64,000 nt of DNA from a virus, in the IMG/VR virus record IMGVR_UViG_3300005613_000019, positions 33,992-97,991 of that record; one strand, written 5' to 3'. Both the position numbers and the translations under genes were made by a program. How positions within the stretch are numbered: the stretch's first letter is position 1; every line of letters starts with the position of its first letter. The notes beneath the pieces were generated by a model. The model had not been told where the DNA came from. It saw nothing but the letters and a program-made list of their open reading frames with translations, and ran no database searches. This document shows positions 1-64,000 of this stretch, piece after piece.

Positions 1-274
1 CATATTGTGTTATTGCTCCAGTAACAACAGTAAGAGCAGAAGCTGCACCTTGTGAGGCACCACCTATATGAGTAGATGTAGAATCAAAAGGCGTACCGTT
101 CCATCTTCCACCTAACAAAATTTCATAAGTAAGATCATCGACCAAAACAGGTTGCGTTGATTTTACAGATATTGAAACATTTCTAAATGGCATACTGGAA
201 GGTGCATCCCACAATCTAGCAGTACCAGCTGCCGCTATAGAAAGAGTTTTTGTAATTTGCCTGTATTGACCCAT
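1..274 (-). CDS. Virion-type protein, C-terminus cut by window edge
   Basis: Reading frame opens at an ATG at 272-274 behind a good AGGAG site (280-284) and runs off the window. The visible 91 residues (MGQYRQITKTL...) are small-residue rich with no known domain. It is the last gene seen in the late minus-strand block, downstream of the PLMP-domain gene, so a structural or tail role is likely but inferred. A TGATAAAAT element about 60 bases upstream of the start may be a promoter. Confidence 0.6.
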   Translation of the reverse strand, partial: MGQYRQITKTLSIAAAGTARLWDAPSSMPFRNVSISVKSTQPVLVDDLTYEILLGGRWNGTPFDSTSTHIGGASQGAASALTVVTGAITQY

Positions 275-353
275 AATAATCTCCTTTAAAAGTTAGATCT
301 ATACCGTTATTCTATTTTATCAGATTTATATTTGGAAAGTTAAATTTTAAGAA

Positions 354-1208
354 TTAAAGATCATCATCTTCTTCAGAAGTAAGATCATCAAGAAACTTAT
401 TAGCAAAGTTTTTAACGCTCTTATAAACACCCTTAGTAGAAATATATTCCCAATCTTCTAAAGAAAGTTCTGGTAAAAGCATTTCTAGTTCTTCTACAAA
501 ATCTCCAGCTTTAATCCTCATAGGACCTTGATCACGAGAAGCTTTATGACACAACCCTACAACAGTAGGATTAATCTCAATAGCTTTCTCAGCTTTTTCC
601 ATAGCATCCTCTAACTCTGAAGCACGTTGTCTTTGTAACCTATCAGAAGGCATTTCCTCCTTATTTTGCAACCCACTCTTAAGCTTAAGAGCCTTACCAA
701 GCTCATAATCAAACGTTGTATTATTTCTATCCGCAATACGTTCATAATATTCAATATACTCATCTTCAGTAATAGTTCTCAGAGCTTGAGGAGACCTAGT
801 AACTAACTTACGAAAATCAGGACTTGTTTTAATAACCTCAATAGGAACCTCATTGGTCAAATTATAAGGTCTTCGAGTCTTAGGAATAATAACATGATAT
901 TCATCACCACCTAATCCTTTAAAGGAAATAGATATTTGTGAATTAAGCATATTTTGAACAAAAATTTCAGAATTTTCAGTAAAATATTTAGAAAAATTAA
1001 CAATAAGTTTACTTCTTTTACTTGTCGTTTGTTTAGGAATAGTCATATAATCATCTCCAACTTCTCCCTTTAATTGTAAAATAAAAGGGTCACGGCAAAA
1101 CACTTTAGCTTTACCTTTTTTTATTAATATACGCGATTTAGCTGGATTTGTATAAGATAAAAACTTATTATTAGAATCTAATACAGGAATATTATTATCT
1201 TTACCCAT
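354..1208 (-). CDS. PLMP/RRXRR-domain protein in the head module
   Basis: 284 residues. Residues about 8-46 match the PLMP (RRXRR) domain known from the N-terminus of IscB and related HNH/RuvC nucleases: a VLD start, an NPAKSR segment, then KKGKAKVF and a DPFILQL end. The Arg-rich bridge helix, RuvC and HNH parts that follow in IscB are absent. The remaining 230 residues are charged, helical towards the end (DRLQRQRASELEDAMEKAEK) and end in an acidic tail. It lies directly downstream of the capsid gene and its terminator. ATG at 1206-1208 follows a weak AAGG site. Function unknown; a nucleic-acid binding head or DNA-associated protein is one inference. Confidence 0.75.
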   Translation of the reverse strand: MGKDNNIPVLDSNNKFLSYTNPAKSRILIKKGKAKVFCRDPFILQLKGEVGDDYMTIPKQTTSKRSKLIVNFSKYFTENSEIFVQNMLNSQISISFKGLGGDEYHVIIPKTRRPYNLTNEVPIEVIKTSPDFRKLVTRSPQALRTITEDEYIEYYERIADRNNTTFDYELGKALKLKSGLQNKEEMPSDRLQRQRASELEDAMEKAEKAIEINPTVVGLCHKASRDQGPMRIKAGDFVEELEMLLPELSLEDWEYISTKGVYKSVKNFANKFLDDLTSEEDDDL

Positions 1209-1275
1209 ATTACCAGCCTTCGCTGACCTCTTACTTATAAAACATAAGTAAGGTTTAACTCTTTTTATAAAATAA

Positions 1276-1320
1276 AGGACAACGGCCAGGGAAAGGAGGG
1301 GGAAACCTGACCGCTGCCCT
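1276..1320 (-). terminator. Rho-independent terminator after the capsid gene
   Basis: On the minus strand a 14-bp GC-rich stem (arms 1306-1319 and 1277-1290, three G-U pairs) is followed by TTTATTTT. It lies just after the stop of the major capsid gene, as expected for a highly expressed gene. Confidence 0.8.
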
Positions 1321-1333
1321 TAAAACCTAATTA

Positions 1334-2530
1334 CTACTTAGAACCCTTAGCAGCAGCTTTAGCATTCGGAGCACCAAAACCAACCATCTCAAGAAACACC
1401 CAACCTTTACGAGTCTCACCAAGAGCATACTTATTATAAGGCTCAGAAAACAGAGAAATACGTTCACCCATCTCACCGAGATAATCAGGGCCGGTACATG
1501 CATAAAAAGTTCCAGCAGGAATGACTTGCTCAACACCTGTACCTGCAGCCGTCAAGATCTGAGCATTTAACAGATTACCAATATGGCCAGCCAAAAGAAG
1601 CTCACGCTCACTAACTGGGTCAACTGCAGTAGACATATTCTTGATAATATCAGAAAGCTCAGCACGATTAATAAGAAATTGCTCTACCAAAAGTCTGTGC
1701 TGCTCAACTTGAAAACGAACATCCTCGAAAGCACCAACTCCCAAAGAAGCAAACGTAGTAGTAGTATTTACAGCAGTAGACAACCTATCAAGAAGATCAA
1801 TACCGAGCTTATCTTCTTGAAGTTCAATCTCCTGACGAGCTGTATCCTGAGCACGCTCCAGAACATCAAAGTTCATTTGATAAATGTCCATAATGTCGAT
1901 AGCCGGAAAAGATGTAATCTTTTGCTCATTCGGAGTGATCCATTTGGTCTTAATCTTGGCTTCAGGAGTTTGACCGTCCTGACCAATGGTATAAGCAACC
2001 GAACGGATGTCTTTCGGGATACGGAACAGTTCGGCCTGGCCGAGCTGACGTACACGATAGATCTTCCTCGAAAAACCCTCGTAATCAAGGATAGCCTTAA
2101 TCGGAAGAGCCAGCTCTTGACCAACCACTCGGAGTCCTTGCTCAGAAGGATCTTTAAGAGCGGCAGCCAAAATCTCACGGCGTTGATCCAAGGAGTAACT
2201 TGCAGATTCAGGAGTAGCAAAAGTCAGGCGACCTGCATTCCTCTTAGTATGGTTATTCAACAGATGAGAAACTTGAACAAGCGCATCACGCTTATCATAA
2301 GCATTAAGCTCACCATCAGAATCAAACATACGACGGGAAGTATCAGACGACGTAACGTTTCTACTAGAATCGTAGTCAAATCCTTGTGGGTTAAAAGTTC
2401 CATTCCCCTCAAAAAGAGATTCGTCTTGCTTATCAGCCATTTTCGTACGAGGACGAACAGCTAAACGACGAGGCTCTTTCGTTTCCTGAGAGGGTGTCTT
2501 TGATGCTAATTTTCTATACGGATTATCCAT
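1334..2530 (-). CDS. Major capsid protein (probable)
   Basis: 398 residues. The N-terminal 110 residues are polar and probably disordered or cleaved. The rest has the look of an HK97-type coat protein: PIKAILDYEGFSRKIYRVRQ, then PAIDIMDIYQMNFDVLERAQ and a long helix. No single motif proves the family. Position is the main support: protease (5240), scaffold (3373), decoration protein (2549) and then this gene, followed by a strong terminator. Codon use is richer in G+C than in neighbours, in line with high expression. RBS GAGGAAG precedes the ATG. Confidence 0.7.
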   Translation of the reverse strand: MDNPYRKLASKTPSQETKEPRRLAVRPRTKMADKQDESLFEGNGTFNPQGFDYDSSRNVTSSDTSRRMFDSDGELNAYDKRDALVQVSHLLNNHTKRNAGRLTFATPESASYSLDQRREILAAALKDPSEQGLRVVGQELALPIKAILDYEGFSRKIYRVRQLGQAELFRIPKDIRSVAYTIGQDGQTPEAKIKTKWITPNEQKITSFPAIDIMDIYQMNFDVLERAQDTARQEIELQEDKLGIDLLDRLSTAVNTTTTFASLGVGAFEDVRFQVEQHRLLVEQFLINRAELSDIIKNMSTAVDPVSERELLLAGHIGNLLNAQILTAAGTGVEQVIPAGTFYACTGPDYLGEMGERISLFSEPYNKYALGETRKGWVFLEMVGFGAPNAKAAAKGSK

Positions 2531-2548
2531 AATATATCTTCCTCTCTA

Positions 2549-3340
2549 TTAAATAACCGTTTTGATTCCGATATAAGGATCAGCCGGTGTAGGAATTTGC
2601 ACGCAATATCCAACGGTAGGACCCGAACCAATAGACGAATCAGTAACTAAACCACGAAGAACTTCAGCAGTAGTTCCTGCCAAAACAGCCCCATTAATAG
2701 CCCACGTAGCCGCTGGATCAAACATAGTTGTGTAAATGATAGATCCTGGACCATGAGCAACAGTAACTTTATCAGACTGAATAGTTACATCATCATCAAA
2801 GTTCCAAAAGTTCTTACCATCATCAAGCAATTGTTGAGCAGTAAGAGCGTACTGATAATTAACATACACGTATTCACCATCTGAAATCGTACCACCTCCT
2901 ACACGAGTTACAGTACCATTAGTATAGTCAACAGTATAATCGCTACCTCCACCCTCTGTGTACACTGTACCAGCAGCAGGGTCAGTAGCAACTCGCACTC
3001 CAGCCACTGCTCCAGCAGCTGTTCTAAGATTAGCATGTGCCAAACTAGTAGCCGTAGTACCATTCAATTGAATGTACTCTCCAACCACTGCTCCGTAAAG
3101 AGTCGTAGTCTTATTATACAGAGCCCACCCATAAGGCGAACCAGCTGAACCCAATAAGGCTCCTGTAGTTACATCAACGTTACCATTCGCATCTAACTGA
3201 ACAAGCATTCCAGCTTGAAAAGTAGCTGTGGAAGCAGCAACGTAATCGCCGAACGAGTTGATTACTTGAGAGCGCTGGTGGTCATATCCTCGCTCAATTG
3301 TGTCAACACGAAAGGCTTCTCGTCTAGGTTCTAGTGCCAT
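2549..3340 (-). CDS. Capsid-associated/decoration protein (probable)
   Basis: 263 residues, Gly/Thr/Val/Tyr rich with beta-strand character (DYTNGTVTRVGGGTISDGEY, VNYQYALTAQQLLDDG). This type of protein commonly sits next to the major capsid gene in large phages and decorates or stabilises the head. No catalytic motif. ATG follows GAGGAGATATGAA, 18 bases upstream of the capsid gene in the same transcript. Could also be a head-fibre or head-completion protein. Confidence 0.55.
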   Translation of the reverse strand: MALEPRREAFRVDTIERGYDHQRSQVINSFGDYVAASTATFQAGMLVQLDANGNVDVTTGALLGSAGSPYGWALYNKTTTLYGAVVGEYIQLNGTTATSLAHANLRTAAGAVAGVRVATDPAAGTVYTEGGGSDYTVDYTNGTVTRVGGGTISDGEYVYVNYQYALTAQQLLDDGKNFWNFDDDVTIQSDKVTVAHGPGSIIYTTMFDPAATWAINGAVLAGTTAEVLRGLVTDSSIGSGPTVGYCVQIPTPADPYIGIKTVI

Positions 3341-3372
3341 TTCATATCTCCTCTTGTTAGGTTATCCTACAA

Positions 3373-5238
3373 CTATGCCTTTAGCCTCTTGAGAGCGTTA
3401 CTACGCTTACTCAATCTTGTGTTACCCATAGCTGCTCGAACTCCACCAACTAAATTATTATTTGTGGTAGAGGCATCAGGTCTACCAGTATTTACTTGAA
3501 AATTACCCTCTACAGCAGCCGTCTTTAAATTATCTCTAGACGCAGACTTAAAGGATTCTTCAGAAACTTCAACAGATTTAATATTAAGATTATTAAAATC
3601 AGACTCTAGGTCATTAAGATATTCATCAGATTTCTTCATAAGACCTGCAGTTCTCTCTAACAATATATCAACAAAATCTTCTTGGCCAGTAGAAGCTATC
3701 ATTTCAATAAGTTCACTCGCATCAGATTGCGGCATACCTATATAAGCATCACCATTAGCAAAATTTTGTTGATTAGCTAAAACGTCCATAGAAGCTGCTT
3801 TATAAGGGTTCTCGTCATAATTAAGCAACATTCTAGTAGAAGCAAGTTTAACACATTTTACAAATTTTTTAATAAATTTCTCATTAGCCTCTTTAGCTAA
3901 TTTTTTAGCTTTAGCTGTATAAAGCTTTTTAATATTAGCCTCTACACTCTGAAAATCAACATCAGAGCCTTCCTGAGAAGAATCAGCTGCTTGATCTAAA
4001 GACTCAGTATGAACAGTATCTTCACCTTTCAAAATACTATCAGGCTTACTATCATAATTAGGATCAGTAACAAACTCAGCATCAGATTCAACACCTGCAA
4101 TAACTTTATCATAAGTTTCCTTAGTATTAAACTCAGCACCATCAGGAATAGTCTCAGAAGGATCATCTAAATCATCTTTAACTAAGTCATCCCCATCTTC
4201 ATGTATCGGTTCAGAGGCTTCAGGCGTTAGCATCTCATCAAAAACCGGTTGAACATCATCATCAACACCCGCAATTAAAGTTGTATTAGCACGCTTAGCT
4301 GCAACTTTAGGACCCTCATAAATAATCCAACCATAGATTTGATTAGCTTTTCTCTTAAGATAATCTAAATTAGACTTATCTTTTGGTCTAGCAATAAAAA
4401 GAGGTTTACCCTCAAAAGAAGCTAAAATATCTCTTCTAGGAAGAACTCTAACAGTGACCTTAGAGGCTGTTTTAGGGTCTTTAATACCCATATACTTAAG
4501 ATTTGCATCTTTTTTATCTTCCTCTTTTTTATCTTCCTCTTTTTTATCTTCCTCTTTTTTATCTTCCTCTTTTTTATCTTCCTCTTTTTTATCTTCCTCT
4601 TCCTTCATCTGAGCAACTCTATCCAATAATTCTTCTTTATCAGATTTATCTAAGTCTTTCTTATCTTTCTTATCTTTCTTAAAATCGTCTTTCTTATCTT
4701 CCTTAAAATCGTCTTTCTTATCTTCCTTAAAATCGTCTTTCTTATCTTCCTTAAAATCGTCTTTCTTATCTTCCTTAAAATCGTCTTTCTTATCTTTGTC
4801 CATAGAAGGCTCCATATCAAATTCCAGAGGTTTAATATCAGGTTTAGAATCAATAACCTCTTCAACTGGATTTATTAATTTATCATCAGCAAAAGAACCA
4901 TCCATATCTTTATCAAGACAAGGAAGATCTGACTTCGTATTCATATCAGAACCAAGATCCAAACCTAATGAGGGTTTATCCGAATTAAACTTACCAGAAT
5001 CTTCCAAAAACCTAGAAACCATCATATAAGCATCATCAGGATTTTCAGACATCTTAAGGTCTTCCAACAACTTGTCAAAACCAGGAGGAGCCATCATCGC
5101 ATATTTACGACCAGCAGAATTCAAAAGATCCCTAGTCTCAGATTCAATAATAGATCTCTCAGAGGCTGTTAAAGAAGCTTTACCCTCTTCATGGATATTA
5201 AGAACAGTCTCAAACAGTTTTATCCTGTCAATACTCAT
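3373..5238 (-). CDS. Prohead scaffold/core protein with charged repeats
   Basis: 621 residues, very acidic and Lys rich. It contains about five 8-residue KKDDFKED repeats (around residues 149-188) followed by six 5-residue EEDKK repeats (around 213-243), flanked by long acidic, presumably disordered stretches and a helical C-terminal half. It lies between the predicted prohead protease and the capsid genes, the usual place for a scaffold that is removed on maturation. Assignment rests on composition and position. The start lies one base after the protease stop codon, so the pair is probably translationally coupled. Confidence 0.6.
   Translation of the reverse strand: MSIDRIKLFETVLNIHEEGKASLTASERSIIESETRDLLNSAGRKYAMMAPPGFDKLLEDLKMSENPDDAYMMVSRFLEDSGKFNSDKPSLGLDLGSDMNTKSDLPCLDKDMDGSFADDKLINPVEEVIDSKPDIKPLEFDMEPSMDKDKKDDFKEDKKDDFKEDKKDDFKEDKKDDFKEDKKDDFKKDKKDKKDLDKSDKEELLDRVAQMKEEEDKKEEDKKEEDKKEEDKKEEDKKEEDKKDANLKYMGIKDPKTASKVTVRVLPRRDILASFEGKPLFIARPKDKSNLDYLKRKANQIYGWIIYEGPKVAAKRANTTLIAGVDDDVQPVFDEMLTPEASEPIHEDGDDLVKDDLDDPSETIPDGAEFNTKETYDKVIAGVESDAEFVTDPNYDSKPDSILKGEDTVHTESLDQAADSSQEGSDVDFQSVEANIKKLYTAKAKKLAKEANEKFIKKFVKCVKLASTRMLLNYDENPYKAASMDVLANQQNFANGDAYIGMPQSDASELIEMIASTGQEDFVDILLERTAGLMKKSDEYLNDLESDFNNLNIKSVEVSEESFKSASRDNLKTAAVEGNFQVNTGRPDASTTNNNLVGGVRAAMGNTRLSKRSNALKRLKA
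4511..4600. repeat. Six tandem 15-bp repeats in the scaffold gene
   Basis: Six identical 15-bp units encode the EEDKK repeats of the scaffold. Units are perfect at DNA level, so copy number is likely to vary by slippage. Confidence 0.95.
4679..4795. repeat. Five tandem 24-bp repeats in the scaffold gene
   Basis: Five essentially identical 24-bp units starting at 4679, 4703, 4727, 4751 and 4775 encode the KKDDFKED octapeptide repeats. Confidence 0.95.
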
Positions 5239-5239
5239 A

Positions 5240-6151
5240 TTATTTACCTTTTTCTGATAGATAGTTATAAATTATACTAGCTAACGAATCAGGAATATCT
5301 TTGGCATACCTAGCCGTAAAAGAAATAATCTCTTGAAGATCTAAATCTTTGCCAGAAGCAGCCTTTCTTGCGATCTCTAGTATACCCTCTTGAATAACAG
5401 CCGTTTTATCAGCAGGATCAGCAACAGCCGATAGTTCCTGGTACACAGTACCCCTACAAAGCTCACCAGCTATTCGATAAGTACCGTCATTCATTTTGTA
5501 TTCTCTATTAGAATACTTGTTTCTAATATGATCACAAAATTCCCAAGTCGTAGTAGCAACATTACCACACACATTACAAACAGTGTCAGCAACATCAGCA
5601 CCCATTGAAAAAGTCTTAATAGCCCCAGATTTATAAGCATCAGCTAACGCAGGATCTTTTGTTTGATCAACAGCTAATACCACTTCAACAAAAACATCAT
5701 TATCAGGAGCAACACCAACAGACTTCATACAAGCCTCTTTAACTTCATCATCAGCAACATTTTCTAAATTCATATGAGAATCTAAAATAACGCCCCTAGC
5801 TACTTCATATCTAGAGGCGTTGTGCTCAACAAAATGAGGCTTATTATTATAAGTTTGATAAGTTCTACACCCAAGCTCTGGACGAAAAGCTACGCTTTCA
5901 TCAAAAGTCCAACCATCTAAATTAGCATTAAACCTTCCAACACTATTAGCTCTGGCAGGTATCAACAAATAATCTGAAGGGTCTCGACTTATCTTATATA
6001 CGTCGGCAACAGCATCAAGTCTCTCTTCTAGATCAATAGACCCACTCTTATTCATATAATAAGACTCAGTCTTAGTAGAAGAAATTTTATTCCAGGAACC
6101 TTTACTCAAAACTCCTAAAATCTCAACTGATGATATTTTCTTAAACGACAT
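5240..6151 (-). CDS. Prohead maturation protease (probable)
   Basis: 303 residues. KPHFVEHN (His110), RGVILDS and GAIKTFSMGADV (Ser182) follow the spacing of phage prohead serine proteases, in which a His and a Ser in an FSxG context are catalytic. Right after it comes a small Cys/His cluster (CNVCGN 192-197, CDH 206-208), seen in some large-phage versions. It stands directly before scaffold and capsid in the same transcript, consistent with cleaving them in the prohead. A TATAAATA sequence (6180-6187, minus strand) just upstream resembles a T4-type late promoter but is a single case. Confidence 0.65.
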   Translation of the reverse strand: MSFKKISSVEILGVLSKGSWNKISSTKTESYYMNKSGSIDLEERLDAVADVYKISRDPSDYLLIPARANSVGRFNANLDGWTFDESVAFRPELGCRTYQTYNNKPHFVEHNASRYEVARGVILDSHMNLENVADDEVKEACMKSVGVAPDNDVFVEVVLAVDQTKDPALADAYKSGAIKTFSMGADVADTVCNVCGNVATTTWEFCDHIRNKYSNREYKMNDGTYRIAGELCRGTVYQELSAVADPADKTAVIQEGILEIARKAASGKDLDLQEIISFTARYAKDIPDSLASIIYNYLSEKGK

Positions 6152-6272
6152 ATACGTATGCTTATCCTTTTTGACAAACTATTTATAAGTATAATATAAA
6201 ATGTGTCGGGGGATTAAAGTTTAATTTTTAAATTTTAACTAAAGGTAGGAAAAAACTTATAACACATTTGAA

Positions 6273-6704
6273 CTAATCTTTACCAAAAAGAAGTTTTTTA
6301 TTAGTCTCAAATCGTTTTACTGGAATACTAATATCTAAAATTCCATTATTAAATGAAACTTTTGAATTCTCTAAATCTAAATCCCTGTATACCTTAATCT
6401 CATGATGAAACTTACTCCTAAATTTCTCTGAAATATTTTCCCTAGAAGTATTATCAGCCATTATATGCAACTTATCGGCTTCATTCCATACTTTAATATC
6501 AGACTCATCGTACCCAGCTAAAGCAAGCTGAATACTCCAGCCCTTTAAAACATCATCATCACTATCTGGATCAATAATAGGAAACTTGTCCATAGGCGGC
6601 TTAGTTAATGTAGGCCAACTACCAAAAAAGTCGTTGAACAAACAATCAAAATCATTGAACAGGGAAGACATTCTTACGGTTGGATAAACGATTCTCGGTA
6701 ACAT
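6273..6704 (-). CDS. Hsp20/alpha-crystallin small heat shock protein
   Basis: 143 residues. After a short Phe-rich N-terminal region there is an alpha-crystallin domain (about residues 50-130): GWSIQLALAGYDESDIKV, then KLHIMADN and the closing VSFNNGILDISIPV. These match the A/GxL motif region of Hsp20. ATP-independent chaperones of this family occur in many T4-like and large phages and are thought to hold virion proteins during assembly. RBS GGAGG precedes the ATG. Confidence 0.85.
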   Translation of the reverse strand: MLPRIVYPTVRMSSLFNDFDCLFNDFFGSWPTLTKPPMDKFPIIDPDSDDDVLKGWSIQLALAGYDESDIKVWNEADKLHIMADNTSRENISEKFRSKFHHEIKVYRDLDLENSKVSFNNGILDISIPVKRFETNKKLLFGKD

Positions 6705-6823
6705 AGTTACACCTCCATAAATATTTCGCTCGAATTTCGAGCTTCGTTAAGATCCTTAATATAAGGATCATGGTTGATGAATATCATCAAAAATTATAAT
6801 ACTACAACTTAGTGTCGGAATTT

Positions 6824-7141
6824 TTAATTTAAATATTTTTCTATTATAGCCTCAAGACTGTCATCTAAATCAAAATAATTACTAGCTGTAATAACCCAAT
6901 GACCTGTACATATACGGTCCAATACAGACTTCATCCAATACTCTGAACCTAAACTTACATTAACAACGTTAAGCTTGTTAGCTTCCCTAACAAGCTTAAC
7001 CCCATTTATATACCTTACAGATGCCTCAAATGCCCTACGAAATGCCTCAGACTTTGACCTTATTATATAAGTAAAAGCAGTCATGTCATGAAACACGACT
7101 GCTTTGTTTATAAAATCATTACTCACTACGTAATACTTCAC
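6824..7141 (-). CDS. Hypothetical protein
   Basis: 105 residues, GTG start (7139-7141) after a strong AGGGAGGG site that lies inside the preceding gene, so the two overlap by 23 bases and are probably coupled. Mixed alpha/beta, no motif recognised. It carries a perfect 14-bp hairpin at 6968-7000. Confidence 0.6.
   Translation of the reverse strand: MKYYVVSNDFINKAVVFHDMTAFTYIIRSKSEAFRRAFEASVRYINGVKLVREANKLNVVNVSLGSEYWMKSVLDRICTGHWVITASNYFDLDDSLEAIIEKYLN
6968..7000. repeat. Hairpin, 14-bp arms, 5-nt loop, intragenic
   Basis: Perfect inverted repeat inside the gene at 6824-7141. Confidence 0.9.
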
Positions 7142-7316
7142 TGAAATCCCTCCCTACCTCAAAAGATATTACTTCCCTCAACATACCAAACATAATAAAA
7201 ACATCTATTAACCCTAAGACAACCTCAGAATTATAAACTATAAAATCGTCATCGCCCATAATAGAGTCTACTAATAAAAAACTTTTATCCCTTATCTTTA
7301 AACTTAAGTTCTCCAC
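7119..7316 (-). CDS. Hypothetical protein
   Basis: 65 residues, starting MENLSLKIRDKSF. No domain recognised. Its 3' end holds the ribosome binding site of the next gene, so both are likely expressed together. Confidence 0.5.
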   Translation of the reverse strand: MENLSLKIRDKSFLLVDSIMGDDDFIVYNSEVVLGLIDVFIMFGMLREVISFEVGRDFSEVLRSE

Positions 7317-7321
7317 AATAC

Positions 7322-7420
7322 TTATTTATCTTTCTTATCCTTCTTCTTAGAATCTTTATCTTCCTTTAAATCCTTTACCGGACCTAAAACCTTTCCATCA
7401 CCTTTACCAGTCTTCTTCAT
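7322..7420 (-). CDS. Very small Lys-rich protein
   Basis: 32 residues (MKKTGKGDGKVLGPVKDLKE...), about half Lys/Asp. The ATG at 7418-7420 overlaps the TGA of the Mu F-like gene as ATGA (7417-7420), which supports real translation by re-initiation. Function unknown; a small DNA- or head-associated basic protein is possible. Confidence 0.55.
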   Translation of the reverse strand: MKKTGKGDGKVLGPVKDLKEDKDSKKKDKKDK

Positions 7421-8502
7421 AATACTCTCTCCATAGTCTCTACATCAAAATATACACCGTCAACATCTACTACCTTCCTACCATCAAGATAGTAGATGTC
7501 ACCATCTACTATCTTTCTCTCGATAATAGAATTAGACAACTCCTCGTAATTATCACTCGATAACCACTCAACTAAATAATCAATAGGTGAATATGAACCA
7601 TAATACATATTATGTACATATAATACTCCACCATCCTCAACTATTACTTCACTAGTTAAATTCTTGAACTTCCCCCTCAAGTTTATAAAATGAACTTCTT
7701 CCAAACTACTGTTTGGAAGAAGTTCTACTAAGTCTACTAAATACTCAGTAGGAGCATTTATAACCTTAACATCACCTATAAAAACAGATCTATTATCTAT
7801 CTCTAAACCATTAACCTTAGACCGATCCCTTATCACAGGTATAAACTCACCTAAACAATTTCCATGTATTAAATACCTGCCAGATCCAAAAAGATCACAT
7901 AAACTAAATACACTGTAAATATTACCGTTGAAAGCACTACATAAAGGACACCCATCTAAACACTTAAACTTGCACTCCGTAAAGCCTAAATCCTTTAAAG
8001 ACATTAACTGAGCTAAAGAATCTATTATCCCATGATCTATGCCAACACTACTAGTTAAGTACTTTACCATGTACTTCTCATTTGAAGACACTATTAAATC
8101 AATCTCCTTAAAAGCTACACCAGTTAACTTCTTAGACTTTATCTCTAAAAAATTGTAATTGGATAATATTCTTCTCTTTACTTCAACATAATGATCAAAA
8201 TATTGACCATTTCCTAAACAACTGTCCTTAGCATACTCACATAAATCATCAGTTAAACCATTATCATATAACTCAATGTCCGGCTTGTTAACTAAATCTT
8301 TGTAAGAGTGTATTCCAGATAATTGAAAATTTAAACGACCTCTAGGCTTGTCTACCCTAGACATTAACTCCGCTGAACCATCTCCTACCAAAAAACTGTC
8401 AAATTCCTTTAACTCTTCAACTTCAGGATATGAATCTAGCATATCCTGAAGTTGCTTGTCTAATAACTCTTTAGATAATTCCCCACACTTTTTAACATCC
8501 AT
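7417..8502 (-). CDS. Mu gpF-like minor head protein
   Basis: 361 residues. A segment reads CPLCSAFNGNIYSVF (Cys185, Cys188) followed by RYLIHGNCLGEFIPV (His213, Cys216), the Cys/His signature of the phage Mu F / SPP1 gp7 head-morphogenesis family. It sits immediately after the portal gene, the classic place for this protein, which enters the head and may aid DNA ejection or assembly. The rest is unlike known members and may be a phage-specific extension. Contains three perfect hairpins (7486, 7692, 8418). Confidence 0.7.
   Translation of the reverse strand: MDVKKCGELSKELLDKQLQDMLDSYPEVEELKEFDSFLVGDGSAELMSRVDKPRGRLNFQLSGIHSYKDLVNKPDIELYDNGLTDDLCEYAKDSCLGNGQYFDHYVEVKRRILSNYNFLEIKSKKLTGVAFKEIDLIVSSNEKYMVKYLTSSVGIDHGIIDSLAQLMSLKDLGFTECKFKCLDGCPLCSAFNGNIYSVFSLCDLFGSGRYLIHGNCLGEFIPVIRDRSKVNGLEIDNRSVFIGDVKVINAPTEYLVDLVELLPNSSLEEVHFINLRGKFKNLTSEVIVEDGGVLYVHNMYYGSYSPIDYLVEWLSSDNYEELSNSIIERKIVDGDIYYLDGRKVVDVDGVYFDVETMERVL
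7486..7515. repeat. Hairpin, 13-bp arms, 4-nt loop, intragenic
   Basis: Perfect inverted repeat in the Mu F-like gene. Confidence 0.9.
7692..7725. repeat. Hairpin, 15-bp arms, 4-nt loop, intragenic
   Basis: Perfect inverted repeat in the Mu F-like gene. Confidence 0.9.
8418..8454. repeat. Hairpin, 15-bp arms, 7-nt loop, intragenic
   Basis: Perfect inverted repeat near the start of the Mu F-like gene. Confidence 0.9.
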
Positions 8503-8507
8503 CTTAG

Positions 8508-10361
8508 CTACCTCACATCAGAACCACCAGGACCAGGACTATCTAATGACATGTCAGAAGGTCCTGTTCCGTCTGCTGAGCCTGGAGGACCAGCCATACC
8601 TGGTTCCGTATCCCCACCAAGACCTCCACCGCTAGAAGGCAACCCAGACGAACCTGGAGGTCTCGCCCCTCCTCCAGCTGTTCCAGGAGGCTTACCCTTT
8701 TGCATGTTCTTCTGCTCAAATTTGCCCTTTAAACCACCTAATTCTTTATTAAGTATATGCTCCCTCTCAGCAAACTCTTTGGCCGATTTAGTAGTCTCTT
8801 CCTTCCAGTCTAACCCAGCTATAGATCCAACACTGTCTAACGATATGTCAAATCCAAAATTCCTTAACTGAGAATATGCAGTCAATAACTCAGAATCTAC
8901 AGCAGGATCTAACTTGTTCCTCCATTTAAGCCTTGGCTTAATATATAGATTAGAATCCTGCTTCTCCTGAGCAGTCCTCTTAACTCTATATCTGTGAGCT
9001 ACCTCAGAGGGTTTTGACTTGGTCCAATCATTTATCTGAATAATAGGTTGAAAAAACTTCGGGAGTATCCAAGTGTTCTCAAAAAACTGACGCATGGACA
9101 AAAGTCTTCGTAAGAAGACTTGCAATCCGCTCTTGGCAGAGGAAAAGGTTGTCTCCCCCGTCATAAAGCTCTTAGATAAGCCTAGAGCTAAGAGCTTTAC
9201 TTGCTCAATCGTGCTGTGCTCTCGTGAGAGAGTCACAGCACGTTCGTTGATTCCTACAGTCTCGAATTGTATACCATAATTATAAATCAACCACGATCCA
9301 GGATCAATTTCACTCTGCATTAGCAGCCTTTGAAGATTAGCTTCAGCCTCTGGGCCTGGAATCCATCCTGAAGCCTGGTCCCCAATTTTGGCCACTCTTA
9401 ACGGGCTAGCAGCACGCCTAAAAGTTTGGATGGTGGAATTATAGACTGCGTCTTCCACCATCCAAATCCTCCACATACGGCTAGCAAGGCTTACACCCCT
9501 TTCATCATAGGGGTGTAATTTCCTCGGAATATATGAACAATTAAGTGGTGAAAGTCTGATTTTTTGTCTTGCTAAAACTTTTGAAACAAATTCAGAAGGA
9601 AGTTTTTGTCTCAACTCCTGAGACTCAGGAGTTGTATCCAACAACATATTTCTAAGATTATCATCTGGTATAAAATAAATAATTGGATCCATATCAATAA
9701 TAGGAGAATCCTGAATATCAATATAATCTGGATCATGAAAACCTATATAAGACCATTTGTTAGTCTTATCATCAAAAAAATTATGAGGGAGAACCTCACC
9801 CGTTACTAAATACTCTTTAACCATACTTTGTAGTTTTTCTAATAGAAAAACATCATCAGCCATGTCTTCAAGTTCGTTTTTAAGAGTTTGGTCACTTTGA
9901 TTTTCAAGAATGATGTCAAATTCTGAAACCATCATTTGAGAGTACATATCAACGGCAGTACCAAAAACTGGATCATACTTATAAAACATTCTCCAATATT
10001 TATTAGCAACTGCTCGATCATGAGGGTAGAATTGTCTTTCAGGAGAATCAAATTCAGGTAAATAGGGTCTTTGTGTATGAAAATTTGAAGATCCATAACC
10101 TCCAGACATAGATGACCCACCAGTAAAAGGAGCAAACACGTCTGCCTTTTTAGATCCTACAGCTAGAGTATGCCCCTCTGGGAGAACTTCTCTAGCCATT
10201 TCTTGTCTAATAGAATCTTGGTTAGATGTAACCAATCTAGGTTGCATAGACTCAGCTCTGGCCCTCATACGATCCCTAAAATCATCCGAAGCACCAATTC
10301 TCGCGTTAGCTATATTTGATCGTTCTCTGGCTAGTTCTTTAACATCTTTTTTATAGGACAT
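8508..10361 (-). CDS. Portal protein
   Basis: 617 residues. The core (about 110-520) has the usual portal pattern: ANKYWRMFYKYDPVFGTAVD, LQSMVKEYLVTGEVLPHNFF, FHDPDYIDI, and the tail-proximal helix region before QVFLRRLLSMRQFFENTWILP. The final 75 residues are Gly/Pro/Ser rich and probably disordered. Twelve copies are expected to form the DNA entry ring and dock the terminase. Position between terminase-side genes and Mu F-like protein agrees. Confidence 0.8.
   Translation of the reverse strand: MSYKKDVKELARERSNIANARIGASDDFRDRMRARAESMQPRLVTSNQDSIRQEMAREVLPEGHTLAVGSKKADVFAPFTGGSSMSGGYGSSNFHTQRPYLPEFDSPERQFYPHDRAVANKYWRMFYKYDPVFGTAVDMYSQMMVSEFDIILENQSDQTLKNELEDMADDVFLLEKLQSMVKEYLVTGEVLPHNFFDDKTNKWSYIGFHDPDYIDIQDSPIIDMDPIIYFIPDDNLRNMLLDTTPESQELRQKLPSEFVSKVLARQKIRLSPLNCSYIPRKLHPYDERGVSLASRMWRIWMVEDAVYNSTIQTFRRAASPLRVAKIGDQASGWIPGPEAEANLQRLLMQSEIDPGSWLIYNYGIQFETVGINERAVTLSREHSTIEQVKLLALGLSKSFMTGETTFSSAKSGLQVFLRRLLSMRQFFENTWILPKFFQPIIQINDWTKSKPSEVAHRYRVKRTAQEKQDSNLYIKPRLKWRNKLDPAVDSELLTAYSQLRNFGFDISLDSVGSIAGLDWKEETTKSAKEFAEREHILNKELGGLKGKFEQKNMQKGKPPGTAGGGARPPGSSGLPSSGGGLGGDTEPGMAGPPGSADGTGPSDMSLDSPGPGGSDVR
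9425..9466. repeat. Hairpin, 14-bp arms, 14-nt loop, intragenic
   Basis: Perfect arms inside the portal gene; smaller hairpins at 9211-9241, 9491-9518 and 9612-9634 in the same gene. Confidence 0.85.
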
Positions 10362-10364
10362 GGT

Positions 10365-10862
10365 TTAGTCTTTCTCAATCATTAAATATATAGAATCAAA
10401 TGACTCTTTAGTCATATTATCAGGAAGGTTCAATTCATTTATTGAAAATAAATGCAATTGAACCTCTGAGTCCCCTATATAATAAAACTCATACCATTTT
10501 TGTTTCTTAAGTTTTACTTCAGCTAACAAGTCTTTATAGTCTTCATTAAAATTTAACAATAATGTTTTGACTTCATCTTCAAAACCCTGCATTATTTGTA
10601 ACTTACCGTTAGCCCTCACATAAGAACCATCTACTTTTACTAAATAAGAGTCTAATAATTCGAGTCTTTTTTGATCATACTGTAAAGATTCTTCAGTAGG
10701 CTCAAGAAAACTATCTCGAATTTGAATCAAATTCTCTACCTCTTTTTTAAGAATTTCAATGTTTTGCTGTATTTTTATATGAACAGCAACAGCGCACTTT
10801 ATTTGTGCGCTGTTGCTGGAAGTGAGGAATTCCAATAATTTTTGAACTTCAAAGTTTTTCAC
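10365..10862 (-). CDS. Hypothetical coiled-coil protein upstream of portal
   Basis: 165 residues, largely helical (KIQQNIEILKKEVENLIQIR; VKTLLLNFNEDYKDLLAEVK). The stop lies 3 bases from the portal start, so it is co-translated with the portal. The C-terminal third has mixed character. No family recognised. A GC-rich perfect 14-bp hairpin (10784-10818) falls near its start and could affect translation. Confidence 0.6.
   Translation of the reverse strand: MKNFEVQKLLEFLTSSNSAQIKCAVAVHIKIQQNIEILKKEVENLIQIRDSFLEPTEESLQYDQKRLELLDSYLVKVDGSYVRANGKLQIMQGFEDEVKTLLLNFNEDYKDLLAEVKLKKQKWYEFYYIGDSEVQLHLFSINELNLPDNMTKESFDSIYLMIEKD
10784..10818. repeat. Hairpin, 14-bp GC-rich arms, 7-nt loop
   Basis: Perfect inverted repeat near the start of the gene at 10365-10862. 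Confidence 0.9.
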
Positions 10863-10930
10863 AGTTTAGGTCTCCTTTTTATTAAAATACCCCTTTTAGT
10901 TCAAAATTAGAGGATTATAATATCCCAGTA

Positions 10931-13900
10931 TTAATCTCTTCTATAACCGTAAATTCTTAAGTCTTCAATTAGACAATTAGATTGATAAGTTTGATTATAA
11001 AATGCTCCAACTTCTAAGCGATCCGTATAAAAAGGCATTTCACAATCAGTATCAGCTACCCCATCTGGAGTTCCATCAATTTCAATATCTAAATTGTCAT
11101 CTTCTAAATAAGTTAAAATAGAATGTTTTACGCCGTCAACTACTACAGTAGTAGAATCCACACTACCAGAAGTTCCGTTAAAAGCAGTAAAAGCTACATA
11201 GTGCTCAGCTGTAGGATTAAGGTATGGTGAAAATCTTTCAGTAGCTGATCCGCCATCATTAATATCTAAAACTCTATGATTATCCGAGGCATCATAAGAA
11301 TCTGATAAAACATTAAAACCTACAGTTCTTCTTTGATTATCTACAATGTTTCCATCAGAACCATCATACTCAAGTTCATCTTTAAGCCTAGTTGCAGCAG
11401 CTGTAGTTGTAGGTACATAGGAAGTGGCGTAACCGAGTCCATTGCACTCAACCTGAAAACCCCACATATAGCCATTGACTGTTACTCCGTCGCCTGCAAA
11501 ATCATCGTCGTTATCTGCATTCGCGATCTTGAATTTGATGGTGTGGGCAGCTGCTGTGCCGGTTACGATTGCAATACATCTGACTGTATCGTTGTATTTG
11601 CCAGGCTCGATATACAGCGCATCAATACCGGCTCCAGGAGTTGCACCAACAACACCGTTGTCAATGTCGAAAAAGGCTTTGCAATCAGCTATTGTTTCAT
11701 CTTCGATGCATATCCAGGTTTTATCACCTTTCTTTGCGTAACAGGAAATAGCAGTTGATGTAGCTGTAAGCGTACATACCTTTGTTATACCGTGTTCGGT
11801 GTCGGTTGAATCTGCAATAATACCGTCCATGGTTGTTTCACCGTTTGGAGCATCAATAGCGTTTAAGTCGAAAGTATCGGCCAAGTTAATAGGCCATTGA
11901 TTTTCGTATACTTTTACATCGTCGAAATCAACAACACCAGAAGAAGAACTAGAACCTATATATATAACTGCCGAGATGGCAATAAGAGTTATGTCAAAGC
12001 CCTGCCAATCTGTAGAAGAAGTACCTGTCCATTGCCCAAACCCACAATAAATATAGGGTAGAGCACCTCCACTAACAGACCTGGCAACTCCAGTAACCCT
12101 ATAAGTTTTGCCAACAGTGCAAACAGTTTGACTCGCATAGAAGGTAGCAGCTGTGGAGGTAATTCTTAAATGTTGGGTACCTTGATATAATGGAGCAGTT
12201 GTATCTTTTGTTAAAACAGAATCAAGTGCTGTCCAATCACCAACCCCAACAGCTTCCATATCGCCGTCTACAATAACGTCGGTTACTGCTGACATATCCT
12301 CAGACTGCAACGCTAGGTTCTCAGCCTCTGGCTCAGGTAAATAACCATACATATCATTAGCTAAAGAATCTTTTCTATGGCACATGCGCAACCATTCAGC
12401 GCCAACTTGGTAAAGTTTACTTGAACCATCAGATTCAATTTTATCTAAATATGCAGGAAAAGTTCTTGTTGCCGTTGTTGGCATATAAGTACCCTTAGCC
12501 AATTGTGGATAAACTCCTGATAATTTTGTAAATCTTTCAGCGGATATTGTTGCCCATTCGGCGGGGCCTGATGCACCGGCTTGATGCCATGAGGCTTTTT
12601 TCCACATTGCGAGGTAGGCGATGTTGGAATTTGTAGGTGTCGATGCCGACACATTAGAACCTATATTAAAAAAACTATTTGTCATATCTCCAACGGAAGA
12701 ACAGTCAATCCCAGAACCAGACACGTTTCCGTTAACGTACCACTTAGCACCATTGGTGGAGGCTTCATCTCTATTACAAAAGACTAATGCATGATACCAT
12801 TTATTATGTGTACCTTGGCTTGGTGCTGCTTGAATTGCTACAGTATTAACACCGTCCCCTATCCTCAAATAATAACTACCAGATCCAGATCCATCGTTAA
12901 CCATAAAATAACCATTTGTTGAAGAAAAACAATCAAAAAGATATTCAATTGTATCTTGTGCTTTCCATATAATTTCAACTACAAAATCTTCTGTACCAAT
13001 TTGGCAAGCAGTGTTAGAGGCATCTTTGTAATAATCAGAAACATTGAACTTCACCGAATCATCATCCGTGCCAAGCAATGGAGAGCCATCATTATAAGTT
13101 GGAGGAGTAGCTACAGCAATCCTTGATAAAGTCTCGCCACCAACTCTAGGCACCCAACCCGTTGCATCAGCGTCTCCACCGTAATACACATAAGATGCAG
13201 TTACTGTGGAACCGTTGATAGTTAAATCGCTGTCAAGGTTTGCTACTCCGGGTTTTGTTGCGCCGGTAGAATCAAAATCAAATAGTCTAAATCTTTGAAA
13301 ACCTTCAAAATCGCCGCTTGGGATTATATCATTATAAATTCTGAGGCTTGAGATTAGGCAAAATGATTGCAATACAGCTGTACTACTTTGACCAACGCTA
13401 ATTCTATCAATATCATCCGGCATATCACAACTTGTATCAGTGGCTCCGTCAACATAATTTCTTGTTGCTGTTAAACTGTTTGTTATAAACCTACTCCTGT
13501 AATGTTGTATTTCTCCGTTTACTGAATCACCAGCATTTGATGAAACGCCAGGATTTCCGCCACTAGCAGCCGTCGCACATGCTGTAACATTCCCACCAAA
13601 ATAAACATAATTAAGAATACTATCAGCAGCTGAACCCCCATCAGACACGGCTAATAAGTGAGAGGTTTTAAGTAAGTCAAAATCTTCATATAAAAAATCA
13701 AGCACAAAAGTACCTTGTTTCTCATTTATATAAGCACCATCATTAGCAACATATCTTAATTGATCTTTAAGTCTAGTAGCTGCTCCAGCATCGGTAATAA
13801 TCTGAGAAGTCATATAATCGTTTTTTTCACACTGAGCGCCCCAAAAATAGGTATTAGTTGTTGCGCCGTCTCCAGAAAAGTCATCATCAGTATCAGCATG

Positions 13901-15376
13901 AGCAGACACAACTCTAAGTGTATGAGCAGCTACAGTTCCAGTAAACCTTATACCAACCCTATAAGAATCATTAAAATAAGGGCCTATTATGTAAGCCTCA
14001 TCAGAACCGGCACCTTTGGTTCCTAAAACACCATTTGTTACGTCAAAATAACAATAACAATTAGCTACAGTTGTATTCTCAATCTTTACCCAGTCTTTAT
14101 TACCAGGTTTAACAAAACAAGAAAACACATAAGTATCAGCGGTTAATGTAGGTCCTATTGAAAACCCATGTTGAGTGTCAGTTGCATCTCCTACAATACC
14201 ATCCATGACTTGTCTTCCGTCTGGACAGTTATCTGCATTAGCGTCTATACTATCACCAGCCGTTATTTTAGCCCAAGTTGTTGAAAAATCTTCTGACTCC
14301 ACAATTAAATTTTCCATTTCAAGCTCGGGAAAATAACCATAAGTATAGTTGGAACCATCATAACGCGAACACATTCTAAGCCACTCAGATCCTACATTAT
14401 ATAGTTTTATATATCCACTTTCATATTTATCCAAATAAGCTTGGTAAGTTCTAGTATTAACACTCGGCATCGCTGTTTCAGATTTATAAAGCTCTGGATA
14501 TTGACCTGTTAATTTTACAAAACGTTCTTTGGCGATTAGAGCCCATTCGGCGGGGCCAGCTGCACCGGCTTGATGCCATGAGGCTTTTTTCCACATTGCG
14601 AGGTAGGCGATGTTTGAGTCAAAAGAGGTTAAACCATTATGAGATGCACCTATTGTAAAATAATCAGCGTTTGCCAAAGTCAAAGCATTGCTGCTGAAAT
14701 CAGCACTATCAGCCAATGCTCCATTGATGTAAAGGTTTGCACCATCTGCTGATGCCTCATCACGATTTACGAAAATTAACACATGATTCCATGTGCCTAA
14801 TGTTGTTGCATCTACCCAAGTGAATCCGCCGCCATCATTTATCACAAAATAAAAAGCACCTGCATTGTTTTGGTACATATAATAGGTACTGCCCTTTGAA
14901 AATAATCTAAGATTACTAGCCGTACCACCGTTCCTACTTTTCCAAATAACTTCAATAACAAAATCTTCTGTGGCAATATTCAACGCATCTGCTGATGCAG
15001 CGCGATAATAATCACTTTCGTGAAACAATACCGAATCATCGTCAGATCCAAGCAATGGAGAGCCATCATTATAAGTTGGAGGAGTAGCTACTGCAACCCT
15101 CGATAAAGTTGCACCCCCAACTTGTGGCACCCAACCCGTTGCATCTGCATCACCTCCATAATACACATAAGAGGCTGTTTCTGTAGAACTATTGATTGTC
15201 AAATCACTGTCAAGGTTTGCTACTCCAGATAAATAAGTAGAAGAACTAGTTTTATGTAACGGACCCCACCAAGTGGTATCATTAACTTTTTTGATATGCC
15301 TATAAGGTATACCATTAATTTTACCAACATTCTGAAGACTTATTCCGTTTATTTTATTAACATCATTGTTAGCCAT
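10931..15376 (-). CDS. Large virion protein with duplicated LamG-type modules
   Basis: 1481 residues. The first 35 contain KINGI-type repeats common at the start of phage fibre or tail proteins. Two long homologous units follow (about residues 49-705 and 709-1350), each with a LamG/concanavalin-like segment (YNDGSPLLGSDDDS, then EDFVIEVIWK and NRDEAS...NG), a WAxI..ERF linker and a CBM-like segment. The duplication includes nearly identical DNA blocks (near 12,560-12,620 and 14,555-14,620). Likely a receptor- or surface-binding fibre/tail protein; the carbohydrate-binding role is inferred from fold type only. Confidence 0.65.
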   Translation of the reverse strand: MANNDVNKINGISLQNVGKINGIPYRHIKKVNDTTWWGPLHKTSSSTYLSGVANLDSDLTINSSTETASYVYYGGDADATGWVPQVGGATLSRVAVATPPTYNDGSPLLGSDDDSVLFHESDYYRAASADALNIATEDFVIEVIWKSRNGGTASNLRLFSKGSTYYMYQNNAGAFYFVINDGGGFTWVDATTLGTWNHVLIFVNRDEASADGANLYINGALADSADFSSNALTLANADYFTIGASHNGLTSFDSNIAYLAMWKKASWHQAGAAGPAEWALIAKERFVKLTGQYPELYKSETAMPSVNTRTYQAYLDKYESGYIKLYNVGSEWLRMCSRYDGSNYTYGYFPELEMENLIVESEDFSTTWAKITAGDSIDANADNCPDGRQVMDGIVGDATDTQHGFSIGPTLTADTYVFSCFVKPGNKDWVKIENTTVANCYCYFDVTNGVLGTKGAGSDEAYIIGPYFNDSYRVGIRFTGTVAAHTLRVVSAHADTDDDFSGDGATTNTYFWGAQCEKNDYMTSQIITDAGAATRLKDQLRYVANDGAYINEKQGTFVLDFLYEDFDLLKTSHLLAVSDGGSAADSILNYVYFGGNVTACATAASGGNPGVSSNAGDSVNGEIQHYRSRFITNSLTATRNYVDGATDTSCDMPDDIDRISVGQSSTAVLQSFCLISSLRIYNDIIPSGDFEGFQRFRLFDFDSTGATKPGVANLDSDLTINGSTVTASYVYYGGDADATGWVPRVGGETLSRIAVATPPTYNDGSPLLGTDDDSVKFNVSDYYKDASNTACQIGTEDFVVEIIWKAQDTIEYLFDCFSSTNGYFMVNDGSGSGSYYLRIGDGVNTVAIQAAPSQGTHNKWYHALVFCNRDEASTNGAKWYVNGNVSGSGIDCSSVGDMTNSFFNIGSNVSASTPTNSNIAYLAMWKKASWHQAGASGPAEWATISAERFTKLSGVYPQLAKGTYMPTTATRTFPAYLDKIESDGSSKLYQVGAEWLRMCHRKDSLANDMYGYLPEPEAENLALQSEDMSAVTDVIVDGDMEAVGVGDWTALDSVLTKDTTAPLYQGTQHLRITSTAATFYASQTVCTVGKTYRVTGVARSVSGGALPYIYCGFGQWTGTSSTDWQGFDITLIAISAVIYIGSSSSSGVVDFDDVKVYENQWPINLADTFDLNAIDAPNGETTMDGIIADSTDTEHGITKVCTLTATSTAISCYAKKGDKTWICIEDETIADCKAFFDIDNGVVGATPGAGIDALYIEPGKYNDTVRCIAIVTGTAAAHTIKFKIANADNDDDFAGDGVTVNGYMWGFQVECNGLGYATSYVPTTTAAATRLKDELEYDGSDGNIVDNQRRTVGFNVLSDSYDASDNHRVLDINDGGSATERFSPYLNPTAEHYVAFTAFNGTSGSVDSTTVVVDGVKHSILTYLEDDNLDIEIDGTPDGVADTDCEMPFYTDRLEVGAFYNQTYQSNCLIEDLRIYGYRRD

Positions 15377-15412
15377 ATTGTATAGCTCCTATAAATCCAC
15401 ACTATCCAAAAA

Positions 15413-16804
15413 TTAAACTATTTCTATAAACAGAGTATTCGGATTAAAATATATTATTGCTGAGGTAATAGCAAAACCTATAGGCTGCATATAATCACCA
15501 ATGCCGGATGGTACAGTTTGAGTAATTCCACCGGCAGTTGTACTAGCGTACAACGTGCCTCCAGGTGTCCAAGCCCAGGAGTCATCTCTCATGACTCCTT
15601 GAAACAGTAAAAGCTTATTAGCGCCAGCACCTGTATCAATAGCCAAAGCCCTACAAGGCATTGTACCTACTGCATCAGCATCACAAGCTTGATAAGTTCC
15701 TGCATTATCCAAATATAAAGCATATCCAAAAGTTGCAGCAGGTCCTACTGTTCCTTCAATTTCAATACCATGCGCAGTAGTATCCGCTAAATTTGTAGAT
15801 AGTGGTATATTAATTCCAGTCCCGTTATATAAAAATATTGATCCAGCAGAAACCAAGCTTATATCACTACCATCCGACTCAATTTCAATAGAATCACCTC
15901 CCAATGAAACAGCACCATCAGAATCTAAATTAAGACTAGTAGTAGTTGCTACGTCTACAGTTGCTGAGTCAACGTCTATTGTTGCACCAGCGTTAGAAAT
16001 ATCAATATCATTAGCACCGTCCCCTGTAAGGGCCAGAATACCTCCGTCAGATTCTACAGTGACAGACGCCCCACCTATAGAGGTGGCGGCGTCTGAATCC
16101 ATTGTAAGGGCTCCAGCTGCGTCCAGATCGAGGGTAGACGTTGTTTCGATGTCTACGACATCGGAATCAACGTCGATTGTTGCACCAGCGTTAGAAATGT
16201 CAATATCGTTAGCACCGTCCCCAGTGATAGCCAGGATACCACCGTCAGCTTCTACAGTGACAGACGCTCCACCTATAGAGGTGGCGGCGTCTGAATCCAC
16301 TGTAAGGGCTCCAGTAGAGTCTAAGTCAAGCGTACCTGAAGTAACCAAATCAATATTTCTAAGGGCAGTTTCTAAGTCAATTGCAGCGTCTGCTTTTCGA
16401 ATAAGTTGAAAATATTCTGCAGACGTATCAATTAATTTAAATCCGTAAGTTGTCCCTGTAACTTGTTCAATATCAATTGTAAAGTCTTGAGTACCTACTA
16501 ATGTATAATATAGACCGCTAGATGAAGGAACAACTCCAGACGAATCAATATATTTCCATTGTCCTATTTGATTTGAAGTAAAAACAGTTCCATCAAGTTT
16601 AGCAATTATCTCACTTGAATCTACCAGATTGCACAGTGTATCAATGAATAATATATCATGTTGAATGTCTGATAAATCTATGTTTACTGTTGTATTTTTA
16701 AGTACGACTACATTATAGCCCTCATCTCCTTCAATAGATAAAGATTTAGGTGTACCCAAAGTATGCGTGTTATTTATAAGAGTTACCGTATGTGATACTG
16801 TCAT
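15413..16804 (-). CDS. Fibre-like protein with beta-repeat core
   Basis: 463 residues. An N-terminal domain (about 1-100) resembles that of the protein at 31492-32871. Residues about 160-300 are near-perfect repeats (SDAATSIGGASVTVE, GDGANDIDISNAGATIDVDS) typical of a beta-helical shaft. The last 90 residues (TMPCRALAIDTG ... GDYMQPIGFA) are shared with the C-terminus of the protein at 19086-20525. Suggests a trimeric fibre or decoration protein with interchangeable end domains. Confidence 0.6.
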   Translation of the reverse strand: MTVSHTVTLINNTHTLGTPKSLSIEGDEGYNVVVLKNTTVNIDLSDIQHDILFIDTLCNLVDSSEIIAKLDGTVFTSNQIGQWKYIDSSGVVPSSSGLYYTLVGTQDFTIDIEQVTGTTYGFKLIDTSAEYFQLIRKADAAIDLETALRNIDLVTSGTLDLDSTGALTVDSDAATSIGGASVTVEADGGILAITGDGANDIDISNAGATIDVDSDVVDIETTSTLDLDAAGALTMDSDAATSIGGASVTVESDGGILALTGDGANDIDISNAGATIDVDSATVDVATTTSLNLDSDGAVSLGGDSIEIESDGSDISLVSAGSIFLYNGTGINIPLSTNLADTTAHGIEIEGTVGPAATFGYALYLDNAGTYQACDADAVGTMPCRALAIDTGAGANKLLLFQGVMRDDSWAWTPGGTLYASTTAGGITQTVPSGIGDYMQPIGFAITSAIIYFNPNTLFIEIV

Positions 16805-16900
16805 AGCTGCTCCCTCTATGAAAAAATGTATAGTATTACAATCATAGCTAGTTTATCATAAATATATTCGGTAGACTAAAGGCAGGAAAAATATTTTAAG

Positions 16901-17161
16901 TTAAGTCCAAACTTCCCAATCTAGTGCTAATACTTTCAATCTGTATTTTGTACCTTCTTTAAATATAAGCATAGTATCTTCATCATCTATACCTGATGAA
17001 AAAGAAAGAGCAGCTCCAGACTCTGTTAAAACTGTACCTCCACTAACTGAAGAACTAGTTATAGATCTACTACCTGATCCGTCTTGAACAACAGTAACTA
17101 TCCACATACCATCACCTATATTTCCTGTATCTACTATAGTCATAGTATAGTTTACAGTCAT
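16901..17161 (-). CDS. Small virion-type protein
   Basis: 86 residues, all-beta looking (SVSGGTVLTESGAALSFSSG), no domain recognised. Part of the run of fibre or decoration genes. Upstream is only 15 bases from the next gene. Confidence 0.5.
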   Translation of the reverse strand: MTVNYTMTIVDTGNIGDGMWIVTVVQDGSGSRSITSSSVSGGTVLTESGAALSFSSGIDDEDTMLIFKEGTKYRLKVLALDWEVWT

Positions 17162-17176
17162 ATTATTTATACATTA

Positions 17177-18001
17177 CTAACCGTAATGATTAAAACCATC
17201 CCTAATAAGCAAAAAAGAAGTAGAAACAGTTACATTAGTATCATTAACATTCACATTCATACGAGGTATAAAGTCAGTTCCAGCAGTTAGAGGTATTGGA
17301 ATTTCAAATTTTTGTGTAGAAACACTTGTACCGTTTGTTGTAATAGATCCTTCATCAACTAACCTAGAATATTTACCATAATCCCTAACATAAATTCTTA
17401 ATTCAGCGAAATTAGCAACTTTAGTTACTAAGCTAACTCTACTCCACAAAACATACGCAGTATAATTAGCAGGACATGTAAATAAAGCATTAAGGAAATT
17501 ATTTTTACCGTTATTTGCGTAAGCTTTTACATCCGTATCTACATCAGGTTTACCATTAGTAATTCCGTTTATTGCTACAGCTGCAGAGCTGTAGCAATAA
17601 ACGTCTCCAGCAAAGCCTGTACCTACTGACGGAGTTGTAGAAGAATCTTCATTAGTTAAACTAAATACTCTGCACAACGGAGTTGTTAAAGAAGCTGTAG
17701 TTTGACCTGTCAAATTAATATCTTGAACAGTCCAATTTAAATTAGCATCTAATCCTATTATATTAACTGGTTGAGTATCACCATTATCATCACTAGATAT
17801 ACTATCAATTATTGCACTACCGTCATTAGAAAAAGTATAATTAGTATCTCCTAAAGACGCACTTCCATATTCCCAAACATCATGAAACACAGCATCATTA
17901 TCTATAGTTGTTTTACCAAACTGGTTCCAGGTGAAAGCACCTGGAACCAGTCCTCTTGAAACACGATGAATATAACCTGGCTTAAAGGGTAAACCTATCA
18001 T
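17177..18001 (-). CDS. Hypothetical virion protein
   Basis: 274 residues, Asn/Thr/Ser rich beta-type protein (MIGLPFKPGYIHRVSRGLVP...). Its start overlaps the stop of the preceding gene by one base. Probably a head-fibre or tail-associated structural protein, by position. Carries two of the best hairpins in the window: 17566-17603 (17-bp arms) and 17920-17951 (14-bp arms). Confidence 0.55.
   Translation of the reverse strand: MIGLPFKPGYIHRVSRGLVPGAFTWNQFGKTTIDNDAVFHDVWEYGSASLGDTNYTFSNDGSAIIDSISSDDNGDTQPVNIIGLDANLNWTVQDINLTGQTTASLTTPLCRVFSLTNEDSSTTPSVGTGFAGDVYCYSSAAVAINGITNGKPDVDTDVKAYANNGKNNFLNALFTCPANYTAYVLWSRVSLVTKVANFAELRIYVRDYGKYSRLVDEGSITTNGTSVSTQKFEIPIPLTAGTDFIPRMNVNVNDTNVTVSTSFLLIRDGFNHYG
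17566..17603. repeat. Hairpin, 17-bp arms, 4-nt loop, intragenic
   Basis: Perfect inverted repeat in the virion gene at 17177-18001. Confidence 0.9.
17920..17951. repeat. Hairpin, 14-bp arms, 4-nt loop, intragenic
   Basis: Perfect inverted repeat near the start of the same virion gene. Confidence 0.9.
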
Positions 18002-18552
18002 TAAACAAACTCCAATGTTGATCCATTATACAATTCATATTCAAACACAATATGCATTGAAAAATCCAAAGTAGTATTAGTTGTAACATGAAACCTTATA
18101 TAGTTATCAACACCAGATTTACCGTTAACAGTAAAAGGTCTACCCATTTTCTTATCTACAACAGTCTCAAGAACTCTAACTTGATCAGAAGATAACTTAG
18201 AATAAGTTTCAGCTTTTACCTTATCTTTAGTAAATAAAGTACCTACAGATTCACCAGAAAGAGATATACCATCAGCAGTTAAATCTTCACTAAGAGTACC
18301 ATCATAAACTGTTGCATAAACATTAGTACAATTAGATAGATCAGCAGCATCAATTATTATAGCATACTGGTCTAAAATACGAATTGATCCTGTAAATTTA
18401 AAAACATTAAATATTTTAGTTTCATTATTTGCAGTAATATTTACGTCTGAACATAGTTTTCTACCGCAAGTACGATTATACATGTCAGTAATAGAATTAT
18501 CTTCACCTGTAGGTTCTATTATACAATCTGGATAAAGTCCTGGATATCTCAT
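18001..18552 (-). CDS. Hypothetical virion protein
   Basis: 183 residues, starts MRYPGLYPDCIIEPTGEDNS. Beta-rich, ends in VFEYELYNGSTLEFV. No known domain; belongs to the same co-transcribed structural set. Confidence 0.5.
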   Translation of the reverse strand: MRYPGLYPDCIIEPTGEDNSITDMYNRTCGRKLCSDVNITANNETKIFNVFKFTGSIRILDQYAIIIDAADLSNCTNVYATVYDGTLSEDLTADGISLSGESVGTLFTKDKVKAETYSKLSSDQVRVLETVVDKKMGRPFTVNGKSGVDNYIRFHVTTNTTLDFSMHIVFEYELYNGSTLEFV

Positions 18553-18556
18553 AATA

Positions 18557-19066
18557 CTACCTAGCCCTAAAATCTAATTCATTTGTATTAGTGGCGTTAT
18601 CTATAATTAGTTTAAATCTAATTAATGACACATTTAAATTATCAAAATTTAAACAAAAATTTCCGGTTGCGTCAGTAATCGAAACAGCTCCTACAGAATT
18701 AGTTCCTAACTCATAACCTGTAGGAGTAATATCAATCCACGTACCTGTAAGAGAATTTCTAACCTCTACCGTTAAAGTACTAGCAGCACCTGAAGTAGTC
18801 ATAACTCCTGCTAGCGAAATATCAGTGTAGCCATCCATTAAAAAGCCAGAAGCTGACGGTAAGTAGTGAGTATCTACCGTTAGGTTATCAGATCCTAAAG
18901 ACGCTTCATAAGCAGATCTAGGAGAAGCCGCTGTTGTCATCTCACCAGACGAATTTATGGTAATAGGTTGAGGGTTAGTACCGTCGGAACCGGCTATTAG
19001 TAAAGCTTTATCCGTATTAGTATCTACTCCAGTTTTATAGACAGCATCGTCAATTCTTAATGCCAT
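18557..19066 (-). CDS. Hypothetical virion protein
   Basis: 169 residues, MALRIDDAVYKTGVDTNTDK..., beta-rich with TSGAASTLTVEVRNS. Similar short proteins accompany fibre genes in other marine and large phages, but no specific family is claimed. Start is preceded by CGGAGGTTATC, a good ribosome binding site. Confidence 0.5.
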   Translation of the reverse strand: MALRIDDAVYKTGVDTNTDKALLIAGSDGTNPQPITINSSGEMTTAASPRSAYEASLGSDNLTVDTHYLPSASGFLMDGYTDISLAGVMTTSGAASTLTVEVRNSLTGTWIDITPTGYELGTNSVGAVSITDATGNFCLNFDNLNVSLIRFKLIIDNATNTNELDFRAR

Positions 19067-19085
19067 GATAACCTCCGAAAAATTA

Positions 19086-20525
19086 CTAAGTAATCTCTAT
19101 AAAATATAATTGAGGATCAAAAAAGATTGTATCTGCAGCTACAGCATAACCAACAGCTTGTACCTGATCTCCTAATCCTGAAGGTGCCGTTTGAGTAAGA
19201 TCTCCACCTGTAGTGCTAACATATACAACATCACCAACCGTCCAAGCCCAAGCACTATTATTTATATAACCCTTCAACAAAACTTCTTTATCCGACCCAG
19301 ATCCAGTATCAATAGCCAGCGCAACACAAGGCATTGTAGTTATACTGTCTGCATCAGCTAACACATAAGTACCATCGGTATGAACATGTAAAGCTTGAGA
19401 AAAAGTAACTGCAGGGGTAGTAGTTCCAAAAGATGTAAGGCCGTTAGCAGAGTCAGCAGAGACTGTACTATCTAGCTGCAAAGACTCATGAACTCTAACA
19501 TTATTAAAAGAAGATACTGTATGCTTATCATCAGAAGTCTCTACGTATATAGTACCATTAGGCGCTGCAGATGAATTAAGAGCATAACCTACTTTAATAA
19601 CTTTTTCAGGAGAAGAGGGAACAGAATCTGTAAAATCACCTGAAGAACTATCTAGATACAAAGTATTACCTGAACCTACACCTGAAGTATCAATTCCTGT
19701 AATTATTCCAAATAATTTTACATAACCGTATCCCAAAAAACTAATATCAGTAGCAGCAACACCAAATGTTTGAGAATTAGGTGCTGTTGAAACAGCTTTG
19801 ATTGCTGCTAAAGAAGTACCTCCAGCACCGGCTCCCGAAACATTAACAACGTCACCTTTAGAAATTCCACCAGCCTCTAAACCAGCAGCATATACAATTA
19901 AATCCCTACCAGCTAATAGTCTTACATCACTAGAATCAGTGTCAATTCCTAAAGAATGATTTGTAGAATCCCAATAAACTTGACCCTCTACATACGAAGG
20001 AGTTGACATACTAGAATCTAGAGCAAAAGGAGAATTAATATTAATTAAACCCTTTGTAGCATTAGATGTAGAATCCAAAGTAAGGTTGTTAGAAGCAGCA
20101 GTTCCACCATTTAAAGATTGACCTCCCGCTCTACCGGCTAAAAGAGCATACTGTGTATGCACATCTCCAACAGTTAAATTATCCAGAGTATTATGATCAG
20201 ATAAATTAAGATCAGTTCCAGCAGAATCTGTATAAATTAATCTATGAGGGGTTAGAGTACTATCAACCCATAAAGTGTCATTACCTGCAGAGGCTGCAAT
20301 CCCTGTAAAAGCTATGTCACCTATACCGGATAACTCTCCACCGTCAATCCCAAGTTTAGTCTCTATTGCTAAAATAGACTCAGATAATGTATTAACGTGG
20401 TTAGCTAAAACATCATCAATAAAATCGATCATATACCCAGTTCCTGCAGCAATATTTCTAACAGTTGGATGATAATAATCATCCAAAGCAGTAGGGTACT
20501 GTATTGCTTTCCAAACTAATGTCAT
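19086..20525 (-). CDS. Fibre protein sharing a C-terminal domain with the 15413 gene
   Basis: 479 residues counted from the ATG at 20523-20525, which has a TTGGAGATTTTTA binding site; an upstream in-frame start is less likely. Residues 1-60 are helical (WKAIQYPTALDDYYHPTVRN). The middle has beta repeats; the last 90 residues (TMPCVALAIDTGSGS ... SGLGDQVQAVGYA) match the C-terminus of the protein at 15413-16804. Likely a trimeric fibre or decoration protein. Confidence 0.65.
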   Translation of the reverse strand: MTLVWKAIQYPTALDDYYHPTVRNIAAGTGYMIDFIDDVLANHVNTLSESILAIETKLGIDGGELSGIGDIAFTGIAASAGNDTLWVDSTLTPHRLIYTDSAGTDLNLSDHNTLDNLTVGDVHTQYALLAGRAGGQSLNGGTAASNNLTLDSTSNATKGLININSPFALDSSMSTPSYVEGQVYWDSTNHSLGIDTDSSDVRLLAGRDLIVYAAGLEAGGISKGDVVNVSGAGAGGTSLAAIKAVSTAPNSQTFGVAATDISFLGYGYVKLFGIITGIDTSGVGSGNTLYLDSSSGDFTDSVPSSPEKVIKVGYALNSSAAPNGTIYVETSDDKHTVSSFNNVRVHESLQLDSTVSADSANGLTSFGTTTPAVTFSQALHVHTDGTYVLADADSITTMPCVALAIDTGSGSDKEVLLKGYINNSAWAWTVGDVVYVSTTGGDLTQTAPSGLGDQVQAVGYAVAADTIFFDPQLYFIEIT

Positions 20526-20615
20526 TAAAAATCTCCAAAAACTAAATGTAAAAAGATACAATTAACCTTATAAAAGATTTTACCACATTACTATTTGGAG
20601 AATTAAAAAGGAATA

Positions 20616-20906
20616 TTATTCTACACGATTAAAGGCATAACCAGGAACTTTTATATTTTGATTAAGATATATACCCTTTGAAGTAGCATAAAGTAACCCT
20701 TCATACAAATCATAAGATACGTCATAATACTCATATAATGCCCCATTATAAAACCTAACCATCAAAGTAAACGAGTTCTCATCGTACCCTATTTCAGAAA
20801 TATGAGAAGATTCTACAGGGAACATTTCAACTTCACTAGGGTTAGGTACAGCAGTACCTCCTAGTGCATTATCAGTAGGTAATCCATCATTTCCATAAAT
20901 AGGCAT
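20616..20906 (-). CDS. KTSC-domain protein
   Basis: 96 residues. ESSHISEIGYDENSFTLMV, then FYNGALYEYYDVSYDLYEGL and ATSKGIYLNQNI match the KTSC domain, named for its Lys-Thr-Ser-Cys conserved positions, found alone or fused to RNA-binding proteins in bacteria and phages. The precise role is unknown. It is tail-to-head with the acidic repeat gene at 20907 (stop/start adjacent). Confidence 0.7.
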   Translation of the reverse strand: MPIYGNDGLPTDNALGGTAVPNPSEVEMFPVESSHISEIGYDENSFTLMVRFYNGALYEYYDVSYDLYEGLLYATSKGIYLNQNIKVPGYAFNRVE

Positions 20907-22604
20907 CTAATCCCTCCAATTAAAAAAAGATTCAAGTAAAGAAGCCTCAACGCTCTTCTGCGAAGAGACGTTGCGGCTAACTATTTCAAGAGCCTTAAGG
21001 ATTTCTTCCGAATCCTTAGCTTTATCATACTGGGAACCCTTGTATTCGTCAAGCATTGCTTGCAGATTTTTTACAGGTTCCAGATAAGATTGATAAGACC
21101 CAGCGCTAAATTCTTCAGAAAATTCGGATAACTCATTAATTTTATTCTGCAAGCCACCCTTAATATCGTTTAACCCTTTAGCTATAGTTGAGATACTATC
21201 GTCGGTACTACGCTCGTTATATTTAAATTTAGAAAGTATTTCTAGAGTTCCTTCAAGTTTTTCCATCGTTGTAAATATATCGTCACTGATAGTATCAAGA
21301 GTTTTAGAAAACCCGGATAAGCTATCCTGAAGTTCTCCTAAACGAGAAAGTTCACGATTAGCTGAGTTATAACCTTGTTGAAAAAATTTCATAGCCCTAT
21401 CAATAGGCATAGAAGTAACAACATTAGGATCTAAAAGATAAGAAAGATTAGCTACGCCTTCCCCCTGAATACCCGAAGATCCTTGATGAAACGTTACAGT
21501 TCCATCTTCATTAACTTTTATATTTTTCTCTATTAAGAACTCTTCAGCCTGCCTAAGATCTTCGTCAGATTCCATTGAGTTAACTTCAGACTCACCAGGA
21601 GCCATCTCAGACGGCTCCTGGTCCAAGTAACGCTCTTCTAGTATCTCATAGCCAGGGTCAGACTCTTCCAAGTCCTCTAGGTCATCTTGGTCCTCCGGGT
21701 CAGTAACACGACCATAAAAGGGTCCAGACTCTTCCAAGTCCTCTAGGTCATCTTGGTCCTCCGGGTCAGTAACACGACCATAAAAGGGTCCAGACTCATT
21801 ATACAAAGAATCGTCCAAACCTTCAAACATTTGTTCATCATCAGCATCACCATATTGAACTTCAGGTACATCTAAAATAGCTTGAGCAGCCTTAATTAAT
21901 GAATCTACAACACTCTGTTGTTTTTTACGTATATTCCTAGTATTAGGTCCAGTTTCCTCAACAGATGGGTCTAAAGAAAGATCCATTTCTGGATCGTACT
22001 CTTCTTCGGTCTGGCCTTGATCCGTATAAACCATACCAGGTTGAGATGGCCAAAACCCTTCCGGCTCTTCTGGATATGTTTGTTGAGTTATTTGAGTTTG
22101 ATCATACCCCATTTCAGGATCTACTGAAAGATCCATATCTGGGTCATATTCTAATTGACTCTGAGATTCATCTGTATAGACTTGACCGGGTGACTGAGGC
22201 CATAAAGGCCCATCGCCAGCTGAAGTGTCTTGAACAGGCCAGGTAGGATTAGTTTCACCTTTATCCATAAGCATAGTTTTATCATAAGGATTTAACTCTT
22301 CTTCCTCCCAGTCAATATCAAGACCTTCGTAAACGTCTGAGTCTTCGTCTTGCTGAGCAAATTTTAAGAACTCGTCGGTTACGTCGTAATCTTTACGGGA
22401 TATTATATTCCTCATATATAATTCATCTTCCTTTTTAGAATATTTAGCCATAATGCCAAGCTGAACGAGAGATGTCACGTAAGCGTGACGATCTCTCTCG
22501 TTCAGCGCTTGCAAAAATTGGTCAAACAATTCCTGAGAAATGTAATTAGAATCGTCAGCCGAAAGTTTAGTACGCTCAATTGCATCTTGAAGTGTTATAG
22601 GCAT
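20907..22604 (-). CDS. Acidic repeat protein, possible scaffold or tape-like role
   Basis: 565 residues. N-terminal helical 60 residues, then a long acidic Pro/Gln/Asp region with two near copies of a YTDxxQxxxEYDPxMDLSxDP block, a perfect 22-residue duplication (see 21661-21792), and a C-terminal 200-residue helical part with long coiled-coil segments. No known domain. Lies among virion genes near terminase. A scaffold, chaperone or internal head protein is possible. Confidence 0.5.
   Translation of the reverse strand: MPITLQDAIERTKLSADDSNYISQELFDQFLQALNERDRHAYVTSLVQLGIMAKYSKKEDELYMRNIISRKDYDVTDEFLKFAQQDEDSDVYEGLDIDWEEEELNPYDKTMLMDKGETNPTWPVQDTSAGDGPLWPQSPGQVYTDESQSQLEYDPDMDLSVDPEMGYDQTQITQQTYPEEPEGFWPSQPGMVYTDQGQTEEEYDPEMDLSLDPSVEETGPNTRNIRKKQQSVVDSLIKAAQAILDVPEVQYGDADDEQMFEGLDDSLYNESGPFYGRVTDPEDQDDLEDLEESGPFYGRVTDPEDQDDLEDLEESDPGYEILEERYLDQEPSEMAPGESEVNSMESDEDLRQAEEFLIEKNIKVNEDGTVTFHQGSSGIQGEGVANLSYLLDPNVVTSMPIDRAMKFFQQGYNSANRELSRLGELQDSLSGFSKTLDTISDDIFTTMEKLEGTLEILSKFKYNERSTDDSISTIAKGLNDIKGGLQNKINELSEFSEEFSAGSYQSYLEPVKNLQAMLDEYKGSQYDKAKDSEEILKALEIVSRNVSSQKSVEASLLESFFNWRD
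21661..21792. repeat. Perfect 66-bp tandem duplication
   Basis: Two identical 66-bp copies (21661-21726 and 21727-21792) encode a duplicated 22-residue acidic block (ESGPFYGRVTDPEDQDDL...). Perfect identity indicates a recent event. Confidence 0.95.
22461..22505. repeat. Long bulged hairpin, intragenic
   Basis: About 18 paired bases with small bulges, inner CACG/CGTG stem, in the acidic repeat gene. Confidence 0.8.
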
Positions 22605-22689
22605 GTCTGCTTCCTTTAAATTTTAAATATAATTACACAAATTTATATTAGCACAAAAATGCTTGGTAGGAATAAAGAGATACTTAATT

Positions 22690-23076
22690 CTAATCTTCTT
22701 GAGTAAGATTCGGATTCCTTACAAATCTTTTAATAAAAAGGGGCTCAACCTCAGACCCACACATTGGGCAAGCTTCAAGATCTTTAGAACCCTCTACATC
22801 ATGAGCTACATCACACGTACATACATAGCCATATTCAGCTACAATAGCACTTTGACCTTTAGAATCTACACCAAAAATACCATTTACGACACCTAATAAT
22901 CCTAAAGTAGCTTCATAGTCAACATGAAACCCAGTTTGGATAGTGTCATCAAAAGCCACATCAATTGAACACGGTATCCTAATGTCTACTAAACACGTTG
23001 CTGCTACCTTATCTTTCTCAACTAATCTATTCAAAACTTCAAGAGCCTCTTCGATTCCTACAAATTCCTTAATCAT
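22690..23076 (-). CDS. Hypothetical protein with zinc-ribbon-like Cys pairs
   Basis: 128 residues. The C-terminal third has CTCD and CPMCGSEV, a plausible Zn knuckle pair. N-terminal 80 residues are helical then beta. The start overlaps the TGA of the gene at 23073-23240 as ATGA, so they are coupled. Function unknown. Confidence 0.55.
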   Translation of the reverse strand: MIKEFVGIEEALEVLNRLVEKDKVAATCLVDIRIPCSIDVAFDDTIQTGFHVDYEATLGLLGVVNGIFGVDSKGQSAIVAEYGYVCTCDVAHDVEGSKDLEACPMCGSEVEPLFIKRFVRNPNLTQED

Positions 23077-23240
23077 TTCTTCCTCCTTTTACACGCTTCA
23101 TAACACTCCTTACCACATAATTCAGGAGTACAATATTCTACCCAGCTTCCAAAACAAGCTGGCTTATACTGAGTATCTTCGCATAGCTTAGGTTCGAAGT
23201 CAATAGTTATTTTGGAATCTTTTGCTCTTTTTTTAGCCAT
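23073..23240 (-). CDS. Small Cys-rich protein
   Basis: 55 residues, MAKKRAKDSKITIDFEP then six Cys in the last 36 residues (positions 20, 29, 37, 42, 46, 50), ending KRRKK. ATGA overlap (23073-23076) with the next gene and 3 bases from the phosphoesterase stop make it part of a tight operon. Likely a small metal-binding protein. Confidence 0.55.
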   Translation of the reverse strand: MAKKRAKDSKITIDFEPKLCEDTQYKPACFGSWVEYCTPELCGKECYEACKRRKK

Positions 23241-23243
23241 GGC

Positions 23244-24005
23244 TTAAATCTCTATCAAAAACTCCTCTTTATAATGACCTTTATTATTATATTCAAAAGG
23301 ATAACCCCAAGGATTACAATAAATTTTAGTATTTCCTATCTTATAATCAAAATAATAATGAGTATGCCCACATAACCATAAATTAGGCTCAGTCTTAAGC
23401 ATCGTCTCTGACATATCTACATAAAAACCTCCATTTATAGATGAACTTCTATAAATGTCGGGTATGACTGAAGTAGTAGGAACATGATGAGTTACAACTA
23501 CAGTTTTATCATTTTTATTTATGCTCTTATTAAGCCAATCTCTATCTTTCCTATGTTCCGTTAATATATCATAAGTATCTACAGTCATAATCTCACAATC
23601 ATCATTTACTTTATTAATCTTCCTATAATCTGGAAAAGAATAATACACTTCACTCTCACCCCTACGATTATCAAAATCAGTCCATAAAGTAGTGCCTAAA
23701 AAAGTAACATCGTCTATTTTAACTGAAGACCTAGACAAAATATGTATATTTTCAAACTTAGCAGCAACCGACTGTAAGTCGGTTGCTGCTTTATTCAAAA
23801 ATCTATTATAATAGTCATGGTTTCCCAAAACCATGACTACAGGCATATTATAATTTACCCTAAGTTCTTTAAAATATTTTCTAAGCCTTTTACGACTAGA
23901 ATCAATATCTCCAGCCATTACAAGCACGTCTGCCTCGTCTGAAATACGAGGCAGACGTTTATGCTCAAAAATTAAATGTAAATCTGATAATAGTTGTATT
24001 TTCAT
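23244..24005 (-). CDS. Calcineurin-like metallophosphoesterase
   Basis: 253 residues with all family motifs: SDLHL (7-11), GDI (32-34), GNHD (61-64), VTHH (171-174) and GHTH (213-216). Such enzymes hydrolyse phosphoesters with two metal ions; the substrate cannot be told from sequence. First gene after a perfect consensus sigma70 promoter at 24039-24067, unlike the surrounding late genes. Two hairpins lie over the GDI-side region and the GNHD motif. Confidence 0.85.
   Translation of the reverse strand: MKIQLLSDLHLIFEHKRLPRISDEADVLVMAGDIDSSRKRLRKYFKELRVNYNMPVVMVLGNHDYYNRFLNKAATDLQSVAAKFENIHILSRSSVKIDDVTFLGTTLWTDFDNRRGESEVYYSFPDYRKINKVNDDCEIMTVDTYDILTEHRKDRDWLNKSINKNDKTVVVTHHVPTTSVIPDIYRSSSINGGFYVDMSETMLKTEPNLWLCGHTHYYFDYKIGNTKIYCNPWGYPFEYNNKGHYKEEFLIEI
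23760..23790. repeat. Hairpin, 14-bp arms, 3-nt loop, intragenic
   Basis: Perfect inverted repeat in the metallophosphoesterase gene. Confidence 0.9.
23812..23839. repeat. Hairpin, 12-bp arms, 4-nt loop, over GNHD motif
   Basis: Perfect inverted repeat that includes the codons of the catalytic GNHD of the metallophosphoesterase. Confidence 0.9.
23926..23958. repeat. Hairpin, 13-bp arms, 7-nt loop, intragenic
   Basis: Perfect inverted repeat just before the GDI motif codons of the metallophosphoesterase. Confidence 0.9.
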
Positions 24006-24038
24006 ACCACACCTTAAATTAATAATATTTTATAAAAA

Positions 24039-24067
24039 ATTATAAAATAAATTTATAAGATTGTCAA
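24039..24067 (-). promoter_or_regulatory. Consensus sigma70 promoter
   Basis: Minus-strand TTGACA (24062-24067), 17-base spacer, TATAAT (24039-24044). Perfect consensus. It reads into the metallophosphoesterase gene, giving this part of the late block an early-type start. Confidence 0.85.
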
Positions 24068-24070
24068 GAA

Positions 24071-26254
24071 CTATTTCTTTATGTTTTTAAAATTAGGCAT
24101 TGCTACACCGTAGGAACGACCCCCAGTAGCAAGTTGTCGTTGAAGAAGTTGAGCTTTTCTACCTTGAGGCTCATTAACAACAGAAGATTTAATAACACTA
24201 TTTAGACCTACAAGGCACCTTGCTAAGTCGTCAGACCCTCTACCTCTAACCTTACCCTTCTTACTAGGTGAGATTATCTTCCTCAAGTCTTCGCTTCTCT
24301 CAAGTCTTAAAGATTCGAGCAAACAGACACCCTCACCTGACATCTCTTCCTCGTTTCTAGTCATCTGAATGGTACCTTGAGGGCTCAAAGAAAAACCATC
24401 TGAGAGGGCAGGAGGAAGCAAGCTAACTTGATCGTTATAAACTTGAGTTCTAAAGGACATAAAATCCTGCATTCTAATACTATACCTGTTAGCTGCGATT
24501 CCTAAAGACCTAATATTCTGTATTGCATTTGCAGAGTTCCAAGCGTCAAACCATACTCCAGCTATATGTATCTTCTTAGATAATTCTTTTATAATATCTG
24601 TTACTGAATTAAAATAAATCTCTCTAGATCTAGTAGGAACAATTCTAATACAAAAATCAACTACCGTAATTAGTCTATCTAACGATTGCGGATCTGGATA
24701 AAATGGTTTACCTCCTACTAAAACTCTACCTTTGGACCTTGGAGAATCTTTAGCTGATGGTAAACTAGATAATAAAATTCTACCATCACCGTAAGGTCCA
24801 GGATCTCTAGTTTTTATACCTTTACTTTCAACTTGATAATCCCCCTCATCTTTTAGTTCAGGATGACCACATACTATGGCAAAAGAGTCAAATGTTAAAC
24901 CGGCATCTAAAAACATATAATGATAGTTTTCAAAATCATAATTTACAGATTCTAAATTCAAACCTACATATTGTTTTCCTGTTTTATCAGTTATATTAAC
25001 GTCTCTAAAAGCAGCTATAGGCTCACGATCATAGCGCACACAACTCCAAAACCTTAAAGGTTGATCAAATAGAGGACTTTGAGCTGCTGGAGGATCTGCA
25101 GCGAAGTCTCGTTGTGCAGCTACTGGATCTTTAATAAACTCCTCGTCAAAGTTCTTTCTTTTTTGTTCAGGATTAAATTCCCAAGTAGCACCTTTCCAAA
25201 AAAAAGTTCTCTTAAGCTCTCCGTGTTCTGCTTTATTATAAAGCTGCATAGCTATGTCATCAATTGACATAGGACTAGTAACATTAATCATGAGTCCTAA
25301 GAATGGAAATAAATTATAGTTGTCAACCGAGGATCTTACAGTTTTTAAGGACTGGTTTATAACTCGATACAACTCTTGTGCAGAGGTCTTTGCCTCAGTA
25401 TGCGATAGACGAGCAAGCTCGTCTATCGCTCCAAGGATACGAGTCCTACCTGCAACACCGCCTGAGTTTGAAGAAATTCTGTTAAATCTTACCTGAAGCC
25501 ACCCGTCTATTACAGAGTCTTCAAGAACTTTATACTCCCATGGATCTAAAGAACCTAATTGTTGTTTCTCTTTTCCTTTAACCCATCTAACATGTCTGTT
25601 AATCCAAGGAGAATTATCCCTCATTCCTCTATATTTAGCATAAATAGTATTCTTAGCCTGCTCAGCAGTTGAAGCAGCAAACGTTACTTCAAACCATTCA
25701 GATTTCTCTTGCCTCAAGTATCTCTGCAACGCAAATCTACCTTCGGTAGATTTTACCCTTAAACAATGCTCAATATATCCTCCTATATGAGCACCTAAAT
25801 AAGACTTACCGGATCTCATTCCAGCAATACAAATTAACTCATTATATGGAGTTATGACACCGTCATAAATTAAACCCTGCATCGAATTTTTACAAGACGG
25901 GCATTCAAAATCATTAATTTGAGAATTCCAAACAAACAAGTTTTCTGACTCAAGATAAGATCTAGATTTATTCCAACAATCCATAGCTTCAGGATCTTGA
26001 GAATTACAAAAAGGACATCTTAAATTAAACATATCCCTTAAAATTTGATATTGACGCCAATATCTAAAAGTTGAAGGTACATTCCAATAATCAAGCCCTG
26101 TAACCCATTCAACAATATTTGGGGCAGGTTTTAACAAATAAGACCTTTCAGAGTCTAAGGATATATCTAAACCTGTTACACGATCATCTATTAGATCCTC
26201 TATGTCTTTAATAAAACTTTTCTTCATGTTATACATTTCTACAGTCTTAGCCAT
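24071..26254 (-). CDS. terL: Terminase large subunit
   Basis: 727 residues. ATPase: Walker A-like AGMRSGKSY (144-152) and Walker B AIDE (276-279). A Cys pair before it (C80/C83) and another at C118/C121 form a probable zinc ribbon inside the N-terminal part. The nuclease domain starts near MFLDAGLTFDSFAIV (about residue 448), the first acidic residue of the RNase H-like fold. It packages DNA into the prohead through the portal. The ATG lacks a clear binding site, and a GC-rich hairpin (26273-26293) lies just upstream. Confidence 0.9.
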   Translation of the reverse strand: MAKTVEMYNMKKSFIKDIEDLIDDRVTGLDISLDSERSYLLKPAPNIVEWVTGLDYWNVPSTFRYWRQYQILRDMFNLRCPFCNSQDPEAMDCWNKSRSYLESENLFVWNSQINDFECPSCKNSMQGLIYDGVITPYNELICIAGMRSGKSYLGAHIGGYIEHCLRVKSTEGRFALQRYLRQEKSEWFEVTFAASTAEQAKNTIYAKYRGMRDNSPWINRHVRWVKGKEKQQLGSLDPWEYKVLEDSVIDGWLQVRFNRISSNSGGVAGRTRILGAIDELARLSHTEAKTSAQELYRVINQSLKTVRSSVDNYNLFPFLGLMINVTSPMSIDDIAMQLYNKAEHGELKRTFFWKGATWEFNPEQKRKNFDEEFIKDPVAAQRDFAADPPAAQSPLFDQPLRFWSCVRYDREPIAAFRDVNITDKTGKQYVGLNLESVNYDFENYHYMFLDAGLTFDSFAIVCGHPELKDEGDYQVESKGIKTRDPGPYGDGRILLSSLPSAKDSPRSKGRVLVGGKPFYPDPQSLDRLITVVDFCIRIVPTRSREIYFNSVTDIIKELSKKIHIAGVWFDAWNSANAIQNIRSLGIAANRYSIRMQDFMSFRTQVYNDQVSLLPPALSDGFSLSPQGTIQMTRNEEEMSGEGVCLLESLRLERSEDLRKIISPSKKGKVRGRGSDDLARCLVGLNSVIKSSVVNEPQGRKAQLLQRQLATGGRSYGVAMPNFKNIKK
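25402..25429. repeat. Hairpin, 13-bp arms, 2-nt loop, over Walker B
   Basis: Perfect inverted repeat covering the codons for the AIDELARL Walker B region of the large terminase. Confidence 0.9.
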
Positions 26255-26272
26255 AAAATTAGGCGCAGGGAA

Positions 26273-26293
26273 CCACGGCGGCTTGCCCCGTGG
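26273..26293 (-). other. GC-rich hairpin before the terminase start
   Basis: CCACGG...CCGTGG with an inner GGC/GCC pair and a 2-base loop, 19 bases before the terminase ATG. It may be a weak terminator or a translational control element; there is no U-run. Confidence 0.45.
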
Positions 26294-26302
26294 CAGGTTA
26301 CT

Positions 26303-26509
26303 TTAGGTCTCGTTATCTCTACAAACTTTTTCTTTTGAACCATAAAACCAAAAAGTAGATCCTATCTTTTCTATACTAAAACTATGATAACCACTACTCT
26401 CGTAAGAGCGCTCTAAGCCTTTTAAATAATCACAAATTTCAGACACGCTACCAGTTAAATACTCTACATTAATAGCACATAACTTCTCAAGAACAAAATG
26501 TTTAATCAT
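26303..26509 (-). CDS. Hypothetical protein
   Basis: 68 residues (MIKHFVLEKLCAINVEYLTG...), mixed alpha/beta, no family recognised. It lies between the terminase genes, 3 bases from its upstream neighbour. Confidence 0.5.
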   Translation of the reverse strand: MIKHFVLEKLCAINVEYLTGSVSEICDYLKGLERSYESSGYHSFSIEKIGSTFWFYGSKEKVCRDNET

Positions 26510-26512
26510 AAT

Positions 26513-26800
26513 TTAAACTCTTTTCAAAATAAAGTTTGTTACAATTATCTCCTTAGTAATACTACGTATTTTTAATTTATTTAAATCTGAAGGAATTTTA
26601 TATTTGACTCCGTCAATATAAAATTCATATCCTAAAACATTAGTACAGTAATATTTCAAAACTTTTAAAACAGCTACATTAAAAAACTCAGCCCCTTTTT
26701 TATAAGAAGCTGAGTTTACTAAAATCATCCTGCCTACCGATTTTCCTTTATCGTTCCTAATTAAAGCATCTTGTTGATATGAATTTGTTTCTAAAACCAT
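26513..26800 (-). CDS. Hypothetical protein
   Basis: 95 residues, MVLETNSYQQDALIRNDKGK. Short beta strands with a basic C-terminus (KEIIVTNFILKRV). No domain recognised. In operon with the gene at 26803. Confidence 0.5.
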   Translation of the reverse strand: MVLETNSYQQDALIRNDKGKSVGRMILVNSASYKKGAEFFNVAVLKVLKYYCTNVLGYEFYIDGVKYKIPSDLNKLKIRSITKEIIVTNFILKRV

Positions 26801-26802
26801 AA

Positions 26803-27639
26803 CTATTTAATACTAAATTCTTCAAAAACTTCATCTATAATTTCTTTAAAGGATTGCTTAATACTCTCAGCCATCTTATTTCTTAAAGTTTCAATAATTG
26901 CATCACCTACACTAGAATCAGGATTAGCTTCTTTAAATGACTCAGCAGCTTCCTGAGTTATAGCAATTAAACTATTCATAAACATCTCCACACTCATAGA
27001 AACAGCTCTTTGCACAGCAGAACCAGCTACATGAGATGAATTTCTAAGTTTAGTGAGTTTAATCTTCATATCAGTTAAATCTGAAAGTAATTTATTAAAA
27101 TCATTAATTTGTCTTATAGAAATAGGTCTTCGCTTTTTACCTGAATCCTCAACAGGATTTAAAGTCTCACGTTCATATCTATAAAGCATGTCTTCAAACA
27201 TACTAATATATCGGGTAATTGAAGTATAATCTGTAAGCTCTTCAGTTTTTTCATATATTAACGTTTCAGCCGTCTCTTTACGTAACGCAGATTGAGGACC
27301 CGTTAAATCTTTGTTTGTAAGATCCTTTTTCATTGCATGTCTTAAATCTTTAGCTATAAGTTCTGCTTTTGTAACATGCTTACTAAAATGTTTTGAAAGA
27401 TTAGCTGAATTAAAATGAGGCAAATAATCACTTTCAGGTGCATCATCCGATAATTGAGCATTTAAAAAATCAACCTTTGAATTCATCCATCTCATAGTTG
27501 AATTATTAGATTGATCTTCCTCCATAATCTTATTATGTACTTCTATATAAAAATCTGGATGAGTTTTTCTTAAAGAACAAATTTTACAATTATTTACTAA
27601 TTTATTTAAACGAGGTAACTCTTTTTTAGATTTTACCAT
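26803..27639 (-). CDS. Possible small terminase/DNA-recognition protein
   Basis: 278 residues. An N-terminal CKICSLRKTHPDFYIEVH segment (Cys/His pairs) followed by a helix and an SANLSKHFSKH segment could form a Zn-stabilised helix-turn-helix. The remainder is helical and coiled-coil-like. Its position before the large terminase suggests the small subunit, but there is no sequence proof. Strong RBS (GGAGAGG) precedes the ATG. Confidence 0.4.
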   Translation of the reverse strand: MVKSKKELPRLNKLVNNCKICSLRKTHPDFYIEVHNKIMEEDQSNNSTMRWMNSKVDFLNAQLSDDAPESDYLPHFNSANLSKHFSKHVTKAELIAKDLRHAMKKDLTNKDLTGPQSALRKETAETLIYEKTEELTDYTSITRYISMFEDMLYRYERETLNPVEDSGKKRRPISIRQINDFNKLLSDLTDMKIKLTKLRNSSHVAGSAVQRAVSMSVEMFMNSLIAITQEAAESFKEANPDSSVGDAIIETLRNKMAESIKQSFKEIIDEVFEEFSIK

Positions 27640-27682
27640 AATAACCTCTCCTTTAAAAACTACATAACATAATATACTCTAT

Positions 27683-28111
27683 TTAACTAGAATTGTTATT
27701 AATTAATTGTCTTAATAACTCTTTTAATTCTTTTTGACTGTCTAAATATTTTTGTTTATAAGATTCAAGCTCATCTTCGATGACTTGAATCTTTTCTTTA
27801 TTAGCATCTGTCTCATAACTTATTTTATCAACATATCTAAACCAAGCCAAACCTACTGAAATAAAAAACAGGAGTAGGCTGATGCCTACTCCTGCTTGCC
27901 AAGTTAACATCCTTTTATTCATTTTAGAATTTTCTTTAATTTGATTCTGAAGTGAATCAAATAACGGAAGTTGAGTACATTTATCTTTTTCTAATATTTT
28001 AGTTTCTAGTTTATCCATACGATCATCTAACTTTAAAAATTTACCGTCTACACGTTCTTTATTTAATTCATAAAGTCTCTTTTTTAAAGACTCAGTTGTT
28101 GAATCAGACAT
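27683..28111 (-). CDS. Single-TM coiled-coil protein
   Basis: 142 residues: cytoplasmic helical part (1-67), one strong transmembrane helix (about 68-92, LTWQAGVGISLLLFFISVG) and a C-terminal coiled coil (KIQVIEDELESYKQKYLDSQ). Topology recalls holin-associated or spanin-like small proteins, but there is no specific match. First gene of the late minus block, preceded by an extended -10 promoter. Confidence 0.55.
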   Translation of the reverse strand: MSDSTTESLKKRLYELNKERVDGKFLKLDDRMDKLETKILEKDKCTQLPLFDSLQNQIKENSKMNKRMLTWQAGVGISLLLFFISVGLAWFRYVDKISYETDANKEKIQVIEDELESYKQKYLDSQKELKELLRQLINNNSS

Positions 28112-28144
28112 ATTAAAATTCCTATTAAAAATAATTTTAATTTC

Positions 28145-28153
28145 ATTATACCA
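28145..28153 (-). promoter_or_regulatory. Extended -10 promoter element
   Basis: Minus-strand TGGTATAAT matches the extended -10 consensus; no good -35 is seen. It lies 34 bases before the gene at 27683-28111. Similar TGnTAnnAT elements occur before other late genes (near 20564, 22640 and 32950), so it may be the phage late promoter type. Confidence 0.5.
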
Positions 28154-28900
28154 TTATTTATATTATTTTTTATAAAGTTTATAAGCAATTACAATTAAGT
28201 TATAATTTAAATATTTTTACATATAAAATTTATGTAAAGTCTATCGTATGCCGTTTGGCATACGATAGACGCACCTGTAGCCAAAAATCTCAAAAATTCT
28301 TCTTTTTTAAAAAGTTGTTTAAAAGAAGTTTTTAAATGCTTTGCTTAAGTGCTCTACTCGTTGCCTTTCAGGCTTTCTCGTTCGAGCAGACCCTTTTTCA
28401 GGGTCATTTTTTTAAAACACATTTTTTAAATTTTTCTTTTAAAATTAAGATTTTATATTAAAAAAAGGTAATATAAAAAGTTAGAATCGAGTGAAACGAG
28501 ATTCTTTACAGCGACAAGGTCCGTAGGACCTGTCAGAAGCTGTAAACTTAACAGTATAAGTTAAAGTTTTTAGTTTTAAAAGAATTTTTTAAGAAGTTTA
28601 AAATTTGAAAAGTTTTTTGAAAGTTTTTTAAGAACAAGATTTTAAGTCTTTTTTAAAGCCGAGAAAAACAAAAGTTTTGTTTTCTCAGCTGTCCTACAAA
28701 ATTTTCCCCTCTCAACCAAAGATTCGTCCCCTCACTATGTGCATAAATAAAAAAAAAGAAACCTCAAAAAATATAAACCGATACCGCCATGTCCTTGAAG
28801 TTATCTCCGCATGTACGTTTTTCAGGATAGGCCGCGTGGATCACATCGCTGAGATCCCGCCCCGCCAGTGCGTCTCCGTCGAACGGGGGTCCATCCCTCC

Positions 28901-29080
28901 TTTTTATTAGATCTTAGTCTTATACACACCTAATAAAAAGATCAATTTATATCCGATTACGACATTGCTATTTAAAGCACCTCTCCGCAATTCTATGTTA
29001 TTAACATACTCGTTTTTTATTAGGTCTTAATCTTATACACACCTAATAAAGATCAATTTACATATAGTTACAGTATTGCT
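28901..29080. repeat. Two diverged 67-bp repeats with DnaA-box matches
   Basis: Units 28901-28969 and 29014-29080 (113 bp apart) share most bases. Each contains TTATACACA, a match to the DnaA box TTATNCACA, flanked by inverted TTTATTAG/CTAATAAA arms. Confidence 0.75.
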
Positions 29081-29136
29081 TAACTCTAAGAGTTGCAATT
29101 TTAAGTAACTAATATTAATATACCCGGTTTAGTTTA

Positions 29137-29168
29137 AAAACAAGCAACAAATTTTTGTTGCTTGTTTT
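29137..29168. terminator. 12-bp stem with A/T flanks
   Basis: Arms 29137-29148 and 29157-29168 pair perfectly around an 8-base loop, with A and T runs on both sides, so it may terminate transcripts from either direction before the gene at 29247. Confidence 0.5.
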
Positions 29169-29246
29169 ATAATAAAAACGTGTATTTTTATGTTAAAACG
29201 AAGTATAATACTATAAATTTAGATTTTTTAAAGTTTGGAATTAAAA

Positions 29247-29615
29247 ATGAGTAAAAACCGAAAACATAAAAAAGTTAAATACAAATATAAAGAGGGAGAT
29301 CCGTGCTCTATATGTAAGAGTCCATTAATCTGGTCATACGTTGACAATAGATGGAAATTAGTGTGTCCTACTCCTGAAAATCATCTTAGTGTTGAGGATA
29401 GAGCTGAATATAAACGTTTTCATGCTTTAAATGAAGTAAATAGTGTTATATGTAAAAATTCTAATATTTTAAATTATGAAAAAGAGTATATAAAATATAA
29501 AAATAAGTGTGAAAAATTAGAAGACGATAATTTAAAAAACAAAGAACTTATTAATTTATTAAAAAAAGAAGTTGAAAGACTATCTGCACTTGTTGACAAT
29601 ATTATAAATCGTTAA
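29247..29615 (+). CDS. Zinc-finger/coiled-coil small protein
   Basis: 122 residues from the ATG at 29247 (binding site GGAA; a TTG 12 bases upstream is less likely). CSICKSPLIW (20-29) and a second Cys with TPENH form a likely Zn site. The C-terminal half is a coiled coil. TATAAT at 29206-29211 is a probable -10. Tail overlaps the convergent gene at 29602 by 14 bases. Confidence 0.6.
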   Translation: MSKNRKHKKVKYKYKEGDPCSICKSPLIWSYVDNRWKLVCPTPENHLSVEDRAEYKRFHALNEVNSVICKNSNILNYEKEYIKYKNKCEKLEDDNLKNKELINLLKKEVERLSALVDNIINR

Positions 29616-29784
29616 TTGTATTTTTAAGTTTTTGTAAATCTTGTAAATTTTTTTCTAGCTCAGAAATCATATCTTTTTTAATACAACCATAACCTCCAGG
29701 TATTAAAGCTTGAGCAATTAAATATTCTGATCGTTCAACTATACTATCTATTATTTTTAATATTTCTTTATTTTTTATTTTCAT
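29602..29784 (-). CDS. Small helical protein
   Basis: 60 residues, helical (EILKIIDSIVERSEYLIAQA; then a coiled C-terminus). Start overlaps the preceding gene by 17 bases. Last gene of a three-gene operon headed by the winged-helix protein. Confidence 0.5.
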   Translation of the reverse strand: MKIKNKEILKIIDSIVERSEYLIAQALIPGGYGCIKKDMISELEKNLQDLQKLKNTINDL

Positions 29785-29950
29785 CTAAGTCTTCTAATTT
29801 AAAAAGTTTCTCTTCTTTTTCTGTTTGTTGTAATGGGCCAATTAAGGCATTTAATTTTCCATTTTTAGACATGTAGTATACTAAATGTTTTTTAGGACTA
29901 TTAACTGAAATAGAAAAATGTGAATTTACAAATTCAAATGTTAAAACCAT
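29768..29950 (-). CDS. Hypothetical protein
   Basis: 60 residues starting at the ATG 29948-29950, chosen because it overlaps the stop of the regulator gene as TAATG and has GGAG 8 bases upstream. Beta-type N-terminus, acidic Lys-rich end. No family. Confidence 0.55.
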   Translation of the reverse strand: MVLTFEFVNSHFSISVNSPKKHLVYYMSKNGKLNALIGPLQQTEKEEKLFKLEDLDENKK

Positions 29951-30363
29951 TATTGATACTCCCTGCATGTGTAAATTGACGATTTGTTTTTAAAAGGGCT
30001 TTCTCTGTAAGTGTCATGATTTAGACAGCTAGGACACAAGACTTTACCCTGAAAAAATGAAAGTCTAGTTGAGAATTTACAACATTCTTGACATTCTCCT
30101 ATGAAATCTTGTAATGATCTCTTATTAGGTAAATGATATTTTATCCAAGATTTTCCTTTATCTGTAATTACATATAAAGAAAATCCGTTATCAGTTTGTA
30201 TTGAACGTATCATACCTTCCTCTGAAAGGTATGATACGTATTTTTTGATAGCAGACATCGAAACTTCTATGTCTGCTATCTTTTTAACAGTGCCTATTGT
30301 AATTTTTGGATTATCAGCTATAGTTCTTAATATAGTTAGCAGCTTTATTTGTTTTTTTGTCAT
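29950..30363 (-). CDS. Winged-helix regulator with zinc ribbon
   Basis: 137 residues. Residues 1-80 form a winged helix (TIGTVKKIADIEVSMSAIKK as the recognition region, then YLSEEGMIRSI). Residues 88-117 hold CQECCKF and CPSCLNH, a zinc ribbon. Likely a phage transcription regulator, perhaps of its own operon. Promoter at 30400-30428. Two perfect hairpins (30205-30239, 30247-30280) lie inside. Confidence 0.7.
   Translation of the reverse strand: MTKKQIKLLTILRTIADNPKITIGTVKKIADIEVSMSAIKKYVSYLSEEGMIRSIQTDNGFSLYVITDKGKSWIKYHLPNKRSLQDFIGECQECCKFSTRLSFFQGKVLCPSCLNHDTYRESPFKNKSSIYTCREYQ
30205..30239. repeat. Hairpin, 14-bp arms, 7-nt loop, intragenic
   Basis: Perfect inverted repeat in the winged-helix gene; a second (12-bp arms, 10-nt loop) lies at 30247-30280. 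Confidence 0.9.
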
Positions 30364-30399
30364 TGAGTCCTCCTACGTATTTAATTTGAATATGTTTCA

Positions 30400-30428
30400 A
30401 TATTACACCAATTAAATTCTATAGTCAA
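30400..30428 (-). promoter_or_regulatory. Sigma70-type promoter
   Basis: Minus-strand TTGACT (30423-30428), 17-base spacer, TAATAT (30400-30405). Drives the regulator operon 30363-29602. Confidence 0.75.
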
Positions 30429-30499
30429 GTTGTAAAGTATTTATTTTTTCATATACGGGTATATTATCTTATACTTTATTTTTGATTGGAGAAAAGATA

Positions 30500-30754
30500 A
30501 TGAAAAGTTCATATGTTATTTTAGCAACTGAAGAATGGTATAATGCTGTTTTAAATCAATTACCAAGTCATGTTCAAGAAATAGTTGAAAGTAAATCTGA
30601 GAAAGTGTATAAATTTGGAAAGAATTTAGTAGAAATTTCAGATTACAATGATTCTTATTATGAAGACGAGGATATGTATTTTTCAGAATTTGAAAAATTG
30701 TTATTTAATGACTATGATAATGTATATGTTAAGACTTTTGATTTTGTTGACTAA
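30500..30754 (+). CDS. Small acidic protein
   Basis: 84 residues from the ATG at 30500, which follows TGGAGAAAAGATA; a TTG further upstream is less likely. Acidic patch NDSYYEDEDMYFSEFEKL. No family. Overlaps the convergent gene at 30729 by 26 bases. Confidence 0.55.
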   Translation: MKSSYVILATEEWYNAVLNQLPSHVQEIVESKSEKVYKFGKNLVEISDYNDSYYEDEDMYFSEFEKLLFNDYDNVYVKTFDFVD

Positions 30755-30944
30755 CTATATCATAAATAGAACTTAGTTCCAGGGTTAGGTCTTTAATATT
30801 CATTCCTGTTTCATCCATCATTTCTTCTACTGTAAGACCCTCTTCTATCATAGAAATCAGGTTACGTTGTTTTTCAAGATCTTTTATATTTTTAGCTAAT
30901 TTTTGCTTTTTTTGTACTTTTTTCTTTATTTTCTTTTTAGACAT
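30729..30944 (-). CDS. Small basic helical protein
   Basis: 71 residues, start ATG at 30942-30944 overlapping the end of the upstream gene by 8 bases. N-terminus is Lys rich, then helices with EEGLTVEEMMDETGMNIKDL, which could be a helix-turn-helix. DNA-binding role is only a guess. Confidence 0.5.
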   Translation of the reverse strand: MSKKKIKKKVQKKQKLAKNIKDLEKQRNLISMIEEGLTVEEMMDETGMNIKDLTLELSSIYDIVSQQNQKS

Positions 30945-31377
30945 CTGAAAAATCTCTTTTATTAAACTTAATACTTTTTTTACATGAATTAGAACAATGT
31001 ATTTTGTCCCATACTTGACAGTGATATGCTGGACTACCACAATATCTACAAATATGGGGCCACTTATTTGTATCAACTTGATTTTGAATTAAGGGGTTTT
31101 TAACTTTATCATCTAATTTATATCTTGTTACTATGTCAAGTAAGTCAAAGGCTTCTTCACTTATTAATGTATGTTCAGGAGTACTCCCTACTATTTCTTT
31201 AATAAGTAAACATTCTGACTCTGCTGTTTCGTCAGCCTCTATAGAGTAAGTCCCTGCTGGAATACGTGTTATCATTTCAGCTGATGAGTCATCACTCCTT
31301 AAGGCAGGTTTTAGTTGATATCCTGGTTTCGTTTTGTAGAAATCACCAGGCTCCCAATCAGAATATTCTTTAGTCAT
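30937..31377 (-). CDS. Protein with C-terminal WPxICxxCGxPAY zinc motif
   Basis: 146 residues. N-terminal part with EPGDFYKTKPGYQLKP; C-terminus WPHICRYCGSPAYHC followed by HCSNSC, a four-Cys zinc site. The same C-terminal motif ends the plus-strand protein at 37904-38305, so they form a small family. Function unknown. Confidence 0.6.
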   Translation of the reverse strand: MTKEYSDWEPGDFYKTKPGYQLKPALRSDDSSAEMITRIPAGTYSIEADETAESECLLIKEIVGSTPEHTLISEEAFDLLDIVTRYKLDDKVKNPLIQNQVDTNKWPHICRYCGSPAYHCQVWDKIHCSNSCKKSIKFNKRDFSDV

Positions 31378-31399
31378 ATTATAACCTCCTTTTAAAAGT

Positions 31400-31439
31400 A
31401 AACTTATACTATCCCGGTTAAACGGGATAGTATAAGTTT
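31400..31439. terminator. Perfect 17-bp stem, terminator of the 31492 gene
   Basis: Arms 31400-31416 and 31423-31439 pair without mismatch around a 6-base loop. It follows the stop of the minus-strand virion gene at 31492 and precedes the binding site of the gene at 31377. Probably ends or attenuates transcription. Confidence 0.65.
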
Positions 31440-31491
31440 ATTATAAGGAAGAACGAAAAGGAAGTCAAGAACAAAAAGACTAAATTAAATT

Positions 31492-32871
31492 TTAGGTAAG
31501 TTCCCAGTTGATTACGGCTGAAGTATCAGCGCAAGTGCTAGCACCGGCTAGCACACGGACAACCCGTATAACGTCACCAGCAACGAAAGCATCAGCAGCT
31601 GCATCAATAGTACCGATTTGAACAGTGGTACCAGCCGCATTATCTAATGTTATAACACCTGTTAGGGCGGTTACCGCATTGATGGTAACATCAAATGTCA
31701 TAGTTTCTGCTACGTCACAACCCGTTCCAGCGATTGCAGCAAAACCTGTAATGTTACCAGCAGCGGGAGCTACCCATTCTACAGTAGTTGCTGTTGCTGC
31801 AGCAGCTTGGAAACTCATACTTGCTCCTGGAGCTGTCCACGCACCAACGGTATCTTCAAGTGTTTCAATTCGAGCATCTTGAGTATGCCATCCAGTACCA
31901 TCGGAGAAAAGTTCAACGCTCGCATTATCGACATTTAGTACCAGATCAACACCAGCGCCTCCATTGTCAATTTCTTCAGTACCATTAGGATCGAGCGTTA
32001 TATTAGCAATAGATGCGTTTCCTACAGCGTCTACAACTTGAATTCGACGTCCAGTAGCACCTACAGCTGTTGGAAGGTCAAGCTCTACTGCACCACCAGA
32101 GGTGTCAACCAACAGGATGTCATCAGCTGCTAATACTGTATAAGGAGAATCTCCAAAAGCCACTGCAGTTTGAGTTAACAAACAATCTAATGCGATGTTA
32201 GCTTCGTTGGTAGTAAGTCTAGTTTCAGCAGCATCCATTCTAGCTTGCTTTGTAAACCAACCTGTTCCGTCAGAAACTAATTCAATTACACCGTAGTCTA
32301 TATCCAAAACAACAGCAACACCTGCACCACCTGAATCAATTTGTTCAGTACCGTTAGGATCAATTGTGATGTTAGCTGTACCGGCATTACCACCACCATC
32401 AACTACCATGTATGTTTTACCTGTAATACCTGAAGCAGTAGGAAGATCTAGTTCTACAGCACCGCCTGAAGTATCTACAACTATACAATCATCAGTAGCA
32501 GCTACAGTATAAGGAGAATCTCCAAAAGCAACAGCTGTTTGATCCGACACTACAACCGCCTGAGCAGAGTCAATCACCCCGTCGTCGTCATCATCATATG
32601 AATCACGAGACATGTCAGAGCCCTCTACCCAAGCAGTAAGCTCATCGGCTGTTACCGTTGTGCCACCGCGAGTAATTGTAACAGTACCAGCGGTAACCCA
32701 AGTAGATAACGTAGTACAAAGTAAATCATTACCTAATAAATCAGAAAGGTTAACATTGACTGTGTTACTTCCAGCTGTCGCTGGAATGTCTATTCTAGGT
32801 TCACCATTATCACCTTCTAAACTAAGATTGTTAGCAGAGGCGTTAGTGACTATGACGTATGTAGCTGCCAT
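31492..32871 (-). CDS. Solitary virion-type fibre/decoration protein
   Basis: 459 residues. N-terminal domain (1-90, NNLSLEGDNGEPRIDIP) related to that of the protein at 15413-16804. Two homologous units follow (about 108-215 and 232-340, each with AVAFGDSPYTV, DTSGGAVELDLPTA, ITxDPNGTEQID). C-terminus is Ala/Val rich beta. It lies far from the late block with its own upstream TATGGTATCAT element and its own terminator, so it seems to be expressed alone. Confidence 0.65.
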   Translation of the reverse strand: MAATYVIVTNASANNLSLEGDNGEPRIDIPATAGSNTVNVNLSDLLGNDLLCTTLSTWVTAGTVTITRGGTTVTADELTAWVEGSDMSRDSYDDDDDGVIDSAQAVVVSDQTAVAFGDSPYTVAATDDCIVVDTSGGAVELDLPTASGITGKTYMVVDGGGNAGTANITIDPNGTEQIDSGGAGVAVVLDIDYGVIELVSDGTGWFTKQARMDAAETRLTTNEANIALDCLLTQTAVAFGDSPYTVLAADDILLVDTSGGAVELDLPTAVGATGRRIQVVDAVGNASIANITLDPNGTEEIDNGGAGVDLVLNVDNASVELFSDGTGWHTQDARIETLEDTVGAWTAPGASMSFQAAAATATTVEWVAPAAGNITGFAAIAGTGCDVAETMTFDVTINAVTALTGVITLDNAAGTTVQIGTIDAAADAFVAGDVIRVVRVLAGASTCADTSAVINWELT

Positions 32872-33019
32872 TTTTTATACTCCTTCAACTTATGAAGTTT
32901 TTGTTTCAAAGTAAAATTTATAGTTCTAAACTAATAATTTATGATACCATATTAGCTTTTGGAATTTTAAAGTTGATAATTTTAAAATTAACAACATATA
33001 TTATTATATACTAACTTTT

Positions 33020-33292
33020 ATGAATAAAAAAGTTTTAAAACAAGCAGCCGTAGATATTAAAGGTGGGAAATGCATCGTTTGTGGTTACAAACGATGCCTT
33101 ACTGCGTTACATTTTCATCACATTGACAAATTTCTTAAAGAAATTGATATAAGTAAGTGCTCAACATGGGAACAGGTTGAGCACGAGTTGTCTAAATGTG
33201 TTCTACTCTGTGCTAATTGTCACGCTGAAGCTCACTCAGGGTTAATTGATTTAGAATTCTTGATTGGGCTTGATGAAGATTTTTCTAGATAG
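33020..33292 (+). CDS. HNH endonuclease-like protein
   Basis: 90 residues. CIVCGYKRC (18-26), LHFHHID (30-36) and CANCHAEAH (64-72) give the compact HNH/ββα-metal fold with its structural zinc Cys pairs. Freestanding HNH enzymes in phages act as homing endonucleases or in packaging. Its tail overlaps the convergent gene at 33232 by 61 bases. Contains hairpins at 33072 and 33157. Confidence 0.75.
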   Translation: MNKKVLKQAAVDIKGGKCIVCGYKRCLTALHFHHIDKFLKEIDISKCSTWEQVEHELSKCVLLCANCHAEAHSGLIDLEFLIGLDEDFSR

Positions 33293-33513
33293 TCATAGAG
33301 TTGTAAAATATCTTTTTTATGTTTTGTTATAAAGTTAAATATTTTTTCAAATTCTATATGAGAGCCTTCATATGGAATCCTGATAGGATAATACCATTCT
33401 TTAAGACTTAATTTATATTCATAGTCTAGTGCTTCTTCTTTGCTGCTAAATTGCTTGTTGTCTGAAGTTTTATAATTTATAATTTGTGTAGGTTGTTTAA
33501 TGTTTAGTTTCAT
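33232..33513 (-). CDS. Hypothetical protein
   Basis: 93 residues, ATG after AAAGGAGTTTTAACGT. No family recognised. Stop region overlaps the HNH gene from the opposite strand. Upstream neighbour is the RNA ligase, 14 bases away. Confidence 0.5.
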   Translation of the reverse strand: MKLNIKQPTQIINYKTSDNKQFSSKEEALDYEYKLSLKEWYYPIRIPYEGSHIEFEKIFNFITKHKKDILQLYDYLEKSSSSPIKNSKSINPE

Positions 33514-33527
33514 ACGTTAAAACTCCT

Positions 33528-34910
33528 TTATGCAATTTCTTCAGTGTCTACGAAGTCTGGATCTTGTTTTCTTATCCCTTCAAGTATAGTAAAAGTGTCT
33601 CCTTTCCATTTTAAATTGGACCACATGCTAGGGTGTTCTACTCTTATAACGATGCCCTCTCTAACATGTGTAGGATCTAATGTGGAGGGTCCATCTGTAT
33701 AAGGTCTTAGTTTTGAAACTAAGCCCTCCTTGTCACCATCATATATGAAAGGGTCACAAAGTTGTGGAACAACTTTGTGACCTAGCTGTTCGCACCTAGC
33801 TATTACACTACTAATAGGTAAATCAACTTCATACCCGTCTTCATTAATATGGGCAATTCTGTATACATAAAAATCACAGGTAGGTGGTTCACATCCGTAT
33901 GTGAACCTCATTTGATTTCCATACTTTCTCCTTATGTTTTTATCATCTACTGAATATGAACCCATCAGTAATTGACCACTTTCAGTATGTCCTACAATCT
34001 CATAAAATATAACTTCACCTTTTTGAAGCCCTGTTGATTTTATATGTTCATGTATTTTAGTTCTAAAATGATTTCCGTTGTAATAGCCCTCATATTCTGT
34101 ATCTGGATCTATTACAACTCGTCTAGATCCAGAAACATATTCATAGAACTTGGAACCCTCGTAACGTTTAAGGTCAAAATATCCTAAATTAGTATTTTTA
34201 AGAAATCTTAAAGACTTATGTTTCCTGCTAAGTTTTTTAGTTAGGATACTAAACCTCCAAGATAGATTATTCCAACCAAGTTTAAAAGGGTTAAATTTTA
34301 ATTCTCTTGAACAAATGTAACCACTCCTGCCGGACGAGCCGTGAATTTTTTCGGAGACTGTAATTATACTACCAGGCGGTATTTTATTAATCTCAAATCT
34401 AAGTTGTCTGGTGTCGTAGTGTTCGTGCATATTAGATCTATCTACTTTAATTACGTTCGTTTTGCCATTTTTAGGGTTATTTTTTTTACCTATAGCTCTA
34501 AGAGTAGCTGGGGTATAATACTTTTGACATATTTTTATACCGTTTATAGTGTCGAACTGGTAGCCTTCTACCAGTTCATCTATTTTACCAGTCCATTCAA
34601 AGGATCTTAAGGGTTGCCAAAAGCCCTCTGAAACTTCGCCTCGAAGTTTCAGAGCTTTAACTCTTCCGTTAGTCCCGAAATATCCTCCCATAGGCTCTCC
34701 AGTTTCAGGATTTTTTTTATAGAGGTTATTTTTCATGCAATGGTCATACATGATCATTCCATCAGATAAAAAGAAGACTCCTAGTTCGTCTTCTTTTTGG
34801 TTTAAACCTACTATAATTTGAGATCCTTGAACCGTAGCTAATTTTAGTTTGTCTGCGTTAGGATGCTTTCTTACATTTTTTATTTTACAAACAATTGCTT
34901 GATAAGACAT
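33528..34910 (-). CDS. RNA ligase, Rnl5/DraRnl-like
   Basis: 460 residues. An N-terminal OB-type domain (KHPNADKLKLATVQGSQIIV, like tRNA-binding EMAP domains) is followed by a nucleotidyltransferase domain with motif I SEKIHGSS (Lys188), later FYEIVG and EGIVIRVEH (motif IV) and NLKWKGD (motif V). This order is that of the Deinococcus-type Rnl5 RNA ligases. Probably seals breaks in RNA; a polynucleotide kinase is encoded at 49518. Contains hairpins at 33752, 34554, 34626 and 34768. Confidence 0.8.
   Translation of the reverse strand: MSYQAIVCKIKNVRKHPNADKLKLATVQGSQIIVGLNQKEDELGVFFLSDGMIMYDHCMKNNLYKKNPETGEPMGGYFGTNGRVKALKLRGEVSEGFWQPLRSFEWTGKIDELVEGYQFDTINGIKICQKYYTPATLRAIGKKNNPKNGKTNVIKVDRSNMHEHYDTRQLRFEINKIPPGSIITVSEKIHGSSGRSGYICSRELKFNPFKLGWNNLSWRFSILTKKLSRKHKSLRFLKNTNLGYFDLKRYEGSKFYEYVSGSRRVVIDPDTEYEGYYNGNHFRTKIHEHIKSTGLQKGEVIFYEIVGHTESGQLLMGSYSVDDKNIRRKYGNQMRFTYGCEPPTCDFYVYRIAHINEDGYEVDLPISSVIARCEQLGHKVVPQLCDPFIYDGDKEGLVSKLRPYTDGPSTLDPTHVREGIVIRVEHPSMWSNLKWKGDTFTILEGIRKQDPDFVDTEEIA
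33752..33782. repeat. Hairpin, 14-bp arms, 3-nt loop, intragenic
   Basis: Perfect inverted repeat in the RNA ligase gene. Confidence 0.9.
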
Positions 34911-34924
34911 TTTAATCTCCTATT

Positions 34925-35080
34925 TTAATGTTTATAATAAAAATATAAATTGATAGATATTAATATAAAACCTAATAGGGTTAACAAATAATATAACCAA
35001 GAAGGAATATTGATTACAAAAGTAATCAATATTCCTAATACTATTAATTTTGATGCATATTTTAAGAATTTAGGATTCAT
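34925..35080 (-). CDS. Small two-TM membrane protein
   Basis: 51 residues with two hydrophobic helices (about 12-30 and 31-48). The ATG at 35078-35080 overlaps the upstream TGA as ATGA (35077-35080), which supports translation. A perfect 15-bp hairpin (35003-35036) is inside. Unknown function; size would allow a holin-type role, without evidence. Confidence 0.6.
   Translation of the reverse strand: MNPKFLKYASKLIVLGILITFVINIPSWLYYLLTLLGFILISINLYFYYKH
35003..35036. repeat. Hairpin, 15-bp arms, 4-nt loop, intragenic
   Basis: Perfect inverted repeat inside the 51-residue membrane protein gene. Confidence 0.9.
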
Positions 35081-35274
35081 TTTTTTAAATACTCCTTTAC
35101 CTGCGAATTTCGTTTTTGTTTTAAAATATTTATTGATTTTTTAAGATTGTCTTTTGAATTAATAAAACAAGCTAAAGGACAAGATTCATTTCTCATTACA
35201 GTTTCAAGTCTGTTCATATTTTTTAAAACATTTTCCATTTCATCAATTAGTATTGTAAGTTTATTTGCTTTCAT
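35077..35274 (-). CDS. Small helical protein
   Basis: 65 residues, helical with Lys-rich C-terminus; ATG after AAGGAGTAAAA. Overlaps the upstream gene by 14 bases and the downstream one by ATGA. No family. Confidence 0.5.
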   Translation of the reverse strand: MKANKLTILIDEMENVLKNMNRLETVMRNESCPLACFINSKDNLKKSINILKQKRNSQVKEYLKK

Positions 35275-35473
35275 TTTTACTCCTTTTCATCTTATATAAC
35301 ACTCCTATTGGTGGTTTGTCAATAGGTATTATCCACCAAAAACCTGTATAGTGATCTAAATATCGTCCTTTCCAAACTTCTACAGGCCACATTTCATCAA
35401 TATTAGGATCATAAAACCAAAAGAATTTTTTTATCTTATCTGATTTTATTGAAGGCGGATCTACTGACCACAT
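35261..35473 (-). CDS. Trp-rich small protein
   Basis: 70 residues with eight Trp in the first 50 (FFWFYDPNIDEMWPVEVWKG). Shares a FGWYWVW/FWFYDP-like style with the small protein at 49290. ATG after AAAGGAGTATATTTT. Function unknown. Confidence 0.5.
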   Translation of the reverse strand: MWSVDPPSIKSDKIKKFFWFYDPNIDEMWPVEVWKGRYLDHYTGFWWIIPIDKPPIGVLYKMKRSKNESK

Positions 35474-35526
35474 AAAATATACTCCTTTACATTTTGGACT
35501 AAAAAATTAGCATACTTTGCTAATTT

Positions 35527-35575
35527 TGTCAAACAAAAAATTTGCCTTGACAAAATTTTATTTTTAGTGTAACCT
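35527..35575. promoter_or_regulatory. Divergent promoter pair before the DNA ligase
   Basis: Minus-strand TTGACA at 35527-35532 with TAATTT 17 bases on, and plus-strand TTGACA at 35547-35552 with TAACCT 17 bases on. The -35 hexamers are good, the -10 weak, which suggests a regulated divergent pair. Confidence 0.55.
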
Positions 35576-35604
35576 AACTATATTGTGCTAAGGAGGAATA
35601 ATAT

Positions 35605-36705
35605 ATGTTTAAAAAATTATATGCTAAAGGTAAAAATAAAGAAATAAGAGTATGGAATGTACGTACTGAAGGACCTGACATCATTACTGAACATGGTCAA
35701 CTAGACGGTAAAATGCAAATTAGTCGAAAGACGGCCAAAGCTAAAAATATAGGAAAATCTAATGAAACATCGCCTGAAGAACAAGCTGTTCTTCAGGCGA
35801 CTTCTATGTATAAAAAACAAATAGATAAAGGATATTTTCTAACAATAGAAGAAGCACAGTCAAAGACTGTGCTTCTTCCTATGCTAGCTAATAAATTCGA
35901 CGATAAGAAGCATAAAATTTCGTATCCGTGTATTACGCAGCCGAAATTAGACGGGCTAAGGTCTCTAATTTATTGGGAAAATGGCGAAATAAAGCTTTTG
36001 TCAAGGGGCGGTAAGGAGTATAAAATCCCTCACATCGCTAAGGCGTGTGAGGGATTTCTTCCTAATGGTCGTGTATTTGATGGAGAGGTGTACCTTCATG
36101 GTACACCTCTCCAAGATATTAACAGTCTTGTCAAAAGAAATCAAGAAAACTCTATCAAGTTAGAATATTGGATATATGATTCTTTTCTAATTGACAAACC
36201 TTGGATAATTTGGAAAGACAGGTTTGAATATTTGAGAGATGATTTATACCCAAAACTAAAAGAAGCTAATACTCCTTTAAAACATGTTCCTTGGGCATGG
36301 GTTACATATGAAGATCAAGTAAGGTCTTTTGAAAGTGAATTTAAGTATCATGGTTATGAAGGATCAATTATTAGAGATTTTAGAGGAACTTATGAAGTCG
36401 GTAATAGATCATCTTACTTACTTAAGGTTAAGAGTTTTATTGATGAAGAATTTCCAATTGTTGGGTTTAAAGATGGTGAGGGAAAGTTTAAAGAATGTGT
36501 TATTTGGGTATGTCAAACTCCAGATGGTAAGGAGTTTGACGTTGTTCCTAAAGGTACATTGAAGCAAAAAGCTGAATGGTTTAAACATGGTATTGAATAC
36601 GTAGGCAAAAAACTGAAAGTTCAGTTTTTTGCCTACACTAAGGATAAGAAACCGCAATTCCCAGTGGGGATTGCGGTTCGCCTTGAGGAGGATATGGATG
36701 AATAA
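35605..36705 (+). CDS. ATP-dependent DNA ligase
   Basis: 366 residues. N-terminal 90 residues resemble a WGR-like domain (EIRVWNVRTEGPDIITEHG). Ligase motif I is QPKLDGLR (Lys114), with FDGEVY (motif III), GYEGSIIRD (motif IV) and LLKVKSF (motif V), then an OB domain. Family members seal nicks in duplex DNA. Good binding site AAGGAGG. Remarkable for six perfect or near-perfect hairpins within 1.1 kb (35770, 35848, 36023, 36081, 36601, 36650). Confidence 0.85.
   Translation: MFKKLYAKGKNKEIRVWNVRTEGPDIITEHGQLDGKMQISRKTAKAKNIGKSNETSPEEQAVLQATSMYKKQIDKGYFLTIEEAQSKTVLLPMLANKFDDKKHKISYPCITQPKLDGLRSLIYWENGEIKLLSRGGKEYKIPHIAKACEGFLPNGRVFDGEVYLHGTPLQDINSLVKRNQENSIKLEYWIYDSFLIDKPWIIWKDRFEYLRDDLYPKLKEANTPLKHVPWAWVTYEDQVRSFESEFKYHGYEGSIIRDFRGTYEVGNRSSYLLKVKSFIDEEFPIVGFKDGEGKFKECVIWVCQTPDGKEFDVVPKGTLKQKAEWFKHGIEYVGKKLKVQFFAYTKDKKPQFPVGIAVRLEEDMDE
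35770..35878. repeat. Two hairpins in the DNA ligase gene
   Basis: 35770-35800 (13-bp arms, 5-nt loop) and 35848-35878 (14-bp arms, 3-nt loop), both perfect. Confidence 0.9.
36023..36113. repeat. Two hairpins in the DNA ligase gene
   Basis: 36023-36057 (15 bp with one bulge) and 36081-36113 (14-bp perfect arms, 5-nt loop). Confidence 0.9.
36601..36678. repeat. Two hairpins at the DNA ligase 3' end
   Basis: 36601-36636 (17-bp perfect arms, 2-nt spacer) and 36650-36678 (13 bp with one G-U pair). Confidence 0.9.
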
Positions 36706-36934
36706 AATTATTAACATATTTTTAATAGCTTTACTGGGGATGCCTCTATATTGGAAATGTCCTATGGACACTGACTGTATGAAAGAGGTTGATTACATGG
36801 ATGCACAAATTAAACACTTTATTCTTGACTGCAGCTTTTATCCGATGTATAAAGATAGAAGAGAATGTGTTGAGTTGGCTAAAATAATGAAATGTAAACC
36901 GTGGAAACATTATAAAGATAAAGATAAAAAATAA
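36698..36934 (+). CDS. Small exported Cys-rich protein
   Basis: 78 residues from the ATG at 36698, which overlaps the ligase stop and follows GAGGAGGATATG. Residues 1-18 form a signal peptide or TM helix, then Cys at about 19, 25, 42, 57 and 68 and a Lys-rich end. No family. Confidence 0.55.
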   Translation: MNKIINIFLIALLGMPLYWKCPMDTDCMKEVDYMDAQIKHFILDCSFYPMYKDRRECVELAKIMKCKPWKHYKDKDKK

Positions 36935-37435
36935 ATGAATATATTAATAGCATTTTCAACTTCAGATAAAGTATATGCCAAAATCTTAAGAAAGATTATG
37001 GATTGTCCTTATCATCATACATTTCTTTTTGTAGAGTTTAAAGAATTTGGTTGGATGGCATTAGAAATAGATAATAAAGGTGTAAGATTTGTAAATGTAA
37101 ACAGTATAGGTACATATGCTAAAAAACTTATATATTTTAAACCAACAAAAGATCTTAGTAATGGTTTAATTCTTATGAAGAACTATATTGGAAAAAAGTA
37201 CGATTGGAAAGGTTTATTTTCAGGTGCTTGGCGTTTATTAATTAAGAAATGGTTTGAGCATGAGATAAATGATGGAGAAGAAAATCCAAACAGAATGTTT
37301 TGTTCTGAATTTGTTGCTTCAGTTCTTCAAAAATCTAGCATACCTGGTACTTCTTGTTGGATTCCAGCTAATATATCTCCTAAAATGCTTTATGACTTTA
37401 TTAAAAATAACGAATATTTTATAGAAATTACATGA
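36935..37435 (+). CDS. Permuted NlpC/P60 (papain-like) hydrolase
   Basis: 166 residues. CPYHHTFLFVE (His27/28) near the start and MFCSEFVASVLQ (Cys123) near the end are the His-first, Cys-last order of the YiiX-type permuted NlpC/P60 fold. Such enzymes cut amide bonds in peptidoglycan peptides or lipids; substrate here unknown. Start codon directly follows the previous stop. Confidence 0.65.
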   Translation: MNILIAFSTSDKVYAKILRKIMDCPYHHTFLFVEFKEFGWMALEIDNKGVRFVNVNSIGTYAKKLIYFKPTKDLSNGLILMKNYIGKKYDWKGLFSGAWRLLIKKWFEHEINDGEENPNRMFCSEFVASVLQKSSIPGTSCWIPANISPKMLYDFIKNNEYFIEIT

Positions 37436-37484
37436 AATCTTTTAAAAACTTAATTAAGATGATGTTATTGTATTCGTAAAGGAG
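37431..37484 (+). repeat. Diverged copy of an internal part of the 38307 gene
   Basis: This stretch aligns with 38353-38407 at about 85 percent over 54 bases. Here it spans a stop codon and supplies the ribosome binding site of the gene at 37490; there it is inside a coding sequence. Confidence 0.7.
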
Positions 37485-37489
37485 TAATC

Positions 37490-37690
37490 GTGGTGGACGA
37501 AATTTTTAATCTTCTTATGATCTTTTTTAAAAATGATGCTGTTAAAGCCTCTTTATGGTTAAAGACGCCTAACCCTCTACTTGGTGGCGTAACGCCTGGA
37601 TCATTAATTGTTAATAGCAAATCAAAAAGATTGTTAAAGTTTATAAAAAATCAATTATCTAAAAACGAAAGAAATAATAAAAATGACTAA
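37490..37690 (+). CDS. ParS/Xre/MbcA-type (DUF2384) short protein
   Basis: 66 residues, GTG start after AAAGGAG. ASLWLKTPNPLLGGVTPGSL matches the toxin-binding C-terminal domain of Xre/ParS/MbcA antitoxins (WL...N..LGG.TP). No HTH domain and no RES-type toxin gene is next to it, so it may be a stand-alone phage antitoxin against a host RES toxin (inference). Confidence 0.65.
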   Translation: MVDEIFNLLMIFFKNDAVKASLWLKTPNPLLGGVTPGSLIVNSKSKRLLKFIKNQLSKNERNNKND

Positions 37691-37706
37691 AAAGAAATGA
37701 TTAAAA

Positions 37707-37892
37707 ATGAAAATTAAAGTAGACCGTGATTGGTTTGAGAGAGTCATGTCTTTATGGGATTTTGATAAACTCGGTTGCCCTTTATGTGGGGCAGACTCTG
37801 AAATAGTTAAGGATTTTAAAGAGGGGTTTACTACAAGGTATGGCTGTTCTAAATGTAACAGATGGTTTAATGAACCTGAGTGTATTGACTAA
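37707..37892 (+). CDS. Zinc-ribbon small protein
   Basis: 61 residues with CPLCGAD (24-30) and CSKCNRWF (47-54), a standard zinc ribbon. No strong binding site. One of a run of Cys-pair proteins on this strand. Confidence 0.55.
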   Translation: MKIKVDRDWFERVMSLWDFDKLGCPLCGADSEIVKDFKEGFTTRYGCSKCNRWFNEPECID

Positions 37893-37903
37893 AGGGCTTA
37901 AAC

Positions 37904-38305
37904 ATGAATTTTAAAAATTGGACAAGAATATCAGATTGGGACTTGATATTTGAAGGTATGACAATAAAAATTGAATATGAATCTGACTTTACACCAGGAA
38001 AGATTTGTACACTTTATAGAGTAGTTAAAGAAATTAATTGCTCAAGGCTGGTAATTAGTCATGTAGGATCGGCCACTTTTTCAATTTCGCGTCATCTTTT
38101 TAACGATAATACATTTAAGATATTTAGTGATTCTGAATCACTCTTAAAATCTAATAGTTCTAGCATATTAGAAAAAGTTTTTGAGCCTAAAGAAGATAAT
38201 TATAAATCGAAAGAAATTTCAGATTGGCCGGATATATGTGATAAATGTGGAGGGCCAGCATATAAAGGTCTGTTGAGTGTAGATTGTAAAAATAGGTGTT
38301 GTTAA
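37904..38305 (+). CDS. Protein with C-terminal WPxICxxCGxPAY zinc motif
   Basis: 133 residues. The C-terminus WPDICDKCGGPAYKG then CKNRCC matches that of the protein at 30937-31377; the N-terminal halves are only weakly alike. Middle part beta-rich. Function unknown. Confidence 0.55.
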   Translation: MNFKNWTRISDWDLIFEGMTIKIEYESDFTPGKICTLYRVVKEINCSRLVISHVGSATFSISRHLFNDNTFKIFSDSESLLKSNSSSILEKVFEPKEDNYKSKEISDWPDICDKCGGPAYKGLLSVDCKNRCC

Positions 38306-38306
38306 A

Positions 38307-38498
38307 ATGAAATGCGAAAATTGTGACAATGAAGCTCGATACCTTACCTTTAAACATGAAACCTTTCAAAAACTTAATCAAGAGGATGTTATTGTTCTTG
38401 GAAAGGAGCTAATAACTAAATATTATTGGTGTAAAGGTTGTGGATCTTTAATTACAAAAAATGATAATGGTAAAATAACTTATGAATTTCCAAGTTAA
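38307..38498 (+). CDS. Zinc-ribbon small protein
   Basis: 63 residues: CENCDNEA (3-10) and CKGCGSLI (42-49). Directly follows the previous gene. Its middle (residues about 17-34) is the source or relative of the duplicated block at 37431-37484. Confidence 0.55.
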   Translation: MKCENCDNEARYLTFKHETFQKLNQEDVIVLGKELITKYYWCKGCGSLITKNDNGKITYEFPS

Positions 38499-38537
38499 TA
38501 TTATTAATTTATTAACACAGAAAAAGGAGTTTTAAAG

Positions 38538-38806
38538 ATGAAAAAAGAAAAGACTAAAAAAGAAAAGAAAAGAAAGAAACAGTTAATAAAGAAGAATATT
38601 TTTATATTTTGATTGAAGGAGGAGAAATATTAGATTCAGGTGAAAATGTATTTGCAGCATTTCGTAGCCTTGAGGCTTTAAAAGAAGAGTACAAAAATCA
38701 AGTTATGAGGGGTGATATCAACCCTGAGAATGATGAAATTTATTATTCAAAAGTAACTAAACCTAAGAGGATTTCTATAAGCTTAGAGGTTTTTGTAGAG
38801 GAATAA
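38538..38806 (+). CDS. Hypothetical protein, frame broken in an A-rich tract
   Basis: A strong AAAAAGGAG site leads to the ATG at 38538 (MKKEKTKKEKKRK), but that frame ends after 24 codons. The conserved-looking part (EEYFYILIEGGEIL ... SLEVFVEE, to 38806) is in the -1 frame and has no start of its own except a TTG at 38609. The switch would occur in the A/G-rich run at about 38555-38580. Either a one-base sequence error or real frameshifting. Confidence 0.5.
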
Positions 38807-38811
38807 AAATA

Positions 38812-39162
38812 ATGGAAAATGAGTTAGACTTTACCCTTACTAAAGAGGAGTTTCTTGCTAAAAGGAATGAGATTACGCAAGAGGACATCTTAAATATTGC
38901 TGAACAGTTTTATGTTTTATTTAAAAGAAATAATTGGCAATGGCTAGATTCTAAATATGATCGATATTATGTTCCTACAGTTTTACAGATTGCTCATAAA
39001 ATAGGGTATTTATTTAATAGTATTGAAGAATTATTTGAAAAAAACAAAGTGAGTCAATGCCCTATTTATGCGTCTACTGGTAGGATAACAGTTACATTTT
39101 GTAAATTTTCATACCAAATTTCTGTTGAAATTAGCTTAGAAGCTTATTCAGAATGTTTTTAA
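38812..39162 (+). CDS. Hypothetical protein, paralogue of the 63047 gene
   Basis: 116 residues. LTKEEFLAKRN, FYVLFKRNNWQW, YYVPT and STGRITV align in order with the minus-strand protein at 63047-63367 (LTKDEIMEAKF, FHSVFVKNEWKW, YRVPT, STGRIVL). A phage-specific family of unknown role. Confidence 0.55.
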   Translation: MENELDFTLTKEEFLAKRNEITQEDILNIAEQFYVLFKRNNWQWLDSKYDRYYVPTVLQIAHKIGYLFNSIEELFEKNKVSQCPIYASTGRITVTFCKFSYQISVEISLEAYSECF

Positions 39163-39193
39163 AAAAATTATACTATAATAAAGGAGTTATTAA

Positions 39194-40486
39194 TTGAAAA
39201 AGATAATTATAGTAGTTTTGTTAATACTAAGTTGTAATCCTCAGTCTCCAGAATCTATATACCCAGAATGGTTTGATAAAGCAATTATAGTAACTTCAGT
39301 TGATGATAACCTTAATGCTTCGGATGGTAGTAGATTTATTCAAAAATTTAAGGATCTTGGTTATATACTACATATTTATAATACTAATACTACTCTATAT
39401 GAATTTCAAAATTATTTAAAGATATCGATAGATACTTTGTATCATACAGGTCATGGTAATTATGGTGATGTAATATTGGCTGATGAGAATGCTAACAGCT
39501 ATAATTCAAGAATAAGAGTTAAAAATACTATATTTGCTACTTGTTTAACCCTTAGTGATACGTCTTGGGCATATTCTATGCAGGATGAAGCTAAAAACTT
39601 AATGGGTTATACCAAAATTAGTTGGGATTTAGTAGATGATAAAATTGTTGATGAGTATGCAAAAGCTGTTGAATACGGATATAGTCCATCTTCAGCTTGG
39701 TATATGGCTAATGCCGTATTTGAGTCAGTTAATGACCGTTGGATTGTGTATACTAGAGAGTTAGATGGTGAGATTGTTGAATATTCTGCAAGAAATGAAA
39801 ACTATGAACAATTTGTAGTTGAGAACTACTCTAAGGTCATGGATAAAGTTTATGTAAGGACTGGCCTATTAAAAAGAGGTCTTTTTACCTTTAATCTATC
39901 TTATAATCCCTTTGACCGAGTTATTAATGATGTTAACTTTAAACTTAATATTAGATTTAAAGGTCTGTCAAGTCTGAAGACGACCAATATGTCGTCTTCA
40001 GACGCTGTTAACCTAGCTAAAAAACAAATAATTAAGTCTGATTTATTAAATACTGAACTATGGAAACCTAGAGTATTTCAAATTTTAAAACGTGAAATAC
40101 AAGATGAACATCACACTGTAGTTGGCTACAGTGTGATGTTTGTTAGAATGTATTATGGACTTCCTATTAAGAGTAATGATGTTTCAGATCACATTCTTGT
40201 ATTAGTCACTGAAGAGGAATCTTATGTAGTATCATATAAATGGTCTAAATACTTAATTTTAGAGGATTATGACTCTGACAAAATATTATCCTTTGAGGAA
40301 TCTGTTAAATCCTGGTTTAAGGAATCTGAAGTACACCTGAAGGACAAAAATCTTTACATCAAAGACTATTATGTAGTATTGGGCTTAGTAGATGATTCTT
40401 TAAAACCTTCGTATGATGTTGTACTAATGGATGGTTCAAGAATAATAATAAGTGCAGTAGATGAAAGCCTTATGATAGAGGAGTAA
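39194..40486 (+). CDS. Lipoprotein with caspase-like His/Cys dyad
   Basis: 430 residues, TTG start after AAAGGAG. Signal peptide with lipobox ILSC (Cys14). Residues 30-200 look like a clan CD (caspase/gingipain-type) domain: YHTGHGNYG (His84, His87) and, after a strand, IFATCLTL (Cys117), the usual His-Gly and Ala-x-Cys spacing. Residues 200-430 are beta-rich with no match. Probably placed in the cell envelope of the infected cell. Peptidase activity is inferred from the dyad only. Confidence 0.6.
   Translation: MKKIIIVVLLILSCNPQSPESIYPEWFDKAIIVTSVDDNLNASDGSRFIQKFKDLGYILHIYNTNTTLYEFQNYLKISIDTLYHTGHGNYGDVILADENANSYNSRIRVKNTIFATCLTLSDTSWAYSMQDEAKNLMGYTKISWDLVDDKIVDEYAKAVEYGYSPSSAWYMANAVFESVNDRWIVYTRELDGEIVEYSARNENYEQFVVENYSKVMDKVYVRTGLLKRGLFTFNLSYNPFDRVINDVNFKLNIRFKGLSSLKTTNMSSSDAVNLAKKQIIKSDLLNTELWKPRVFQILKREIQDEHHTVVGYSVMFVRMYYGLPIKSNDVSDHILVLVTEEESYVVSYKWSKYLILEDYDSDKILSFEESVKSWFKESEVHLKDKNLYIKDYYVVLGLVDDSLKPSYDVVLMDGSRIIISAVDESLMIEE
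40107..40140. repeat. Hairpin, 15-bp arms, 4-nt loop, intragenic
   Basis: Perfect inverted repeat in the caspase-like lipoprotein gene; another (13 bp) at 39972-40003. Confidence 0.9.
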
Positions 40487-40488
40487 AA

Positions 40489-41283
40489 ATGGCTAAACCT
40501 TTTTTGAAATGGGTAGGAGGTAAACAACAGCTGCTAAAGCATTTACATAACCAGTTACCCCGAAAATATGACTATTATATAGAGCCTTTTTTAGGAGGAG
40601 GAGCGTTGTTTTTTTCTATGTTCTCTAAAAAGGCTCTTATAGCCGATTCTAACGCTGAATTAATAAATGCATACATTGTAGTGCGTGATAATTTAGATGG
40701 GCTTATAGAGGCTCTCAGAACTCACGTAAATGATTCCGACTACTATTATAAGATCAGAGCCTTAAAACCATATGAATTAAGTTCTGTAGATAGGGCTTCT
40801 AGGTTTATATATCTAAATAAAACCTGCTATAACGGTTTATATAGGGTTAATAGTAAAAATGAATTCAATGTTCCTTTTGGCAAATACAAAAACCCTACTA
40901 TCTGCGATAGTAGGGTTTTAAAGGCTGCAAGCAGATCTTTACAAGGTGTAAATATTCAAGCAACTTATTTTCAAAACATTTTAACTAATATTCCTGAAAA
41001 TTCGTTTGTGTACTTAGACCCTCCTTATTTACCTGTCAAGTTTAATAGTTTTGTATCATATTCGAAAAAAGGTTTTGGCTTAGAAGAGCACGAGGCGTTA
41101 GCCTCGTGCTTTGAGGCTTTAACTGATAAAGGTGTTAAGATTTTGTTATCAAATTCAAATACAGATTGGGTTATTGATCGTTACTCTGACTATAAAATTA
41201 TTAAAGTAAATGCTAGACGATCTGTTAATTCTAACGGTAAAAAAAGAGGAGATGTTACGGAATTATTAATTCGTAATTATTAA
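40489..41283 (+). CDS. dam: D12-class DNA adenine methyltransferase
   Basis: 264 residues. FLKWVGGKQQLL (5-16) is the AdoMet-binding start, IEPFLGGGALFF follows, and the catalytic motif is DPPY (177-180). Full length for Dam-type enzymes, which methylate adenine, typically in GATC. Phages use such methylation against restriction or for packaging control. Adjacent to the lipoprotein gene (2-base gap). Hairpins at 40889 and 41087. Confidence 0.9.
   Translation: MAKPFLKWVGGKQQLLKHLHNQLPRKYDYYIEPFLGGGALFFSMFSKKALIADSNAELINAYIVVRDNLDGLIEALRTHVNDSDYYYKIRALKPYELSSVDRASRFIYLNKTCYNGLYRVNSKNEFNVPFGKYKNPTICDSRVLKAASRSLQGVNIQATYFQNILTNIPENSFVYLDPPYLPVKFNSFVSYSKKGFGLEEHEALASCFEALTDKGVKILLSNSNTDWVIDRYSDYKIIKVNARRSVNSNGKKRGDVTELLIRNY
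40889..40919. repeat. Hairpin, 14-bp arms, 3-nt loop, intragenic
   Basis: Perfect inverted repeat in the Dam gene; a second (10 bp) at 41087-41110. Confidence 0.9.
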
Positions 41284-41286
41284 GAT

Positions 41287-41511
41287 ATGTCTGTTATTTA
41301 TTATATACAAATTATAATATTTATAGTTTCAATTATATGTAGTACTTCTTGTTTTATTTATATGTTATTCAAACTTCCAAAGTATTTTATATTAGTTGGT
41401 TGGTTTTATATAGTTATCCTTGCTATCTTTTTAAGTTTAATGTGGCCCTTAGTGTTTTTGTATAATTTAATTACACTGTATATGGAGAAATTTTCTGGAA
41501 ATAAACCTTGA
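41287..41511 (+). CDS. Two-TM small membrane protein, holin candidate
   Basis: 74 residues with two long hydrophobic helices (about 5-30 and 33-65) and a short charged tail. It directly precedes the exported transglycosylase, an arrangement seen in lysis cassettes, but holins cannot be proven from sequence. No strong binding site. Confidence 0.5.
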   Translation: MSVIYYIQIIIFIVSIICSTSCFIYMLFKLPKYFILVGWFYIVILAIFLSLMWPLVFLYNLITLYMEKFSGNKP

Positions 41512-41537
41512 CAACATCTTAAATTTTAGGTTAATAT
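41508..41537 (+). promoter_or_regulatory. Sigma70-type promoter
   Basis: TTGACA (41508-41513), 18-base spacer, TAATAT (41532-41537). Begins inside the end of the membrane-protein gene and drives the transglycosylase. Confidence 0.65.
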
Positions 41538-41594
41538 TCTTATTGTGAGTAAAAATACTGAAATGTGTAGGCACCTTGAAAGGCTAACTAACGT

Positions 41595-42158
41595 ATGATT
41601 TTTATTTTCTTTATTTTATTTTCTTTTTGTATGATCCAACCCCTTAATGCCTCCACCCTGGACTCAACGTCCGGGGTGGAGGCTGTTATTGTTAAATTAT
41701 TAAAATATGTGCCTAATCATAAATTAAGAAAAGATAAAAATTATTTACATGAATTTTCTAAAGCTTTAATATTTGCTGCTAATAAAGCAAACATACCTGT
41801 TGCTCTTGTAATAATGACTGCGTATAGAGAATCTACGTTTAAAACAGATATGGTTGGAAATATAGGTGAGTTGGGTATAATGCAATTACATGGGTTAGCT
41901 CAATGGAGACATTGTAAAAAAATTGAGGGACGTAAAATAAACCGAAAAGATTATAAAGATCAATTAATATGTGGCTCTCATTGGCTAAGATACTCAATTG
42001 ACTTGTGTGATGGATCATATTATCAAGGTATTTCATCATACATGACAAAAAATACATGTAAACCTAAACGAGGCTCAAAACTATCTAGGATAGTTTTGAG
42101 CCGTTTGAAACTTATGCAAAGAATTAATAATGGAACACTTAAAATAAAGGAAAAATGA
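41595..42158 (+). CDS. Exported lytic transglycosylase (SLT), possible endolysin
   Basis: 187 residues. Residues 1-19 are a signal or signal-anchor helix. The SLT/lysozyme-like core has AYRESTFKTDMVGNIGELGI (catalytic Glu79) and IMQLHG. Family members cleave the glycan strands of peptidoglycan. Export signal suggests a secreted or SAR-type endolysin. A hairpin (41649-41683) lies at the signal-peptide junction, another at 42072. Confidence 0.75.
   Translation: MIFIFFILFSFCMIQPLNASTLDSTSGVEAVIVKLLKYVPNHKLRKDKNYLHEFSKALIFAANKANIPVALVIMTAYRESTFKTDMVGNIGELGIMQLHGLAQWRHCKKIEGRKINRKDYKDQLICGSHWLRYSIDLCDGSYYQGISSYMTKNTCKPKRGSKLSRIVLSRLKLMQRINNGTLKIKEK
42072..42102. repeat. Hairpin, 14-bp arms, 3-nt loop, intragenic
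   Basis: Perfect inverted repeat near the 3' end of the transglycosylase gene. Confidence 0.9.
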
Positions 42159-42401
42159 ATGGCTATTAAATGCCCAAGATGTCACTCAAAAGAGTTTTAT
42201 TTAGTAATTGAGCCTGTTTATAGCTTTAAAATAAAAGATATAGGACTAGAAGACGTAATACCTGAGAAATTTGAGGATGAATGTACAAGCAAAACTCTAT
42301 TATGCGATGAATGTGGGTTTTCAGGTTGGATCAATGAATATTGGTTGGTTAAACACGGTGTTGTTTTAACTTTTGATTGGGAAGAGAAAGAGGAGGAGTG
42401 A
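42159..42401 (+). CDS. Zinc-ribbon small protein
   Basis: 80 residues: CPRCHSKEF (5-13) and CDECGFSG (49-56), acidic C-terminus. The ATG is adjacent to the preceding stop and follows AAGGAAAA. Confidence 0.55.
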   Translation: MAIKCPRCHSKEFYLVIEPVYSFKIKDIGLEDVIPEKFEDECTSKTLLCDECGFSGWINEYWLVKHGVVLTFDWEEKEEE

Positions 42402-42493
42402 GAGGAAACAATTTAATGATGCTTATTTATATGTGTTAAAACAAATAATATTATTTTTAGTATTTATTAAATTTTTGTAAGGGGTATCTTAAA

Positions 42494-42676
42494 ATGATAA
42501 AGATATTTAATTTTAAATGTGAGAAATGCAATTATGAAATTGAAGAATTTATTGACACGGCTGAAAAAATAGAGTATGTTAAAACATGTCCTAAATGTAA
42601 AAGTAAAATGAAAATATTTAATTTAAAAAATAATTGTGGGCGCTGGAGATATGTAGATTCCGTTAGGGGAGACTAA
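42494..42676 (+). CDS. Zinc-ribbon small protein
   Basis: 60 residues, FKCEKCNYEIEEF and CPKCKSKMK, the pattern of FmdB-like ribbons. AAGGGG site upstream. Function unknown. Confidence 0.55.
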   Translation: MIKIFNFKCEKCNYEIEEFIDTAEKIEYVKTCPKCKSKMKIFNLKNNCGRWRYVDSVRGD

Positions 42677-42679
42677 AAG

Positions 42680-42967
42680 ATGAATGATAGTAAAGATAGA
42701 TGCTCAACTTGTGGATATTACGATATTATGAATGGGTTATGTTTACTTCCTAATAATGGGGGCATGGGTGTTCCTAAAAGAGGTACAGATTATTGTCCTT
42801 CTTGGATTCCGTATAAAAAAGAGTGTAATAAAGACTGCAAAGATTTGAGTTATGATGATCTTTGTAAAGGTCGTTGTGAATCATGTAAAGATTGTGATTC
42901 TGGAGATAATGATATTGATGATAATTATTGGCCTTTGTACGGTGCAAACCCTTTTAGTTCAGACTAG
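42680..42967 (+). CDS. Cys-rich small protein
   Basis: 95 residues with twelve Cys, first CSTCGYYDIMNGLCLLP and then clustered CKDC/CESCKDC repeats, acidic end. Probably binds metal. No family. Confidence 0.55.
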   Translation: MNDSKDRCSTCGYYDIMNGLCLLPNNGGMGVPKRGTDYCPSWIPYKKECNKDCKDLSYDDLCKGRCESCKDCDSGDNDIDDNYWPLYGANPFSSD

Positions 42968-42976
42968 AGGTTTAAA

Positions 42977-43537
42977 ATGAAAACATCACTACACAAAAAG
43001 TTATTTGCTAAAAAATATGTTGAGTTAACTGATAAAGGTGTTAGTATTTTTTCAAAAAGTGACCATTGGACTTCTTTATGGAGATTTATTCATTGGTTTT
43101 TGAAAATTATTACTTTTAATCAAATGACTAATTTTTATACTAGCTTTACTACGACTATAGGTAAAAATATTGCTTTTCATTCAGGTTGGTCACCTATTAG
43201 TGTAGGTGCTAGAGATTATGTTATTCTTTGTCATGAAGAAAAACATGTTGAACAATATATTAAATTTGGACTTGGTAATGTTAAATTAGGTGTTGTTGTG
43301 ATGGGCTTTTTGTATTTGTTTGTGTTTATTCCCGTAGTTGGGGCTTGGTTTAGGTATTATTTTGAAAGAGAAGCTTATTTGGCAGGTATTAGAGCTTGGC
43401 AACGTTTAGGTAAAGACCCAGATATTGAACTTTATGTAGATGTGTTAACAGGCCCAAACTACGTTTGGGCCTGGCCTTTTAAAAAAAGTGTAAGGAAGTA
43501 TTTTAAAAAACATTTATATTATTATAATGAGGAGTAA
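42977..43537 (+). CDS. Membrane HExxH metalloprotease-like protein
   Basis: 186 residues. ILCHEEKHVEQ (HExxH, 86-90) is followed by a TM helix (about 103-122) and FEREAYLAG (Glu130), the likely third ligand as in gluzincin membrane peptidases. An upstream hydrophobic segment lies at 35-48. Too small for a classic M48 enzyme. Peptidase function is predicted from the motif. RBS AGAGG. Confidence 0.6.
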   Translation: MKTSLHKKLFAKKYVELTDKGVSIFSKSDHWTSLWRFIHWFLKIITFNQMTNFYTSFTTTIGKNIAFHSGWSPISVGARDYVILCHEEKHVEQYIKFGLGNVKLGVVVMGFLYLFVFIPVVGAWFRYYFEREAYLAGIRAWQRLGKDPDIELYVDVLTGPNYVWAWPFKKSVRKYFKKHLYYYNEE

Positions 43538-43541
43538 TTAA

Positions 43542-43757
43542 ATGATTGATAATAGTAGATCAGTAATCAGAAATACTATAGGCTATGGCGATAATATTTC
43601 TAAAAATTTGTATAATAGATCTATTTTAGAAGAAAGACTAAGTAATCTTAAAGCTTCTATAGATTTATATATTGCTAACGGTATTGGATCTAACTTTATA
43701 GCGTCTTGGATGAATGAGGTTATTAAAATTGAAAGAGAATTGAAATATGGAAGATAA
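43542..43757 (+). CDS. Small helical protein
   Basis: 71 residues, helical (RSILEERLSNLKASIDLYIA). ATG after GAGGAGTAATTAA. Overlaps the next gene by 11 bases. No family. Confidence 0.5.
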   Translation: MIDNSRSVIRNTIGYGDNISKNLYNRSILEERLSNLKASIDLYIANGIGSNFIASWMNEVIKIERELKYGR

Positions 43758-44010
43758 GAAGTTTTTACCGTCTGCTATAGAGTATCAAATGCTGGAAGAT
43801 CATATTATGGGGACCAATTTAGATCTAATTCCATATTATCCTAGTTATCCTCCTTTAGAAAAATATAAACCTTGGTGGGAGCCTTTTAATCCCAATATTG
43901 AACCTTATGTTGATAGTACCGGAACTAGTGATACTATAAAATTAAAGCCTTGTTCTACTGATTGTTCTGATTGTTCTAAATGTCTTTATGAAAAAAATGA
44001 AAAAAGTTAA
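43747..44010 (+). CDS. Pro/Tyr-rich protein with Cys-rich tail
   Basis: 87 residues. A Pro/Tyr-rich middle (YYPSYPPLEKYKPWWEPF) and CSTDCSDCSKC near the end, similar in style to the tail of the protein at 42680. Unknown function. Confidence 0.5.
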   Translation: MEDKKFLPSAIEYQMLEDHIMGTNLDLIPYYPSYPPLEKYKPWWEPFNPNIEPYVDSTGTSDTIKLKPCSTDCSDCSKCLYEKNEKS

Positions 44011-44026
44011 TATAAAGGAGTTGTTT

Positions 44027-44239
44027 ATGAGGAGAGTTTTAGTATATAAAGAAACTAATAATAAATATTTTGAGGCATATGAAGGATGGTTTCATCAATG
44101 GGTATATCCTGAAAATTTAGTGTATGCACTTGTTGAAAGATCTAATGGTAATATTGATATGGTTAAATTAAATTTAATTAAGTTTTTAGATACTCCAACT
44201 ATTAATGTAGTGGAAGAGAGGTCTGAAAGGCATTATTAA
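44027..44239 (+). CDS. Hypothetical protein
   Basis: 70 residues from the ATG at 44027, chosen because AAAGGAG lies 7 bases upstream. Looks like a small beta-barrel (VLVYKETNNKYFEAYEGWFH). No family. Confidence 0.5.
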   Translation: MRRVLVYKETNNKYFEAYEGWFHQWVYPENLVYALVERSNGNIDMVKLNLIKFLDTPTINVVEERSERHY

Positions 44240-44241
44240 AA

Positions 44242-44421
44242 ATGAGTAATAATAGTAATAGTGGCAATATTGGTTTAGGTGGAGTTTTATTTATTGTCTT
44301 TTTAGTTTTAAAATTGACAGGTATCATTTCGTGGTCGTGGTGGTGGGTAACTTCTCCGCTTTGGATAAGTTTTATTATTATTTTTATTATTGCTGCTATT
44401 TCAGCTTTAGTTATTAAATAG
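44242..44421 (+). CDS. Transmembrane Fragile-X-F-like small protein
   Basis: 59 residues. GGVLFIVFLVLKLTGIISWS followed by WWWVTSPLWIS and a second hydrophobic helix match the short two-TM phage/plasmid proteins often annotated as transmembrane Fragile-X-F. Role unknown. Three bases after the preceding stop. Confidence 0.7.
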   Translation: MSNNSNSGNIGLGGVLFIVFLVLKLTGIISWSWWWVTSPLWISFIIIFIIAAISALVIK

Positions 44422-44439
44422 TTTTATCGAGGACTTAAA

Positions 44440-44637
44440 ATGAAGAATTTAAAAAAAGAAGTAAGGGATAAGGTTGTGGATCAGGTTTGGGTTCAGATTG
44501 GGGATCATTTTATGGATCTGGTTTGGTGGCAGGTTAAGGAGCAACTTTGGGGGCCGATTTGGGATCATGTTAGGTGGCAGGTTTTGGATTGTGTTAAGGA
44601 GCATATTTGGGATCAACTAAAGCAGGATTTAAAATGA
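44440..44637 (+). CDS. xxQV tetrapeptide-repeat protein, plus array copy 1
   Basis: 65 residues. Leader MKNLKKEVRDKVVDQV, then a 4-residue repeat with Val (or Ile/Leu) every fourth position, often preceded by Gln, and Trp frequent at the variable sites (WWQVKEQLWGPIWDHV). The 12-bp DNA period is visible. TGA overlaps the ATG of copy 2 (ATGA, 44634-44637). No known family is claimed; likely an amphipathic helix with a Val/Trp stripe. Confidence 0.65.
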   Translation: MKNLKKEVRDKVVDQVWVQIGDHFMDLVWWQVKEQLWGPIWDHVRWQVLDCVKEHIWDQLKQDLK

Positions 44638-44807
44638 AGAATTTAAAAAAAGAAATAAGGGATAAGGTTGTGGATCAGGTTTGGGTTCAGATTGGGGATC
44701 ATGTTAGGTTTCATGTTACGGATCTGGTTTGGTGGCAGGTTAAGGAGCAGGTTTGGCGTCAGGTCGGCCAAGTCCTCGGGGATCAACTAAAGGATGATTT
44801 AAAATGA
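44634..44807 (+). CDS. xxQV tetrapeptide-repeat protein, plus array copy 2
   Basis: 57 residues. Leader identical to copy 4 for 20 codons (MKNLKKEIRDKVVDQVWVQI), then shorter and diverged repeats (VRFHVTDLVWWQV). ATGA overlaps at both ends show translational coupling along the array. Confidence 0.65.
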   Translation: MKNLKKEIRDKVVDQVWVQIGDHVRFHVTDLVWWQVKEQVWRQVGQVLGDQLKDDLK

Positions 44808-44977
44808 AGAATCTAAAAAAAGAAATAAAAGATCAAGTTTGGGATAAGACTAGGGAGCAGGTTTTTGAGCAGGTTTGTTATCCGGTTAAGGAATATGTTT
44901 GGGATCAGACTTGTGGGACGGTTTGTAGGGAGGTTAGGTGGCGGGTTAGGGAGCAACTAAAGAATAATTTCAGATGA
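44804..44977 (+). CDS. xxQV tetrapeptide-repeat protein, plus array copy 3
   Basis: 57 residues, MKNLKKEIKDQVWDKTREQV followed by more degenerate repeats with Cys and Thr (EQVCYPVKEYVWDQTCGTV). Overlaps both neighbours by ATGA. The most diverged plus-strand copy. Confidence 0.65.
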   Translation: MKNLKKEIKDQVWDKTREQVFEQVCYPVKEYVWDQTCGTVCREVRWRVREQLKNNFR

Positions 44978-45162
44978 AGAATTTAAAAAAAGAAATAAGG
45001 GATAAGGTTGTGGATCAGGTTTGGGTTCAGATTGAGGATCATGTTACGGATCTGGTTAGGTGGCAGGTTAAGGAGCAACTTTGGGGGCTGATTTGGGATC
45101 ATGTTAGGTGGCAGGTTTTGTGGCATGTCTGGTTTAAACTAGAAGATCAACTAAAGGAGTGA
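44974..45162 (+). CDS. xxQV tetrapeptide-repeat protein, plus array copy 4
   Basis: 62 residues. Starts as copy 2 and continues as copy 1 (WWQVKEQLWG-type block), so it looks like a product of recombination between copies. Last of the plus array, followed by a separate RBS for the next gene. Confidence 0.65.
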   Translation: MKNLKKEIRDKVVDQVWVQIEDHVTDLVRWQVKEQLWGLIWDHVRWQVLWHVWFKLEDQLKE

Positions 45163-45169
45163 TTATTAA

Positions 45170-45418
45170 ATGAAAACAAATAAATTTAATAATATAACTG
45201 AGCTTGGTAATTACATTATTTTAAAAACGCTATCTAAAGCCTTATACGAAAAAAATATAATTGAAATAGAATTAAGATATGCTTTTATAGCTGAAGATCT
45301 GTTAGACCTGTCTGAAGATGATAAAACAGAGCTTCATCACGAAATGTTATCTATACGGGCTGAGATAACTAATGAATTTGAAGGGAGGGCGTTAGCCCTC
45401 ATTAAAAAGGAGGGATAA
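45170..45418 (+). CDS. Hypothetical helical protein
   Basis: 82 residues, all helical (LSKALYEKNIIEIELRYAFI), no motif. AAGGAG site for the next gene lies inside its end. Confidence 0.5.
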   Translation: MKTNKFNNITELGNYIILKTLSKALYEKNIIEIELRYAFIAEDLLDLSEDDKTELHHEMLSIRAEITNEFEGRALALIKKEG

Positions 45419-45802
45419 TTGAATTTGTTTTCATTTTTTAAAAAGAAACCTAAACGCTGTCTTGAACAAAGAATATTGATGCTTGAAGCAAGCATCAATA
45501 TTCTGGATGAATCTATTGTAGAGATTAGAAAACATCTTAAACAACTAGAAGACGATGTTCCAATTACTAAAGAATTTGCTGAGTTAATTAAAAATCAATT
45601 TTCTAGCATAGTTGATAACTTTTCAATTATTAAAGAAACGTCAGAATCTACAATACCTTCTATAAACTCACATAAGGAGGCTATAGAGTTATTGGCTGCC
45701 CAAACAGAAATGAACACTATGTTACTAATTCAGTTGACTAAATCTCTTTTAGATGGTAATATAATTACTGAGGACGATGTAAAACCTCAACAGTTAAATT
45801 AA
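45419..45802 (+). CDS. Coiled-coil protein
   Basis: 127 residues with a TTG start after AAGGAGGGATAA. Hydrophobic/basic start (NLFSFFKKKPKR) then long amphipathic helices. A perfect 16-bp hairpin (45470-45504) is inside. Function unknown. Confidence 0.5.
   Translation: MNLFSFFKKKPKRCLEQRILMLEASINILDESIVEIRKHLKQLEDDVPITKEFAELIKNQFSSIVDNFSIIKETSESTIPSINSHKEAIELLAAQTEMNTMLLIQLTKSLLDGNIITEDDVKPQQLN
45470..45504. repeat. Hairpin, 16-bp arms, 3-nt loop, intragenic
   Basis: Perfect inverted repeat in the coiled-coil gene at 45419. Confidence 0.9.
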
Positions 45803-45821
45803 AATCTAAGGAGTTTAAAAA

Positions 45822-46478
45822 ATGGATCGAAGATCGTATGAAGTTTATGTAAGTCTTAGTAGTATAGATAAAAAAGTAGCAGAAGATTTTTTATACAAAA
45901 CTTTACAATATCAAATACTCAGATTTATGATGGATGATATACGATCAATCCTCAATATAGATTCTAACGAATCTATATTGAGGGCAGTCAAGGAGGTAGC
46001 CAAACATCTTAATAAAGAACTTGACAAAACTAACCAGCTTGAGAGGTATACTCAAACTGGTGAAATTAGTAAAGCTTCTATAGATAAAGTTGTTAAAACT
46101 GTTGAAGAGGGTGTATCAGAAGAGAGGATGCCTAAAGAGGTGAAGACACCAGAATCTGGTGTCTTCACTTATAATGTTAAGAAGCCTTATGAGAGTAGTA
46201 AGATAAAGTATAAAGACGGTAAAGTTAAAAATAATAAAATATATAATATTAATAAAAATAGAAAAGATATTATAGATGAACTAGAGGACTTAGGTGTAGA
46301 ATATAGGATAAAAGATAGTACTCGTAGATTGCAGAGACGGCTAGATAGATTTAAAAGCAGGAGAAAAGAAGACAAAAAACCTGAAAAAGATAAAATAATA
46401 GAAGACTTCATTAATAATAAGAAATCTTACCATGTAGAATCGGAACATAAGAAAAACATAATAAGAGGGTGGAATTAA
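45822..46478 (+). CDS. Hypothetical basic protein
   Basis: 218 residues. N-terminal helical domain (1-90), then a very Lys/Arg-rich disordered C-terminal half (RRLQRRLDRFKSRRKEDKK), as in nucleic-acid binding tails. Ends one base before the radical SAM gene and is probably co-expressed with it. Hairpins at 45950 and 46140. Confidence 0.5.
   Translation: MDRRSYEVYVSLSSIDKKVAEDFLYKTLQYQILRFMMDDIRSILNIDSNESILRAVKEVAKHLNKELDKTNQLERYTQTGEISKASIDKVVKTVEEGVSEERMPKEVKTPESGVFTYNVKKPYESSKIKYKDGKVKNNKIYNINKNRKDIIDELEDLGVEYRIKDSTRRLQRRLDRFKSRRKEDKKPEKDKIIEDFINNKKSYHVESEHKKNIIRGWN
45950..45983. repeat. Hairpin, 15-bp arms, 4-nt loop, intragenic
   Basis: Perfect inverted repeat in the gene at 45822; a second at 46140-46168 (14-bp arms). 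Confidence 0.9.
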
Positions 46479-46479
46479 T

Positions 46480-47442
46480 ATGAGACTTGAAGACATAGGA
46501 TTTTATACGCTTTCAGATGATCGTGCTATTAATGTAAGCTTAAAAACTCCTTTATCTAGGTGTGAGTTAATATTAACTGATGCTTGTAATTTTAAATGTC
46601 CTTATTGTAGGGGCTTAAGATCTGATTGTAAGGGTACTATGCCTTTTGAAAAGGCATCGAGTGTTGTTAAATATTGGACAGATGAAAATTTAATTAATAT
46701 ACGATTTTCAGGAGGTGAGCCTACCTTATATAAGCGTTTATCTGATTTAGTTAGCCAGGCTAGAGACAATGGAGTTAAGAGGATTGCTGTATCTACTAAT
46801 GGGTCTGCAAACTGGAATAAATACAGTGAATTAATTGATGCGGGTGTTAATGACTTTTCAATTTCGTTAGATGGGTGCTGTGCTTCTGTAGGTGATATAA
46901 TGGCTGGAGGTATTTCTGGAGCCTGGGATAGGGTTATTGAAAATATCATGAAAATATCTTCTAAAACATATTGTTCTGTAGGTATGGTCTTTACAGAAGA
47001 TAACATACATGATTGTTTGAATTCTGTAAAGTTTGCAGATTCTTTAGGCGTATCTGATATTAGAGTTATTCCTAGTGCTCAATATAATAAGGCTTTAAAT
47101 GCTTTAGCTGAATTAGGAAAAGATTTTTTAACGAAATATCCTATTTTGAATTATCGTATTAATAATATTAAAGAGGGTAGGCATGTTAGAGGAATTCCTA
47201 AAGGAAATAAAGATAGATGTTGGTTAGCTTTAGATGATATGGCTATCTCTGGTAACTGGAATTTTCCTTGTATTATCCATCTACGTGAAGGTGGAAATCC
47301 TGTAGGTAAAATAGGACCTAATATGAGAGAAGAAAGATTGGCTTGGTTAAAAAGTCATGAACCTTGGAAAGATCCAATTTGTAAAAATAATTGTTTAGAC
47401 GTATGTATTGATCATAATAAAACTGCGTCGTTATATAAATGA
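46480..47442 (+). CDS. Radical SAM protein with extra C-terminal Cys cluster
   Basis: 320 residues. CNFKCPYC (Cys36, 40, 43) binds the catalytic 4Fe-4S cluster; SGGEPTL (77-83) is the AdoMet amino-group motif. The C-terminal region has DRCWLALDDMAISGNW, FPC and CKNNCLDVC, like a SPASM/twitch auxiliary cluster site. Such enzymes often modify peptides. Four small repeat peptides are encoded 1.3 kb upstream on the same strand. Substrate unknown. Confidence 0.8.
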   Translation: MRLEDIGFYTLSDDRAINVSLKTPLSRCELILTDACNFKCPYCRGLRSDCKGTMPFEKASSVVKYWTDENLINIRFSGGEPTLYKRLSDLVSQARDNGVKRIAVSTNGSANWNKYSELIDAGVNDFSISLDGCCASVGDIMAGGISGAWDRVIENIMKISSKTYCSVGMVFTEDNIHDCLNSVKFADSLGVSDIRVIPSAQYNKALNALAELGKDFLTKYPILNYRINNIKEGRHVRGIPKGNKDRCWLALDDMAISGNWNFPCIIHLREGGNPVGKIGPNMREERLAWLKSHEPWKDPICKNNCLDVCIDHNKTASLYK

Positions 47443-47463
47443 CTTTTAATGAAAGGATTTATT

Positions 47464-47598
47464 ATGTCAGAAGACCAAGAATTAAAACAAATTATTAAAG
47501 AATGTAAACAATCAGATTGGAGGTTTTTAATAGGAATCTTAGCTACGGTAGCTTTAGCAGTTGTTTGGGTTTATTTTTTATTAAATCCCATATTTTAA
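47464..47598 (+). CDS. Small single-TM protein
   Basis: 44 residues: polar N-terminus (MSEDQELKQIIKECKQSDWR) and one TM helix to the end. RBS AAAGGA 6 bases before the ATG. Tail overlaps the convergent gene at 47581 by 18 bases. Confidence 0.6.
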   Translation: MSEDQELKQIIKECKQSDWRFLIGILATVALAVVWVYFLLNPIF

Positions 47599-47853
47599 TA
47601 ATTTATCTAGTTCTTCTATTACACCTTTAATTGCATCTTGTCTAATTCCTACAGCCTCCCATAGCTCTTCTAGCTTCTCTAAATTAAAACGTGACCTGTA
47701 CCTCTTACTCGGCGGACATAAGTATACAGCAACCCGTGAACAGGCTTCTGGTAGATCTTTTTCAAGTATTTTGCTGAATGCTTCTTTGAGGTCTAGTAGA
47801 GAACGGCTTTGAATGGCTTGGTTTAACAAATTTATTTGTTTTTTATCAAGCAA
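47581..47853 (-). CDS. Hypothetical helical protein
   Basis: 90 residues, TTG start (47851-47853) after AAGGATTAAAAA. Helical with a CPPSKRYRSRFNLEKLEELW segment. Coupled to the YkgJ gene (3-base gap). Confidence 0.5.
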   Translation of the reverse strand: MLDKKQINLLNQAIQSRSLLDLKEAFSKILEKDLPEACSRVAVYLCPPSKRYRSRFNLEKLEELWEAVGIRQDAIKGVIEELDKLLKYGI

Positions 47854-47856
47854 TTT

Positions 47857-48177
47857 TTAATCCTTTTCTAATGACTTTGGTATTTCTAATATCTGATAAG
47901 GTTGTGCATGTTCTTCGAACACGCATCCCTTTAACACTATTACGTCTTCAAGATGCTCCGAATCAAACCTTCGACAAAGCTCAGGTTTGTGGTCATGTAT
48001 AGAACATTTATTATTTTTTAGGTGTGGACAAGGATTATATTGAATTAAAATGTTTTTCTCTGGCAATACTTCGAAACCTCTGGTTTCGAAGTATTGCTTT
48101 AGGTCTTTATCGAAGTCAGACGATATTTGAAATACTAGATATTTACAACATCTCCCACATTGTTTACACTTAAGCAT
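47857..48177 (-). CDS. YkgJ-family Cys-cluster protein
   Basis: 106 residues. CKQCGRCCKYLVF (4-16), CPHLKNNKCSIHDHKPELCRRF (split across 50-71) and GCVF form the Cys signature of the YkgJ/Fe-Zn chelating family. Biochemical role of the family is uncertain. Perfect 16-bp hairpin at 48063-48097. Confidence 0.75.
   Translation of the reverse strand: MLKCKQCGRCCKYLVFQISSDFDKDLKQYFETRGFEVLPEKNILIQYNPCPHLKNNKCSIHDHKPELCRRFDSEHLEDVIVLKGCVFEEHAQPYQILEIPKSLEKD
48063..48097. repeat. Hairpin, 16-bp arms, 3-nt loop, intragenic
   Basis: Perfect inverted repeat in the YkgJ-family gene. Confidence 0.9.
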
Positions 48178-48184
48178 CTAAAAA

Positions 48185-48910
48185 TTATTCAGGTATCTGA
48201 CAAGTTGTTAAAACATTACTAGGCAAAGCATCTATTAAATGAGTATGCAACTCAATTGCAGGAATAAGGAGCGAGACACCCTGGTGTCTCGCTCCTATGG
48301 CCTGATTAATACCTATAACTTTACCGTTCCTATCAATCGTAGGACCTCCACTCATGCCTGGATTTAAATGGTTGTCTACTTGTATCCATTTAAATTTATT
48401 TGAAGAATTTAGTTGGTATTCTGTTGAAGATACTACACCCTCTGTTAATGAAAAGTTAAAAGGCCAAGGATGTCCTAAACTTAAAATATGTTCTCCTCGT
48501 TCTACTTTTCTATAAAATTCAAACTCAAGAAAAGGTAAAGCATGTGCCTTTATTTTTAAAATTGCAACGTCAAATTCTGGTAAAAGTACCTTTTTAACAA
48601 CCTCATAAGAACTACCGTTTTCAAACGTTACTTTAATTAACGGATCTATCAACTTTAAAGTTGAAACTATAACATGTACATTAGTTAATAAATACCCGTC
48701 AGATGTAATTACAAAACCTGTACCTATTGAGTATAGTTCTGGTGTTCCTGTAACGGACTCAAATACCTTTATTAAGCAAACGGATTGCATAGCCTTTTCA
48801 GCTACTACGGTCCATTCGGGGTTTACATTTACTTGAGGCATCGGTAAACACCCGTTTAATGAGAAAAGTAAAAAAATTGATAGGATTAAGGATGAGTTTA
48901 AATATTTCAT
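48185..48910 (-). CDS. Lipoprotein trypsin-like serine protease (DegP/HtrA type)
   Basis: 241 residues. Lipobox LNGC (Cys21). Catalytic triad: TNVHV (His79), FDVAIL (Asp114), NPGMSGGP (Ser187), the HtrA order and motifs, without a PDZ domain. Predicted to be lipid-anchored in the host envelope. Role in infection is open: superinfection exclusion, degradation of envelope proteins or virion processing are guesses. Hairpin 48267-48296 inside. Confidence 0.8.
   Translation of the reverse strand: MKYLNSSLILSIFLLFSLNGCLPMPQVNVNPEWTVVAEKAMQSVCLIKVFESVTGTPELYSIGTGFVITSDGYLLTNVHVIVSTLKLIDPLIKVTFENGSSYEVVKKVLLPEFDVAILKIKAHALPFLEFEFYRKVERGEHILSLGHPWPFNFSLTEGVVSSTEYQLNSSNKFKWIQVDNHLNPGMSGGPTIDRNGKVIGINQAIGARHQGVSLLIPAIELHTHLIDALPSNVLTTCQIPE
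48267..48296. repeat. Hairpin, 14-bp arms, 2-nt spacer, intragenic
   Basis: Perfect GC-rich inverted repeat in the lipoprotein protease gene. Confidence 0.9.
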
Positions 48911-48985
48911 AAAAACTCCTTTTGCAGGTAATGTAAAAACATTATACTATAATATACGGAGTTTTTATTAAAGTAATAAATAAAT

Positions 48986-49288
48986 TTATAAGGATTTAAG
49001 TATATTTTTAATATCTTCATCTACTTTAGGGTCTTCTAACATATCATTTATTAGGTTTTTAGCACCCTCAAACTTAATTGATACGTTATTTATCGGTGGT
49101 TTGTCGAATTTAGCTTCTAGGGTTACTAGATTGATTGTAAGTTCAGTAGGGCTAAGATCTTTCATAGTTTCTATAGCCATTTTATAAGCTAACTCTTTTA
49201 AAGCTTTTTGATTTCCTAAAAATATAGACCATCTTCCTAAGAAAAATACTATTATAAAAATAATACATATAAATAGAGTATTAAACAT
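48986..49288 (-). CDS. Membrane-anchored hypothetical protein
   Basis: 100 residues, one N-terminal TM helix (about 3-24), then a helical domain. Starts 2 bases from the stop of the upstream gene. No family. Confidence 0.5.
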   Translation of the reverse strand: MFNTLFICIIFIIVFFLGRWSIFLGNQKALKELAYKMAIETMKDLSPTELTINLVTLEAKFDKPPINNVSIKFEGAKNLINDMLEDPKVDEDIKNILKSL

Positions 49289-49289
49289 A

Positions 49290-49490
49290 TTAGCTCCTTT
49301 TTTCTACGTCTTTAGGACACTCTGGGGGGTTTTCTGTTTTTTGATAGATAAGACCCGCTATAAAATAATCTCCATCCTTATATCTGTGTATTTCAGGTCT
49401 ATTATGTATATATCTAGCCGTCCAGACCCAATACCATCCAAAATCCTTTTTTTCTACTTTTTTGTTTTTTAAATACATAAAAGCTTTCAT
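49290..49490 (-). CDS. Hypothetical small aromatic protein
   Basis: 66 residues with FGWYWVWTARYIHNRPEIHR. Similar in style to the Trp-rich protein at 35261. ATG after AAAGGAATTAAT. Confidence 0.5.
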   Translation of the reverse strand: MKAFMYLKNKKVEKKDFGWYWVWTARYIHNRPEIHRYKDGDYFIAGLIYQKTENPPECPKDVEKRS

Positions 49491-49517
49491 TATTAATTCC
49501 TTTCTTTTTAAATTATA

Positions 49518-49976
49518 TTAGTCAGTTATAATTACTCTCTCTTTAGGCCAATAAGGTAAAATCTTCTCCATTCGGTTTTTCATTCTTTTTATAGATTTAA
49601 AAGGAACGCTATGCACGTTCCGTTGCATAGCGTTCTCTACACTACACTCACATCGAACTATATCAATGTCGTCTGTATGATTCATATAAATTTGAGCATA
49701 TCGAATATAAGGCGACATTTCATGGAGCCTTATATTCGTATTATCTACTATTAACAATCCTATAATAGGATTTTTTAAAGAGTTAATAAACTTTTTGTAA
49801 CAATATTTGTGAGCTTGATCTAGTTTAGATGGATCAAAATTATAATTACAATTAGTATCAATAAAAAAGTCATCTGCGGAGCAGATGACTTTTGCATAAC
49901 CACTCGTAGGCTCAAGTTTATAAATATACGTAGACTTACCCGATCCAGGGATGCCCCTCATAATTACAATTTTCAT
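49518..49976 (-). CDS. Polynucleotide kinase-like P-loop kinase
   Basis: 152 residues. GIPGSGKST (8-16), ICSADDFF, LDQAHKYC, VDNTNIR and RNVHSVP match the AAA_33/N4BP2-type kinase family, relatives of the T4 Pnk kinase domain. It likely phosphorylates 5' ends of RNA or DNA; no phosphatase domain. May work with the RNA ligase at 33528. Hairpins at 49604, 49702 and 49865. Confidence 0.75.
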   Translation of the reverse strand: MKIVIMRGIPGSGKSTYIYKLEPTSGYAKVICSADDFFIDTNCNYNFDPSKLDQAHKYCYKKFINSLKNPIIGLLIVDNTNIRLHEMSPYIRYAQIYMNHTDDIDIVRCECSVENAMQRNVHSVPFKSIKRMKNRMEKILPYWPKERVIITD

Positions 49977-50038
49977 ATTAATTCCTTTCTTTAAGTTACT
50001 CTACTATATTAAGATTAATTCCTATAGAAGTCAAGTAG

Positions 50039-50215
50039 CTATTTTAAAATATTATCTTTTAAGACTTGAAGAAGTGTAATATTCATGTGATCCCAAACTT
50101 GTATAAATACTTTATCGACAACGTAACCACATACTTTTAGTGAATATTTTGTTTTTATCGTTTCAACAATTTTATTTTTTTGGTTTAAAACTATATTCTT
50201 TTTTAAATTATTCAT
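50039..50215 (-). CDS. Diverged member of the xxQV family
   Basis: 58 residues. MNNLKKNIVLNQKNKIVETI resembles the MKNLKKE leader, and the end has FIQVWDHMNITLLQVLKDN. The repeat is otherwise worn. It is the last copy of the minus-strand group at 50-51 kb. Confidence 0.5.
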   Translation of the reverse strand: MNNLKKNIVLNQKNKIVETIKTKYSLKVCGYVVDKVFIQVWDHMNITLLQVLKDNILK

Positions 50216-50306
50216 ATGAAATTATTCTTTACTTAATCTTCTAAGTTAGACATAATCTCCCCCCAACCTGCCCCCCAACCTGCCACAAAATCTGATCCAA
50301 AACCTG

Positions 50307-50504
50307 TCACCTAACATGATCCCAAATCGGCCCCCAAAGTTGTTCCTTAACCTGCCACAAAATCTGCCACAAAATCTGATCCAAAACCTGTCCCCCAATC
50401 TGATTCCAAACCTGCCGCCTAACCTGCTCCTTAACCTGCTCCTTAACCTGATCCTTAACCTGATCCTCAATCTGATCTCTTATCTCTTCTTTTAAATTCT
50501 TCAT
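50307..50504 (-). CDS. xxQV-repeat protein, truncated by in-frame TGA
   Basis: 65 residues, MKNLKEEIRDQIEDQVKDQV..., ending where a TGA (50307-50309) replaces the TGG seen at the same place in plus copy 1 (DHVR/WQV). The repeat frame stays open beyond it for about 21 codons and then runs into a one-base frameshift before a remnant of the usual tail. Probably a decaying copy. Confidence 0.55.
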   Translation of the reverse strand: MKNLKEEIRDQIEDQVKDQVKEQVKEQVRRQVWNQIGGQVLDQILWQILWQVKEQLWGPIWDHVR

Positions 50505-50510
50505 CTGAAA

Positions 50511-50735
50511 TTATCCTTTAGTTGATTTTTTTAGATTCCCACTAACTTGCCGTAAAGCCTGATACCTAACCTGCTCCCAAACCTGCCGTAAAACCTGATA
50601 CCTAACCTGCCCCCAAACCTGCCGTAAAACCTGATACCTAACCTGCCCCCAAACCTGCCGTAAAACCTGATACCTAACCTGCCCCCAAACCTGCCGTAAA
50701 ACCTGATCTCTTATCTCTTCTTTTAAATTTTTCAT
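50511..50735 (-). CDS. xxQV-repeat protein with perfect 12-residue supra-repeats
   Basis: 74 residues. After MKNLKEEIRDQV the 12-residue block LRQVWGQVRYQV is repeated four times; the 36-bp DNA units are nearly identical, which points to recent expansion by unequal exchange. Ends SGNLKKSTKG. Confidence 0.65.
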   Translation of the reverse strand: MKNLKEEIRDQVLRQVWGQVRYQVLRQVWGQVRYQVLRQVWGQVRYQVLRQVWEQVRYQALRQVSGNLKKSTKG

Positions 50736-50801
50736 CTGAAATTATCCTTTAGTTGATTTTTTTAGATTCCCACTAACTTGCCGTAAAGCCTGATACCTAA
50801 C

Positions 50802-50966
50802 CTACTCCCAAATCTGCCGCCAAACCTGCTCCCAAACCTGCCGTAAAGCCTGATACCTAACCTGCTCCCAAACCTGCTCCCAAACCTGCCGTAAAACCTG
50901 ATACCTAACCTGCCCCCAAACCTGCCGTAAAACCTGATCTCTTATCTCTTCTTTTAAATTTTTCAT
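50802..50966 (-). CDS. xxQV-repeat protein with in-frame TAG
   Basis: 54 residues from the ATG at 50964-50966 to a TAG at 50802. The TAG stands at a Gln (CAG) position of the repeat; past it the frame continues VRYQALRQVSGNLKKSTKG to a TAA at 50742, giving exactly the same total length (225 bp) as the gene at 50511. A recent nonsense change or a suppressible stop. Confidence 0.55.
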   Translation of the reverse strand: MKNLKEEIRDQVLRQVWGQVRYQVLRQVWEQVWEQVRYQALRQVWEQVWRQIWE

Positions 50967-50967
50967 T

Positions 50968-51285
50968 TTATTTAGACTCTTTAAGAAGTCTGACCTTATT
51001 CTTAAGGTCAGACTCTCTATGATAAGCTTTTTCATAATCCATTAAATATTGATAAACTACAGGATTGTTATTTTTCATATTTTCTAAATGTCTCTCATCC
51101 CTTTTATACATTTTAGGATGACTTACATATCCGTAACTTGCCTCAGATACTGTTAATTTAAAAATTAAAAACTTTATTTTAAGATTTAATTTATAATATT
51201 CTTCTGCAATAGATACATGCTCTAAATTATTAATGTCAAATTTAACTCCGCATTTTGTAAAAATATCAGTATTTATGTTTTTCAC
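50968..51285 (-). CDS. Hypothetical helical protein
   Basis: 105 residues, helical, Lys rich (LDYEKAYHRESDLKNKVRLL). Its stop is next to the start of the xxQV gene at 50966. No family. Confidence 0.5.
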   Translation of the reverse strand: MKNINTDIFTKCGVKFDINNLEHVSIAEEYYKLNLKIKFLIFKLTVSEASYGYVSHPKMYKRDERHLENMKNNNPVVYQYLMDYEKAYHRESDLKNKVRLLKESK

Positions 51286-51287
51286 TT

Positions 51288-51494
51288 TTACTCCTCTTCA
51301 TTAATGTTCCAAGTTATAAAACCATCCTCTTCTTCTTCTTCTTCTTCTTCAAGTTCATATTTATAATTTTCAATATAAATACGAACTCTTTCTTTAATTT
51401 CTTCTTTGTCTTCAGTTTCTTCATGTATAAAAGGATATTGAAAAAGACCTTCCTCTCCTTCAATTTCGTCAAATAAATTAAATATCTTTACCAT
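51288..51494 (-). CDS. Acidic small protein with Glu run
   Basis: 68 residues with an eight-Glu tract encoded by a GAA/GAG triplet repeat (about 51333-51353), prone to length change. ATG after AAGGAGGAATCAGC. Function unknown; DNA mimicry is conceivable. Confidence 0.5.
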   Translation of the reverse strand: MVKIFNLFDEIEGEEGLFQYPFIHEETEDKEEIKERVRIYIENYKYELEEEEEEEEDGFITWNINEEE

Positions 51495-51512
51495 GCTGAT
51501 TCCTCCTTAATA

Positions 51513-51902
51513 TTAAATGTATATTCCTACCGTTTTAGCTAAATAATAAATTTGTAAATGATTTATGTTAATTACTAGATATAAAAAGTTAAGTAAAAAT
51601 ATAAAAATATTAAGACGTTTTTTAATTTTATAATTACTCTTTGAATAACTATCATATAAAATAATAGTGAAACCTATAAGTATACTTATCTTAGTAATTA
51701 TAAAAAGATTTGGGTCTAGTTTCAGAAGGTAATCCATTAAGGGATTACCTTCTGAAACTACATAATACCCAGTATCTAATTTTAAAATAATGTTTGATAA
51801 AACTGTAAAATAATAGGTAAATCCAGTGTCGATTAAATTTAAAATATTTAAAACTACTAACTGAATACTTAAACACTTTTTAGTATAAAATTTATTTAGC
51901 AC
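51513..51902 (-). CDS. DUF5658-like membrane protein
   Basis: 129 residues with about four TM helices. ILNLIDTGFTYYF and GNPLMDYLL followed by ITKISILIG match the DxxxT, NPxM and K motifs of the DUF5658 family. Function unknown. It holds the longest perfect stem in the window, 19 bp (51717-51760). Confidence 0.6.
   Translation of the reverse strand: MLNKFYTKKCLSIQLVVLNILNLIDTGFTYYFTVLSNIILKLDTGYYVVSEGNPLMDYLLKLDPNLFIITKISILIGFTIILYDSYSKSNYKIKKRLNIFIFLLNFLYLVININHLQIYYLAKTVGIYI
51717..51760. repeat. Hairpin, 19-bp arms, 6-nt loop, intragenic
   Basis: Longest perfect stem seen, inside the DUF5658-like gene. Confidence 0.9.
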
Positions 51903-51960
51903 CTATAAATCCTCCTTTAACTTTTATATTACATAAATCTGTTGGATATGTCAATAAAAA

Positions 51961-52503
51961 TTAAAAAGGCTTTTTAAAAGATTTGTAATGAATAGCTCCA
52001 CCACATGTTATACAACTATGTATCGAAGCTTCACACGCTAATTGTACAGATGTTTTAGCGTCTAAACCTAAAGACTTACAGGTGTATAAAGCTCCCATTG
52101 CAACCTCCTCACCTGTCCCTGAAGCATAAAACCCAGTCTCTATTGTATGAATCTGAAAATCATCCTCTATGGTAAAAATACCGTGTGGAGAAACTATTAT
52201 AATAGAAATGTTTGGATAATTATCTTCATTTCGGGGGTTAACCAAAAATTCGTAGGATCTTACTATATTAATTAATTCATCTCTAAATTTACGTAAGTCA
52301 TTTAAATCTCTGATTTCGTTAGGAAAACATTCATATTCTTCTAATACGTCACCTACCCTGTAAGAACCGGCATTGCTTAATGTGTAATTTTTTTTAGAAA
52401 TTAACTTAGATCCAAATTCAATTTTTAAGTTGTCGTAAGATCCTAAACTATCCGTTGCAATGCATACTTGATTTGTATCTTCTGATGCTGCTATTATTGT
52501 CAT
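51961..52503 (-). CDS. Proteasome/HslV-like Ntn hydrolase
   Basis: 180 residues. Begins MTIIAASED with a Thr at position 2 as the expected N-terminal nucleophile; ATDSLGSYD, SNAGSYRVGD and YASGTGEEVAMGALY follow the proteasome beta/HslV pattern. Such single-subunit peptidases occur in some large phages. Whether it pairs with a host unfoldase is unknown. Confidence 0.7.
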   Translation of the reverse strand: MTIIAASEDTNQVCIATDSLGSYDNLKIEFGSKLISKKNYTLSNAGSYRVGDVLEEYECFPNEIRDLNDLRKFRDELINIVRSYEFLVNPRNEDNYPNISIIIVSPHGIFTIEDDFQIHTIETGFYASGTGEEVAMGALYTCKSLGLDAKTSVQLACEASIHSCITCGGAIHYKSFKKPF

Positions 52504-52672
52504 CTATAACCTCCTAGTTATATAAACTTTATAAATATGATGTTTAACTAATACTTTTGTTAATTTAAAATTTAAACCTTAAAATCTGAATAATAGAAGC
52601 CTTTACCTTGATGTTTAGTAATATAAACAGAGTAAAGTTATAGACTTCGTCTGCAAATTTGTTATGCTTATC

Positions 52673-52708
52673 GAAATATACCTCCAGCTTAAGCTGGAGG
52701 TATATTTC
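52673..52708. repeat. 36-bp perfect palindrome
   Basis: Perfect inverted repeat without spacer, intergenic, 15 bases past the stop of the xxQV gene at 52723. In RNA it would form a stable hairpin and may end transcription. Confidence 0.9.
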
Positions 52709-52722
52709 TTATTTTAAATTCT

Positions 52723-52908
52723 TTATTTGAAATTATCCTTTAATTTATTTATAATAAGCCATCTAGCCTGACTCCAAACTTGCCATTTAACCTGACCCCA
52801 AACCTGATCCCAAATATTATCTCTGATATTTCTTTTAACCTGCCACCAAATTATCTCTTCAACCTGCTCTAAAATGTAATCTCTTATTTCATATTTTAAA
52901 TTCTTCAT
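52723..52908 (-). CDS. xxQV-family protein
   Basis: 61 residues, MKNLKYEIRDYILEQVEEII then WWQVKRNIRDNIWDQVWGQV. Start overlaps the stop of the serine protease gene (52905-52908, ATGA). A somewhat diverged copy. Confidence 0.6.
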   Translation of the reverse strand: MKNLKYEIRDYILEQVEEIIWWQVKRNIRDNIWDQVWGQVKWQVWSQARWLIINKLKDNFK

Positions 52909-53480
52909 TCTAAAACAATCCTTTTAATTACTTTAAAACTTATATGCCTGGACCCTGAAAGGCTGTGTATACCTACTACACAACTTCTAGATCCTTCGTT
53001 TTTAAAAATAGGAACACCTGAATATCCAGGCATTGTCCTAATGCTGGATATTATAAAATCCCCCCTTATGTTATTTATCTTACCTAACTTTTTATAATAT
53101 TTTCCATTCTTGTAAAGTATTAAATATACTGAATCACCATAATTGACGGTATTACATAATTTTAACGGCTTATTGAATTCATTAACCCTTAATATTACTA
53201 AGTCTTTATCGTAAGATGTCTTTTCAATATTAACTACAGTAATAATATTACCCCTACTTATTATTACTATAGGTTTACCCTTGTCCCTGTTCTTAATTAT
53301 ATGATAAGAAGTTAATATTAAATCCTTATCTATATAAAAACCCTCACCTTTGAAAGACCCTCCACCTTCCCTGGAAACAATTACCTCAACTATAGAATAA
53401 CCATCGTAACTATATACACTATTAGAAATTATTAAACATATAGTAAAAATTAAAACTCTTGAATACACCTTAATACTCAT
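52905..53480 (-). CDS. Exported trypsin-like serine protease
   Basis: 191 residues. Signal peptide (1-24). Triad LTSYHII (His60), DKDLVIL (Asp93) and MPGYSGVPIF (Ser154). Compact, no PDZ. Not closely similar to the lipoprotein protease at 48185. Its ATG overlaps the upstream stop as TAATG. Probably acts outside the cytoplasm. Confidence 0.7.
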   Translation of the reverse strand: MSIKVYSRVLIFTICLIISNSVYSYDGYSIVEVIVSREGGGSFKGEGFYIDKDLILTSYHIIKNRDKGKPIVIISRGNIITVVNIEKTSYDKDLVILRVNEFNKPLKLCNTVNYGDSVYLILYKNGKYYKKLGKINNIRGDFIISSIRTMPGYSGVPIFKNEGSRSCVVGIHSLSGSRHISFKVIKRIVLE

Positions 53481-53659
53481 TACTTCTTATGAATTATATA
53501 ATATTCATTATCTTTTATTAAACCGTTTCTAATTAAATAAGCATCAATGTCAAGCTCCGTCTTGACATTGATGCTTCCTCTCCTTAAAACTAAACGCTTT
53601 ATAAAGCGTTTAGTTTTATTTTTATAAATATCTACTAAAAATAAAATATCAGAAGACAT
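53480..53659 (-). CDS. Small protein carrying two large palindromes
   Basis: 59 residues (MSSDILFLVDIYKNKTKRFI...). TAATG overlap with the protease gene and a GAGGAG site support it. Two hairpins fill over a third of it: 53539-53576 (16-bp arms) and 53585-53618 (34-bp perfect palindrome). Confidence 0.6.
   Translation of the reverse strand: MSSDILFLVDIYKNKTKRFIKRLVLRRGSINVKTELDIDAYLIRNGLIKDNEYYIIHKK
53539..53618. repeat. Two long palindromes in one 59-codon gene
   Basis: 53539-53576 (16-bp arms, 6-nt loop) and 53585-53618 (17-bp arms, no spacer), both perfect. Confidence 0.9.
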
Positions 53660-53712
53660 AATATTTCTCCTCTAAAACTTGATTCCTTATTTCTTTTTTT
53701 TAAATTCTTCAT
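53660..53712 (-). pseudogene. Vestigial xxQV-family leader
   Basis: ATG at 53710-53712 overlaps the upstream copy (ATGA). The leader MKNLKK is followed by a one-base insertion in an A run; restoring it would give the EIRNQVLEE-type leader, which then stops in the next gene's RBS. A truncated copy whose end now serves as the 5' region of the gene at 53659. Confidence 0.5.
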
Positions 53713-53930
53713 CTGAAATTATTATTTATTTGATCCTCTAATTTAGACCAAACCTGCCACCAAACCTGCCACTCAACCTGCCAAAAAACATGATCCTTAA
53801 CCTGCCACCAAACCTGCCACTCAACCTGCCAAAAAACATGATCCTTAACCTGACACAAAACCTGCCACCAAACCTCTCCCTTAACCTGATCCCTAACTTG
53901 ATCCCTTATCTCTTCTTTTAAATTCTTCAT
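53709..53930 (-). CDS. xxQV-repeat protein
   Basis: 73 residues. MKNLKEEIRDQVRDQVKGEV, then two copies of a WWQVKDHVFWQVEWQV block (60-bp DNA repeat), then SKLEDQINNNFR. ATGA overlap with the upstream copy. Confidence 0.65.
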   Translation of the reverse strand: MKNLKEEIRDQVRDQVKGEVWWQVLCQVKDHVFWQVEWQVWWQVKDHVFWQVEWQVWWQVWSKLEDQINNNFR

Positions 53931-54124
53931 CTGAAATTATTATTTATTTGATCTTCTAAGTTAGACATAATCTCCCCCCTAACTTGCCAAAAAACCTGCC
54001 ACAAAACCTCCCCCCTAACTTGCTCCAAAACCTGATCCCTAACCTGCTTCAAAACCTGATCCCAAAGCTGATCCCTAACCTGATCCCTAACTTGATCCCT
54101 TATCTCTTCTTTTAAATTCTTCAT
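53927..54124 (-). CDS. xxQV-repeat protein
   Basis: 65 residues, MKNLKEEIRDQVRDQVRDQL... ending MSNLEDQINNNFR, the same tail as the next gene. Start overlaps the readthrough stop of the upstream copy as ATGA. Confidence 0.65.
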   Translation of the reverse strand: MKNLKEEIRDQVRDQVRDQLWDQVLKQVRDQVLEQVRGEVLWQVFWQVRGEIMSNLEDQINNNFR

Positions 54125-54183
54125 CCTAAATTATCCTTTATTTGATCCTTTAATTTAGATCTAACCTCCGGATTGACCTGCCT

Positions 54184-54414
54184 CTAAACCTGCCACCCAA
54201 CCTGCTCCTTAATATTATCCCAAACCTTCCACCCTACCTTCCACCAAGTCTGCCCCCAAACCTGCCTCTTAACCTGCCACCCAACCTTCTCCTCAACATG
54301 ATCCTCAACCTGCTCTTCAATATTATCCCAAACCTGCCACCCAACCTTCTCCCTAACATGCTTCCAAACCTGCCACCTAACTTGATCCCTTATCTCTTCT
54401 TTTAAATTCTTCAT
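54184..54414 (-). CDS. xxQV-repeat protein with in-frame TAG
   Basis: 76 residues to a TAG at 54184. Beyond it the frame stays open (RQVNPEVRSKLKDQIKDN) to a TGA at 54121 that forms the usual ATGA overlap with the next gene, so the full gene was 54121-54414. First gene after the promoter at 54519-54547. Confidence 0.6.
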   Translation of the reverse strand: MKNLKEEIRDQVRWQVWKHVREKVGWQVWDNIEEQVEDHVEEKVGWQVKRQVWGQTWWKVGWKVWDNIKEQVGWQV

Positions 54415-54518
54415 CTTAAATTGTACTCCTTAAACTTATTCCCGAAACATTAACAAAACTTTTACTAAATTTTATAATACCTCGGTGCATTAGGGCACGA
54501 GACAATCCTATATCAATT

Positions 54519-54547
54519 ATTATGCATCATTGGAGAAGCCTTGTCAA
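54519..54547 (-). promoter_or_regulatory. Sigma70-type promoter of the xxQV array
   Basis: Minus-strand TTGACA (54542-54547), 17-base spacer, CATAAT (54519-54524). About 105 bases upstream of the first array gene. Confidence 0.75.
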
Positions 54548-55203
54548 GACCTTTTATATCTTTATTTGTTGATAACTCGGGAAATGACTACTCTAACTAA
54601 TTCTAGCTCATTAAACCTCTAATAAGTACTAACAAGTAAAGAGGGACCCAAACTACGTTTGGGTCCCTCTACATCTATAAAGGGTGAGACACATCTTGAT
54701 AATATCTTTTGTAATATTTTTTTATATGACATTTTTGATGAAATATTGATGTGATTTTAATATTAAGGCTCTATATCGCTACGCGATATAGAGCCTCTTT
54801 GGTAGGAGCATTACTCAAAAAAGTAAACCTGTATTTTAAAAAATGGTCTTTTTTAAAAGAGGGTAAAAGCAACCCCCATACCCAGTGGGGTCCCCTCGTT
54901 GGACGGACCCCCCTATACCCGATATATCGTAGTCCAATCTATATCATACGGAATCCGTATGATATAGATTGACTCCTGATATATATTCCGTATGATATAG
55001 ATTGACTCCTGATATATATTCCGTATGATATAGATTGACTCCTGATATATATTCCGTATGATATAGATTGACTCCTGATATATAGGATTATAAGCTAGTC
55101 TAAAGCTAGTCTAAAGCACTAAACGTCTTATCTATACTCTGATACTCAATTAGGTTTAAACTGGATTGTAACGAATGCTAGGTAGGATTGAATTGAATGA
55201 AGG
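54548..55203. other. Non-coding hairpin and repeat region
   Basis: No gene supported. Contains perfect hairpins at 54640-54670 (14 bp), 54766-54796 (14 bp) and 54931-54975 (17 bp plus a bulged extension), then four 33-bp tandem repeats and an AGCTAGTCTAA direct repeat near 55090. Confidence 0.7.
54952..55083. repeat. Four tandem 33-bp repeats
   Basis: Units begin at 54952, 54985, 55018 and 55051; the last three are identical and the first differs by one base. The first unit also forms the right arm of a 17-bp hairpin. Iteron-like arrangement. Confidence 0.95.
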
Positions 55204-55674
55204 TTACTTACTATTAGAAGTTTGACCTATCATACATAGGGCCATAATAAGAGCAAAAATCCACCAAAAAATATCATGCAATTTAGCTGCTAACGTTTTC
55301 GGAAAACAAAATGATTGAACAGTCCAGACCACAAACCATAACAGAGTATTACTATGTTCACTCCAATTATGATCTATACTATAGTCCTTAATCCAGTACC
55401 AAGCAAAGATCATAAATACCACGGAGCCTATATGTTTTAATCCCGCGATACCTGAACTATCAGTCTTTTGTATACGGAGTTTAGGTATTGAGATTATGAT
55501 CATACGGATTGCCCTGTATAACAGGGCAATCCCTTTGCAAACAGTCTTCACAGTCCATTTCAGGACTGTGAAGACTGTAACGATTACCTTCCAAGTCAAA
55601 ACAATACCCTTCCAAAGCAGTTTGAAAAACTGCTTTGTTTTTGACGGTTTTGTCTTTGTCTTTGTTTTTGTCAT
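55204..55674 (-). CDS. Multi-TM membrane protein
   Basis: 156 residues. Basic start (TKTKTKTKPSKTKQ) then four hydrophobic segments. No family. It carries hairpins at 55506, 55541 (16 bp) and 55613. Coupled to the upstream acidic gene (14-base gap). Confidence 0.5.
   Translation of the reverse strand: MTKTKTKTKPSKTKQFFKLLWKGIVLTWKVIVTVFTVLKWTVKTVCKGIALLYRAIRMIIISIPKLRIQKTDSSGIAGLKHIGSVVFMIFAWYWIKDYSIDHNWSEHSNTLLWFVVWTVQSFCFPKTLAAKLHDIFWWIFALIMALCMIGQTSNSK
55541..55578. repeat. Hairpin, 16-bp arms, 6-nt loop, intragenic
   Basis: Perfect inverted repeat in the membrane protein gene at 55204; 12-bp and 11-bp ones flank it at 55506 and 55613. Confidence 0.9.
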
Positions 55675-55688
55675 AGTCTTATCCCTAT

Positions 55689-56474
55689 TTATCTGGAAAA
55701 AACTTTTCCTTCATGGTCATACAGATCAATCGAACCCAAGTCTTTTGCAATTTGTGTCAACCCTTTTCCAAAATCGTTCCATTTACCATCCCAAAATCCT
55801 GCTCCGTGATTATTTTGAGTCAACCATAGGTCATAACCAAACTGTTCTTCAGTATTGCCGGTTTTATACATCGCCATGGCGATGTAAAACCGGTTTTGTT
55901 CAATGCAATCCAGAACGGATTCAGTCAACGTTGACTTTGACTCGGAGTCAAAGTCAACGTCTGGATCGTAATCGTCGTCAAGATTCTCGGTCATGTTCCC
56001 GTCTTCATCGTCTTTTGGAGTACTCCAAAAAGCACATTCGAAATAAGCGCTCAAGAGTTCATCGATATTAATTTCATCGTCACCTTCAAAATCAAGAATG
56101 CTCAACTTGTCTTTCAGGTGACATTCTTCCAAAGATTCAATCCAATCGTAAAATTCTTTTGGATTAACCGTAAAAACTTCACCGTTAAACGTTTCGGTTA
56201 GGGTATCATATCCTTCTTTTTCGAGGGTTTCATATCTTTCATCCTGTTCTTCACTTGTCATTTGACCCATGAGATGATCTTCTAGACATTCAAATGCGGC
56301 TTCCAAAGCTTTGTATTCGGATCGATCTGATATTGCAATAGCAGCGCCGGGAACATATCCTGATCCATCATGAACAACAGCAACACAAACAGTGTCTTCA
56401 AACAGATCAACAAACTGATCATCGTTAACCGTTAGCAAGCAAACATCTTTGAGCATATTTTTCATATTTTCCAT
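55689..56474 (-). CDS. Acidic hypothetical protein
   Basis: 261 residues, strongly acidic (DDDYDPDVDFDSES). C-terminal part YDLWLTQNNHGAGFWDGKWN resembles short phage early proteins of unknown role. GC content is higher than in the late block. Hairpins at 55858 and 55928. Confidence 0.55.
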   Translation of the reverse strand: MENMKNMLKDVCLLTVNDDQFVDLFEDTVCVAVVHDGSGYVPGAAIAISDRSEYKALEAAFECLEDHLMGQMTSEEQDERYETLEKEGYDTLTETFNGEVFTVNPKEFYDWIESLEECHLKDKLSILDFEGDDEINIDELLSAYFECAFWSTPKDDEDGNMTENLDDDYDPDVDFDSESKSTLTESVLDCIEQNRFYIAMAMYKTGNTEEQFGYDLWLTQNNHGAGFWDGKWNDFGKGLTQIAKDLGSIDLYDHEGKVFSR

Positions 56475-56521
56475 TTTCTTTTCCTTTTTTGTTAGGCCAG
56501 TTTTTCTGGCCTATTTATAAT

Positions 56522-56767
56522 TTAACCACGTACTTTATTTGCGCAACTCCTAATTAAAATATTCTTAATATTATTTAGGCATTACTTTTGCATGAAAATT
56601 ATTATGCAATCTTTATACCCAATAAAATAAAATAAAAATGATAGTTAACCACGTACTTTATTTGCGCAACTCCTAATTAAAATATTCTTAATATTATTTA
56701 GGCATTACTTTTGCATGAAAATTATTATGCAATCTTTATACCCAATAAAATAAAATAAAAATGATAG
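56522..56767. repeat. Perfect 123-bp tandem duplication
   Basis: 56522-56644 and 56645-56767 are identical. The duplication lies between divergent genes and ends 9 bases before a promoter, so it duplicates potential regulatory sequence. Confidence 0.95.
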
Positions 56768-56775
56768 CTTACCCC

Positions 56776-56805
56776 TTGACCTATCAGGCACCGAATGGTT
56801 ATATT
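56776..56805 (+). promoter_or_regulatory. Sigma70-type promoter
   Basis: TTGACC (56776-56781), 18-base spacer, TATATT (56800-56805), 41 bases before the gene at 56847. Confidence 0.6.
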
Positions 56806-56846
56806 ATCAGTAACAGGGCAAAGCCCACCGAAAAGGAGCCAAGCAA

Positions 56847-57422
56847 ATGGGTACTAATGAATATAAAGAATATTGGGAAACCGTTGAAAGCATTGCAAAA
56901 GATATAGTGGATTCCTCAACATTTGCAGAATTGGAAAACCACGATTGCCATGGCCGGGCATGGGAAACAGTAGACGGATCAGAGTACGTTAGCTATTATT
57001 ATAAAAATATAGTTGTGCTTGAATATACCGATAATGAGGATGCTTTCAACAGTACCGGCATGGGTCTTGATACCTCTAAAGGCTGGCGATCCATCCTAAC
57101 CCAAGTAGCGTTTTGTGCAATGTTACAAGACGTACAAGACAAAATTGAACGTCTCATATCAGAAAGAATCGAGAAAAAAGAAGAAATGATTGAACAATAT
57201 ACCGACCGCGCTAACGCGGAACGGGAATCTGGAACGGAAATCGAAATAGATATGCTCTTAGAGAGCATATCTATTTGTAACGAGAAATCCGGTATGGAAT
57301 ACTTTTTCCAGAATGATCAATATAATGAATTGATCAAGCGATACGAAGACAGTAACGTCGAGGTTTTCAATGGAGAAATGGACGTTGAAGATCTCATTTT
57401 GGCCGATCTGGTTAATTGGTAA
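56847..57422 (+). CDS. Hypothetical early protein
   Basis: 191 residues, ATG after AAAAGGAGCCAAGCAA. Acidic, with HDCHGRAWETVDGSEYVSYY and a coiled middle. No family named. Followed by a smaller gene and a strong terminator. Hairpin 57244-57276 inside. Confidence 0.6.
   Translation: MGTNEYKEYWETVESIAKDIVDSSTFAELENHDCHGRAWETVDGSEYVSYYYKNIVVLEYTDNEDAFNSTGMGLDTSKGWRSILTQVAFCAMLQDVQDKIERLISERIEKKEEMIEQYTDRANAERESGTEIEIDMLLESISICNEKSGMEYFFQNDQYNELIKRYEDSNVEVFNGEMDVEDLILADLVNW
57244..57276. repeat. Hairpin, 15-bp arms, 3-nt loop, intragenic
   Basis: Perfect inverted repeat in the gene at 56847. Confidence 0.9.
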
Positions 57423-57451
57423 ACAACAAACAACAAAAGAGGGAAAACAAA

Positions 57452-57709
57452 ATGATAAAGATTGAACAAGAAAAACAAGTAAACGTACACGACTTTAGTT
57501 ATGATGCCAGCGTTTTTGTCTTGACGCATCCTACTGGAATTATCAAAATCCAAGGGTTAGCTAATCTTGACAGGGTTCTTTGCAAGGGGAATTTTGAGGT
57601 TTCTACCTTGACAAGGGATTTGGTGAAAATGATTCTCAACTACCGCAAGGTTGATTTCTCAAGTAAAGACAATACCAAAAGATTGATTAAAAAGCTTCTT
57701 ACCGTTTAA
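57452..57709 (+). CDS. Hypothetical early protein
   Basis: 85 residues from the ATG at 57452 (AGAGGGAAAACAAA site); an in-frame start overlapping the previous gene is less likely. Ends with a basic helix (TKRLIKKLLTV). No family. Confidence 0.55.
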   Translation: MIKIEQEKQVNVHDFSYDASVFVLTHPTGIIKIQGLANLDRVLCKGNFEVSTLTRDLVKMILNYRKVDFSSKDNTKRLIKKLLTV

Positions 57710-57719
57710 CCTGCCCAAT

Positions 57720-57760
57720 AAACAAAACCGTGACAAAATGTCACGGTTTTGTTTTATCTT
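57720..57760 (+). terminator. Strong intrinsic terminator
   Basis: 16-bp perfect stem (57720-57735 / 57739-57754), 3-base loop, then TTATCTT. A/T-rich flanks let it also work on the minus strand, facing the transcript from 57952. Confidence 0.85.
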
Positions 57761-57916
57761 AATATATCGTTACACAATATAAATTCTAAAGGCTTTAAAT
57801 TTAGCATGTACTATAATACCTGTTTTCAGTTTAAAGCCCTCAGAATCCCCGCTAAGCTGGCCTAGCGGGGATTCTATCCTTATACAAGGCATATACACTG
57901 CATAAGTATGCAGTGT
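57720..57916 (-). ncRNA. Candidate small RNA with two hairpins and terminator
   Basis: A minus-strand promoter at 57923-57952 would start a transcript of about 195 bases that holds the distal part of a 16-bp hairpin (57889-57922), a GC-rich 13-bp hairpin (57842-57875) and ends at the strong stem 57720-57754. A 40-codon frame inside has no ribosome binding site. No RNA family recognised. Confidence 0.4.
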
Positions 57917-57922
57917 ATATGC

Positions 57923-57952
57923 ATTATGCAAACCCAATACAAACCCTGTCAA
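57923..57952 (-). promoter_or_regulatory. Sigma70-type promoter on the minus strand
   Basis: TTGACA (57947-57952), 18-base spacer, CATAAT (57923-57928), just upstream of a hairpin-rich stretch without a clear gene. Confidence 0.55.
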
Positions 57953-58045
57953 CCCTATCAAAACTGAAATTAATGTATACGTGATACGATATAACCAGAA
58001 TAGCAAAGACTATGCCATACACTACATATTATATTTATGTACCTG

Positions 58046-58257
58046 AAATCAATATTTATAATCTCTATCGTGTTCCAATTCTTCGCACGGTTATTATGAT
58101 CATTTTAATACATACCATAATCAGATTATATAAGCTCTTACGATATATCGCAAATCAATATTTATAATCTCTATCGTGTTCCAATTCTTCGCACGGTTAT
58201 TATGATCATTTTAATACATACCATAATCAGATTATATAAGCTCTTACGATATATCGC
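58046..58257. repeat. Perfect 106-bp tandem duplication
   Basis: 58046-58151 and 58152-58257 are identical, followed by 8 bases of a third unit. Each unit ends in the palindrome CGATATATCG. Non-coding. Confidence 0.95.
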
Positions 58258-58263
58258 AAATCA

Positions 58264-58297
58264 ATAGGTTTTACTAAAACATTTTAGTAAAACCTAT
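58264..58297. repeat. Hairpin, 16-bp arms, 2-nt spacer
   Basis: Perfect inverted repeat between the 106-bp repeats and the terminator at 58312. Its ACTAAAA...TTTTAGT core recurs in part at 58362-58378. Confidence 0.9.
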
Positions 58298-58311
58298 ATT
58301 TATTGACTTGG

Positions 58312-58352
58312 GAGATTACTTTCCCCCCTAAGGGGGGAAAGTAATCTCTTTT
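58312..58352 (+). terminator. 17-bp stem with six G/C pairs and U-run
   Basis: Arms 58312-58328 and 58332-58348, 3-base loop, then TTTT. Insulates the next promoter from upstream transcription. Confidence 0.8.
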
Positions 58353-58384
58353 CACACATATTGCTAAAATGTTTTAGTACAAAA

Positions 58385-58447
58385 AACACCTAATTATCGG
58401 TAAACCGATAATTAGGTGTTGACATGGTTTGTTAGAATGATTATAAT
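58385..58447 (+). promoter_or_regulatory. Perfect sigma70 promoter with overlapping palindrome
   Basis: TTGACA (58419-58424), 17-base spacer, TATAAT (58442-58447). A 16-bp inverted repeat with a 4-base loop (58385-58420) ends on the first two bases of the -35, the position of a repressor operator. It could equally be one of the many hairpins of this genome. Confidence 0.8.
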
Positions 58448-58491
58448 TAAGAGAGACAAGCAATTTGCTAAAAGCAAAAGGAGCAAGTAAA

Positions 58492-59382
58492 ATGGATAAA
58501 AATCTAGAACAACTAATTTTAGGTGAAATCGTAATCCCTTCATACGCTGAAACAAACCAGCAAGTCACAAGGGACCTAGCAGATCAACTAGGAATTTCAA
58601 ATCTGCTAAACATGCCCCGCTGTAACTTCCGAAATTTGTTAGGGAAAGCCATAAAGCACGCTAACAGGCACCATAAAGACTTTGAAACTATTATGGTGCA
58701 TGAAGGACCAAACAAGATACAGTATGTAATAGTTAGAAAAGAGACAAGAGACAACGGCATTGATACAGACGGCAATGTCCTTAGAGATCCCGATCTAGGG
58801 GTTGAGGCAAGGTTTTATTTCTCTAAAGAAAATAGAGACAATAAAAAACCGGCCAATGAATGTATTAATTTCTGGTTTAACCCAAATCATCCCGTGGCAC
58901 GATACATTGAACAACAGTATTATAATCAAGCTGTTATTTTTTCAGCCGATGATATGAGAAGATCAACAAATAACATGCTGATTTCCCTAGGCGCAATCCA
59001 AATCACAAGAGGAAACGCTTGGTTTGCTCCAAAACAGCAAGAGGAATTGTTAAATAAATTAACATACTGGCTCAAACAAGTTGGATGTTTCGCTGCGCGA
59101 TACATCCAACTTGATGTAGGTCAAGTCAAGGAAAATCTGCAAAATGTATGCCAAGATGGATTGGCAACTACTTTGCAAGATCTTTTTAACCTCATTGAAC
59201 AACACAAGCTTGAATCAAATACAAGAAATTCAACCCTGGAAAAACGAATTGAAGATCTGAATAATCTCAAAACCACTATTAAACTATATACGGATGCAAT
59301 CGGCTGTGATTTGTCAGACCTCAATAATCAGGTTACAACCTGTGAAAATGATCTGGTTAACTTTATGACCGGTAAACAGTAA
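58492..59382 (+). CDS. Hypothetical early protein
   Basis: 296 residues from the ATG at 58492 after AAAAGGAGCAAGTAA. Starts with a YAETNQQVTRDLADQLGIS segment, a mixed middle, and a C-terminal coiled coil (residues 215-296). Under a perfect promoter, so probably highly expressed early. No family recognised with confidence. Hairpin 59077-59113 inside. Confidence 0.65.
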   Translation: MDKNLEQLILGEIVIPSYAETNQQVTRDLADQLGISNLLNMPRCNFRNLLGKAIKHANRHHKDFETIMVHEGPNKIQYVIVRKETRDNGIDTDGNVLRDPDLGVEARFYFSKENRDNKKPANECINFWFNPNHPVARYIEQQYYNQAVIFSADDMRRSTNNMLISLGAIQITRGNAWFAPKQQEELLNKLTYWLKQVGCFAARYIQLDVGQVKENLQNVCQDGLATTLQDLFNLIEQHKLESNTRNSTLEKRIEDLNNLKTTIKLYTDAIGCDLSDLNNQVTTCENDLVNFMTGKQ

Positions 59383-59418
59383 TAATATATTAATTATATT
59401 TAACAAATTAATCACAAA

Positions 59419-59528
59419 ACACCTAACCGACAATCTGACAGGCTTTAACACCCAAACCTATACCAAGGTATAGGTTTGGGTTAACGGTCTCTAGAATCCA
59501 TTCTAGCCTAGCTAGAATGGATTCTTTG
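59419..59528 (+). repeat. 3' double-hairpin cassette, copy 1
   Basis: Holds a 15-bp stem with 2-base loop (59450-59481) and a 15-bp stem with 3-base loop (59493-59525). Same layout, no indels and about 90 percent identity with 60032-60141. Follows the gene at 58492. Further hairpins at 59539-59566 and 59645-59671. Confidence 0.85.
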
Positions 59529-59754
59529 ACTATACAATACAAGTGTCTACTTTAGTAGACACTTGTGTAATAAAGTGTCTACTTTTTGAATACTATACAT
59601 TTAAAAAGATTGTCAACCAATATCTTATGCCAGTTAGTAAAAATTAATACTACTACTATGTAGTAGTATTATATTTTAACTTAGTCGTCAATATATTATT
59701 GACAATATTAAAAATAATGATTAAACTTATAATAATAACAAAGGAGCAAACCAA

Positions 59755-60018
59755 ATGATAATAATCCCGATAATCATAATCATAGTTAGTTCAACCCTGA
59801 TAACAGGATTAGTTACGTACTACGTTACAAAATCCAAATACGAAACAAATCAATATACAGAATCTCTTAATCACTATTATTCTATGTACGATACAATCAA
59901 TAATCTGAATATATCAGAAATCGAAAAGATTATGATCGCTAAAACATATATTAATAAAACTAATAACAAACTTCAAAAACAATTCGTTGTTAAGTGTGTC
60001 CAACAAATTAATTCTTAA
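59755..60018 (+). CDS. Small membrane-anchored early protein
   Basis: 87 residues: N-terminal TM helix (2-23, mostly Ile), then a soluble helical part. ATG after AAAGGAGCAAACCAA. A TTGACA at 59699 with a weak -10 may drive it. Followed by cassette copy 2. Confidence 0.6.
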   Translation: MIIIPIIIIIVSSTLITGLVTYYVTKSKYETNQYTESLNHYYSMYDTINNLNISEIEKIMIAKTYINKTNNKLQKQFVVKCVQQINS

Positions 60019-60031
60019 AATCAATCCTAAG

Positions 60032-60141
60032 ACACCTAATCGCCAATCTGATAGGCTTTAACACCCAAACCTATACCAAGGTATAGGTTTGGGTTAATGG
60101 TCTCTAGAATCCATTCTAGCTAGGCTAGAATGGATTCTTTG
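60032..60141 (+). repeat. 3' double-hairpin cassette, copy 2
   Basis: Stems 60063-60094 and 60106-60138, offset by exactly 613 bases from copy 1. Probably a duplicated terminator or RNA-processing unit. Confidence 0.85.
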
Positions 60142-60498
60142 ATTATAACCCATTAACACAAACGTTTATTAATCTATTTTTTAATTAAGTGTATAAATAT
60201 ACAAAGTGCATAAAAAGGTTTTTTGTTATTCCCCCTATATACAAAAAGTAATAGTCAGGTTATGTAAAATATTGAAATCATTAAGATTTGATTTTTGGCT
60301 CTTTAAATCAACCGACTGCATAAATATGCAGTCGGTTGTGTATAAATATACATTATGAATATATGATTATTTACTGTTTGGTTAGATAAATAATATGTAA
60401 ATCCTTATAATTATTGGATTATATGTCTTAATATGATTGTGTATACGGATTATTGGATTAAGGGATTAAGGGATTATTGGATTAAGAGATTATGTATT

Positions 60499-60540
60499 GG
60501 AAGCCTATATGTCGTGAAGCGACATATAGGCTTCCTTTGA
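60499..60540 (+). terminator. 16-bp stem followed by T-rich tail
   Basis: Arms 60499-60514 and 60520-60535, 5-base loop, then TTTGA. Lies in the convergent zone. Confidence 0.6.
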
Positions 60541-60594
60541 AAGACTTTCTTTTCGTTTCCCCCGCTAGAATAATGAGCAAGAGATTAGACAAGC

Positions 60595-60626
60595 GCCAAA
60601 AGCCCCGGAAAACCGGGGCTTTTGGC
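60595..60626. terminator. GC-rich 14-bp stem
   Basis: Arms 60595-60608 and 60613-60626 with an AAAA loop; includes CCCCGG/CCGGGG. Weak U-run on either side. Typical terminator stem in a convergent region. Confidence 0.6.
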
Positions 60627-60812
60627 TTACATGCAAAATCCCTATAAGATATACTTGGGTACTTGATAGGCTTACTGATCAGATTATTGATAGGATTATT
60701 ATCAATAAAGGTTAATCAAGGGTTAATTTTTAAAGTAATTATCAGGTAATCAAATATTTTATAAATAACAAGGTATAAAGACTTTTTTCATTTTAGCTTT
60801 AATCTTTAAGTC

Positions 60813-60872
60813 TTATTTTACAAAAAATACGATCTCAACACTATGATCTTTTTCTAGTTCAACTATTGCTCT
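60813..60872 (-). pseudogene. Fragment related to the 62099 gene
   Basis: Twenty codons reading RAIVELEKDHSVEIVFFVK align with RAVVELEKDHTFLTVTLY in the gene at 62099-62293, with nearly identical DNA over the first 30 bases. No start codon; an upstream stop truncates it. Confidence 0.55.
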
Positions 60873-60911
60873 TTAAAAAGATGTTTCCTTGTTTTTGTTC
60901 TTTCTTTGTTT

Positions 60912-61193
60912 TTAGCTAGTCAATTGAGGGAGTGTTTTAATTTCTTCATCATTGGCTTCTTGCAAGGTTTCATGCAAGGTATTTTCAATCCAATCCGTAA
61001 AGGTCATAAGGCTTTCATGCTCGGAAAAATCTTGTCCTTCGAATTCTTGAACATATTCTTGATACCAGTTTAGGCCAGGGCCATATGGGTCGAGAAGGTA
61101 TTGAAACCAATCTTCCCATGATCCTACATAACCAACCGAGTCAATATCTTCATGTGATACAAACAACGTACCGTCTGTTTTTAAAAAAATCAC
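60912..61193 (-). CDS. Hypothetical early protein, start out of frame with its RBS
   Basis: 93 residues (...SVGYVGSWEDWFQYLLDPYG...). The only in-frame start is a GTG at 61191-61193, too far from the strong AAAGGAG site. That site serves an ATG at 61198-61200 in another frame; one T less in the seven-T run (61183-61189) would join the two and give MISDFLKTDG. Sequence error or slippage. Promoter cassette at 61237-61264. Confidence 0.55.
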   Translation of the reverse strand: MIFLKTDGTLFVSHEDIDSVGYVGSWEDWFQYLLDPYGPGLNWYQEYVQEFEGQDFSEHESLMTFTDWIENTLHETLQEANDEEIKTLPQLTS

Positions 61194-61236
61194 TAATCAT
61201 TTTAGTTACTCCTTTTGTTTTGTCTTACCTATTTTT

Positions 61237-61264
61237 AATATAAGTCTTTTTTAGGAATTGTCAA
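61237..61264 (-). promoter_or_regulatory. Repeated early promoter, copy 1
   Basis: TTGACA (61259-61264), 16-base spacer, TATATT (61237-61242), followed by the shared leader AAAAATAGGTAAGACAAAAC. Confidence 0.75.
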
Positions 61265-61276
61265 GGGTGTTTTTAA

Positions 61277-61438
61277 TTACTTTTTAGACAAAGATCTTTC
61301 TATACAATCGTCTAATTCTTTTCTATAATCTTTAATGAATTTCTTTAGGGGTTGTCTTGACTGCTTCCACCATGAATAAAGACCTTCATCGTTTAGCACC
61401 CAAAGCCTCCGTTCTTCATCATTTTTTCGGATTTTCAT
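61277..61438 (-). CDS. Small basic protein
   Basis: 53 residues, MKIRKNDEERRLWVLNDEGL then YSWWKQSRQPLKKFIKDY. ATG after AAAGGAAAAGAAA. Own promoter at 61478-61506. Unknown function. Confidence 0.6.
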   Translation of the reverse strand: MKIRKNDEERRLWVLNDEGLYSWWKQSRQPLKKFIKDYRKELDDCIERSLSKK

Positions 61439-61477
61439 TTTCTTTTCCTTTACTTGTTGGTTTTCTTACCTATTTTT

Positions 61478-61506
61478 AATATAAGTCTTATAGTTTGGGT
61501 TGTCAA
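61478..61506 (-). promoter_or_regulatory. Repeated early promoter, copy 2
   Basis: TTGACA (61501-61506), 17-base spacer, TATATT (61478-61483) with the common leader start. Confidence 0.75.
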
Positions 61507-61515
61507 GGGTGGATT

Positions 61516-61713
61516 TTAAGAATTTTTAACGAATCGAGTAGTTGTATAGTAGGAATTTTCAATTATATTATTTATTACTGCTTGAATATTCCTTTTGACG
61601 TACAGTTTTTTACCGCAAGATGGGTTCCAATTTTTTGAGCACAAGTATACCCATTTATGTTCGAGGTATTTTCGTGCTTCAATTTTAAGTTCTTTTTGCA
61701 TAGTTAAACCCAT
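61516..61713 (-). CDS. Small basic protein
   Basis: 65 residues (or 61 from the second ATG). YLCSKNWNPSCGKKLYVKR in the middle. Overlaps its upstream neighbour by 10 bases. No family. Confidence 0.5.
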   Translation of the reverse strand: MGLTMQKELKIEARKYLEHKWVYLCSKNWNPSCGKKLYVKRNIQAVINNIIENSYYTTTRFVKNS

Positions 61714-61904
61714 TCATACTTATTGTTTGTCCATACATATTTAGTATTCGCTTTGACTACTGTTTTACAATACCGGCAATTTCGGTTTATCATATTATTG
61801 TAAAACTCTTCTTTGTCGTTTTCAAGTTCTTTCCAAGCTTGTTCTTCGGTTTTATGGGTTTGAGTTGACTGCCATCCATTAAATATGTCTACAACTTTAT
61901 ACAT
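61704..61904 (-). CDS. Small protein
   Basis: 66 residues, MYKVVDIFNGWQSTQTHKTE, with CRYC near residue 43. ATG after AAAGGAGAAACCAAA. Promoter variant at 61934-61962. Confidence 0.55.
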   Translation of the reverse strand: MYKVVDIFNGWQSTQTHKTEEQAWKELENDKEEFYNNMINRNCRYCKTVVKANTKYVWTNNKYEWV

Positions 61905-61933
61905 TTTGGTTTCTCCTTTTGTTTCCTATTATT

Positions 61934-61962
61934 AACTTAAGGCTTATTTTGGGGGTTGTCAA
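61934..61962 (-). promoter_or_regulatory. Early promoter, diverged copy
   Basis: TTGACA (61957-61962), 17-base spacer, TAAGTT (61934-61939). The -35 and spacing match the repeated cassette but the -10 and leader differ. Confidence 0.55.
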
Positions 61963-61971
61963 GAAGTGTTT

Positions 61972-62091
61972 TTAATTCAATAGTTGTTTTTGGTTTTTAT
62001 TTATTTCCTGATAAATTCTTTTCAGGGTTTGTTTTAATTTTCTTTGTTTTTTGAGATATTCTTTAGTTTTGTCTTGAGTTATGGTTTTCAT
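61972..62091 (-). CDS. Small Lys-rich helical protein, paralogue of 62929
   Basis: 39 residues, MKTITQDKTKEYLKKQRKLK..., one basic helix. The gene at 62929-63030 is the same protein without a 6-residue N-terminal insert. Eight bases after the stop of the gene at 62099. Confidence 0.55.
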   Translation of the reverse strand: MKTITQDKTKEYLKKQRKLKQTLKRIYQEINKNQKQLLN

Positions 62092-62098
62092 TTGATCT

Positions 62099-62293
62099 TT
62101 ATCCTAAAAGCCTCATTTGATAAAGAGTCACTGTCAAGAAAGTATGATCTTTTTCTAGTTCAACTACTGCCCTAATAGTAGAATCTTCGCTAATAAAACG
62201 ATGAATCCAGCCATTTTCCCAAGTATCGTTGGTATAATTTGTTAAAATCTTAGCTCTTTTTAGTTTGATAGTTTCTTTTGCTTCGTAAGACAT
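62099..62293 (-). CDS. Small hypothetical protein
   Basis: 64 residues from the ATG at 62291-62293 (AAAGGAAAAGAA site). An in-frame upstream TTG is part of the promoter, not a start. Contains RAVVELEKDHTFLTV, also found in the fragment at 60813. Confidence 0.55.
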   Translation of the reverse strand: MSYEAKETIKLKRAKILTNYTNDTWENGWIHRFISEDSTIRAVVELEKDHTFLTVTLYQMRLLG

Positions 62294-62324
62294 TTCTTTT
62301 CCTTTGTTTTTCTTACCTACTGAT

Positions 62325-62353
62325 AATATAAGTCTTGTTTTATGTGTTGTCAA
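62325..62353 (-). promoter_or_regulatory. Repeated early promoter, copy 3
   Basis: TTGACA (62348-62353), 17-base spacer, TATATT (62325-62330), then a leader related to the other copies. Confidence 0.75.
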
Positions 62354-62361
62354 GGGGATTT

Positions 62362-62586
62362 TTAGTCTATTATTTGGATAAAACCTTTAGCTTCGAAACG
62401 CTTTATTGCATAAAGCGTTTCTTTATATGTCAAGATTTTACGGTCGAAGTAGTTTGACCATTTACTGAAAGTGTTAGTGTCTTCATTCCAATTATAGGTT
62501 TCCAACCAATAATTTCCATAGGGAGTGTTAGACATTTTAACAAGGGCAACCTTAAGTTTTTTATCGTAGTTTATCCAACTTTTCAC
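62362..62586 (-). CDS. Small hypothetical protein
   Basis: 74 residues, GTG start after AAGGAGAAAATTAA. KVALVKMSNTPYGNYWLETY. No TTGACA directly upstream. Hairpin 62395-62421 inside. Confidence 0.55.
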   Translation of the reverse strand: MKSWINYDKKLKVALVKMSNTPYGNYWLETYNWNEDTNTFSKWSNYFDRKILTYKETLYAIKRFEAKGFIQIID

Positions 62587-62643
62587 TTAATTTTCTCCTT
62601 GCGTTTCATATTATTAAAGGCTTATGTTTAAGATTAAATATAA

Positions 62644-62853
62644 TTAGAAAAGAAAAATCCAACGATCATTATATTCGTTATAGATCATGCCTGTTTTGTT
62701 GGTCGTCTCCTTTGTATCCTTTGTATCCTGGTTATTATTTTCATCACAGTTTAACTTTTGCTTTTGCTCTTGCTCTATACTGTTGAGAAAATATTCAACT
62801 ATCTTGAGGTACGTGCCGCCTGGATCAAACGTTTCATCTTTTTTATTATTCAT
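62644..62853 (-). CDS. Small hydrophilic protein
   Basis: 69 residues, with an Asn/Asp/Lys/Thr-rich low-complexity middle (QDTKDTKETTNKTG). ATG after AAGGAAAAGAAA; promoter at 62892-62920. Confidence 0.55.
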   Translation of the reverse strand: MNNKKDETFDPGGTYLKIVEYFLNSIEQEQKQKLNCDENNNQDTKDTKETTNKTGMIYNEYNDRWIFLF

Positions 62854-62891
62854 TTTCTTTTCCTTTCCTTTGTTTTGTCTTACCTATTTTT

Positions 62892-62920
62892 AATATAAGT
62901 CTTATAGTTTGGGTTGTCAA
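62892..62920 (-). promoter_or_regulatory. Repeated early promoter, copy 4
   Basis: TTGACA (62915-62920), 17-base spacer, TATATT (62892-62897), with the same spacer and leader as copy 2. Confidence 0.75.
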
Positions 62921-62928
62921 GGGTGTTT

Positions 62929-63030
62929 TTAATTCAATAGTTGTTTTTTGTTTCTATTTATTTCCTCATAAATCCTTTTCAGGGTTTGTTTTAATTTTCT
63001 TTGTTTTTTAAGATATTCTTTAGTTTTCAT
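62929..63030 (-). CDS. Small Lys-rich helical protein, paralogue of 61972
   Basis: 33 residues, MKTKEYLKKQRKLKQTLKRI.... Start 16 bases after the stop of the gene at 63047. Paralogy with 61972-62091 is clear at DNA level. Confidence 0.55.
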   Translation of the reverse strand: MKTKEYLKKQRKLKQTLKRIYEEINRNKKQLLN

Positions 63031-63046
63031 TTGAATTTTCCTTAAG

Positions 63047-63367
63047 CTAGAATAGGCTTTTTCTTTCAGTTTGAAGAAAGGCGACAACGTCTATATCTTC
63101 AGAAAATTGACTTTTAGTTACTTCCAGGACAATACGTCCGGTGGATACTAGTGATCTAGTATCGCCGGGATAGAGATCTTTACAAAGGGACGAAATAGTT
63201 ACCGCTATTTCGTCCTCGGTAGGGACTCGGTATGAATTATCATGCCAAATAGACCATTTCCATTCATTTTTCACAAAAACGGAATGAAAGTCATGCGCTA
63301 GCCTATCCACATTAGCATAATATTTAAATTTAGCTTCCATTATTTCGTCTTTGGTTAGAGTTTTCAT
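63047..63367 (-). CDS. Hypothetical protein, paralogue of the 38812 gene
   Basis: 106 residues. FHSVFVKNEWKW, YRVPTEDEI and SLVSTGRIVLEV align with the plus-strand protein at 38812-39162. TAATG overlap with the upstream gene. Hairpin 63188-63215 inside. Confidence 0.6.
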   Translation of the reverse strand: MKTLTKDEIMEAKFKYYANVDRLAHDFHSVFVKNEWKWSIWHDNSYRVPTEDEIAVTISSLCKDLYPGDTRSLVSTGRIVLEVTKSQFSEDIDVVAFLQTERKSLF

Positions 63368-63648
63368 TATTCAACCTCTTCCCAAGTTTCGAGATCTGTA
63401 ATACCTGCTTGTTCGGCCATGAATTTTTCATCATAACCATAAAATCCCCAACAGGAGTCAAGCTCTTCGTTAGCTTGCTGCTTACAACATTTGCAGACGT
63501 TTACGGTTTTGAGGACAAAACCGTAAACTTCCCCATTTTGAAAAAAGACAACTTCTTCTGAAGAGTAGTTGTCGAAGTGTACTGCTTCTTCATCGACGTA
63601 AATTTCAAAGAGCATATCATCTTTTTGGAAAACTTTAATAGGTTTCAT
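63367..63648 (-). CDS. Hypothetical protein with CxxC
   Basis: 93 residues from the ATG at 63646-63648 (AAGGAGAAACCGAA). VNVCKCCKQQ in the middle, acidic C-terminus. Hairpin 63499-63528 lies before the Cys motif. Promoter at 63692-63720. Confidence 0.6.
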   Translation of the reverse strand: MKPIKVFQKDDMLFEIYVDEEAVHFDNYSSEEVVFFQNGEVYGFVLKTVNVCKCCKQQANEELDSCWGFYGYDEKFMAEQAGITDLETWEEVE

Positions 63649-63691
63649 TTCGGTTTCTCCTTGTTTTCTTTGTTTTGTCTTACCTATTTTT

Positions 63692-63720
63692 AATATAAGT
63701 CTTGTTTTGGTGGTTGTCAA
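63692..63720 (-). promoter_or_regulatory. Repeated early promoter, copy 5
   Basis: TTGACA (63715-63720), 17-base spacer, TATATT (63692-63697), then the shared leader. Confidence 0.75.
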
Positions 63721-63729
63721 GGTAAGTTT

Positions 63730-64000
63730 TTAAGAATTCTTAATTTTGTTTTCTAGATATTTGACGATCTTAAAATAACCATTTTCAGAAGCCCCTCTAA
63801 GAGCATTCTCATTATCAGGGTTAGCACCTTTTTCAACCAGGTATTTGACGATCTCAAAATGACCGTAGTTAGAAGCCCCTCTAAGAGCATCCTCATTATC
63901 AGCATGAACGTCTGCTCCCTTTTGGAGCAATAACCTAACAACCTCTAAATGACCATTTGAAGAAGCCCCTCTAAAAGCATGGCCATTATAAGCATGGGGT
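63730..64000 (-). CDS. Ankyrin-repeat protein, N-terminus outside the window
   Basis: 89 visible residues with two and a half ankyrin repeats (ALRGASNYGHFEIVKYLVEK; ALRGASENGYFKIVKYLENK). DNA of the repeats is nearly identical, so recently amplified. The frame continues past 64000. Ankyrin proteins bind other proteins; the target is unknown. Confidence 0.75.
   Translation of the reverse strand, partial: PHAYNGHAFRGASSNGHLEVVRLLLQKGADVHADNEDALRGASNYGHFEIVKYLVEKGANPDNENALRGASENGYFKIVKYLENKIKNS

What the first reader, a model, noticed from the sequence alone, without database searches (positions are those of the whole stretch)
6968..63528. Genome-wide perfect short-loop palindromes, mostly inside genes
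I count about eighty inverted repeats with arms of 11-19 bp and usually 2-8 nt loops, most without a mismatch. Each stem has its own sequence, so this is not a dispersed element family but a recurring structure. Most lie inside coding sequences (six in the 1.1-kb DNA ligase gene, four in the portal, 19 bp in a DUF5658-like gene, two filling a 59-codon gene). They are almost absent from 1.3-6.9 kb and from 11-17 kb. Random expectation for 14-bp perfect arms with tiny loops in 64 kb is far below one. Candidate causes: template-switch repair by the phage replisome turning quasi-palindromes into perfect ones, or selection for hairpins as RNA-processing, pausing or ssDNA signals.
Basis: partly seen in the sequence, partly recalled or inferred. 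Interest (0 to 1): 0.88.

Follow-up and report, generated by a model that had tools for sequence, protein, structure and literature searches.

The report
Phage genome full of coding palindromes
A metagenomic phage genome carries about a hundred perfect 11-19 bp hairpin sequences, each different and most lying inside working genes; they look like the result of DNA replication repeatedly copying one hairpin arm onto the other, a pattern known in hairworm mitochondria but which I found described in no phage.

Summary
The window has 80 perfect inverted repeats with arms of 11 bp or more; eight dinucleotide shuffles give 0-3, and none with arms of 13 or more. The whole 98-kb record has 99, 80 of them wholly inside ORFs. 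About 640 kb of relatives and other phages has one in-ORF hairpin of 12 bp or more, against 59 here. Stems share no sequence beyond chance. The excess peaks at arm 14, loop 3. In 26 of 31 cases alignable to homologues the hairpin involves no indel, and its arms encode residues as conserved as the rest of the protein: overwritten sequence, not insertions. Sites are either near-perfect or background-like, all codon registers are used, pairing just beyond stems is depleted, one duplicated hairpin has an exactly inverted loop, and two loci hold arm/anti-arm/arm triplets. This matches arm homogenisation by polymerase template switching, filtered by protein constraint, as proposed for nematomorph mitochondrial coding palindromes. 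An excess of sense-strand G.U over A.C mismatches (15:1) leaves selection on mRNA hairpins open. No close relative was found, so one-step origin is inferred, not shown.

The parts
6968..7000 (.). perfect IR arm14 loop5, genic
7486..7515 (.). perfect IR arm13 loop4, genic; part of arm/anti-arm/arm triplet 7463-7515
7692..7725 (.). perfect IR arm15 loop4, genic
8418..8454 (.). perfect IR arm15 loop7, genic
9164..9199 (.). perfect IR arm12 loop12 in portal; 12 encoded residues identical to most relatives
9425..9466 (.). perfect IR arm14 loop14 in portal, conserved WMVEDAVYNSTIQ
9612..9634 (.). perfect IR arm11 loop1 in portal
10784..10818 (.). perfect IR arm14 loop7, genic
17566..17603 (.). perfect IR arm17 loop4, genic
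17920..17951 (.). perfect IR arm14 loop4, genic
23760..23790 (.). perfect IR arm14 loop3, genic
23812..23839 (.). perfect IR arm12 loop4 in conserved VLGNHDY motif
23926..23958 (.). perfect IR arm13 loop7, genic
25402..25429 (.). perfect IR arm13 loop2 in terminase, conserved AIDELARLS
26593..26626 (.). perfect IR arm12 loop10, genic
27869..27894 (.). perfect IR arm11 loop4, genic
28239..28270 (.). perfect IR arm14 loop4, intergenic
28900..28940 (.). perfect IR arm11 loop19, edge of an ORF
29137..29168 (.). perfect IR arm15 loop2, intergenic
30205..30239 (.). perfect IR arm14 loop7, genic
30247..30280 (.). perfect IR arm12 loop10, genic
31399..31440 (.). perfect IR arm18 loop6, intergenic
33072..33097 (.). 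perfect IR arm11 loop4, intergenic
33752..33782 (.). perfect IR arm14 loop3 in RNA ligase gene
34626..34654 (.). perfect IR arm13 loop3 in RNA ligase gene
34768..34798 (.). perfect IR arm11 loop9 in RNA ligase gene
35003..35036 (.). perfect IR arm15 loop4, short ORF or intergenic
35522..35557 (.). perfect IR arm11 loop14, intergenic
35770..35800 (.). perfect IR arm14 loop3 in DNA ligase
35848..35878 (.). perfect IR arm14 loop3 in DNA ligase
36023..36057 (.). perfect IR arm12 loop11 in DNA ligase
36081..36113 (.). perfect IR arm14 loop5 in DNA ligase
36601..36636 (.). perfect IR arm17 loop2 in DNA ligase
39972..40003 (.). perfect IR arm13 loop6, genic
40107..40140 (.). perfect IR arm15 loop4, genic
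40889..40919 (.). perfect IR arm14 loop3 in D12-class adenine methyltransferase gene
42072..42102 (.). perfect IR arm14 loop3, genic
43449..43473 (.). perfect IR arm11 loop3, genic
45470..45504 (.). perfect IR arm16 loop3, genic
45950..45983 (.). perfect IR arm15 loop4, genic
46140..46168 (.). perfect IR arm14 loop1, genic
48063..48097 (.). perfect IR arm16 loop3, genic
48267..48296 (.). perfect IR arm14 loop2 in trypsin-like peptidase gene
49604..49635 (.). perfect IR arm12 loop8, genic
49702..49738 (.). perfect IR arm12 loop13, genic
49865..49893 (.). perfect IR arm13 loop3, genic
50987..51014 (.). perfect IR arm12 loop4, genic
51717..51760 (.). perfect IR arm19 loop6 in DUF5658-like gene, the longest
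52673..52708 (.). perfect IR arm18 loop0, intergenic
53539..53576 (.). perfect IR arm16 loop6 in 59-codon ORF
53585..53618 (.). perfect IR arm17 loop0 in 59-codon ORF
53614..53646 (.). perfect IR arm11 loop11 in 59-codon ORF
54640..54670 (.). perfect IR arm14 loop3, intergenic
54766..54796 (.). perfect IR arm14 loop3, genic
54935..54971 (.). perfect IR arm18 loop1, genic
55506..55532 (.). perfect IR arm12 loop3, genic
55541..55578 (.). perfect IR arm16 loop6, genic
55613..55637 (.). perfect IR arm11 loop3, genic
55928..55960 (.). perfect IR arm16 loop1, genic
57244..57276 (.). perfect IR arm15 loop3, genic
57720..57754 (.). perfect IR arm16 loop3, intergenic; terminator-like, T-rich 3' flank
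57842..57875 (.). perfect IR arm13 loop8, in a weakly supported ORF
57889..57922 (.). perfect IR arm16 loop2, in a weakly supported ORF
58264..58297 (.). perfect IR arm16 loop2, intergenic
58312..58348 (.). perfect IR arm18 loop1, intergenic, terminator-like
58385..58420 (.). perfect IR arm17 loop2, intergenic
59077..59113 (.). perfect IR arm12 loop13, genic
59450..59481 (.). perfect IR arm15 loop2, intergenic; duplicated at 60063-60094 without change
59493..59525 (.). perfect IR arm15 loop CTA; duplicate of 60106-60138 with inverted loop
59539..59566 (.). perfect IR arm13 loop2, intergenic; arm/anti-arm/arm triplet with 59573-59583
59554..59583 (.). perfect IR arm11 loop8, second half of the triplet
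59645..59671 (.). perfect IR arm12 loop3, intergenic
60063..60094 (.). perfect IR arm15 loop2, copy of 59450-59481
60106..60138 (.). perfect IR arm15 loop TAG, copy of 59493-59525 with loop inverted
60309..60338 (.). perfect IR arm14 loop2, intergenic or very short ORF
60499..60535 (.). perfect IR arm16 loop5, intergenic or very short ORF
60595..60626 (.). perfect IR arm14 loop4, intergenic, terminator-like
62395..62421 (.). perfect IR arm12 loop3, genic
63188..63215 (.). perfect IR arm11 loop6, genic
63499..63528 (.). perfect IR arm13 loop4, genic

Best explanation
These are coding palindromes made and kept perfect by a DNA-level process. When a short imperfect inverted repeat folds back during replication, the polymerase switches template and copies one arm onto the other, so the arms become exactly complementary; occasionally the loop is flipped. 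The process acts wherever a small hairpin can form, irrespective of gene or codon register, and purifying selection keeps only products the encoded protein tolerates. Shown here: the palindromes, their size class, absence of indels, two-state perfection, lack of a sequence family, restriction to this phage among those examined. Inferred: that template switching is the agent, that it is ongoing, and that this phage or its host has an unusually active version of it. Some intergenic members probably also serve as transcription terminators.
For: Stems unrelated to each other. 26 of 31 homologue-aligned hairpins have no indel and arm residues as conserved as background (0.45 and 0.43 vs 0.40). Placement in genes uniform (KS p=0.94); codon registers 32/26/22, whereas building hairpins by synonymous change alone would put about 3-8% in the 3:3 register. 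Protein-compatible sites split into 37 perfect and 17 one-mismatch (0.2 and 0.8 expected) plus a shuffle-like remainder. Pairing at the second position beyond the stem is depleted (10 of 80 vs 26; no depletion for 6-7 bp arms), as expected if isolated mismatches are copied through. A duplicated hairpin has identical stems and an exactly reverse-complemented loop, CTA vs TAG; spacer inversion is a reported product of template switching (PMC8604942). Arm/anti-arm/arm triplets at 7463-7515 (no indel against homologues) and 59539-59583. Density is highest in non-coding and early-gene sequence, lowest in virion genes. Published yeast events have the same size, e.g. a 16-bp arm made from a 5-bp arm in one event.
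Against: No close relative was found, so no single switching event was seen. Sense-strand mismatch bias (G.U 15, A.C 1) is not predicted by a strand-neutral process. The realised fraction at protein-compatible sites varies from 0-0.16 (virion region) to 0.42 (right end), which protein constraint alone does not explain. It is also unexplained why relatives with similar G+C lack the pattern. One inverted loop is a single case.
Confidence: 0.6

Rival explanations
1. The hairpins are selected as mRNA (or coding-strand) structures, for example to protect, pause or mark transcripts, and selection keeps the pairing perfect.
For: In genic stems of 12 bp or more with one transition-type mismatch, sense G.U outnumbers A.C 15:1 while the mirror-image transversion mismatches are balanced 9:7; baseline G.U:A.C in short stems is about 1.2. 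Narrow size class, arm 13-16 and loop 2-4. Stem G+C 0.42 vs flanks 0.32, with a G-C loop-closing pair in 45 of 74. Stems unchanged in a duplication whose flanks diverged.
Against: No shared loop or stem motif and no Rfam match. Registers do not follow ease of synonymous construction. Hairpins occur at any position in genes and in intergenic DNA. Relatives with homologous genes lack them. Strand-biased C-to-T mutation could give part of the G.U excess.
Confidence: 0.27
2. A mobile palindromic element or insertion family such as Rickettsia palindromic elements, REP/MITE or byp-like elements.
For: Many hairpins inside genes that leave frames open.
Against: Stems share no sequence above chance; hairpins align to homologues without insertion.
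Confidence: 0.02
3. Intrinsic transcription terminators or attenuators.
For: Several intergenic ones (57720, 58312, 60595) look like terminators.
Against: Most hairpins lie inside ORFs at uniform positions, and their 3' flanks have ordinary T content (at most 5 T in 8, mean 2.8).
Confidence: 0.06
4. Assembly or library artefact from fold-back reads or chimeras.
For: The record is from IMG/VR and the reads were not available to check.
Against: Artefacts would insert sequence and break frames; here frames stay open and align to homologues without indels at conserved residues.
Confidence: 0.03

Closest known systems
Coding palindromes of Nematomorpha mitochondrial genes (PMC6649704, PMC10380579)
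   Same: Many perfect inverted repeats of unrelated sequence inside protein genes, both arms coding conserved residues, almost no imperfect intermediates, overlapping hairpins with direct repeats, absent from some genes, all three codon phases used; template switching or repeat conversion proposed.
   Different: Those arms reach 142 bp and occur in small animal mitochondrial genomes; here arms are 11-19 bp in a tailed-phage DNA genome, about one per kb over 98 kb.
Quasipalindrome template-switch mutation, first suggested by Ripley in bacteriophages (history cited in PMC8604942; also PMC3820800, PMC8794818)
   Same: Homogenised short inverted repeats of similar arm and loop size in coding DNA, with loop inversion.
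   Different: Reported as scattered events or single hotspots; here it would have marked a whole genome at about 80 perfect hairpins of 12 bp or more per 100 kb.
Bidirectional intrinsic terminators
   Same: Some intergenic members have stem, short loop and T-rich 3' flank.
   Different: Genic members lack T tracts and are not at gene ends.
Rickettsia palindromic elements and other palindromic insertions
   Same: Hairpins inside ORFs.
   Different: No sequence family and no insertion relative to homologues.

Membership tests
Coding palindromes (Nematomorpha type) | Numerous perfect inverted repeats of unrelated sequence inside protein genes | tested here: met
Coding palindromes (Nematomorpha type) | Both arms encode conserved residues, no insertion | tested here: met
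   26 of 31 without indel; arm identity 0.45/0.43 vs 0.40
Coding palindromes (Nematomorpha type) | Two-state identity, almost no imperfect repeats | tested here: met
   37 perfect, 17 one-mismatch, 4 two-mismatch at compatible sites
Coding palindromes (Nematomorpha type) | Long arms, up to 142 bp | tested here: not met
   longest arm 19 bp
Coding palindromes (Nematomorpha type) | Gain and loss between related species | tested here: inconclusive
   absent from all relatives found, but these are only about 50% identical in conserved proteins
Template-switch homogenised quasipalindromes | Clustered multi-base change in one arm on one branch | not testable with these tools
   no close relative found in viral contigs or genome contigs
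Template-switch homogenised quasipalindromes | Loop (spacer) inversion between related copies | tested here: met
   one case, CTA vs TAG in 59493/60106
Template-switch homogenised quasipalindromes | Isolated mismatches removed, clean stem ends | tested here: met
   10 of 80 vs 26 expected at the second flanking position
Conserved mRNA hairpins under selection | G.U tolerated, A.C not, in the transcribed strand | tested here: met
   15:1, 13:1 with loops up to 8; post hoc and small
Conserved mRNA hairpins under selection | Same hairpin kept in relatives by compensatory change | tested here: not met
   relatives lack such hairpins almost entirely; no close relative available
Mobile palindromic elements | Shared element sequence | tested here: not met
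Intrinsic terminators | T tract after the stem | tested here: not met
   genic hairpins have at most 5 T in 8, mean 2.8; a few intergenic ones have T-rich flanks

The most novel reading that the evidence does not exclude
This phage lineage carries, or meets in its host, a hyperactive arm-conversion activity that acts as a genome-wide mutational drive towards perfect hairpins of a set size, or it uses about a hundred sequence-unrelated but size-matched hairpins in its mRNAs as a structural signal.
Probability: 0.35. Interest if true: 0.88.

Novelty: new variant of a known kind. Interest (0 to 1): 0.72.

Why it matters
If template switching is the cause, one phage genome holds about a hundred natural products of it, enough to measure its size range, strand bias and protein cost, and a phage system would be far more tractable than hairworm mitochondria for finding which replication defect does this. 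If instead the hairpins are selected, it is a structure-only, sequence-free signal spread through a phage transcriptome. Either way it shows how far synonymous freedom lets perfect hairpins coexist with conserved proteins: about a quarter of the protein-compatible 14-bp sites are realised here, against none in controls.

Tried and rejected
Shared motif or family among stems: none above random genomic words. Rfam: no match in the window. Insertion hypothesis: rejected by homologue alignments. Terminator hypothesis for genic hairpins: T content ordinary. Donor-arm test by amino-acid conservation: no 5'/3' arm difference. The A+C excess in the 5' arm (t=3.2) was first read as a sense-strand effect, but the 5' arm is the same on both strands, so it is a property of the palindrome, not of transcription. 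Paralogous copies within the record as a substitute for relatives: among the repeats listed I saw only the 59405/60018 pair carrying the same hairpins in both copies. Searches for relatives of the ligase, portal, RNA ligase and the 39194-40486 protein in viral contigs found none; the terminase alignment found none in genome contigs. The portal alignment was too variable to search with.
Full report
WHAT IS THERE. The window is bases 33992-97991 of a 97,991-bp IMG/VR virus record of a tailed phage: a terminase large subunit at 24071-26254 and a portal at 8508-10361. The terminase is 47-58% identical to other metagenomic contigs and 34% to Virus Rctr197k from a DAMO/AAA enrichment culture. A maximal-arm scan finds 80 perfect inverted repeats with arm >=11 and loop <=20 in the window; dinucleotide shuffles give 0-3. 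The rest of the record adds 19. With loop <=12 and arm >=12 the record has 80, 59 inside ORFs; about 640 kb of relatives and other phages (T4, G, Jenst, P-SSM2, phi14:2, Rctr197k, a 212-kb relative and fragments) has 12 in all and one inside an ORF. AT-rich relatives are also negative (21.5-kb contig, 34% G+C: none >=12).

ANATOMY. Against local shuffles the excess over chance rises from arm 8, peaks at arm 14 (18 observed, 0.0 expected) and ends at 19; the usual loop is 2-4 nt, mode 3, and longer loops are rare although loops up to 80 were allowed. Stems are richer in G+C (0.42) than their flanks (0.32). Stems share no more sequence with each other than random genomic words do. Of 99 in the record, 80 are wholly inside ORFs, at uniform positions along genes. 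Density is 0.16-0.7 per kb in virion-gene regions, about 1.1 per kb in 28-54 kb genic DNA, and 2.2 (genic) and 5.1 (non-genic) per kb at 54.5-61.5 kb.

NOT INSERTIONS. For 31 genic hairpins a homologue can be aligned across the whole hairpin. In 26 there is no indel. Residues encoded by the arms are as conserved as the rest of the protein (identity 0.45 and 0.43 vs 0.40). In the portal, hairpin 9164-9199 encodes KLLALGLSKSF, the same residues as in most relatives; the terminase hairpin encodes the conserved IDE(L/W)ARL stretch; hairpin 23812-23839 covers a conserved VLGNHDY motif. Sequence was overwritten in place.

TWO-STATE AND REGISTER-BLIND. I enumerated every site where the existing protein could be encoded with a perfect hairpin using synonymous codons alone. 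This phage has 119 such sites for arms >=14 in 76 kb of coding DNA, close to the density in AT-rich controls (198 in 143 kb); 30 are realised here and none in controls. At sites compatible with 13 bp, 37 are perfect and 17 have one mismatch (0.2 and 0.8 expected), while the rest resemble codon shuffles. The register that ties third positions together is hard to build synonymously, 3-8% of compatible sites in AT-rich controls, yet holds 22 of 80 genic hairpins (arm >=11, loop <=20) and 6 of 32 with arm >=14 and loop 2-8. So some hairpins must have changed amino acids: the process that made them did not follow codon structure.

SIGNATURES OF COPYING. (i) A 130-bp segment is duplicated at 59405-59534 and 60018-60147 with 91% identity. 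Both hairpins have identical stems in the two copies while flanks differ, and the second hairpin's loop is CTA in one and TAG in the other, an exact inversion. Inversion of the spacer between perfect arms is a reported product of template switching in yeast coding genes, with arms and spacers of the same size (PMC8604942), and loop inversions are reported in rRNA histories (PMC8794818). (ii) At 7463-7515 and 59539-59583 an arm, its complement and the arm again lie in a row; at the first, homologues align without indels. Overlapping hairpins with resulting direct repeats are also reported in Nematomorpha. (iii) Beyond the terminal mismatch the next pair is complementary in 10 of 80 cases against 26 expected, while chance hairpins with 6-7 bp arms show no such depletion: isolated mismatches near the end seem to be copied through until pairing truly fails.

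WHAT ARGUES FOR AN RNA ROLE. In genic stems of 12 bp or more with one transition-type mismatch, the sense strand has G.U in 15 and A.C in 1, while the two transversion classes, mirror images across strands, are balanced 9:7. With loops up to 8 it is 13:1, against about 1.2:1 in short chance stems. Allowing for strand-biased mutation I estimate this as nominally significant but not decisive; it was found post hoc. The 5' arm is A+C-rich (t=3.2); because the 5' arm reads the same on both strands this is not evidence of transcription. A directional correction that takes the 3' arm as donor would give it, which is inference (a directional model with the opposite outcome is discussed in PMC8794818).

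MECHANISM. Most likely: a quasi-palindrome folds during replication, the nascent strand switches to the other arm, the arms become identical, and later mutations are erased the same way; protein constraint removes harmful products. Steps shown: overwriting without indels, perfection, an inverted loop, clean ends. Steps inferred: the polymerase switch, its recurrence, and its unusual rate in this phage. The gradient in realised fraction along the record (0.09, 0.09, 0, 0.16, 0.32, 0.42) could reflect expression class, replication geometry or relaxed codon selection; I could not separate these.

KNOWN OR NEW. The closest precedent is the coding palindromes of nematomorph mitochondria: perfect, unrelated, both arms coding, almost no imperfect copies, all phases used, with template switching or conversion proposed (PMC6649704). 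Template switching itself was first suggested in bacteriophages according to PMC8604942. My literature searches found no phage genome described this way, but most subscription papers are not held. I file it as a new variant of a known kind.

Noticed in passing
G001:C1:198772-203019, G002:C1:75763-78867, G003:C1:184021-187125 (loci L021, L022, L024, L026, L027): Portal genes of relatives are open frames of 1048-1432 codons with the portal split by long extra stretches, consistent with inteins; this window's portal is uninterrupted.
   Followed up: no
window 44430-45176, 50192-50970, 52703-52938, 53673-54433: Several tandem copies of a small-protein gene family, also spread on the opposite strand; relatives occur in contig L014.
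   Followed up: no
window 58046-58266, 54954-55084, 56522-56773, 21654-21797: Short recent tandem duplications, 98-100% identical.
   Followed up: no
window 61194-63996: Family of dispersed repeats, about 75-88% identical, between and across small ORFs.
   Followed up: no
window 57700-60640: Mostly non-coding stretch crowded with hairpins, 5.1 per kb outside genes in 54.5-61.5 kb; possible origin, terminator cluster or RNA region; no Rfam match.
   Followed up: partly
window 33528-34910 and 35605-36705: An RNA ligase gene next to an ATP-dependent DNA ligase gene, both hairpin-rich.
   Followed up: no
window 48185-48910 and 52905-53480: Two trypsin-like peptidase genes in one phage; a radical SAM gene at 46480-47442.
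   Followed up: no

Follow-up and report, generated by a model that had tools for sequence, protein, structure and literature searches.

The window, i.e., the whole stretch of viral DNA analysed here, is 64,000 nucleotides long and corresponds to positions 33992-97991 of a 97,991-base record of IMG/VR. The record, from a large uncultured bacterial virus, contains a phage terminase large subunit; among annotated sequences, it is closest, at 34% identity, to that of 'Virus Rctr197k', which came from an anaerobic enrichment. The gene under study (Table 1) follows a ribosome-binding site at a spacing of 7 nt from its TTG start, and an adenine methylase gene begins 2 nt past its stop. The first 14 residues of the product, MKKIIIVVLLILSC, fit a PROSITE-style lipobox pattern at Cys14, as had been claimed in the preliminary description of this DNA. 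A lipobox scan of all ORFs in the 98-kb record returned only two plausible lipoproteins, this one and the product of 48185-48910. These sequence features support the prediction that the gene encodes a bacterial-type lipoprotein.

Table 1. Features of the predicted caspase-like lipoprotein gene and of other genes considered with it (window coordinates, except for the last row, which is numbered on locus L003)
Feature	Coordinates	Strand	Details
Ribosome-binding site	39180..39186	+	AAAGGAG; read in sequence
Caspase-like lipoprotein gene	39194..40486	+	430 aa; TTG start, TAA stop
Signal peptide and lipobox, residues 1-14	39194..39235	+	Pattern match; predicted lipidated Cys14, then Asn15
Caspase/haemoglobinase-type domain, residues 22-191	39257..39766	+	Clan CD structural alignment of model residues 7-176
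His84 codon	39443..39445	+	Invariant across family
His87 codon	39452..39454	+	Predicted catalytic His after strand 3; invariant Gly88 next
Cys117 codon	39542..39544	+	Predicted nucleophile after strand 4; invariant
C-terminal module, residues 255-430	39956..40483	+	Two alpha-beta-beta-(beta) units; weakly PepSY-like
Two-TM 74-aa protein	41287-41511	+	Downstream of lipoprotein gene
Exported SLT transglycosylase	41595-42158	+	Pfam E 2.6e-6
Second phage lipoprotein, trypsin-like (Deg-type) peptidase	48185..48910	-	Pfam Trypsin_2 E 3.9e-26; lipobox SLNGC
Secreted trypsin-like peptidase, signal peptide	52905..53480	-	Pfam Trypsin_2 E 4.6e-10
Possible spanin/holin set	L003:12487-13593	-	Rz-like spanin profile E 0.0028 among coiled-coil matches; multi-TM neighbour

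Apart from the lipobox Cys14, the phage protein has a single cysteine, Cys117, which lies in the motif IFATCLTL; an upstream motif, YHTGHG, provides His84 and His87. When the protein was shuffled 200,000 times, the arrangement of a hydrophobic residue and xTGHG followed by a hydrophobic residue, x and Cys arose twice, and the stricter HxGHG...C pattern did not arise in any of the 200,000 rounds.

On its own, the protein resembles very little in the databases. Pfam, NCBIfam and PHROGs gave no match beyond noise, and a sequence search of the PDB gave none; the weak matches to the Ibs toxin and to phrog_25620 were dismissed as chance, and so was phrog_16511, which covers only the signal peptide. 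With tblastn, the protein remained unmatched in 50,697 phage and 72,556 plasmid records, while single-protein searches of IMG/VR and of genome contigs yielded nothing usable. The clan CD families covered by Pfam (such as C14, C25, C11 and C13) did not match it even at an E-value of 10.

Relatives were instead recovered through the motif. The genomes of bacteria and archaea, 84,980 in all, were searched with a single degenerate DNA pattern that encodes YHTGHGN, and the matches were decoded frame by frame. Most of these were sulfatase-like (GKIYHTGHGN) or out-of-frame chance occurrences, without the downstream Cys motif; two matches to the pattern in IMG/VR (L011, L012) were also due to chance. 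Six ORFs at five loci were, on the other hand, found to resemble the phage protein well beyond the motif. One (L024) belongs to a Desulfobacteraceae bacterium, two are tandem copies at another Desulfobacteraceae locus (L105), one is from Labilibaculum filiforme of the Bacteroidota (L030), and two (L035, L081) are from a single groundwater MAG classed as Myxococcota. Genome searches around these loci added five further relatives, all from one small Myxococcota order. There are thus 11 full-length-type bacterial relatives, with 27-31% identity, and none of the 11 matches the clan CD families of Pfam named above. Together with the phage protein they make 12 sequences that align over the whole 400 residues, one of them ending at residue 293.

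As a control for circularity, profiles were made from the bacterial sequences only, and the recruiting motif was left out of the part profiles. The full bacterial profile found the phage ORF over its full length with an E-value of 1.1e-83. The part profiles also recognised it, namely the one covering the region before the His motif (E 2.1e-11), the one after the Cys motif (E 9.7e-25) and that of the C-terminal module (E 5e-22), while the runner-up phage ORF had an E-value above 0.1 with every one of them. By sequence, then, the phage protein is a member of a rare and undescribed family of predicted secreted bacterial proteins.

In the alignment of the 12 sequences, His84, Thr85, His87, Gly88 and Ala115-Thr116-Cys117 are invariant, along with many Trp, Tyr and Asp positions. 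Gly88, which adjoins the predicted catalytic His as a glycine does in clan CD, is kept in 12 of 12. As His84, His87, Gly88 and Cys117 are unchanged in eleven bacterial relatives, the motif has been kept by selection and not by chance. Three Myxococcota members (L136, L137 and L138) carry YHTSHGN in place of YHTGHGN, with Ser replacing the Gly before the catalytic His; the His, the following Gly and the Cys are retained.

In the Desulfobacteraceae protein L024, there are two PPC ('pre-peptidase C-terminal') domains, a type commonly seen in peptidases that are secreted. The Myxococcota relatives (L035, L081 and L135-L139) have N-terminal lipoprotein signals, acidic Asp/Ala-rich linkers and, ahead of the protease domain, tandem cysteine-rich repeats of the form CxGxC...CTCxxxDPCGWxxxGxCD.

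An AlphaFold2 model of the phage protein was made with the guidance of seven of the family sequences, those of the loci from the genome searches being left out. Its confidence is moderate (mean pLDDT 58.7, pTM 0.51), and two loops beside the predicted active site, at model residues 73-91 and 104-117, fall below 50. A single-sequence model of the mature protein, with a pLDDT of 32, was discarded. The secondary structure of the guided model reads beta-alpha-beta-alpha-beta(HG)-beta(C)-alpha-beta-alpha. First come strand 15-20 with helix 27-39, next strand 43-48 with helix 53-60, and then the strands 66-71 and 96-101; helix 108-112, strand 120-123 and helices 130-145 and 150-158 follow. Strand 66-71 is followed by model His72, which is precursor His87, and strand 96-101 by model Cys102, which is precursor Cys117. 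In clan CD, strands 3 and 4 each have one residue of the dyad at their C-terminal end, and a glycine adjoins the His (PMC4357240).

When model residues 3-182 were compared with the PDB, all 50 of the 50 best entries listed were clan CD peptidases or their CHAT relatives, with Z values of 9.8-12.0 and with model residues 7-176 aligned; models without a clear match typically reach a best Z of 7-8. The best fold match was a SAVED-CHAT protein (8tl0; Z 12.0, 3.3 A over 159 residues), and the entries also included RgpB (4ief, Z 11.8), MALT1 (4i1r, Z 10.9), caspase-7 (4hq0, Z 10.7) and separase (5fby, Z 10.2). Foldseek against the PDB likewise placed SAVED-CHAT first (E 3.4e-4, probability 1.00). 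The nearest viral predicted structure was A0A8S5MXG5, an uncharacterized protein of Myoviridae sp. ctWaE18 (Foldseek E 1.6e-4, probability 1.00), with which the likeness is structural only, at 14% identity.

These comparisons bear directly on the preliminary description, which had read YHTGHG and IFATCLTL as a His87/Cys117 dyad in clan CD order and had proposed a structure prediction and a search against clan CD folds. Both residues lie where it had placed them and are invariant in the 11 relatives, and the model puts them after strands 3 and 4. The caspase alpha/beta core is present in the model, and as the 50 best PDB entries are all clan CD or CHAT relatives, the fold test is passed. The targets that it had suggested (host surface proteins, competing phages or host defence sensors) are speculative. 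Its more specific wording, a caspase/gingipain-type enzyme, holds for the modelled fold and does not extend to the known sequence families C14 and C25, to which there is no Pfam match. The model thus supports placing the phage protein with the clan CD peptidases by fold, as an unnamed family. With gingipain RgpB (C25), the caspases and MALT1 (C14) and separase (C50), it shares the predicted alpha/beta core, in which His-Gly comes at the end of strand 3 and Cys at the end of strand 4. It differs from them in sequence (8-16% identity in the structural alignments) and in its architecture of lipobox, protease and PepSY-like module. SAVED-CHAT is a cytoplasmic, ligand-activated anti-phage effector; the phage protein, in contrast, carries a signal for export and lacks a SAVED domain.

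The closest named family is DUF6345 (PF19872). It was met by one relative below threshold (E 0.084, 12.8 bits against a cut-off of 26.9), while the phage record gave no match even at an E-value of 10. Ten DUF6345 proteins of about 180-360 aa were collected for comparison, and their invariant residues include a His-Gly and one Cys. Profile-profile comparison by hhalign gave a probability of 94.5% and an E-value of 7.4e-8 over 130 columns; the His-Gly and Cys that are invariant in DUF6345 fall on His87-Gly88 and Cys117 of the phage protein. The DUF6345 proteins collected are, however, not long enough to include the C-terminal module of the phage family. The profiles show a remote kinship between the two families, while the Pfam cut-off leaves the phage family outside DUF6345. 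DUF6345 itself, annotated as of unknown function, is likely to be a caspase-like family, with HG and C in clan CD order. No solved structure or tested function was found for members of either family.

The C-terminal module (residues 255-430) forms two alpha-beta units in the model and is conserved in all full-length relatives. Two relatives matched PepSY (PF03413) below threshold (E 0.04 and 0.12), and the phage protein gave no match above the Pfam gathering score. With hhalign, the module was compared with a PepSY ORF that lies some 1 kb downstream of the G1645 relative (probability 29%, E 6e-4). A weak likeness of the module to PepSY is thus suggested. As PepSY domains are found in peptidase propeptides (Pfam description of PF03413), a self-inhibiting or chaperone role is plausible. 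If truly PepSY-like, the module could be a built-in inhibitor or folding aid, which would be removed or displaced for activation.

Taken together, the product of the gene is probably a lipoprotein that is exported and is active as a cysteine peptidase, with a His-Cys dyad and a fold of the caspase/haemoglobinase (clan CD) type. Signal peptidase II would cleave before Cys14, and the lipidated protein would then sit on a membrane of the host envelope, facing the periplasm or the outside. There, Cys117, activated by His87, would cut envelope proteins. The phage encodes two other predicted exported peptidases, both trypsin-like (Table 1); in the lipoprotein of 48185-48910, the motifs NVHV, DVAIL and GMSGGP of the H/D/S triad can be read. 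With two more exported peptidases having complete Ser-His-Asp motifs, a proteolytic assault on the envelope would be a consistent theme. The most likely use of the enzyme, although a speculative one with the balance somewhat against it, would be to remodel, beside these two, the host envelope proteome during infection. A receptor might be clipped to block superinfection, for example, or an envelope stress or defence protein inactivated. The complete picture, in which a membrane-anchored caspase-fold protease is restrained by a PepSY-like inhibitor and deployed with the two trypsin-like peptidases against host envelope proteins, is tentative.

The gene may also be cargo (a moron) of bacterial origin, either of use to the host or picked up in passing, and without a role in the phage cycle. 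All the relatives found are bacterial, and they are rare and scattered: in the broad genome samples they occurred in 1/395, 1/395, 2/377, 1/242 and 1/247, and in four of the five samples the sole carrier was the genome used as the centre. In the one Myxococcota order, a relative was present in 4/5 genomes. No other virus was found with a copy, neither by alignment-guided scans of IMG/VR nor, with a bacterial relative as query, among the phages and plasmids of INPHARED and PLSDB; the eight records with related terminases also had none, most of these being short fragments. The phage protein, however, sits on a very long branch, of 3.88 changes per site, so that the gene was either acquired long ago or is evolving rapidly. 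Since the frame and every invariant residue are nevertheless intact on this branch, long-term selection is indicated and not a recent pick-up, and we regard a mere cargo gene as unlikely.

Another reading accepts the clan CD-type fold and denies the activity; the protein would be a pseudoenzyme or binding lipoprotein that blocks a receptor as T5 Llp does. T5 Llp and T1 Cor, which are phage lipoproteins of known function, do act in this way, excluding superinfection by binding TonB-dependent receptors, FhuA in the case of the small Llp (PMC9586334). Like them, the protein studied here is phage-encoded and, if lipidated as predicted, set on the host envelope. Llp, however, binds and is small, while this is a predicted protease of 430 aa. 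Also, the His-Gly/Cys dyad is invariant in 12 sequences at ~30% identity, as catalysis would predict, and Cys117 is the sole cysteine of the phage protein outside the lipobox. Loss of catalysis is, therefore, given a small probability.

Slightly less probable still is that the protein is an enzyme of a lysis module, attacking the outer envelope or the S-layer late in infection. The genes of a two-TM protein and of an exported SLT transglycosylase do lie 0.8-1.1 kb downstream on the same strand, but the DNA adenine methylase gene separates those of the lipoprotein and the transglycosylase, and a locus close to the window on its upstream side (last row of Table 1) looks more holin- or spanin-like. 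Finally, that the motif is fortuitous in a protein unrelated to clan CD might be argued from the uninformative single-sequence model and from the lack of a matching database family, but it is effectively ruled out by the full-length match of the bacterial-only profiles and by the fold comparison.

An active envelope protease is thus the reading that we prefer. The clan CD proteases known from bacteria are mainly exoproteases and effectors of cell death in anti-phage defence. An exported, apparently lipid-anchored member in a phage would turn the fold toward the host envelope; a partial literature search found no publication that describes a phage lipoprotein with such a fold. If receptors or defence proteins are indeed cut, this would contrast with the known lipoprotein exclusion factors, which block by binding, and receptor cutting would be, at a guess, another route to exclusion of the Llp/Cor type. 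The analysis also points to a family of secreted caspase-like proteins, small and without a name, which the protein family libraries used do not recognise. DUF6345, it suggests, likewise consists of caspase-like peptidases.

Some further genes of the window may be mentioned. A proteasome-like Ntn-hydrolase, and thus a further protease, is encoded at 51961-52503 (-); it has a weak PDB match to BPH, a proteasome homologue of beta-proteobacteria (E 0.0019), and 25% identity to 'proteasome subunit' genes of Vibrio phages. The membrane protein of 42977-43537 (+) has an HEEKH motif and may be a metallopeptidase, with no family match. About ten small ORFs of 57-77 aa start with MKNLK(K/E)EIRDQV and contain heptad-like repeats (WDQVRDQVWWQV...); they form two clusters on opposite strands, at 44440-45162 (+) and 50039-54414 (-), and one of them has a sub-threshold match to Pfam YTV. 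A radical SAM protein (46480-47442, +) matches phage radical SAM and QueE-like families and is possibly involved in base modification, and an ankyrin-repeat protein is found at 63730-63930 (-; Pfam Ank_2 E 2.4e-9). An Hsp20/alpha-crystallin chaperone (6273-6704, -) lies inside the phage structural gene region.

Follow-up and report, generated by a model that had tools for sequence, protein, structure and literature searches.

The window analysed here, a stretch of 64,000 nucleotides of a viral record (IMG/VR IMGVR_UViG_3300005613_000019, positions 33,992 to 97,991), raises the question of what a set of small, closely similar genes built on a four-residue repeat represents, and to which kind of system they belong. 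The first-pass annotation had described them as a multi-copy xxQV-type tetrapeptide-repeat family with a conserved leader, and this family proved to be real: 12 ORFs, four on the plus strand and eight on the minus strand, encode proteins of 54-76 aa at the coordinates listed below, and their phase and hydrophobicity spectrum agree with the description. The leader MKNLK(K/E)E(I/V)RD is common to all 12, as is a repeat of strictly 4 residues (12 bp); the leader begins with MKNL in 11 copies and with MNNL in the remaining one. A tblastn search over the whole 98-kb record recovered 10-12 of the 12. The copies, and two relics of the leader that the first-pass annotation does not list, are as follows.

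44440..44637, plus strand, tetrad-repeat copy 1, 65 aa, ATGA overlap with copy 2
44634..44807, plus strand, tetrad-repeat copy 2, 57 aa, ATGA overlap at either end
44804..44977, plus strand, tetrad-repeat copy 3, 57 aa, ATGA overlap at either end
44974..45162, plus strand, tetrad-repeat copy 4, 62 aa, 95% identity to copy 1 over the first 152 nt
50039..50215, minus strand, strongly diverged copy, 58 aa, 21% GC, repeat body weak, leader retained
50307..50504, minus strand, copy, 65 aa, truncated by an in-body TGA, repeat and tail relics run on to 50213
50511..50735, minus strand, copy, 74 aa, 36-bp supra-repeat, usual tail NQLKDNFR out of frame (frameshift)
50802..50966, minus strand, copy, 54 aa, truncated by an in-body TAG, relic tail to 50733, frameshifted too
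52723..52908, minus strand, copy, 61 aa, start overlaps the stop of a trypsin-like protease gene (52905-53480)
53709..53930, minus strand, copy, 73 aa, 11 Trp, 48-bp supra-repeat, one single helix in the AlphaFold2 prediction, overlapping the next copy by ATGA
53927..54124, minus strand, copy, 65 aa, ATGA overlap
54184..54414, minus strand, copy, 76 aa, 11 Trp, truncated by a TAG, relic tail ...RSKLKDQIKDNLG runs to 54122
about 53640..53710, minus strand, leader relic, MKNLKK and then a frameshift, with EIRNQVLEEKYYVF in a different frame
about 52695..52735, minus strand, leader relic without start codon (ATA AAG AAT TTA AAA TAA), adjoining a hairpin

The hairpin beside the start-less relic is terminator-like and lies at 52673-52708. 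Nonsense or frameshift changes have removed the normal C-terminus from four of the 12 copies, a state compatible with decay and with diversification alike. Translational coupling through ATGA overlaps, which had been claimed for the copies in general, applies to part of them only: it stands for four copy-to-copy junctions (44634, 44804, 44974 and 53927-53930) and not for the rest. An ATGA overlap is also found at the junction of one copy with the protease gene (52905-52908), and at 50504 and 50735 the overlap persists in the DNA, where the upstream ORF now stops early.

The phase of the hydrophobic residue, counted from the start Met, is index 3 modulo 4 in all 12 window copies, and residue shuffling reached the observed phasing with p <= 0.0005, copy by copy. 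For 11 copies, the hydrophobicity spectrum has its maximum at exactly 90 degrees per residue, with a power of 1980 vs 83 at 100 degrees; a canonical coiled coil (heptad or hendecad, period 3.5 or 3.67) was rejected, the spectrum giving 4.0 residues instead. Protein alignments show gap lengths in 4-residue steps across nearly the whole repeat body, and the 36-bp and 60-bp supra-repeats reported earlier were found again, with others of 48 and 84 bp besides. Within the tetrad x1-x2-Q-V, x1 and x2 vary and Q and V are constant. The helix that had been anticipated was also predicted by AlphaFold2, which modelled the copy at 53709-53930 as one 71-residue helix (mean pLDDT 92); the repeat period is exactly 4. 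AlphaFold2 is prone to predict helices for such repeats, and an array inside a DUF6745 (PF20530) protein was modelled with a pLDDT of only about 33. Nothing found in the analysis favours the membrane binding that had been suggested for this helix.

None of the searched libraries names these genes, and the family looks unreported. The best Pfam match, to YTV (PF07639), came from one copy only and scored 20.8 bits vs a cut-off of 21; PHROGs gave only chance-level matches, NCBIfam, PADLOC and PDB searched with representative copies gave nothing reliable, and a scan of 10 window copies yielded no match to the PF20530 C-terminal domain. At the protein level no relatives were found with a single-copy query or with the 12-copy alignment. 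The exact MKNLK leader pattern had zero matches outside the window contig, and the longer MKNLK(K/E)E form was seen only there; therefore, the window subfamily is known from the window contig only. The earlier statement that no characterised family resembles these genes thus holds in so far as none that is named covers the window copies, but this kind of gene is widespread in uncultured phages, and its array is also found inside DUF6745 proteins.

Figures from a pattern scan of IMG/VR refer to the matches listed only and are hence lower bounds. Among them, at least 169 distinct free-standing copies lie in 56 loci, with a median of 65 aa and MKSV as the commonest leader; ATGA stands at the end of 74 of these at least 169 listed copies, and 96 have a phase-3 start Met. 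Copy number per record reaches 33 in a 40.8-kb record, 70 tblastn matches were obtained in a 369-kb record, and up to about 13 kb of a single phage is given over to array genes, which on direct reading of a high-copy record form rows linked by ATGA. A consensus query built solely from other phages matches the window copies with E down to 5e-9, and both sets begin with M-K-x-[V/L], in tetrad phase, and have a tail of the QLKxDL type. As to purifying selection on the leader, whose lack the first-pass annotation had named as a refutation, the leader, itself in tetrad phase, recurs as M-K-[S/N]-[V/L] in independent contigs. Leader-anchored patterns gave zero matches in two scans of 84,980 bacterial and archaeal genomes, and in the 50,697 named phage records no relative besides DUF6745 was found. 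Repeat matches on plasmids were set aside: those of Lactococcus and Streptomyces are antisense to, or mostly outside, annotated genes, and that of Enterococcus sits in a hypothetical protein unrelated to the arrays.

In DUF6745 (PF20530), for which we know of no function, an array of this type is normally enclosed by the two ends of the protein. The 4-residue array that serves as the criterion for DUF6745 proteins with an internal array is present in the window copies; it lies outside the Pfam model itself. Array chemistries encountered in PF20530 proteins include QV, QL, SL, AV and AT. Among the matches listed, 23 of 62 independent locus groups have, next to their arrays, a DUF6745 gene devoid of an array (PF20530, E = 7e-31), as have 18 of 23 whole records. 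Since relatives of DUF6745 occur in only 11 of 50,697 phage records, this co-occurrence is not background. A reciprocal scan used DUF6745 peptides as queries instead of arrays, and dereplication at 90% left 33 groups devoid of an internal QV-type array (array-less) and 12 internal-array (cis) groups. Free arrays were found near DUF6745 in 23 of the 33 array-less groups vs 0 of the 12 internal-array groups (Fisher p = 2.2e-5), at a median distance of 70 bp and a maximum of 501 bp. Three arrangements exist: in cis, N-part, array and C-part follow one another within one protein; in trans, free array genes, in many cases coupled through ATGA, form a cluster beside an array-less DUF6745; and in the shattered arrangement N-part, arrays and C-part are individual genes in unchanged order. 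Cis and trans were mutually exclusive in the DUF6745 scan. In the 369-kb record G007, DUF6745 is split into separate genes for an N-part of 103 aa and a C-part of 334 aa, with about 10 free arrays between these halves and more than 30 after them. Given this exclusivity and a split DUF6745 with arrays between its parts, the free arrays look like the DUF6745 array provided in trans and multiplied. A fold search with the DUF6745 model gave zero PDB matches at E <= 0.001, and its viral matches were other DUF6745 or unnamed proteins only.

Recombination would be permitted by the 12-bp identity, and both the chimeric copies and the location of arrays within 0.5 kb of DUF6745 would suit silent donor cassettes that recombine into the internal array of the DUF6745 gene, rather than encoding trans-acting proteins. 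We regard such a reservoir as highly improbable, since the DUF6745 of these genomes has no internal array to alter, and since silent cassettes would have no use for the separate starts, stops and ATGA coupling that the free copies possess.

An array-less DUF6745 within 0.5 kb is typical, as in the 23 of 33 groups above, and not universal. None was seen at the window copies: in the 98-kb record neither DUF6745 nor the HSETGH partner gene was found at E <= 1, and the N-terminal LTxEQ...KW..GLST...SP part of DUF6745 was found nowhere in the whole record (alignments A4/A6, E <= 1). The contig is probably an incomplete fragment; the genome of a distant terminase relative measures about 197 kb. Records G002 and G013 likewise contain arrays and no detected DUF6745. 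These records, together with the Val/Trp stripe winding round the helix, speak for small stand-alone proteins that self-assemble or act on membranes, for example in superinfection exclusion or host takeover, with DUF6745 merely co-located in the accessory region. However, a shared location leaves unexplained the exclusivity of cis and free arrays, the 70-bp median and the arrays between the DUF6745 halves, and the array proteins are near-neutral and polar, three of the four positions being occupied by Q, D, N and R, and have no hydrophobic transmembrane stretch; we consider this explanation unlikely. The window arrays are located in the accessory region, distant from head and tail genes, and the terminase relatives of the window phage (47-58% identity), one of them a 212-kb contig, have no arrays. 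This location and this patchy presence argue against a structural or scaffold role in the particle or in an intracellular assembly (length rulers, filaments or a replication compartment), in which the copies would set dose and geometry; such a role, although in line with the rod-like prediction, the very high copy number and a length that varies in 4-residue steps, seems distinctly unlikely.

Rapid change of the copies by unequal exchange had been claimed from the window, and sibling phages do support a change by in-register recombination. Contigs 99.7-100% identical across more than 10 kb differ in their array genes, and one sibling contig has 145 novel 24-mers in its array vs 0 in about 10 kb of flank, although array differences between metagenome contigs may be assembly artefacts and clearly novel array sequence was found in this one sibling only. 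Entropy is maximal at codon positions 1 and 2 of x1 and x2, and minimal at Q and V, also at their synonymous sites. Inside each phage, third codon positions are homogenised. The unusual fixation of synonymous positions in the arrays (GTC for Val) points to a constraint at the DNA or RNA level that lies beyond the reach of an explanation by arrays in trans. Recent exchange of whole arrays between phages was rejected as the source of the shared GTC codons, the longest shared array DNA (median 16 nt) not exceeding that of unit-shuffled controls (17 nt). Alternative frames through the arrays are open in many phages; multi-frame coding was also rejected, since in the window GTT followed by AGG creates a TAG in another frame and such coding is therefore not conserved. 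The homogenised third positions, the often open adjacent frames and the several broken window copies would fit selfish or neutral DNA, in which slippage and unequal recombination add and remove 12-bp units and frames stay open since the unit length is divisible by three and stops are few. We hold this to be improbable: the start Met has the same phase in 12 of 12 window copies and phase 3 is the most frequent elsewhere; M-K-x-V leaders, related tails and ATGA overlaps recur across unrelated phages; x1 and x2 vary at amino-acid-changing sites while Q and V are retained; and the cis/trans pairing with DUF6745 is strict.

The best explanation, which we favour tentatively and give somewhat less than an even chance, is that the window genes are free-standing, multiplied copies of the array module that is internal to DUF6745 in other phages. 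Free arrays change as 12-bp units are gained, lost and reshuffled in frame. Each copy would be a mostly helical rod with a hydrophobic stripe winding round the helix, and free rods may assemble with one another and, where present, with the DUF6745 partner, many copies providing a putative fast-changing repertoire of rod lengths and surfaces. The most likely role, judged from the analogy with gp54 of mycobacteriophage Tweety, would be to tune a contact with a defence protein of the host or of a prophage, and the function is perhaps that of a recombination-diversified helical module that tunes a defence interaction. The partner in the window phage may be encoded in a stretch of the genome that the contig lacks, or may be absent, in which case the arrays would act alone or decay. 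Rather doubtful is the broader proposal that a two-part DUF6745 scaffold and up to dozens of interchangeable helical rods form a phage-specific, combinatorial recognition or evasion system, its binding surfaces kept changing by 12-bp repeat recombination without reverse transcriptase or recombinase. The cis/trans relation offers a first genetic handle on DUF6745, a Pfam family without function. If the arrays track the defences of hosts or prophages in the way suggested for Tweety gp54, they would represent a large overlooked class of phage diversity generation, driven by repeat recombination alone.

Among known systems, the YTV repeat (PF07639) is likewise short, and its sub-threshold match to the window most likely reflects low complexity. 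DUF6745 proteins with an internal array, such as gp38 of Mycobacterium phage prophiGD102-1, resemble the window copies in their 4-residue repeat, where Q precedes a branched or aliphatic residue and the variable positions are occupied by W/R/G/D/A, whereas the window proteins lack the DUF6745 N-part and the PF20530 C-part, measure 54-76 aa and are multi-copy. Free MKSV-type arrays are like those of the window in length, leader phase, tail, ATGA overlaps, multi-copy clusters and chimeric copies. They differ in codons (CAG/GTT in the window, CAA/GTC in most other free arrays), in leader (MKNLK(K/E)EI vs MKSV in most others) and in the DUF6745 neighbour, typical of free arrays and not seen beside the window copies. 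Tweety gp54, the tetrapeptide-repeat protein from which the functional analogy is drawn (PMC2884959), was rejected as a homologue, neither sequence nor DUF6745 domains being in common; it is a single 374-aa protein with unique N- and C-parts, flanks of a kind that the window repeats lack, and its repeat is AAxx (Ala-Ala), not Gln-Val. Changes in the number of its tetrapeptide repeats permit escape from the Phrann gp29/gp30 defence (PMC9262239). Like the window genes, it has 12-bp, 4-residue repeats with G/W/Q at the first variable position, changes rapidly in repeat number, and is accessory and presumably non-essential.

The 12 small open reading frames that the first-pass annotation had assigned to a tetrapeptide-repeat family are all present in the window, four on the plus strand and eight on the minus strand. 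Each opens with the leader MKNLK(K/E)E(I/V)RD or a variant, and continues, as claimed, in four-residue blocks x1-x2-Q-V. The phase of the hydrophobic residues from the start Met is identical in 12 of 12 copies (shuffles, p <= 0.0005 per copy), and in the hydrophobicity spectrum, taken over 11 copies, the maximum lies at exactly 90 degrees per residue. The leader is itself made of two or three tetrads (MKNL-KEEI-RDQV), therefore the start codon and the repeat are in register. AlphaFold2 with a 33-row alignment predicted a single 71-residue helix (mean pLDDT 92), around which the Val stripe would turn once per 36 residues according to the arithmetic (period 4.0, 100 degrees per residue). The model and the 4.0 period agree with the amphipathic helix with a drifting stripe proposed previously. 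The strict period of 4.0 is not that of a heptad or hendecad coiled coil.

Copies 1 and 4 (plus strand, within 44440-45162) show 95% identity over 152 nt, versus 66-74% to the copies between them, and the 36-bp and 60-bp supra-repeats already reported were seen together with others of 48 and 84 bp. Codon bias is strong in relation to the rest of the phage: GTT accounts for 106 of 118 Val codons in the window copies, and CAG outnumbers the other Gln codon 80:21, versus 73:174 in the rest of the phage, as expected for units copied from one another. On the minus strand, in-frame stop codons inside the repeat body terminate copies 50307, 50802 and 54184 (named by left coordinate), and a frameshift precedes the tail of copy 50511; in all four, a recognisable tail or repeat relic runs on to the next start codon. 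Leader relics were also found:

~53640-53710, leader relic
~52695-52735, leader relic

A degenerate pattern of four Q-V tetrads and two Trp gave two architectures among the matches listed in viral contigs: the array inside a DUF6745 (PF20530) protein, such as prophiGD102-1 gp38 (PF20530 at 6e-29), and short free-standing arrays. Among these listed matches, 56 loci yielded at least 169 distinct free arrays with a median length of 65 aa; their commonest start is MKSV, 96 of the 169 are in phase 3 and 74 end with an ATGA overlap. Free-array tails, e.g. DQLKEDLENE, resemble the window tail DQLKDDLK. A leader-anchored pattern, run against viral contigs and the genome collection, matched 36 stretches in the former and none in the latter, and a consensus built solely from other phages matches 10 places in the window, with E values down to 5e-9. 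The tetrad arrays are a widespread phage gene type; no paper on the repeat strings or DUF6745 was found in the open-licence literature. Whole records gave up to tens of tblastn matches (33 in a 40.8-kb, 24 in a 102.6-kb and 70 in a 369-kb record), and direct reading of this 369-kb viral contig located a long run:

G007 (L252) 2609-15955, ~13 kb of tetrad-array genes in succession, most of them linked through ATGA

Judging by coordinate offsets between the viral record G003 (158,520 bp) and the near-identical G004, the ends of G003 probably overlap by ~121 bp. G003, with its ~24 free arrays and one DUF6745, may therefore represent a circular genome in full.

When all ORFs neighbouring free arrays were clustered (62 independent locus groups), one family was dominant (23 of 62 groups): DUF6745 proteins of ~286 aa, whose array is missing exactly where other DUF6745 proteins have one. 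Among whole records that carry free arrays, 18 of 23 have array-less DUF6745 in or beside the arrays. To avoid circularity, a reciprocal scan was performed in which loci were searched by DUF6745 peptides rather than arrays and then classified. At 90% dereplication, free arrays were present within the fetched flanks of 23 of the 33 groups that lack an internal array of QV/QL/SL type and of 0 of the 12 groups with one (Fisher p = 2.2e-5; 1.5e-4 at 70% dereplication). Where both occur, the free array nearest to DUF6745 is at a median distance of 70 bp and never beyond 501 bp. Among the ten array-less groups that had no free arrays, L233 and L241 turned out to hold internal arrays of a different type (AVxx and ATxx), which makes the cis/trans separation, if anything, cleaner. 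The cis/trans relation of the free arrays to DUF6745, the common architecture and a real gene family are shown. In G007 the N-part and C-part of DUF6745 are separate genes; ~10 free arrays lie between the two, and over 30 follow. We read these arrangements as probable cis (internal array), trans (array-less protein and free arrays) and shattered (split genes) forms of one module. In the DUF6745 protein model, both ends are predicted to fold with good confidence, unlike the array, and no solved structure matched. Internal arrays of non-QVxx chemistry in DUF6745 proteins comprise SSLx, AVxx and ATxx (L158 4356-5633, L233 and L241).

A second protein, of 112-119 aa, recurs beside DUF6745 and free arrays in 18 of 62 groups; its motifs HSETGHxH, DTHE and QREYxxEG are invariant:

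L029, L035, L088, L102, L157 and others, 112-119-aa family, AAQGD...HSETGHxH...DTHE...RQREYxxEGxR, phrog_27831, function unknown

The window covers bases 33,992-97,991 of an IMG/VR virus record of 97,991 bases, classed linear, and its genes include those for a large terminase, portal and major head protein. The terminase shares ~34% identity with the one in the 197-kb partial genome of Virus Rctr197k, so the record is probably a fragment. Arrays were not found in the nearest relatives by terminase, and the array module is therefore accessory. DUF6745 was not found in the 97,991-base record, nor in the viral records G002 or G013; therefore the window arrays may have a partner encoded in genome sequence that the record lacks, may act alone or may be decaying. 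The same window contains the following genes and repeat, both trypsin-like protease genes being in the same region:

48185-48910, trypsin-like serine protease gene, PHROGs protease family phrog_9683
52905-53480, trypsin-like serine protease gene, judged from sequence, overlapping a tetrad-array copy start
51961-52503, HslV/proteasome-subunit-like protein between the array clusters, phrog_1040
~54935-55085, tandem repeat, four copies of a ~34-bp unit with ATTCCGTATGATATAGATTGACTCCTGATATAT, beginning at a 37-bp inverted repeat

The window also holds 62 perfect inverted repeats (arms of 12-19 bp, loops of 0-8 nt); none occurred in any of five first-order Markov controls. Many are within ORFs, and their sequences are nearly all different from each other. 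Examples are:

45470-45504, 46140-46168, 48063-48097, 48267-48296, perfect inverted repeats
49865-49893, 51717-51760, 53539-53576, 55928-55960, perfect inverted repeats

Where they overlap, over more than 10 kb, five related contigs show 99.7-100% identity, yet their array genes differ: one contig has two genes (45 and 58 aa), another three (61, 33 and 58 aa) and a third a single in-frame fusion of 66 aa. In-frame fusions can arise in short-read assembly, therefore the novelty of the array sequence was checked: the array of one sibling contains 145 24-mers that are absent from the other siblings, and none are novel in ~10 kb of flank. The rapid change claimed for the copies is borne out, for arrays of this kind, by these sibling contigs. 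In comparisons within phages, variability is greatest at the first and second codon positions of x1 and x2, while Q and V hardly vary, even at synonymous positions. Across 32 groups, the median GTC share of Val codons is 0.83 in arrays versus 0.21 in neighbouring genes (p = 1e-6). For Gln, 25 of 32 groups use one codon almost exclusively, CAA or CAG depending on the phage. Stretches of array DNA shared between groups do not exceed those of shuffled controls in length, so recent exchange between these phages is not an obvious cause of the codon they have in common. The synonymous sites of arrays may be under a DNA- or RNA-level constraint.

The free proteins would be helical rods that assemble with each other and with DUF6745, and multiplication and recombination would give a changing set of rod lengths and surfaces. 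Their purpose might, as a guess by precedent, be defence escape: mutants of mycobacteriophage Tweety that escape defence have an altered number of tetrapeptide repeats in gp54, and gp54 was suggested to lock Phrann gp29/gp30, the defence proteins of a prophage (PMC9262239; gp54 gene described in PMC2884959). Sequence comparison led us to reject Tweety gp54 as a homologue of the tetrad arrays, and the likeness between them is solely in how they might work.
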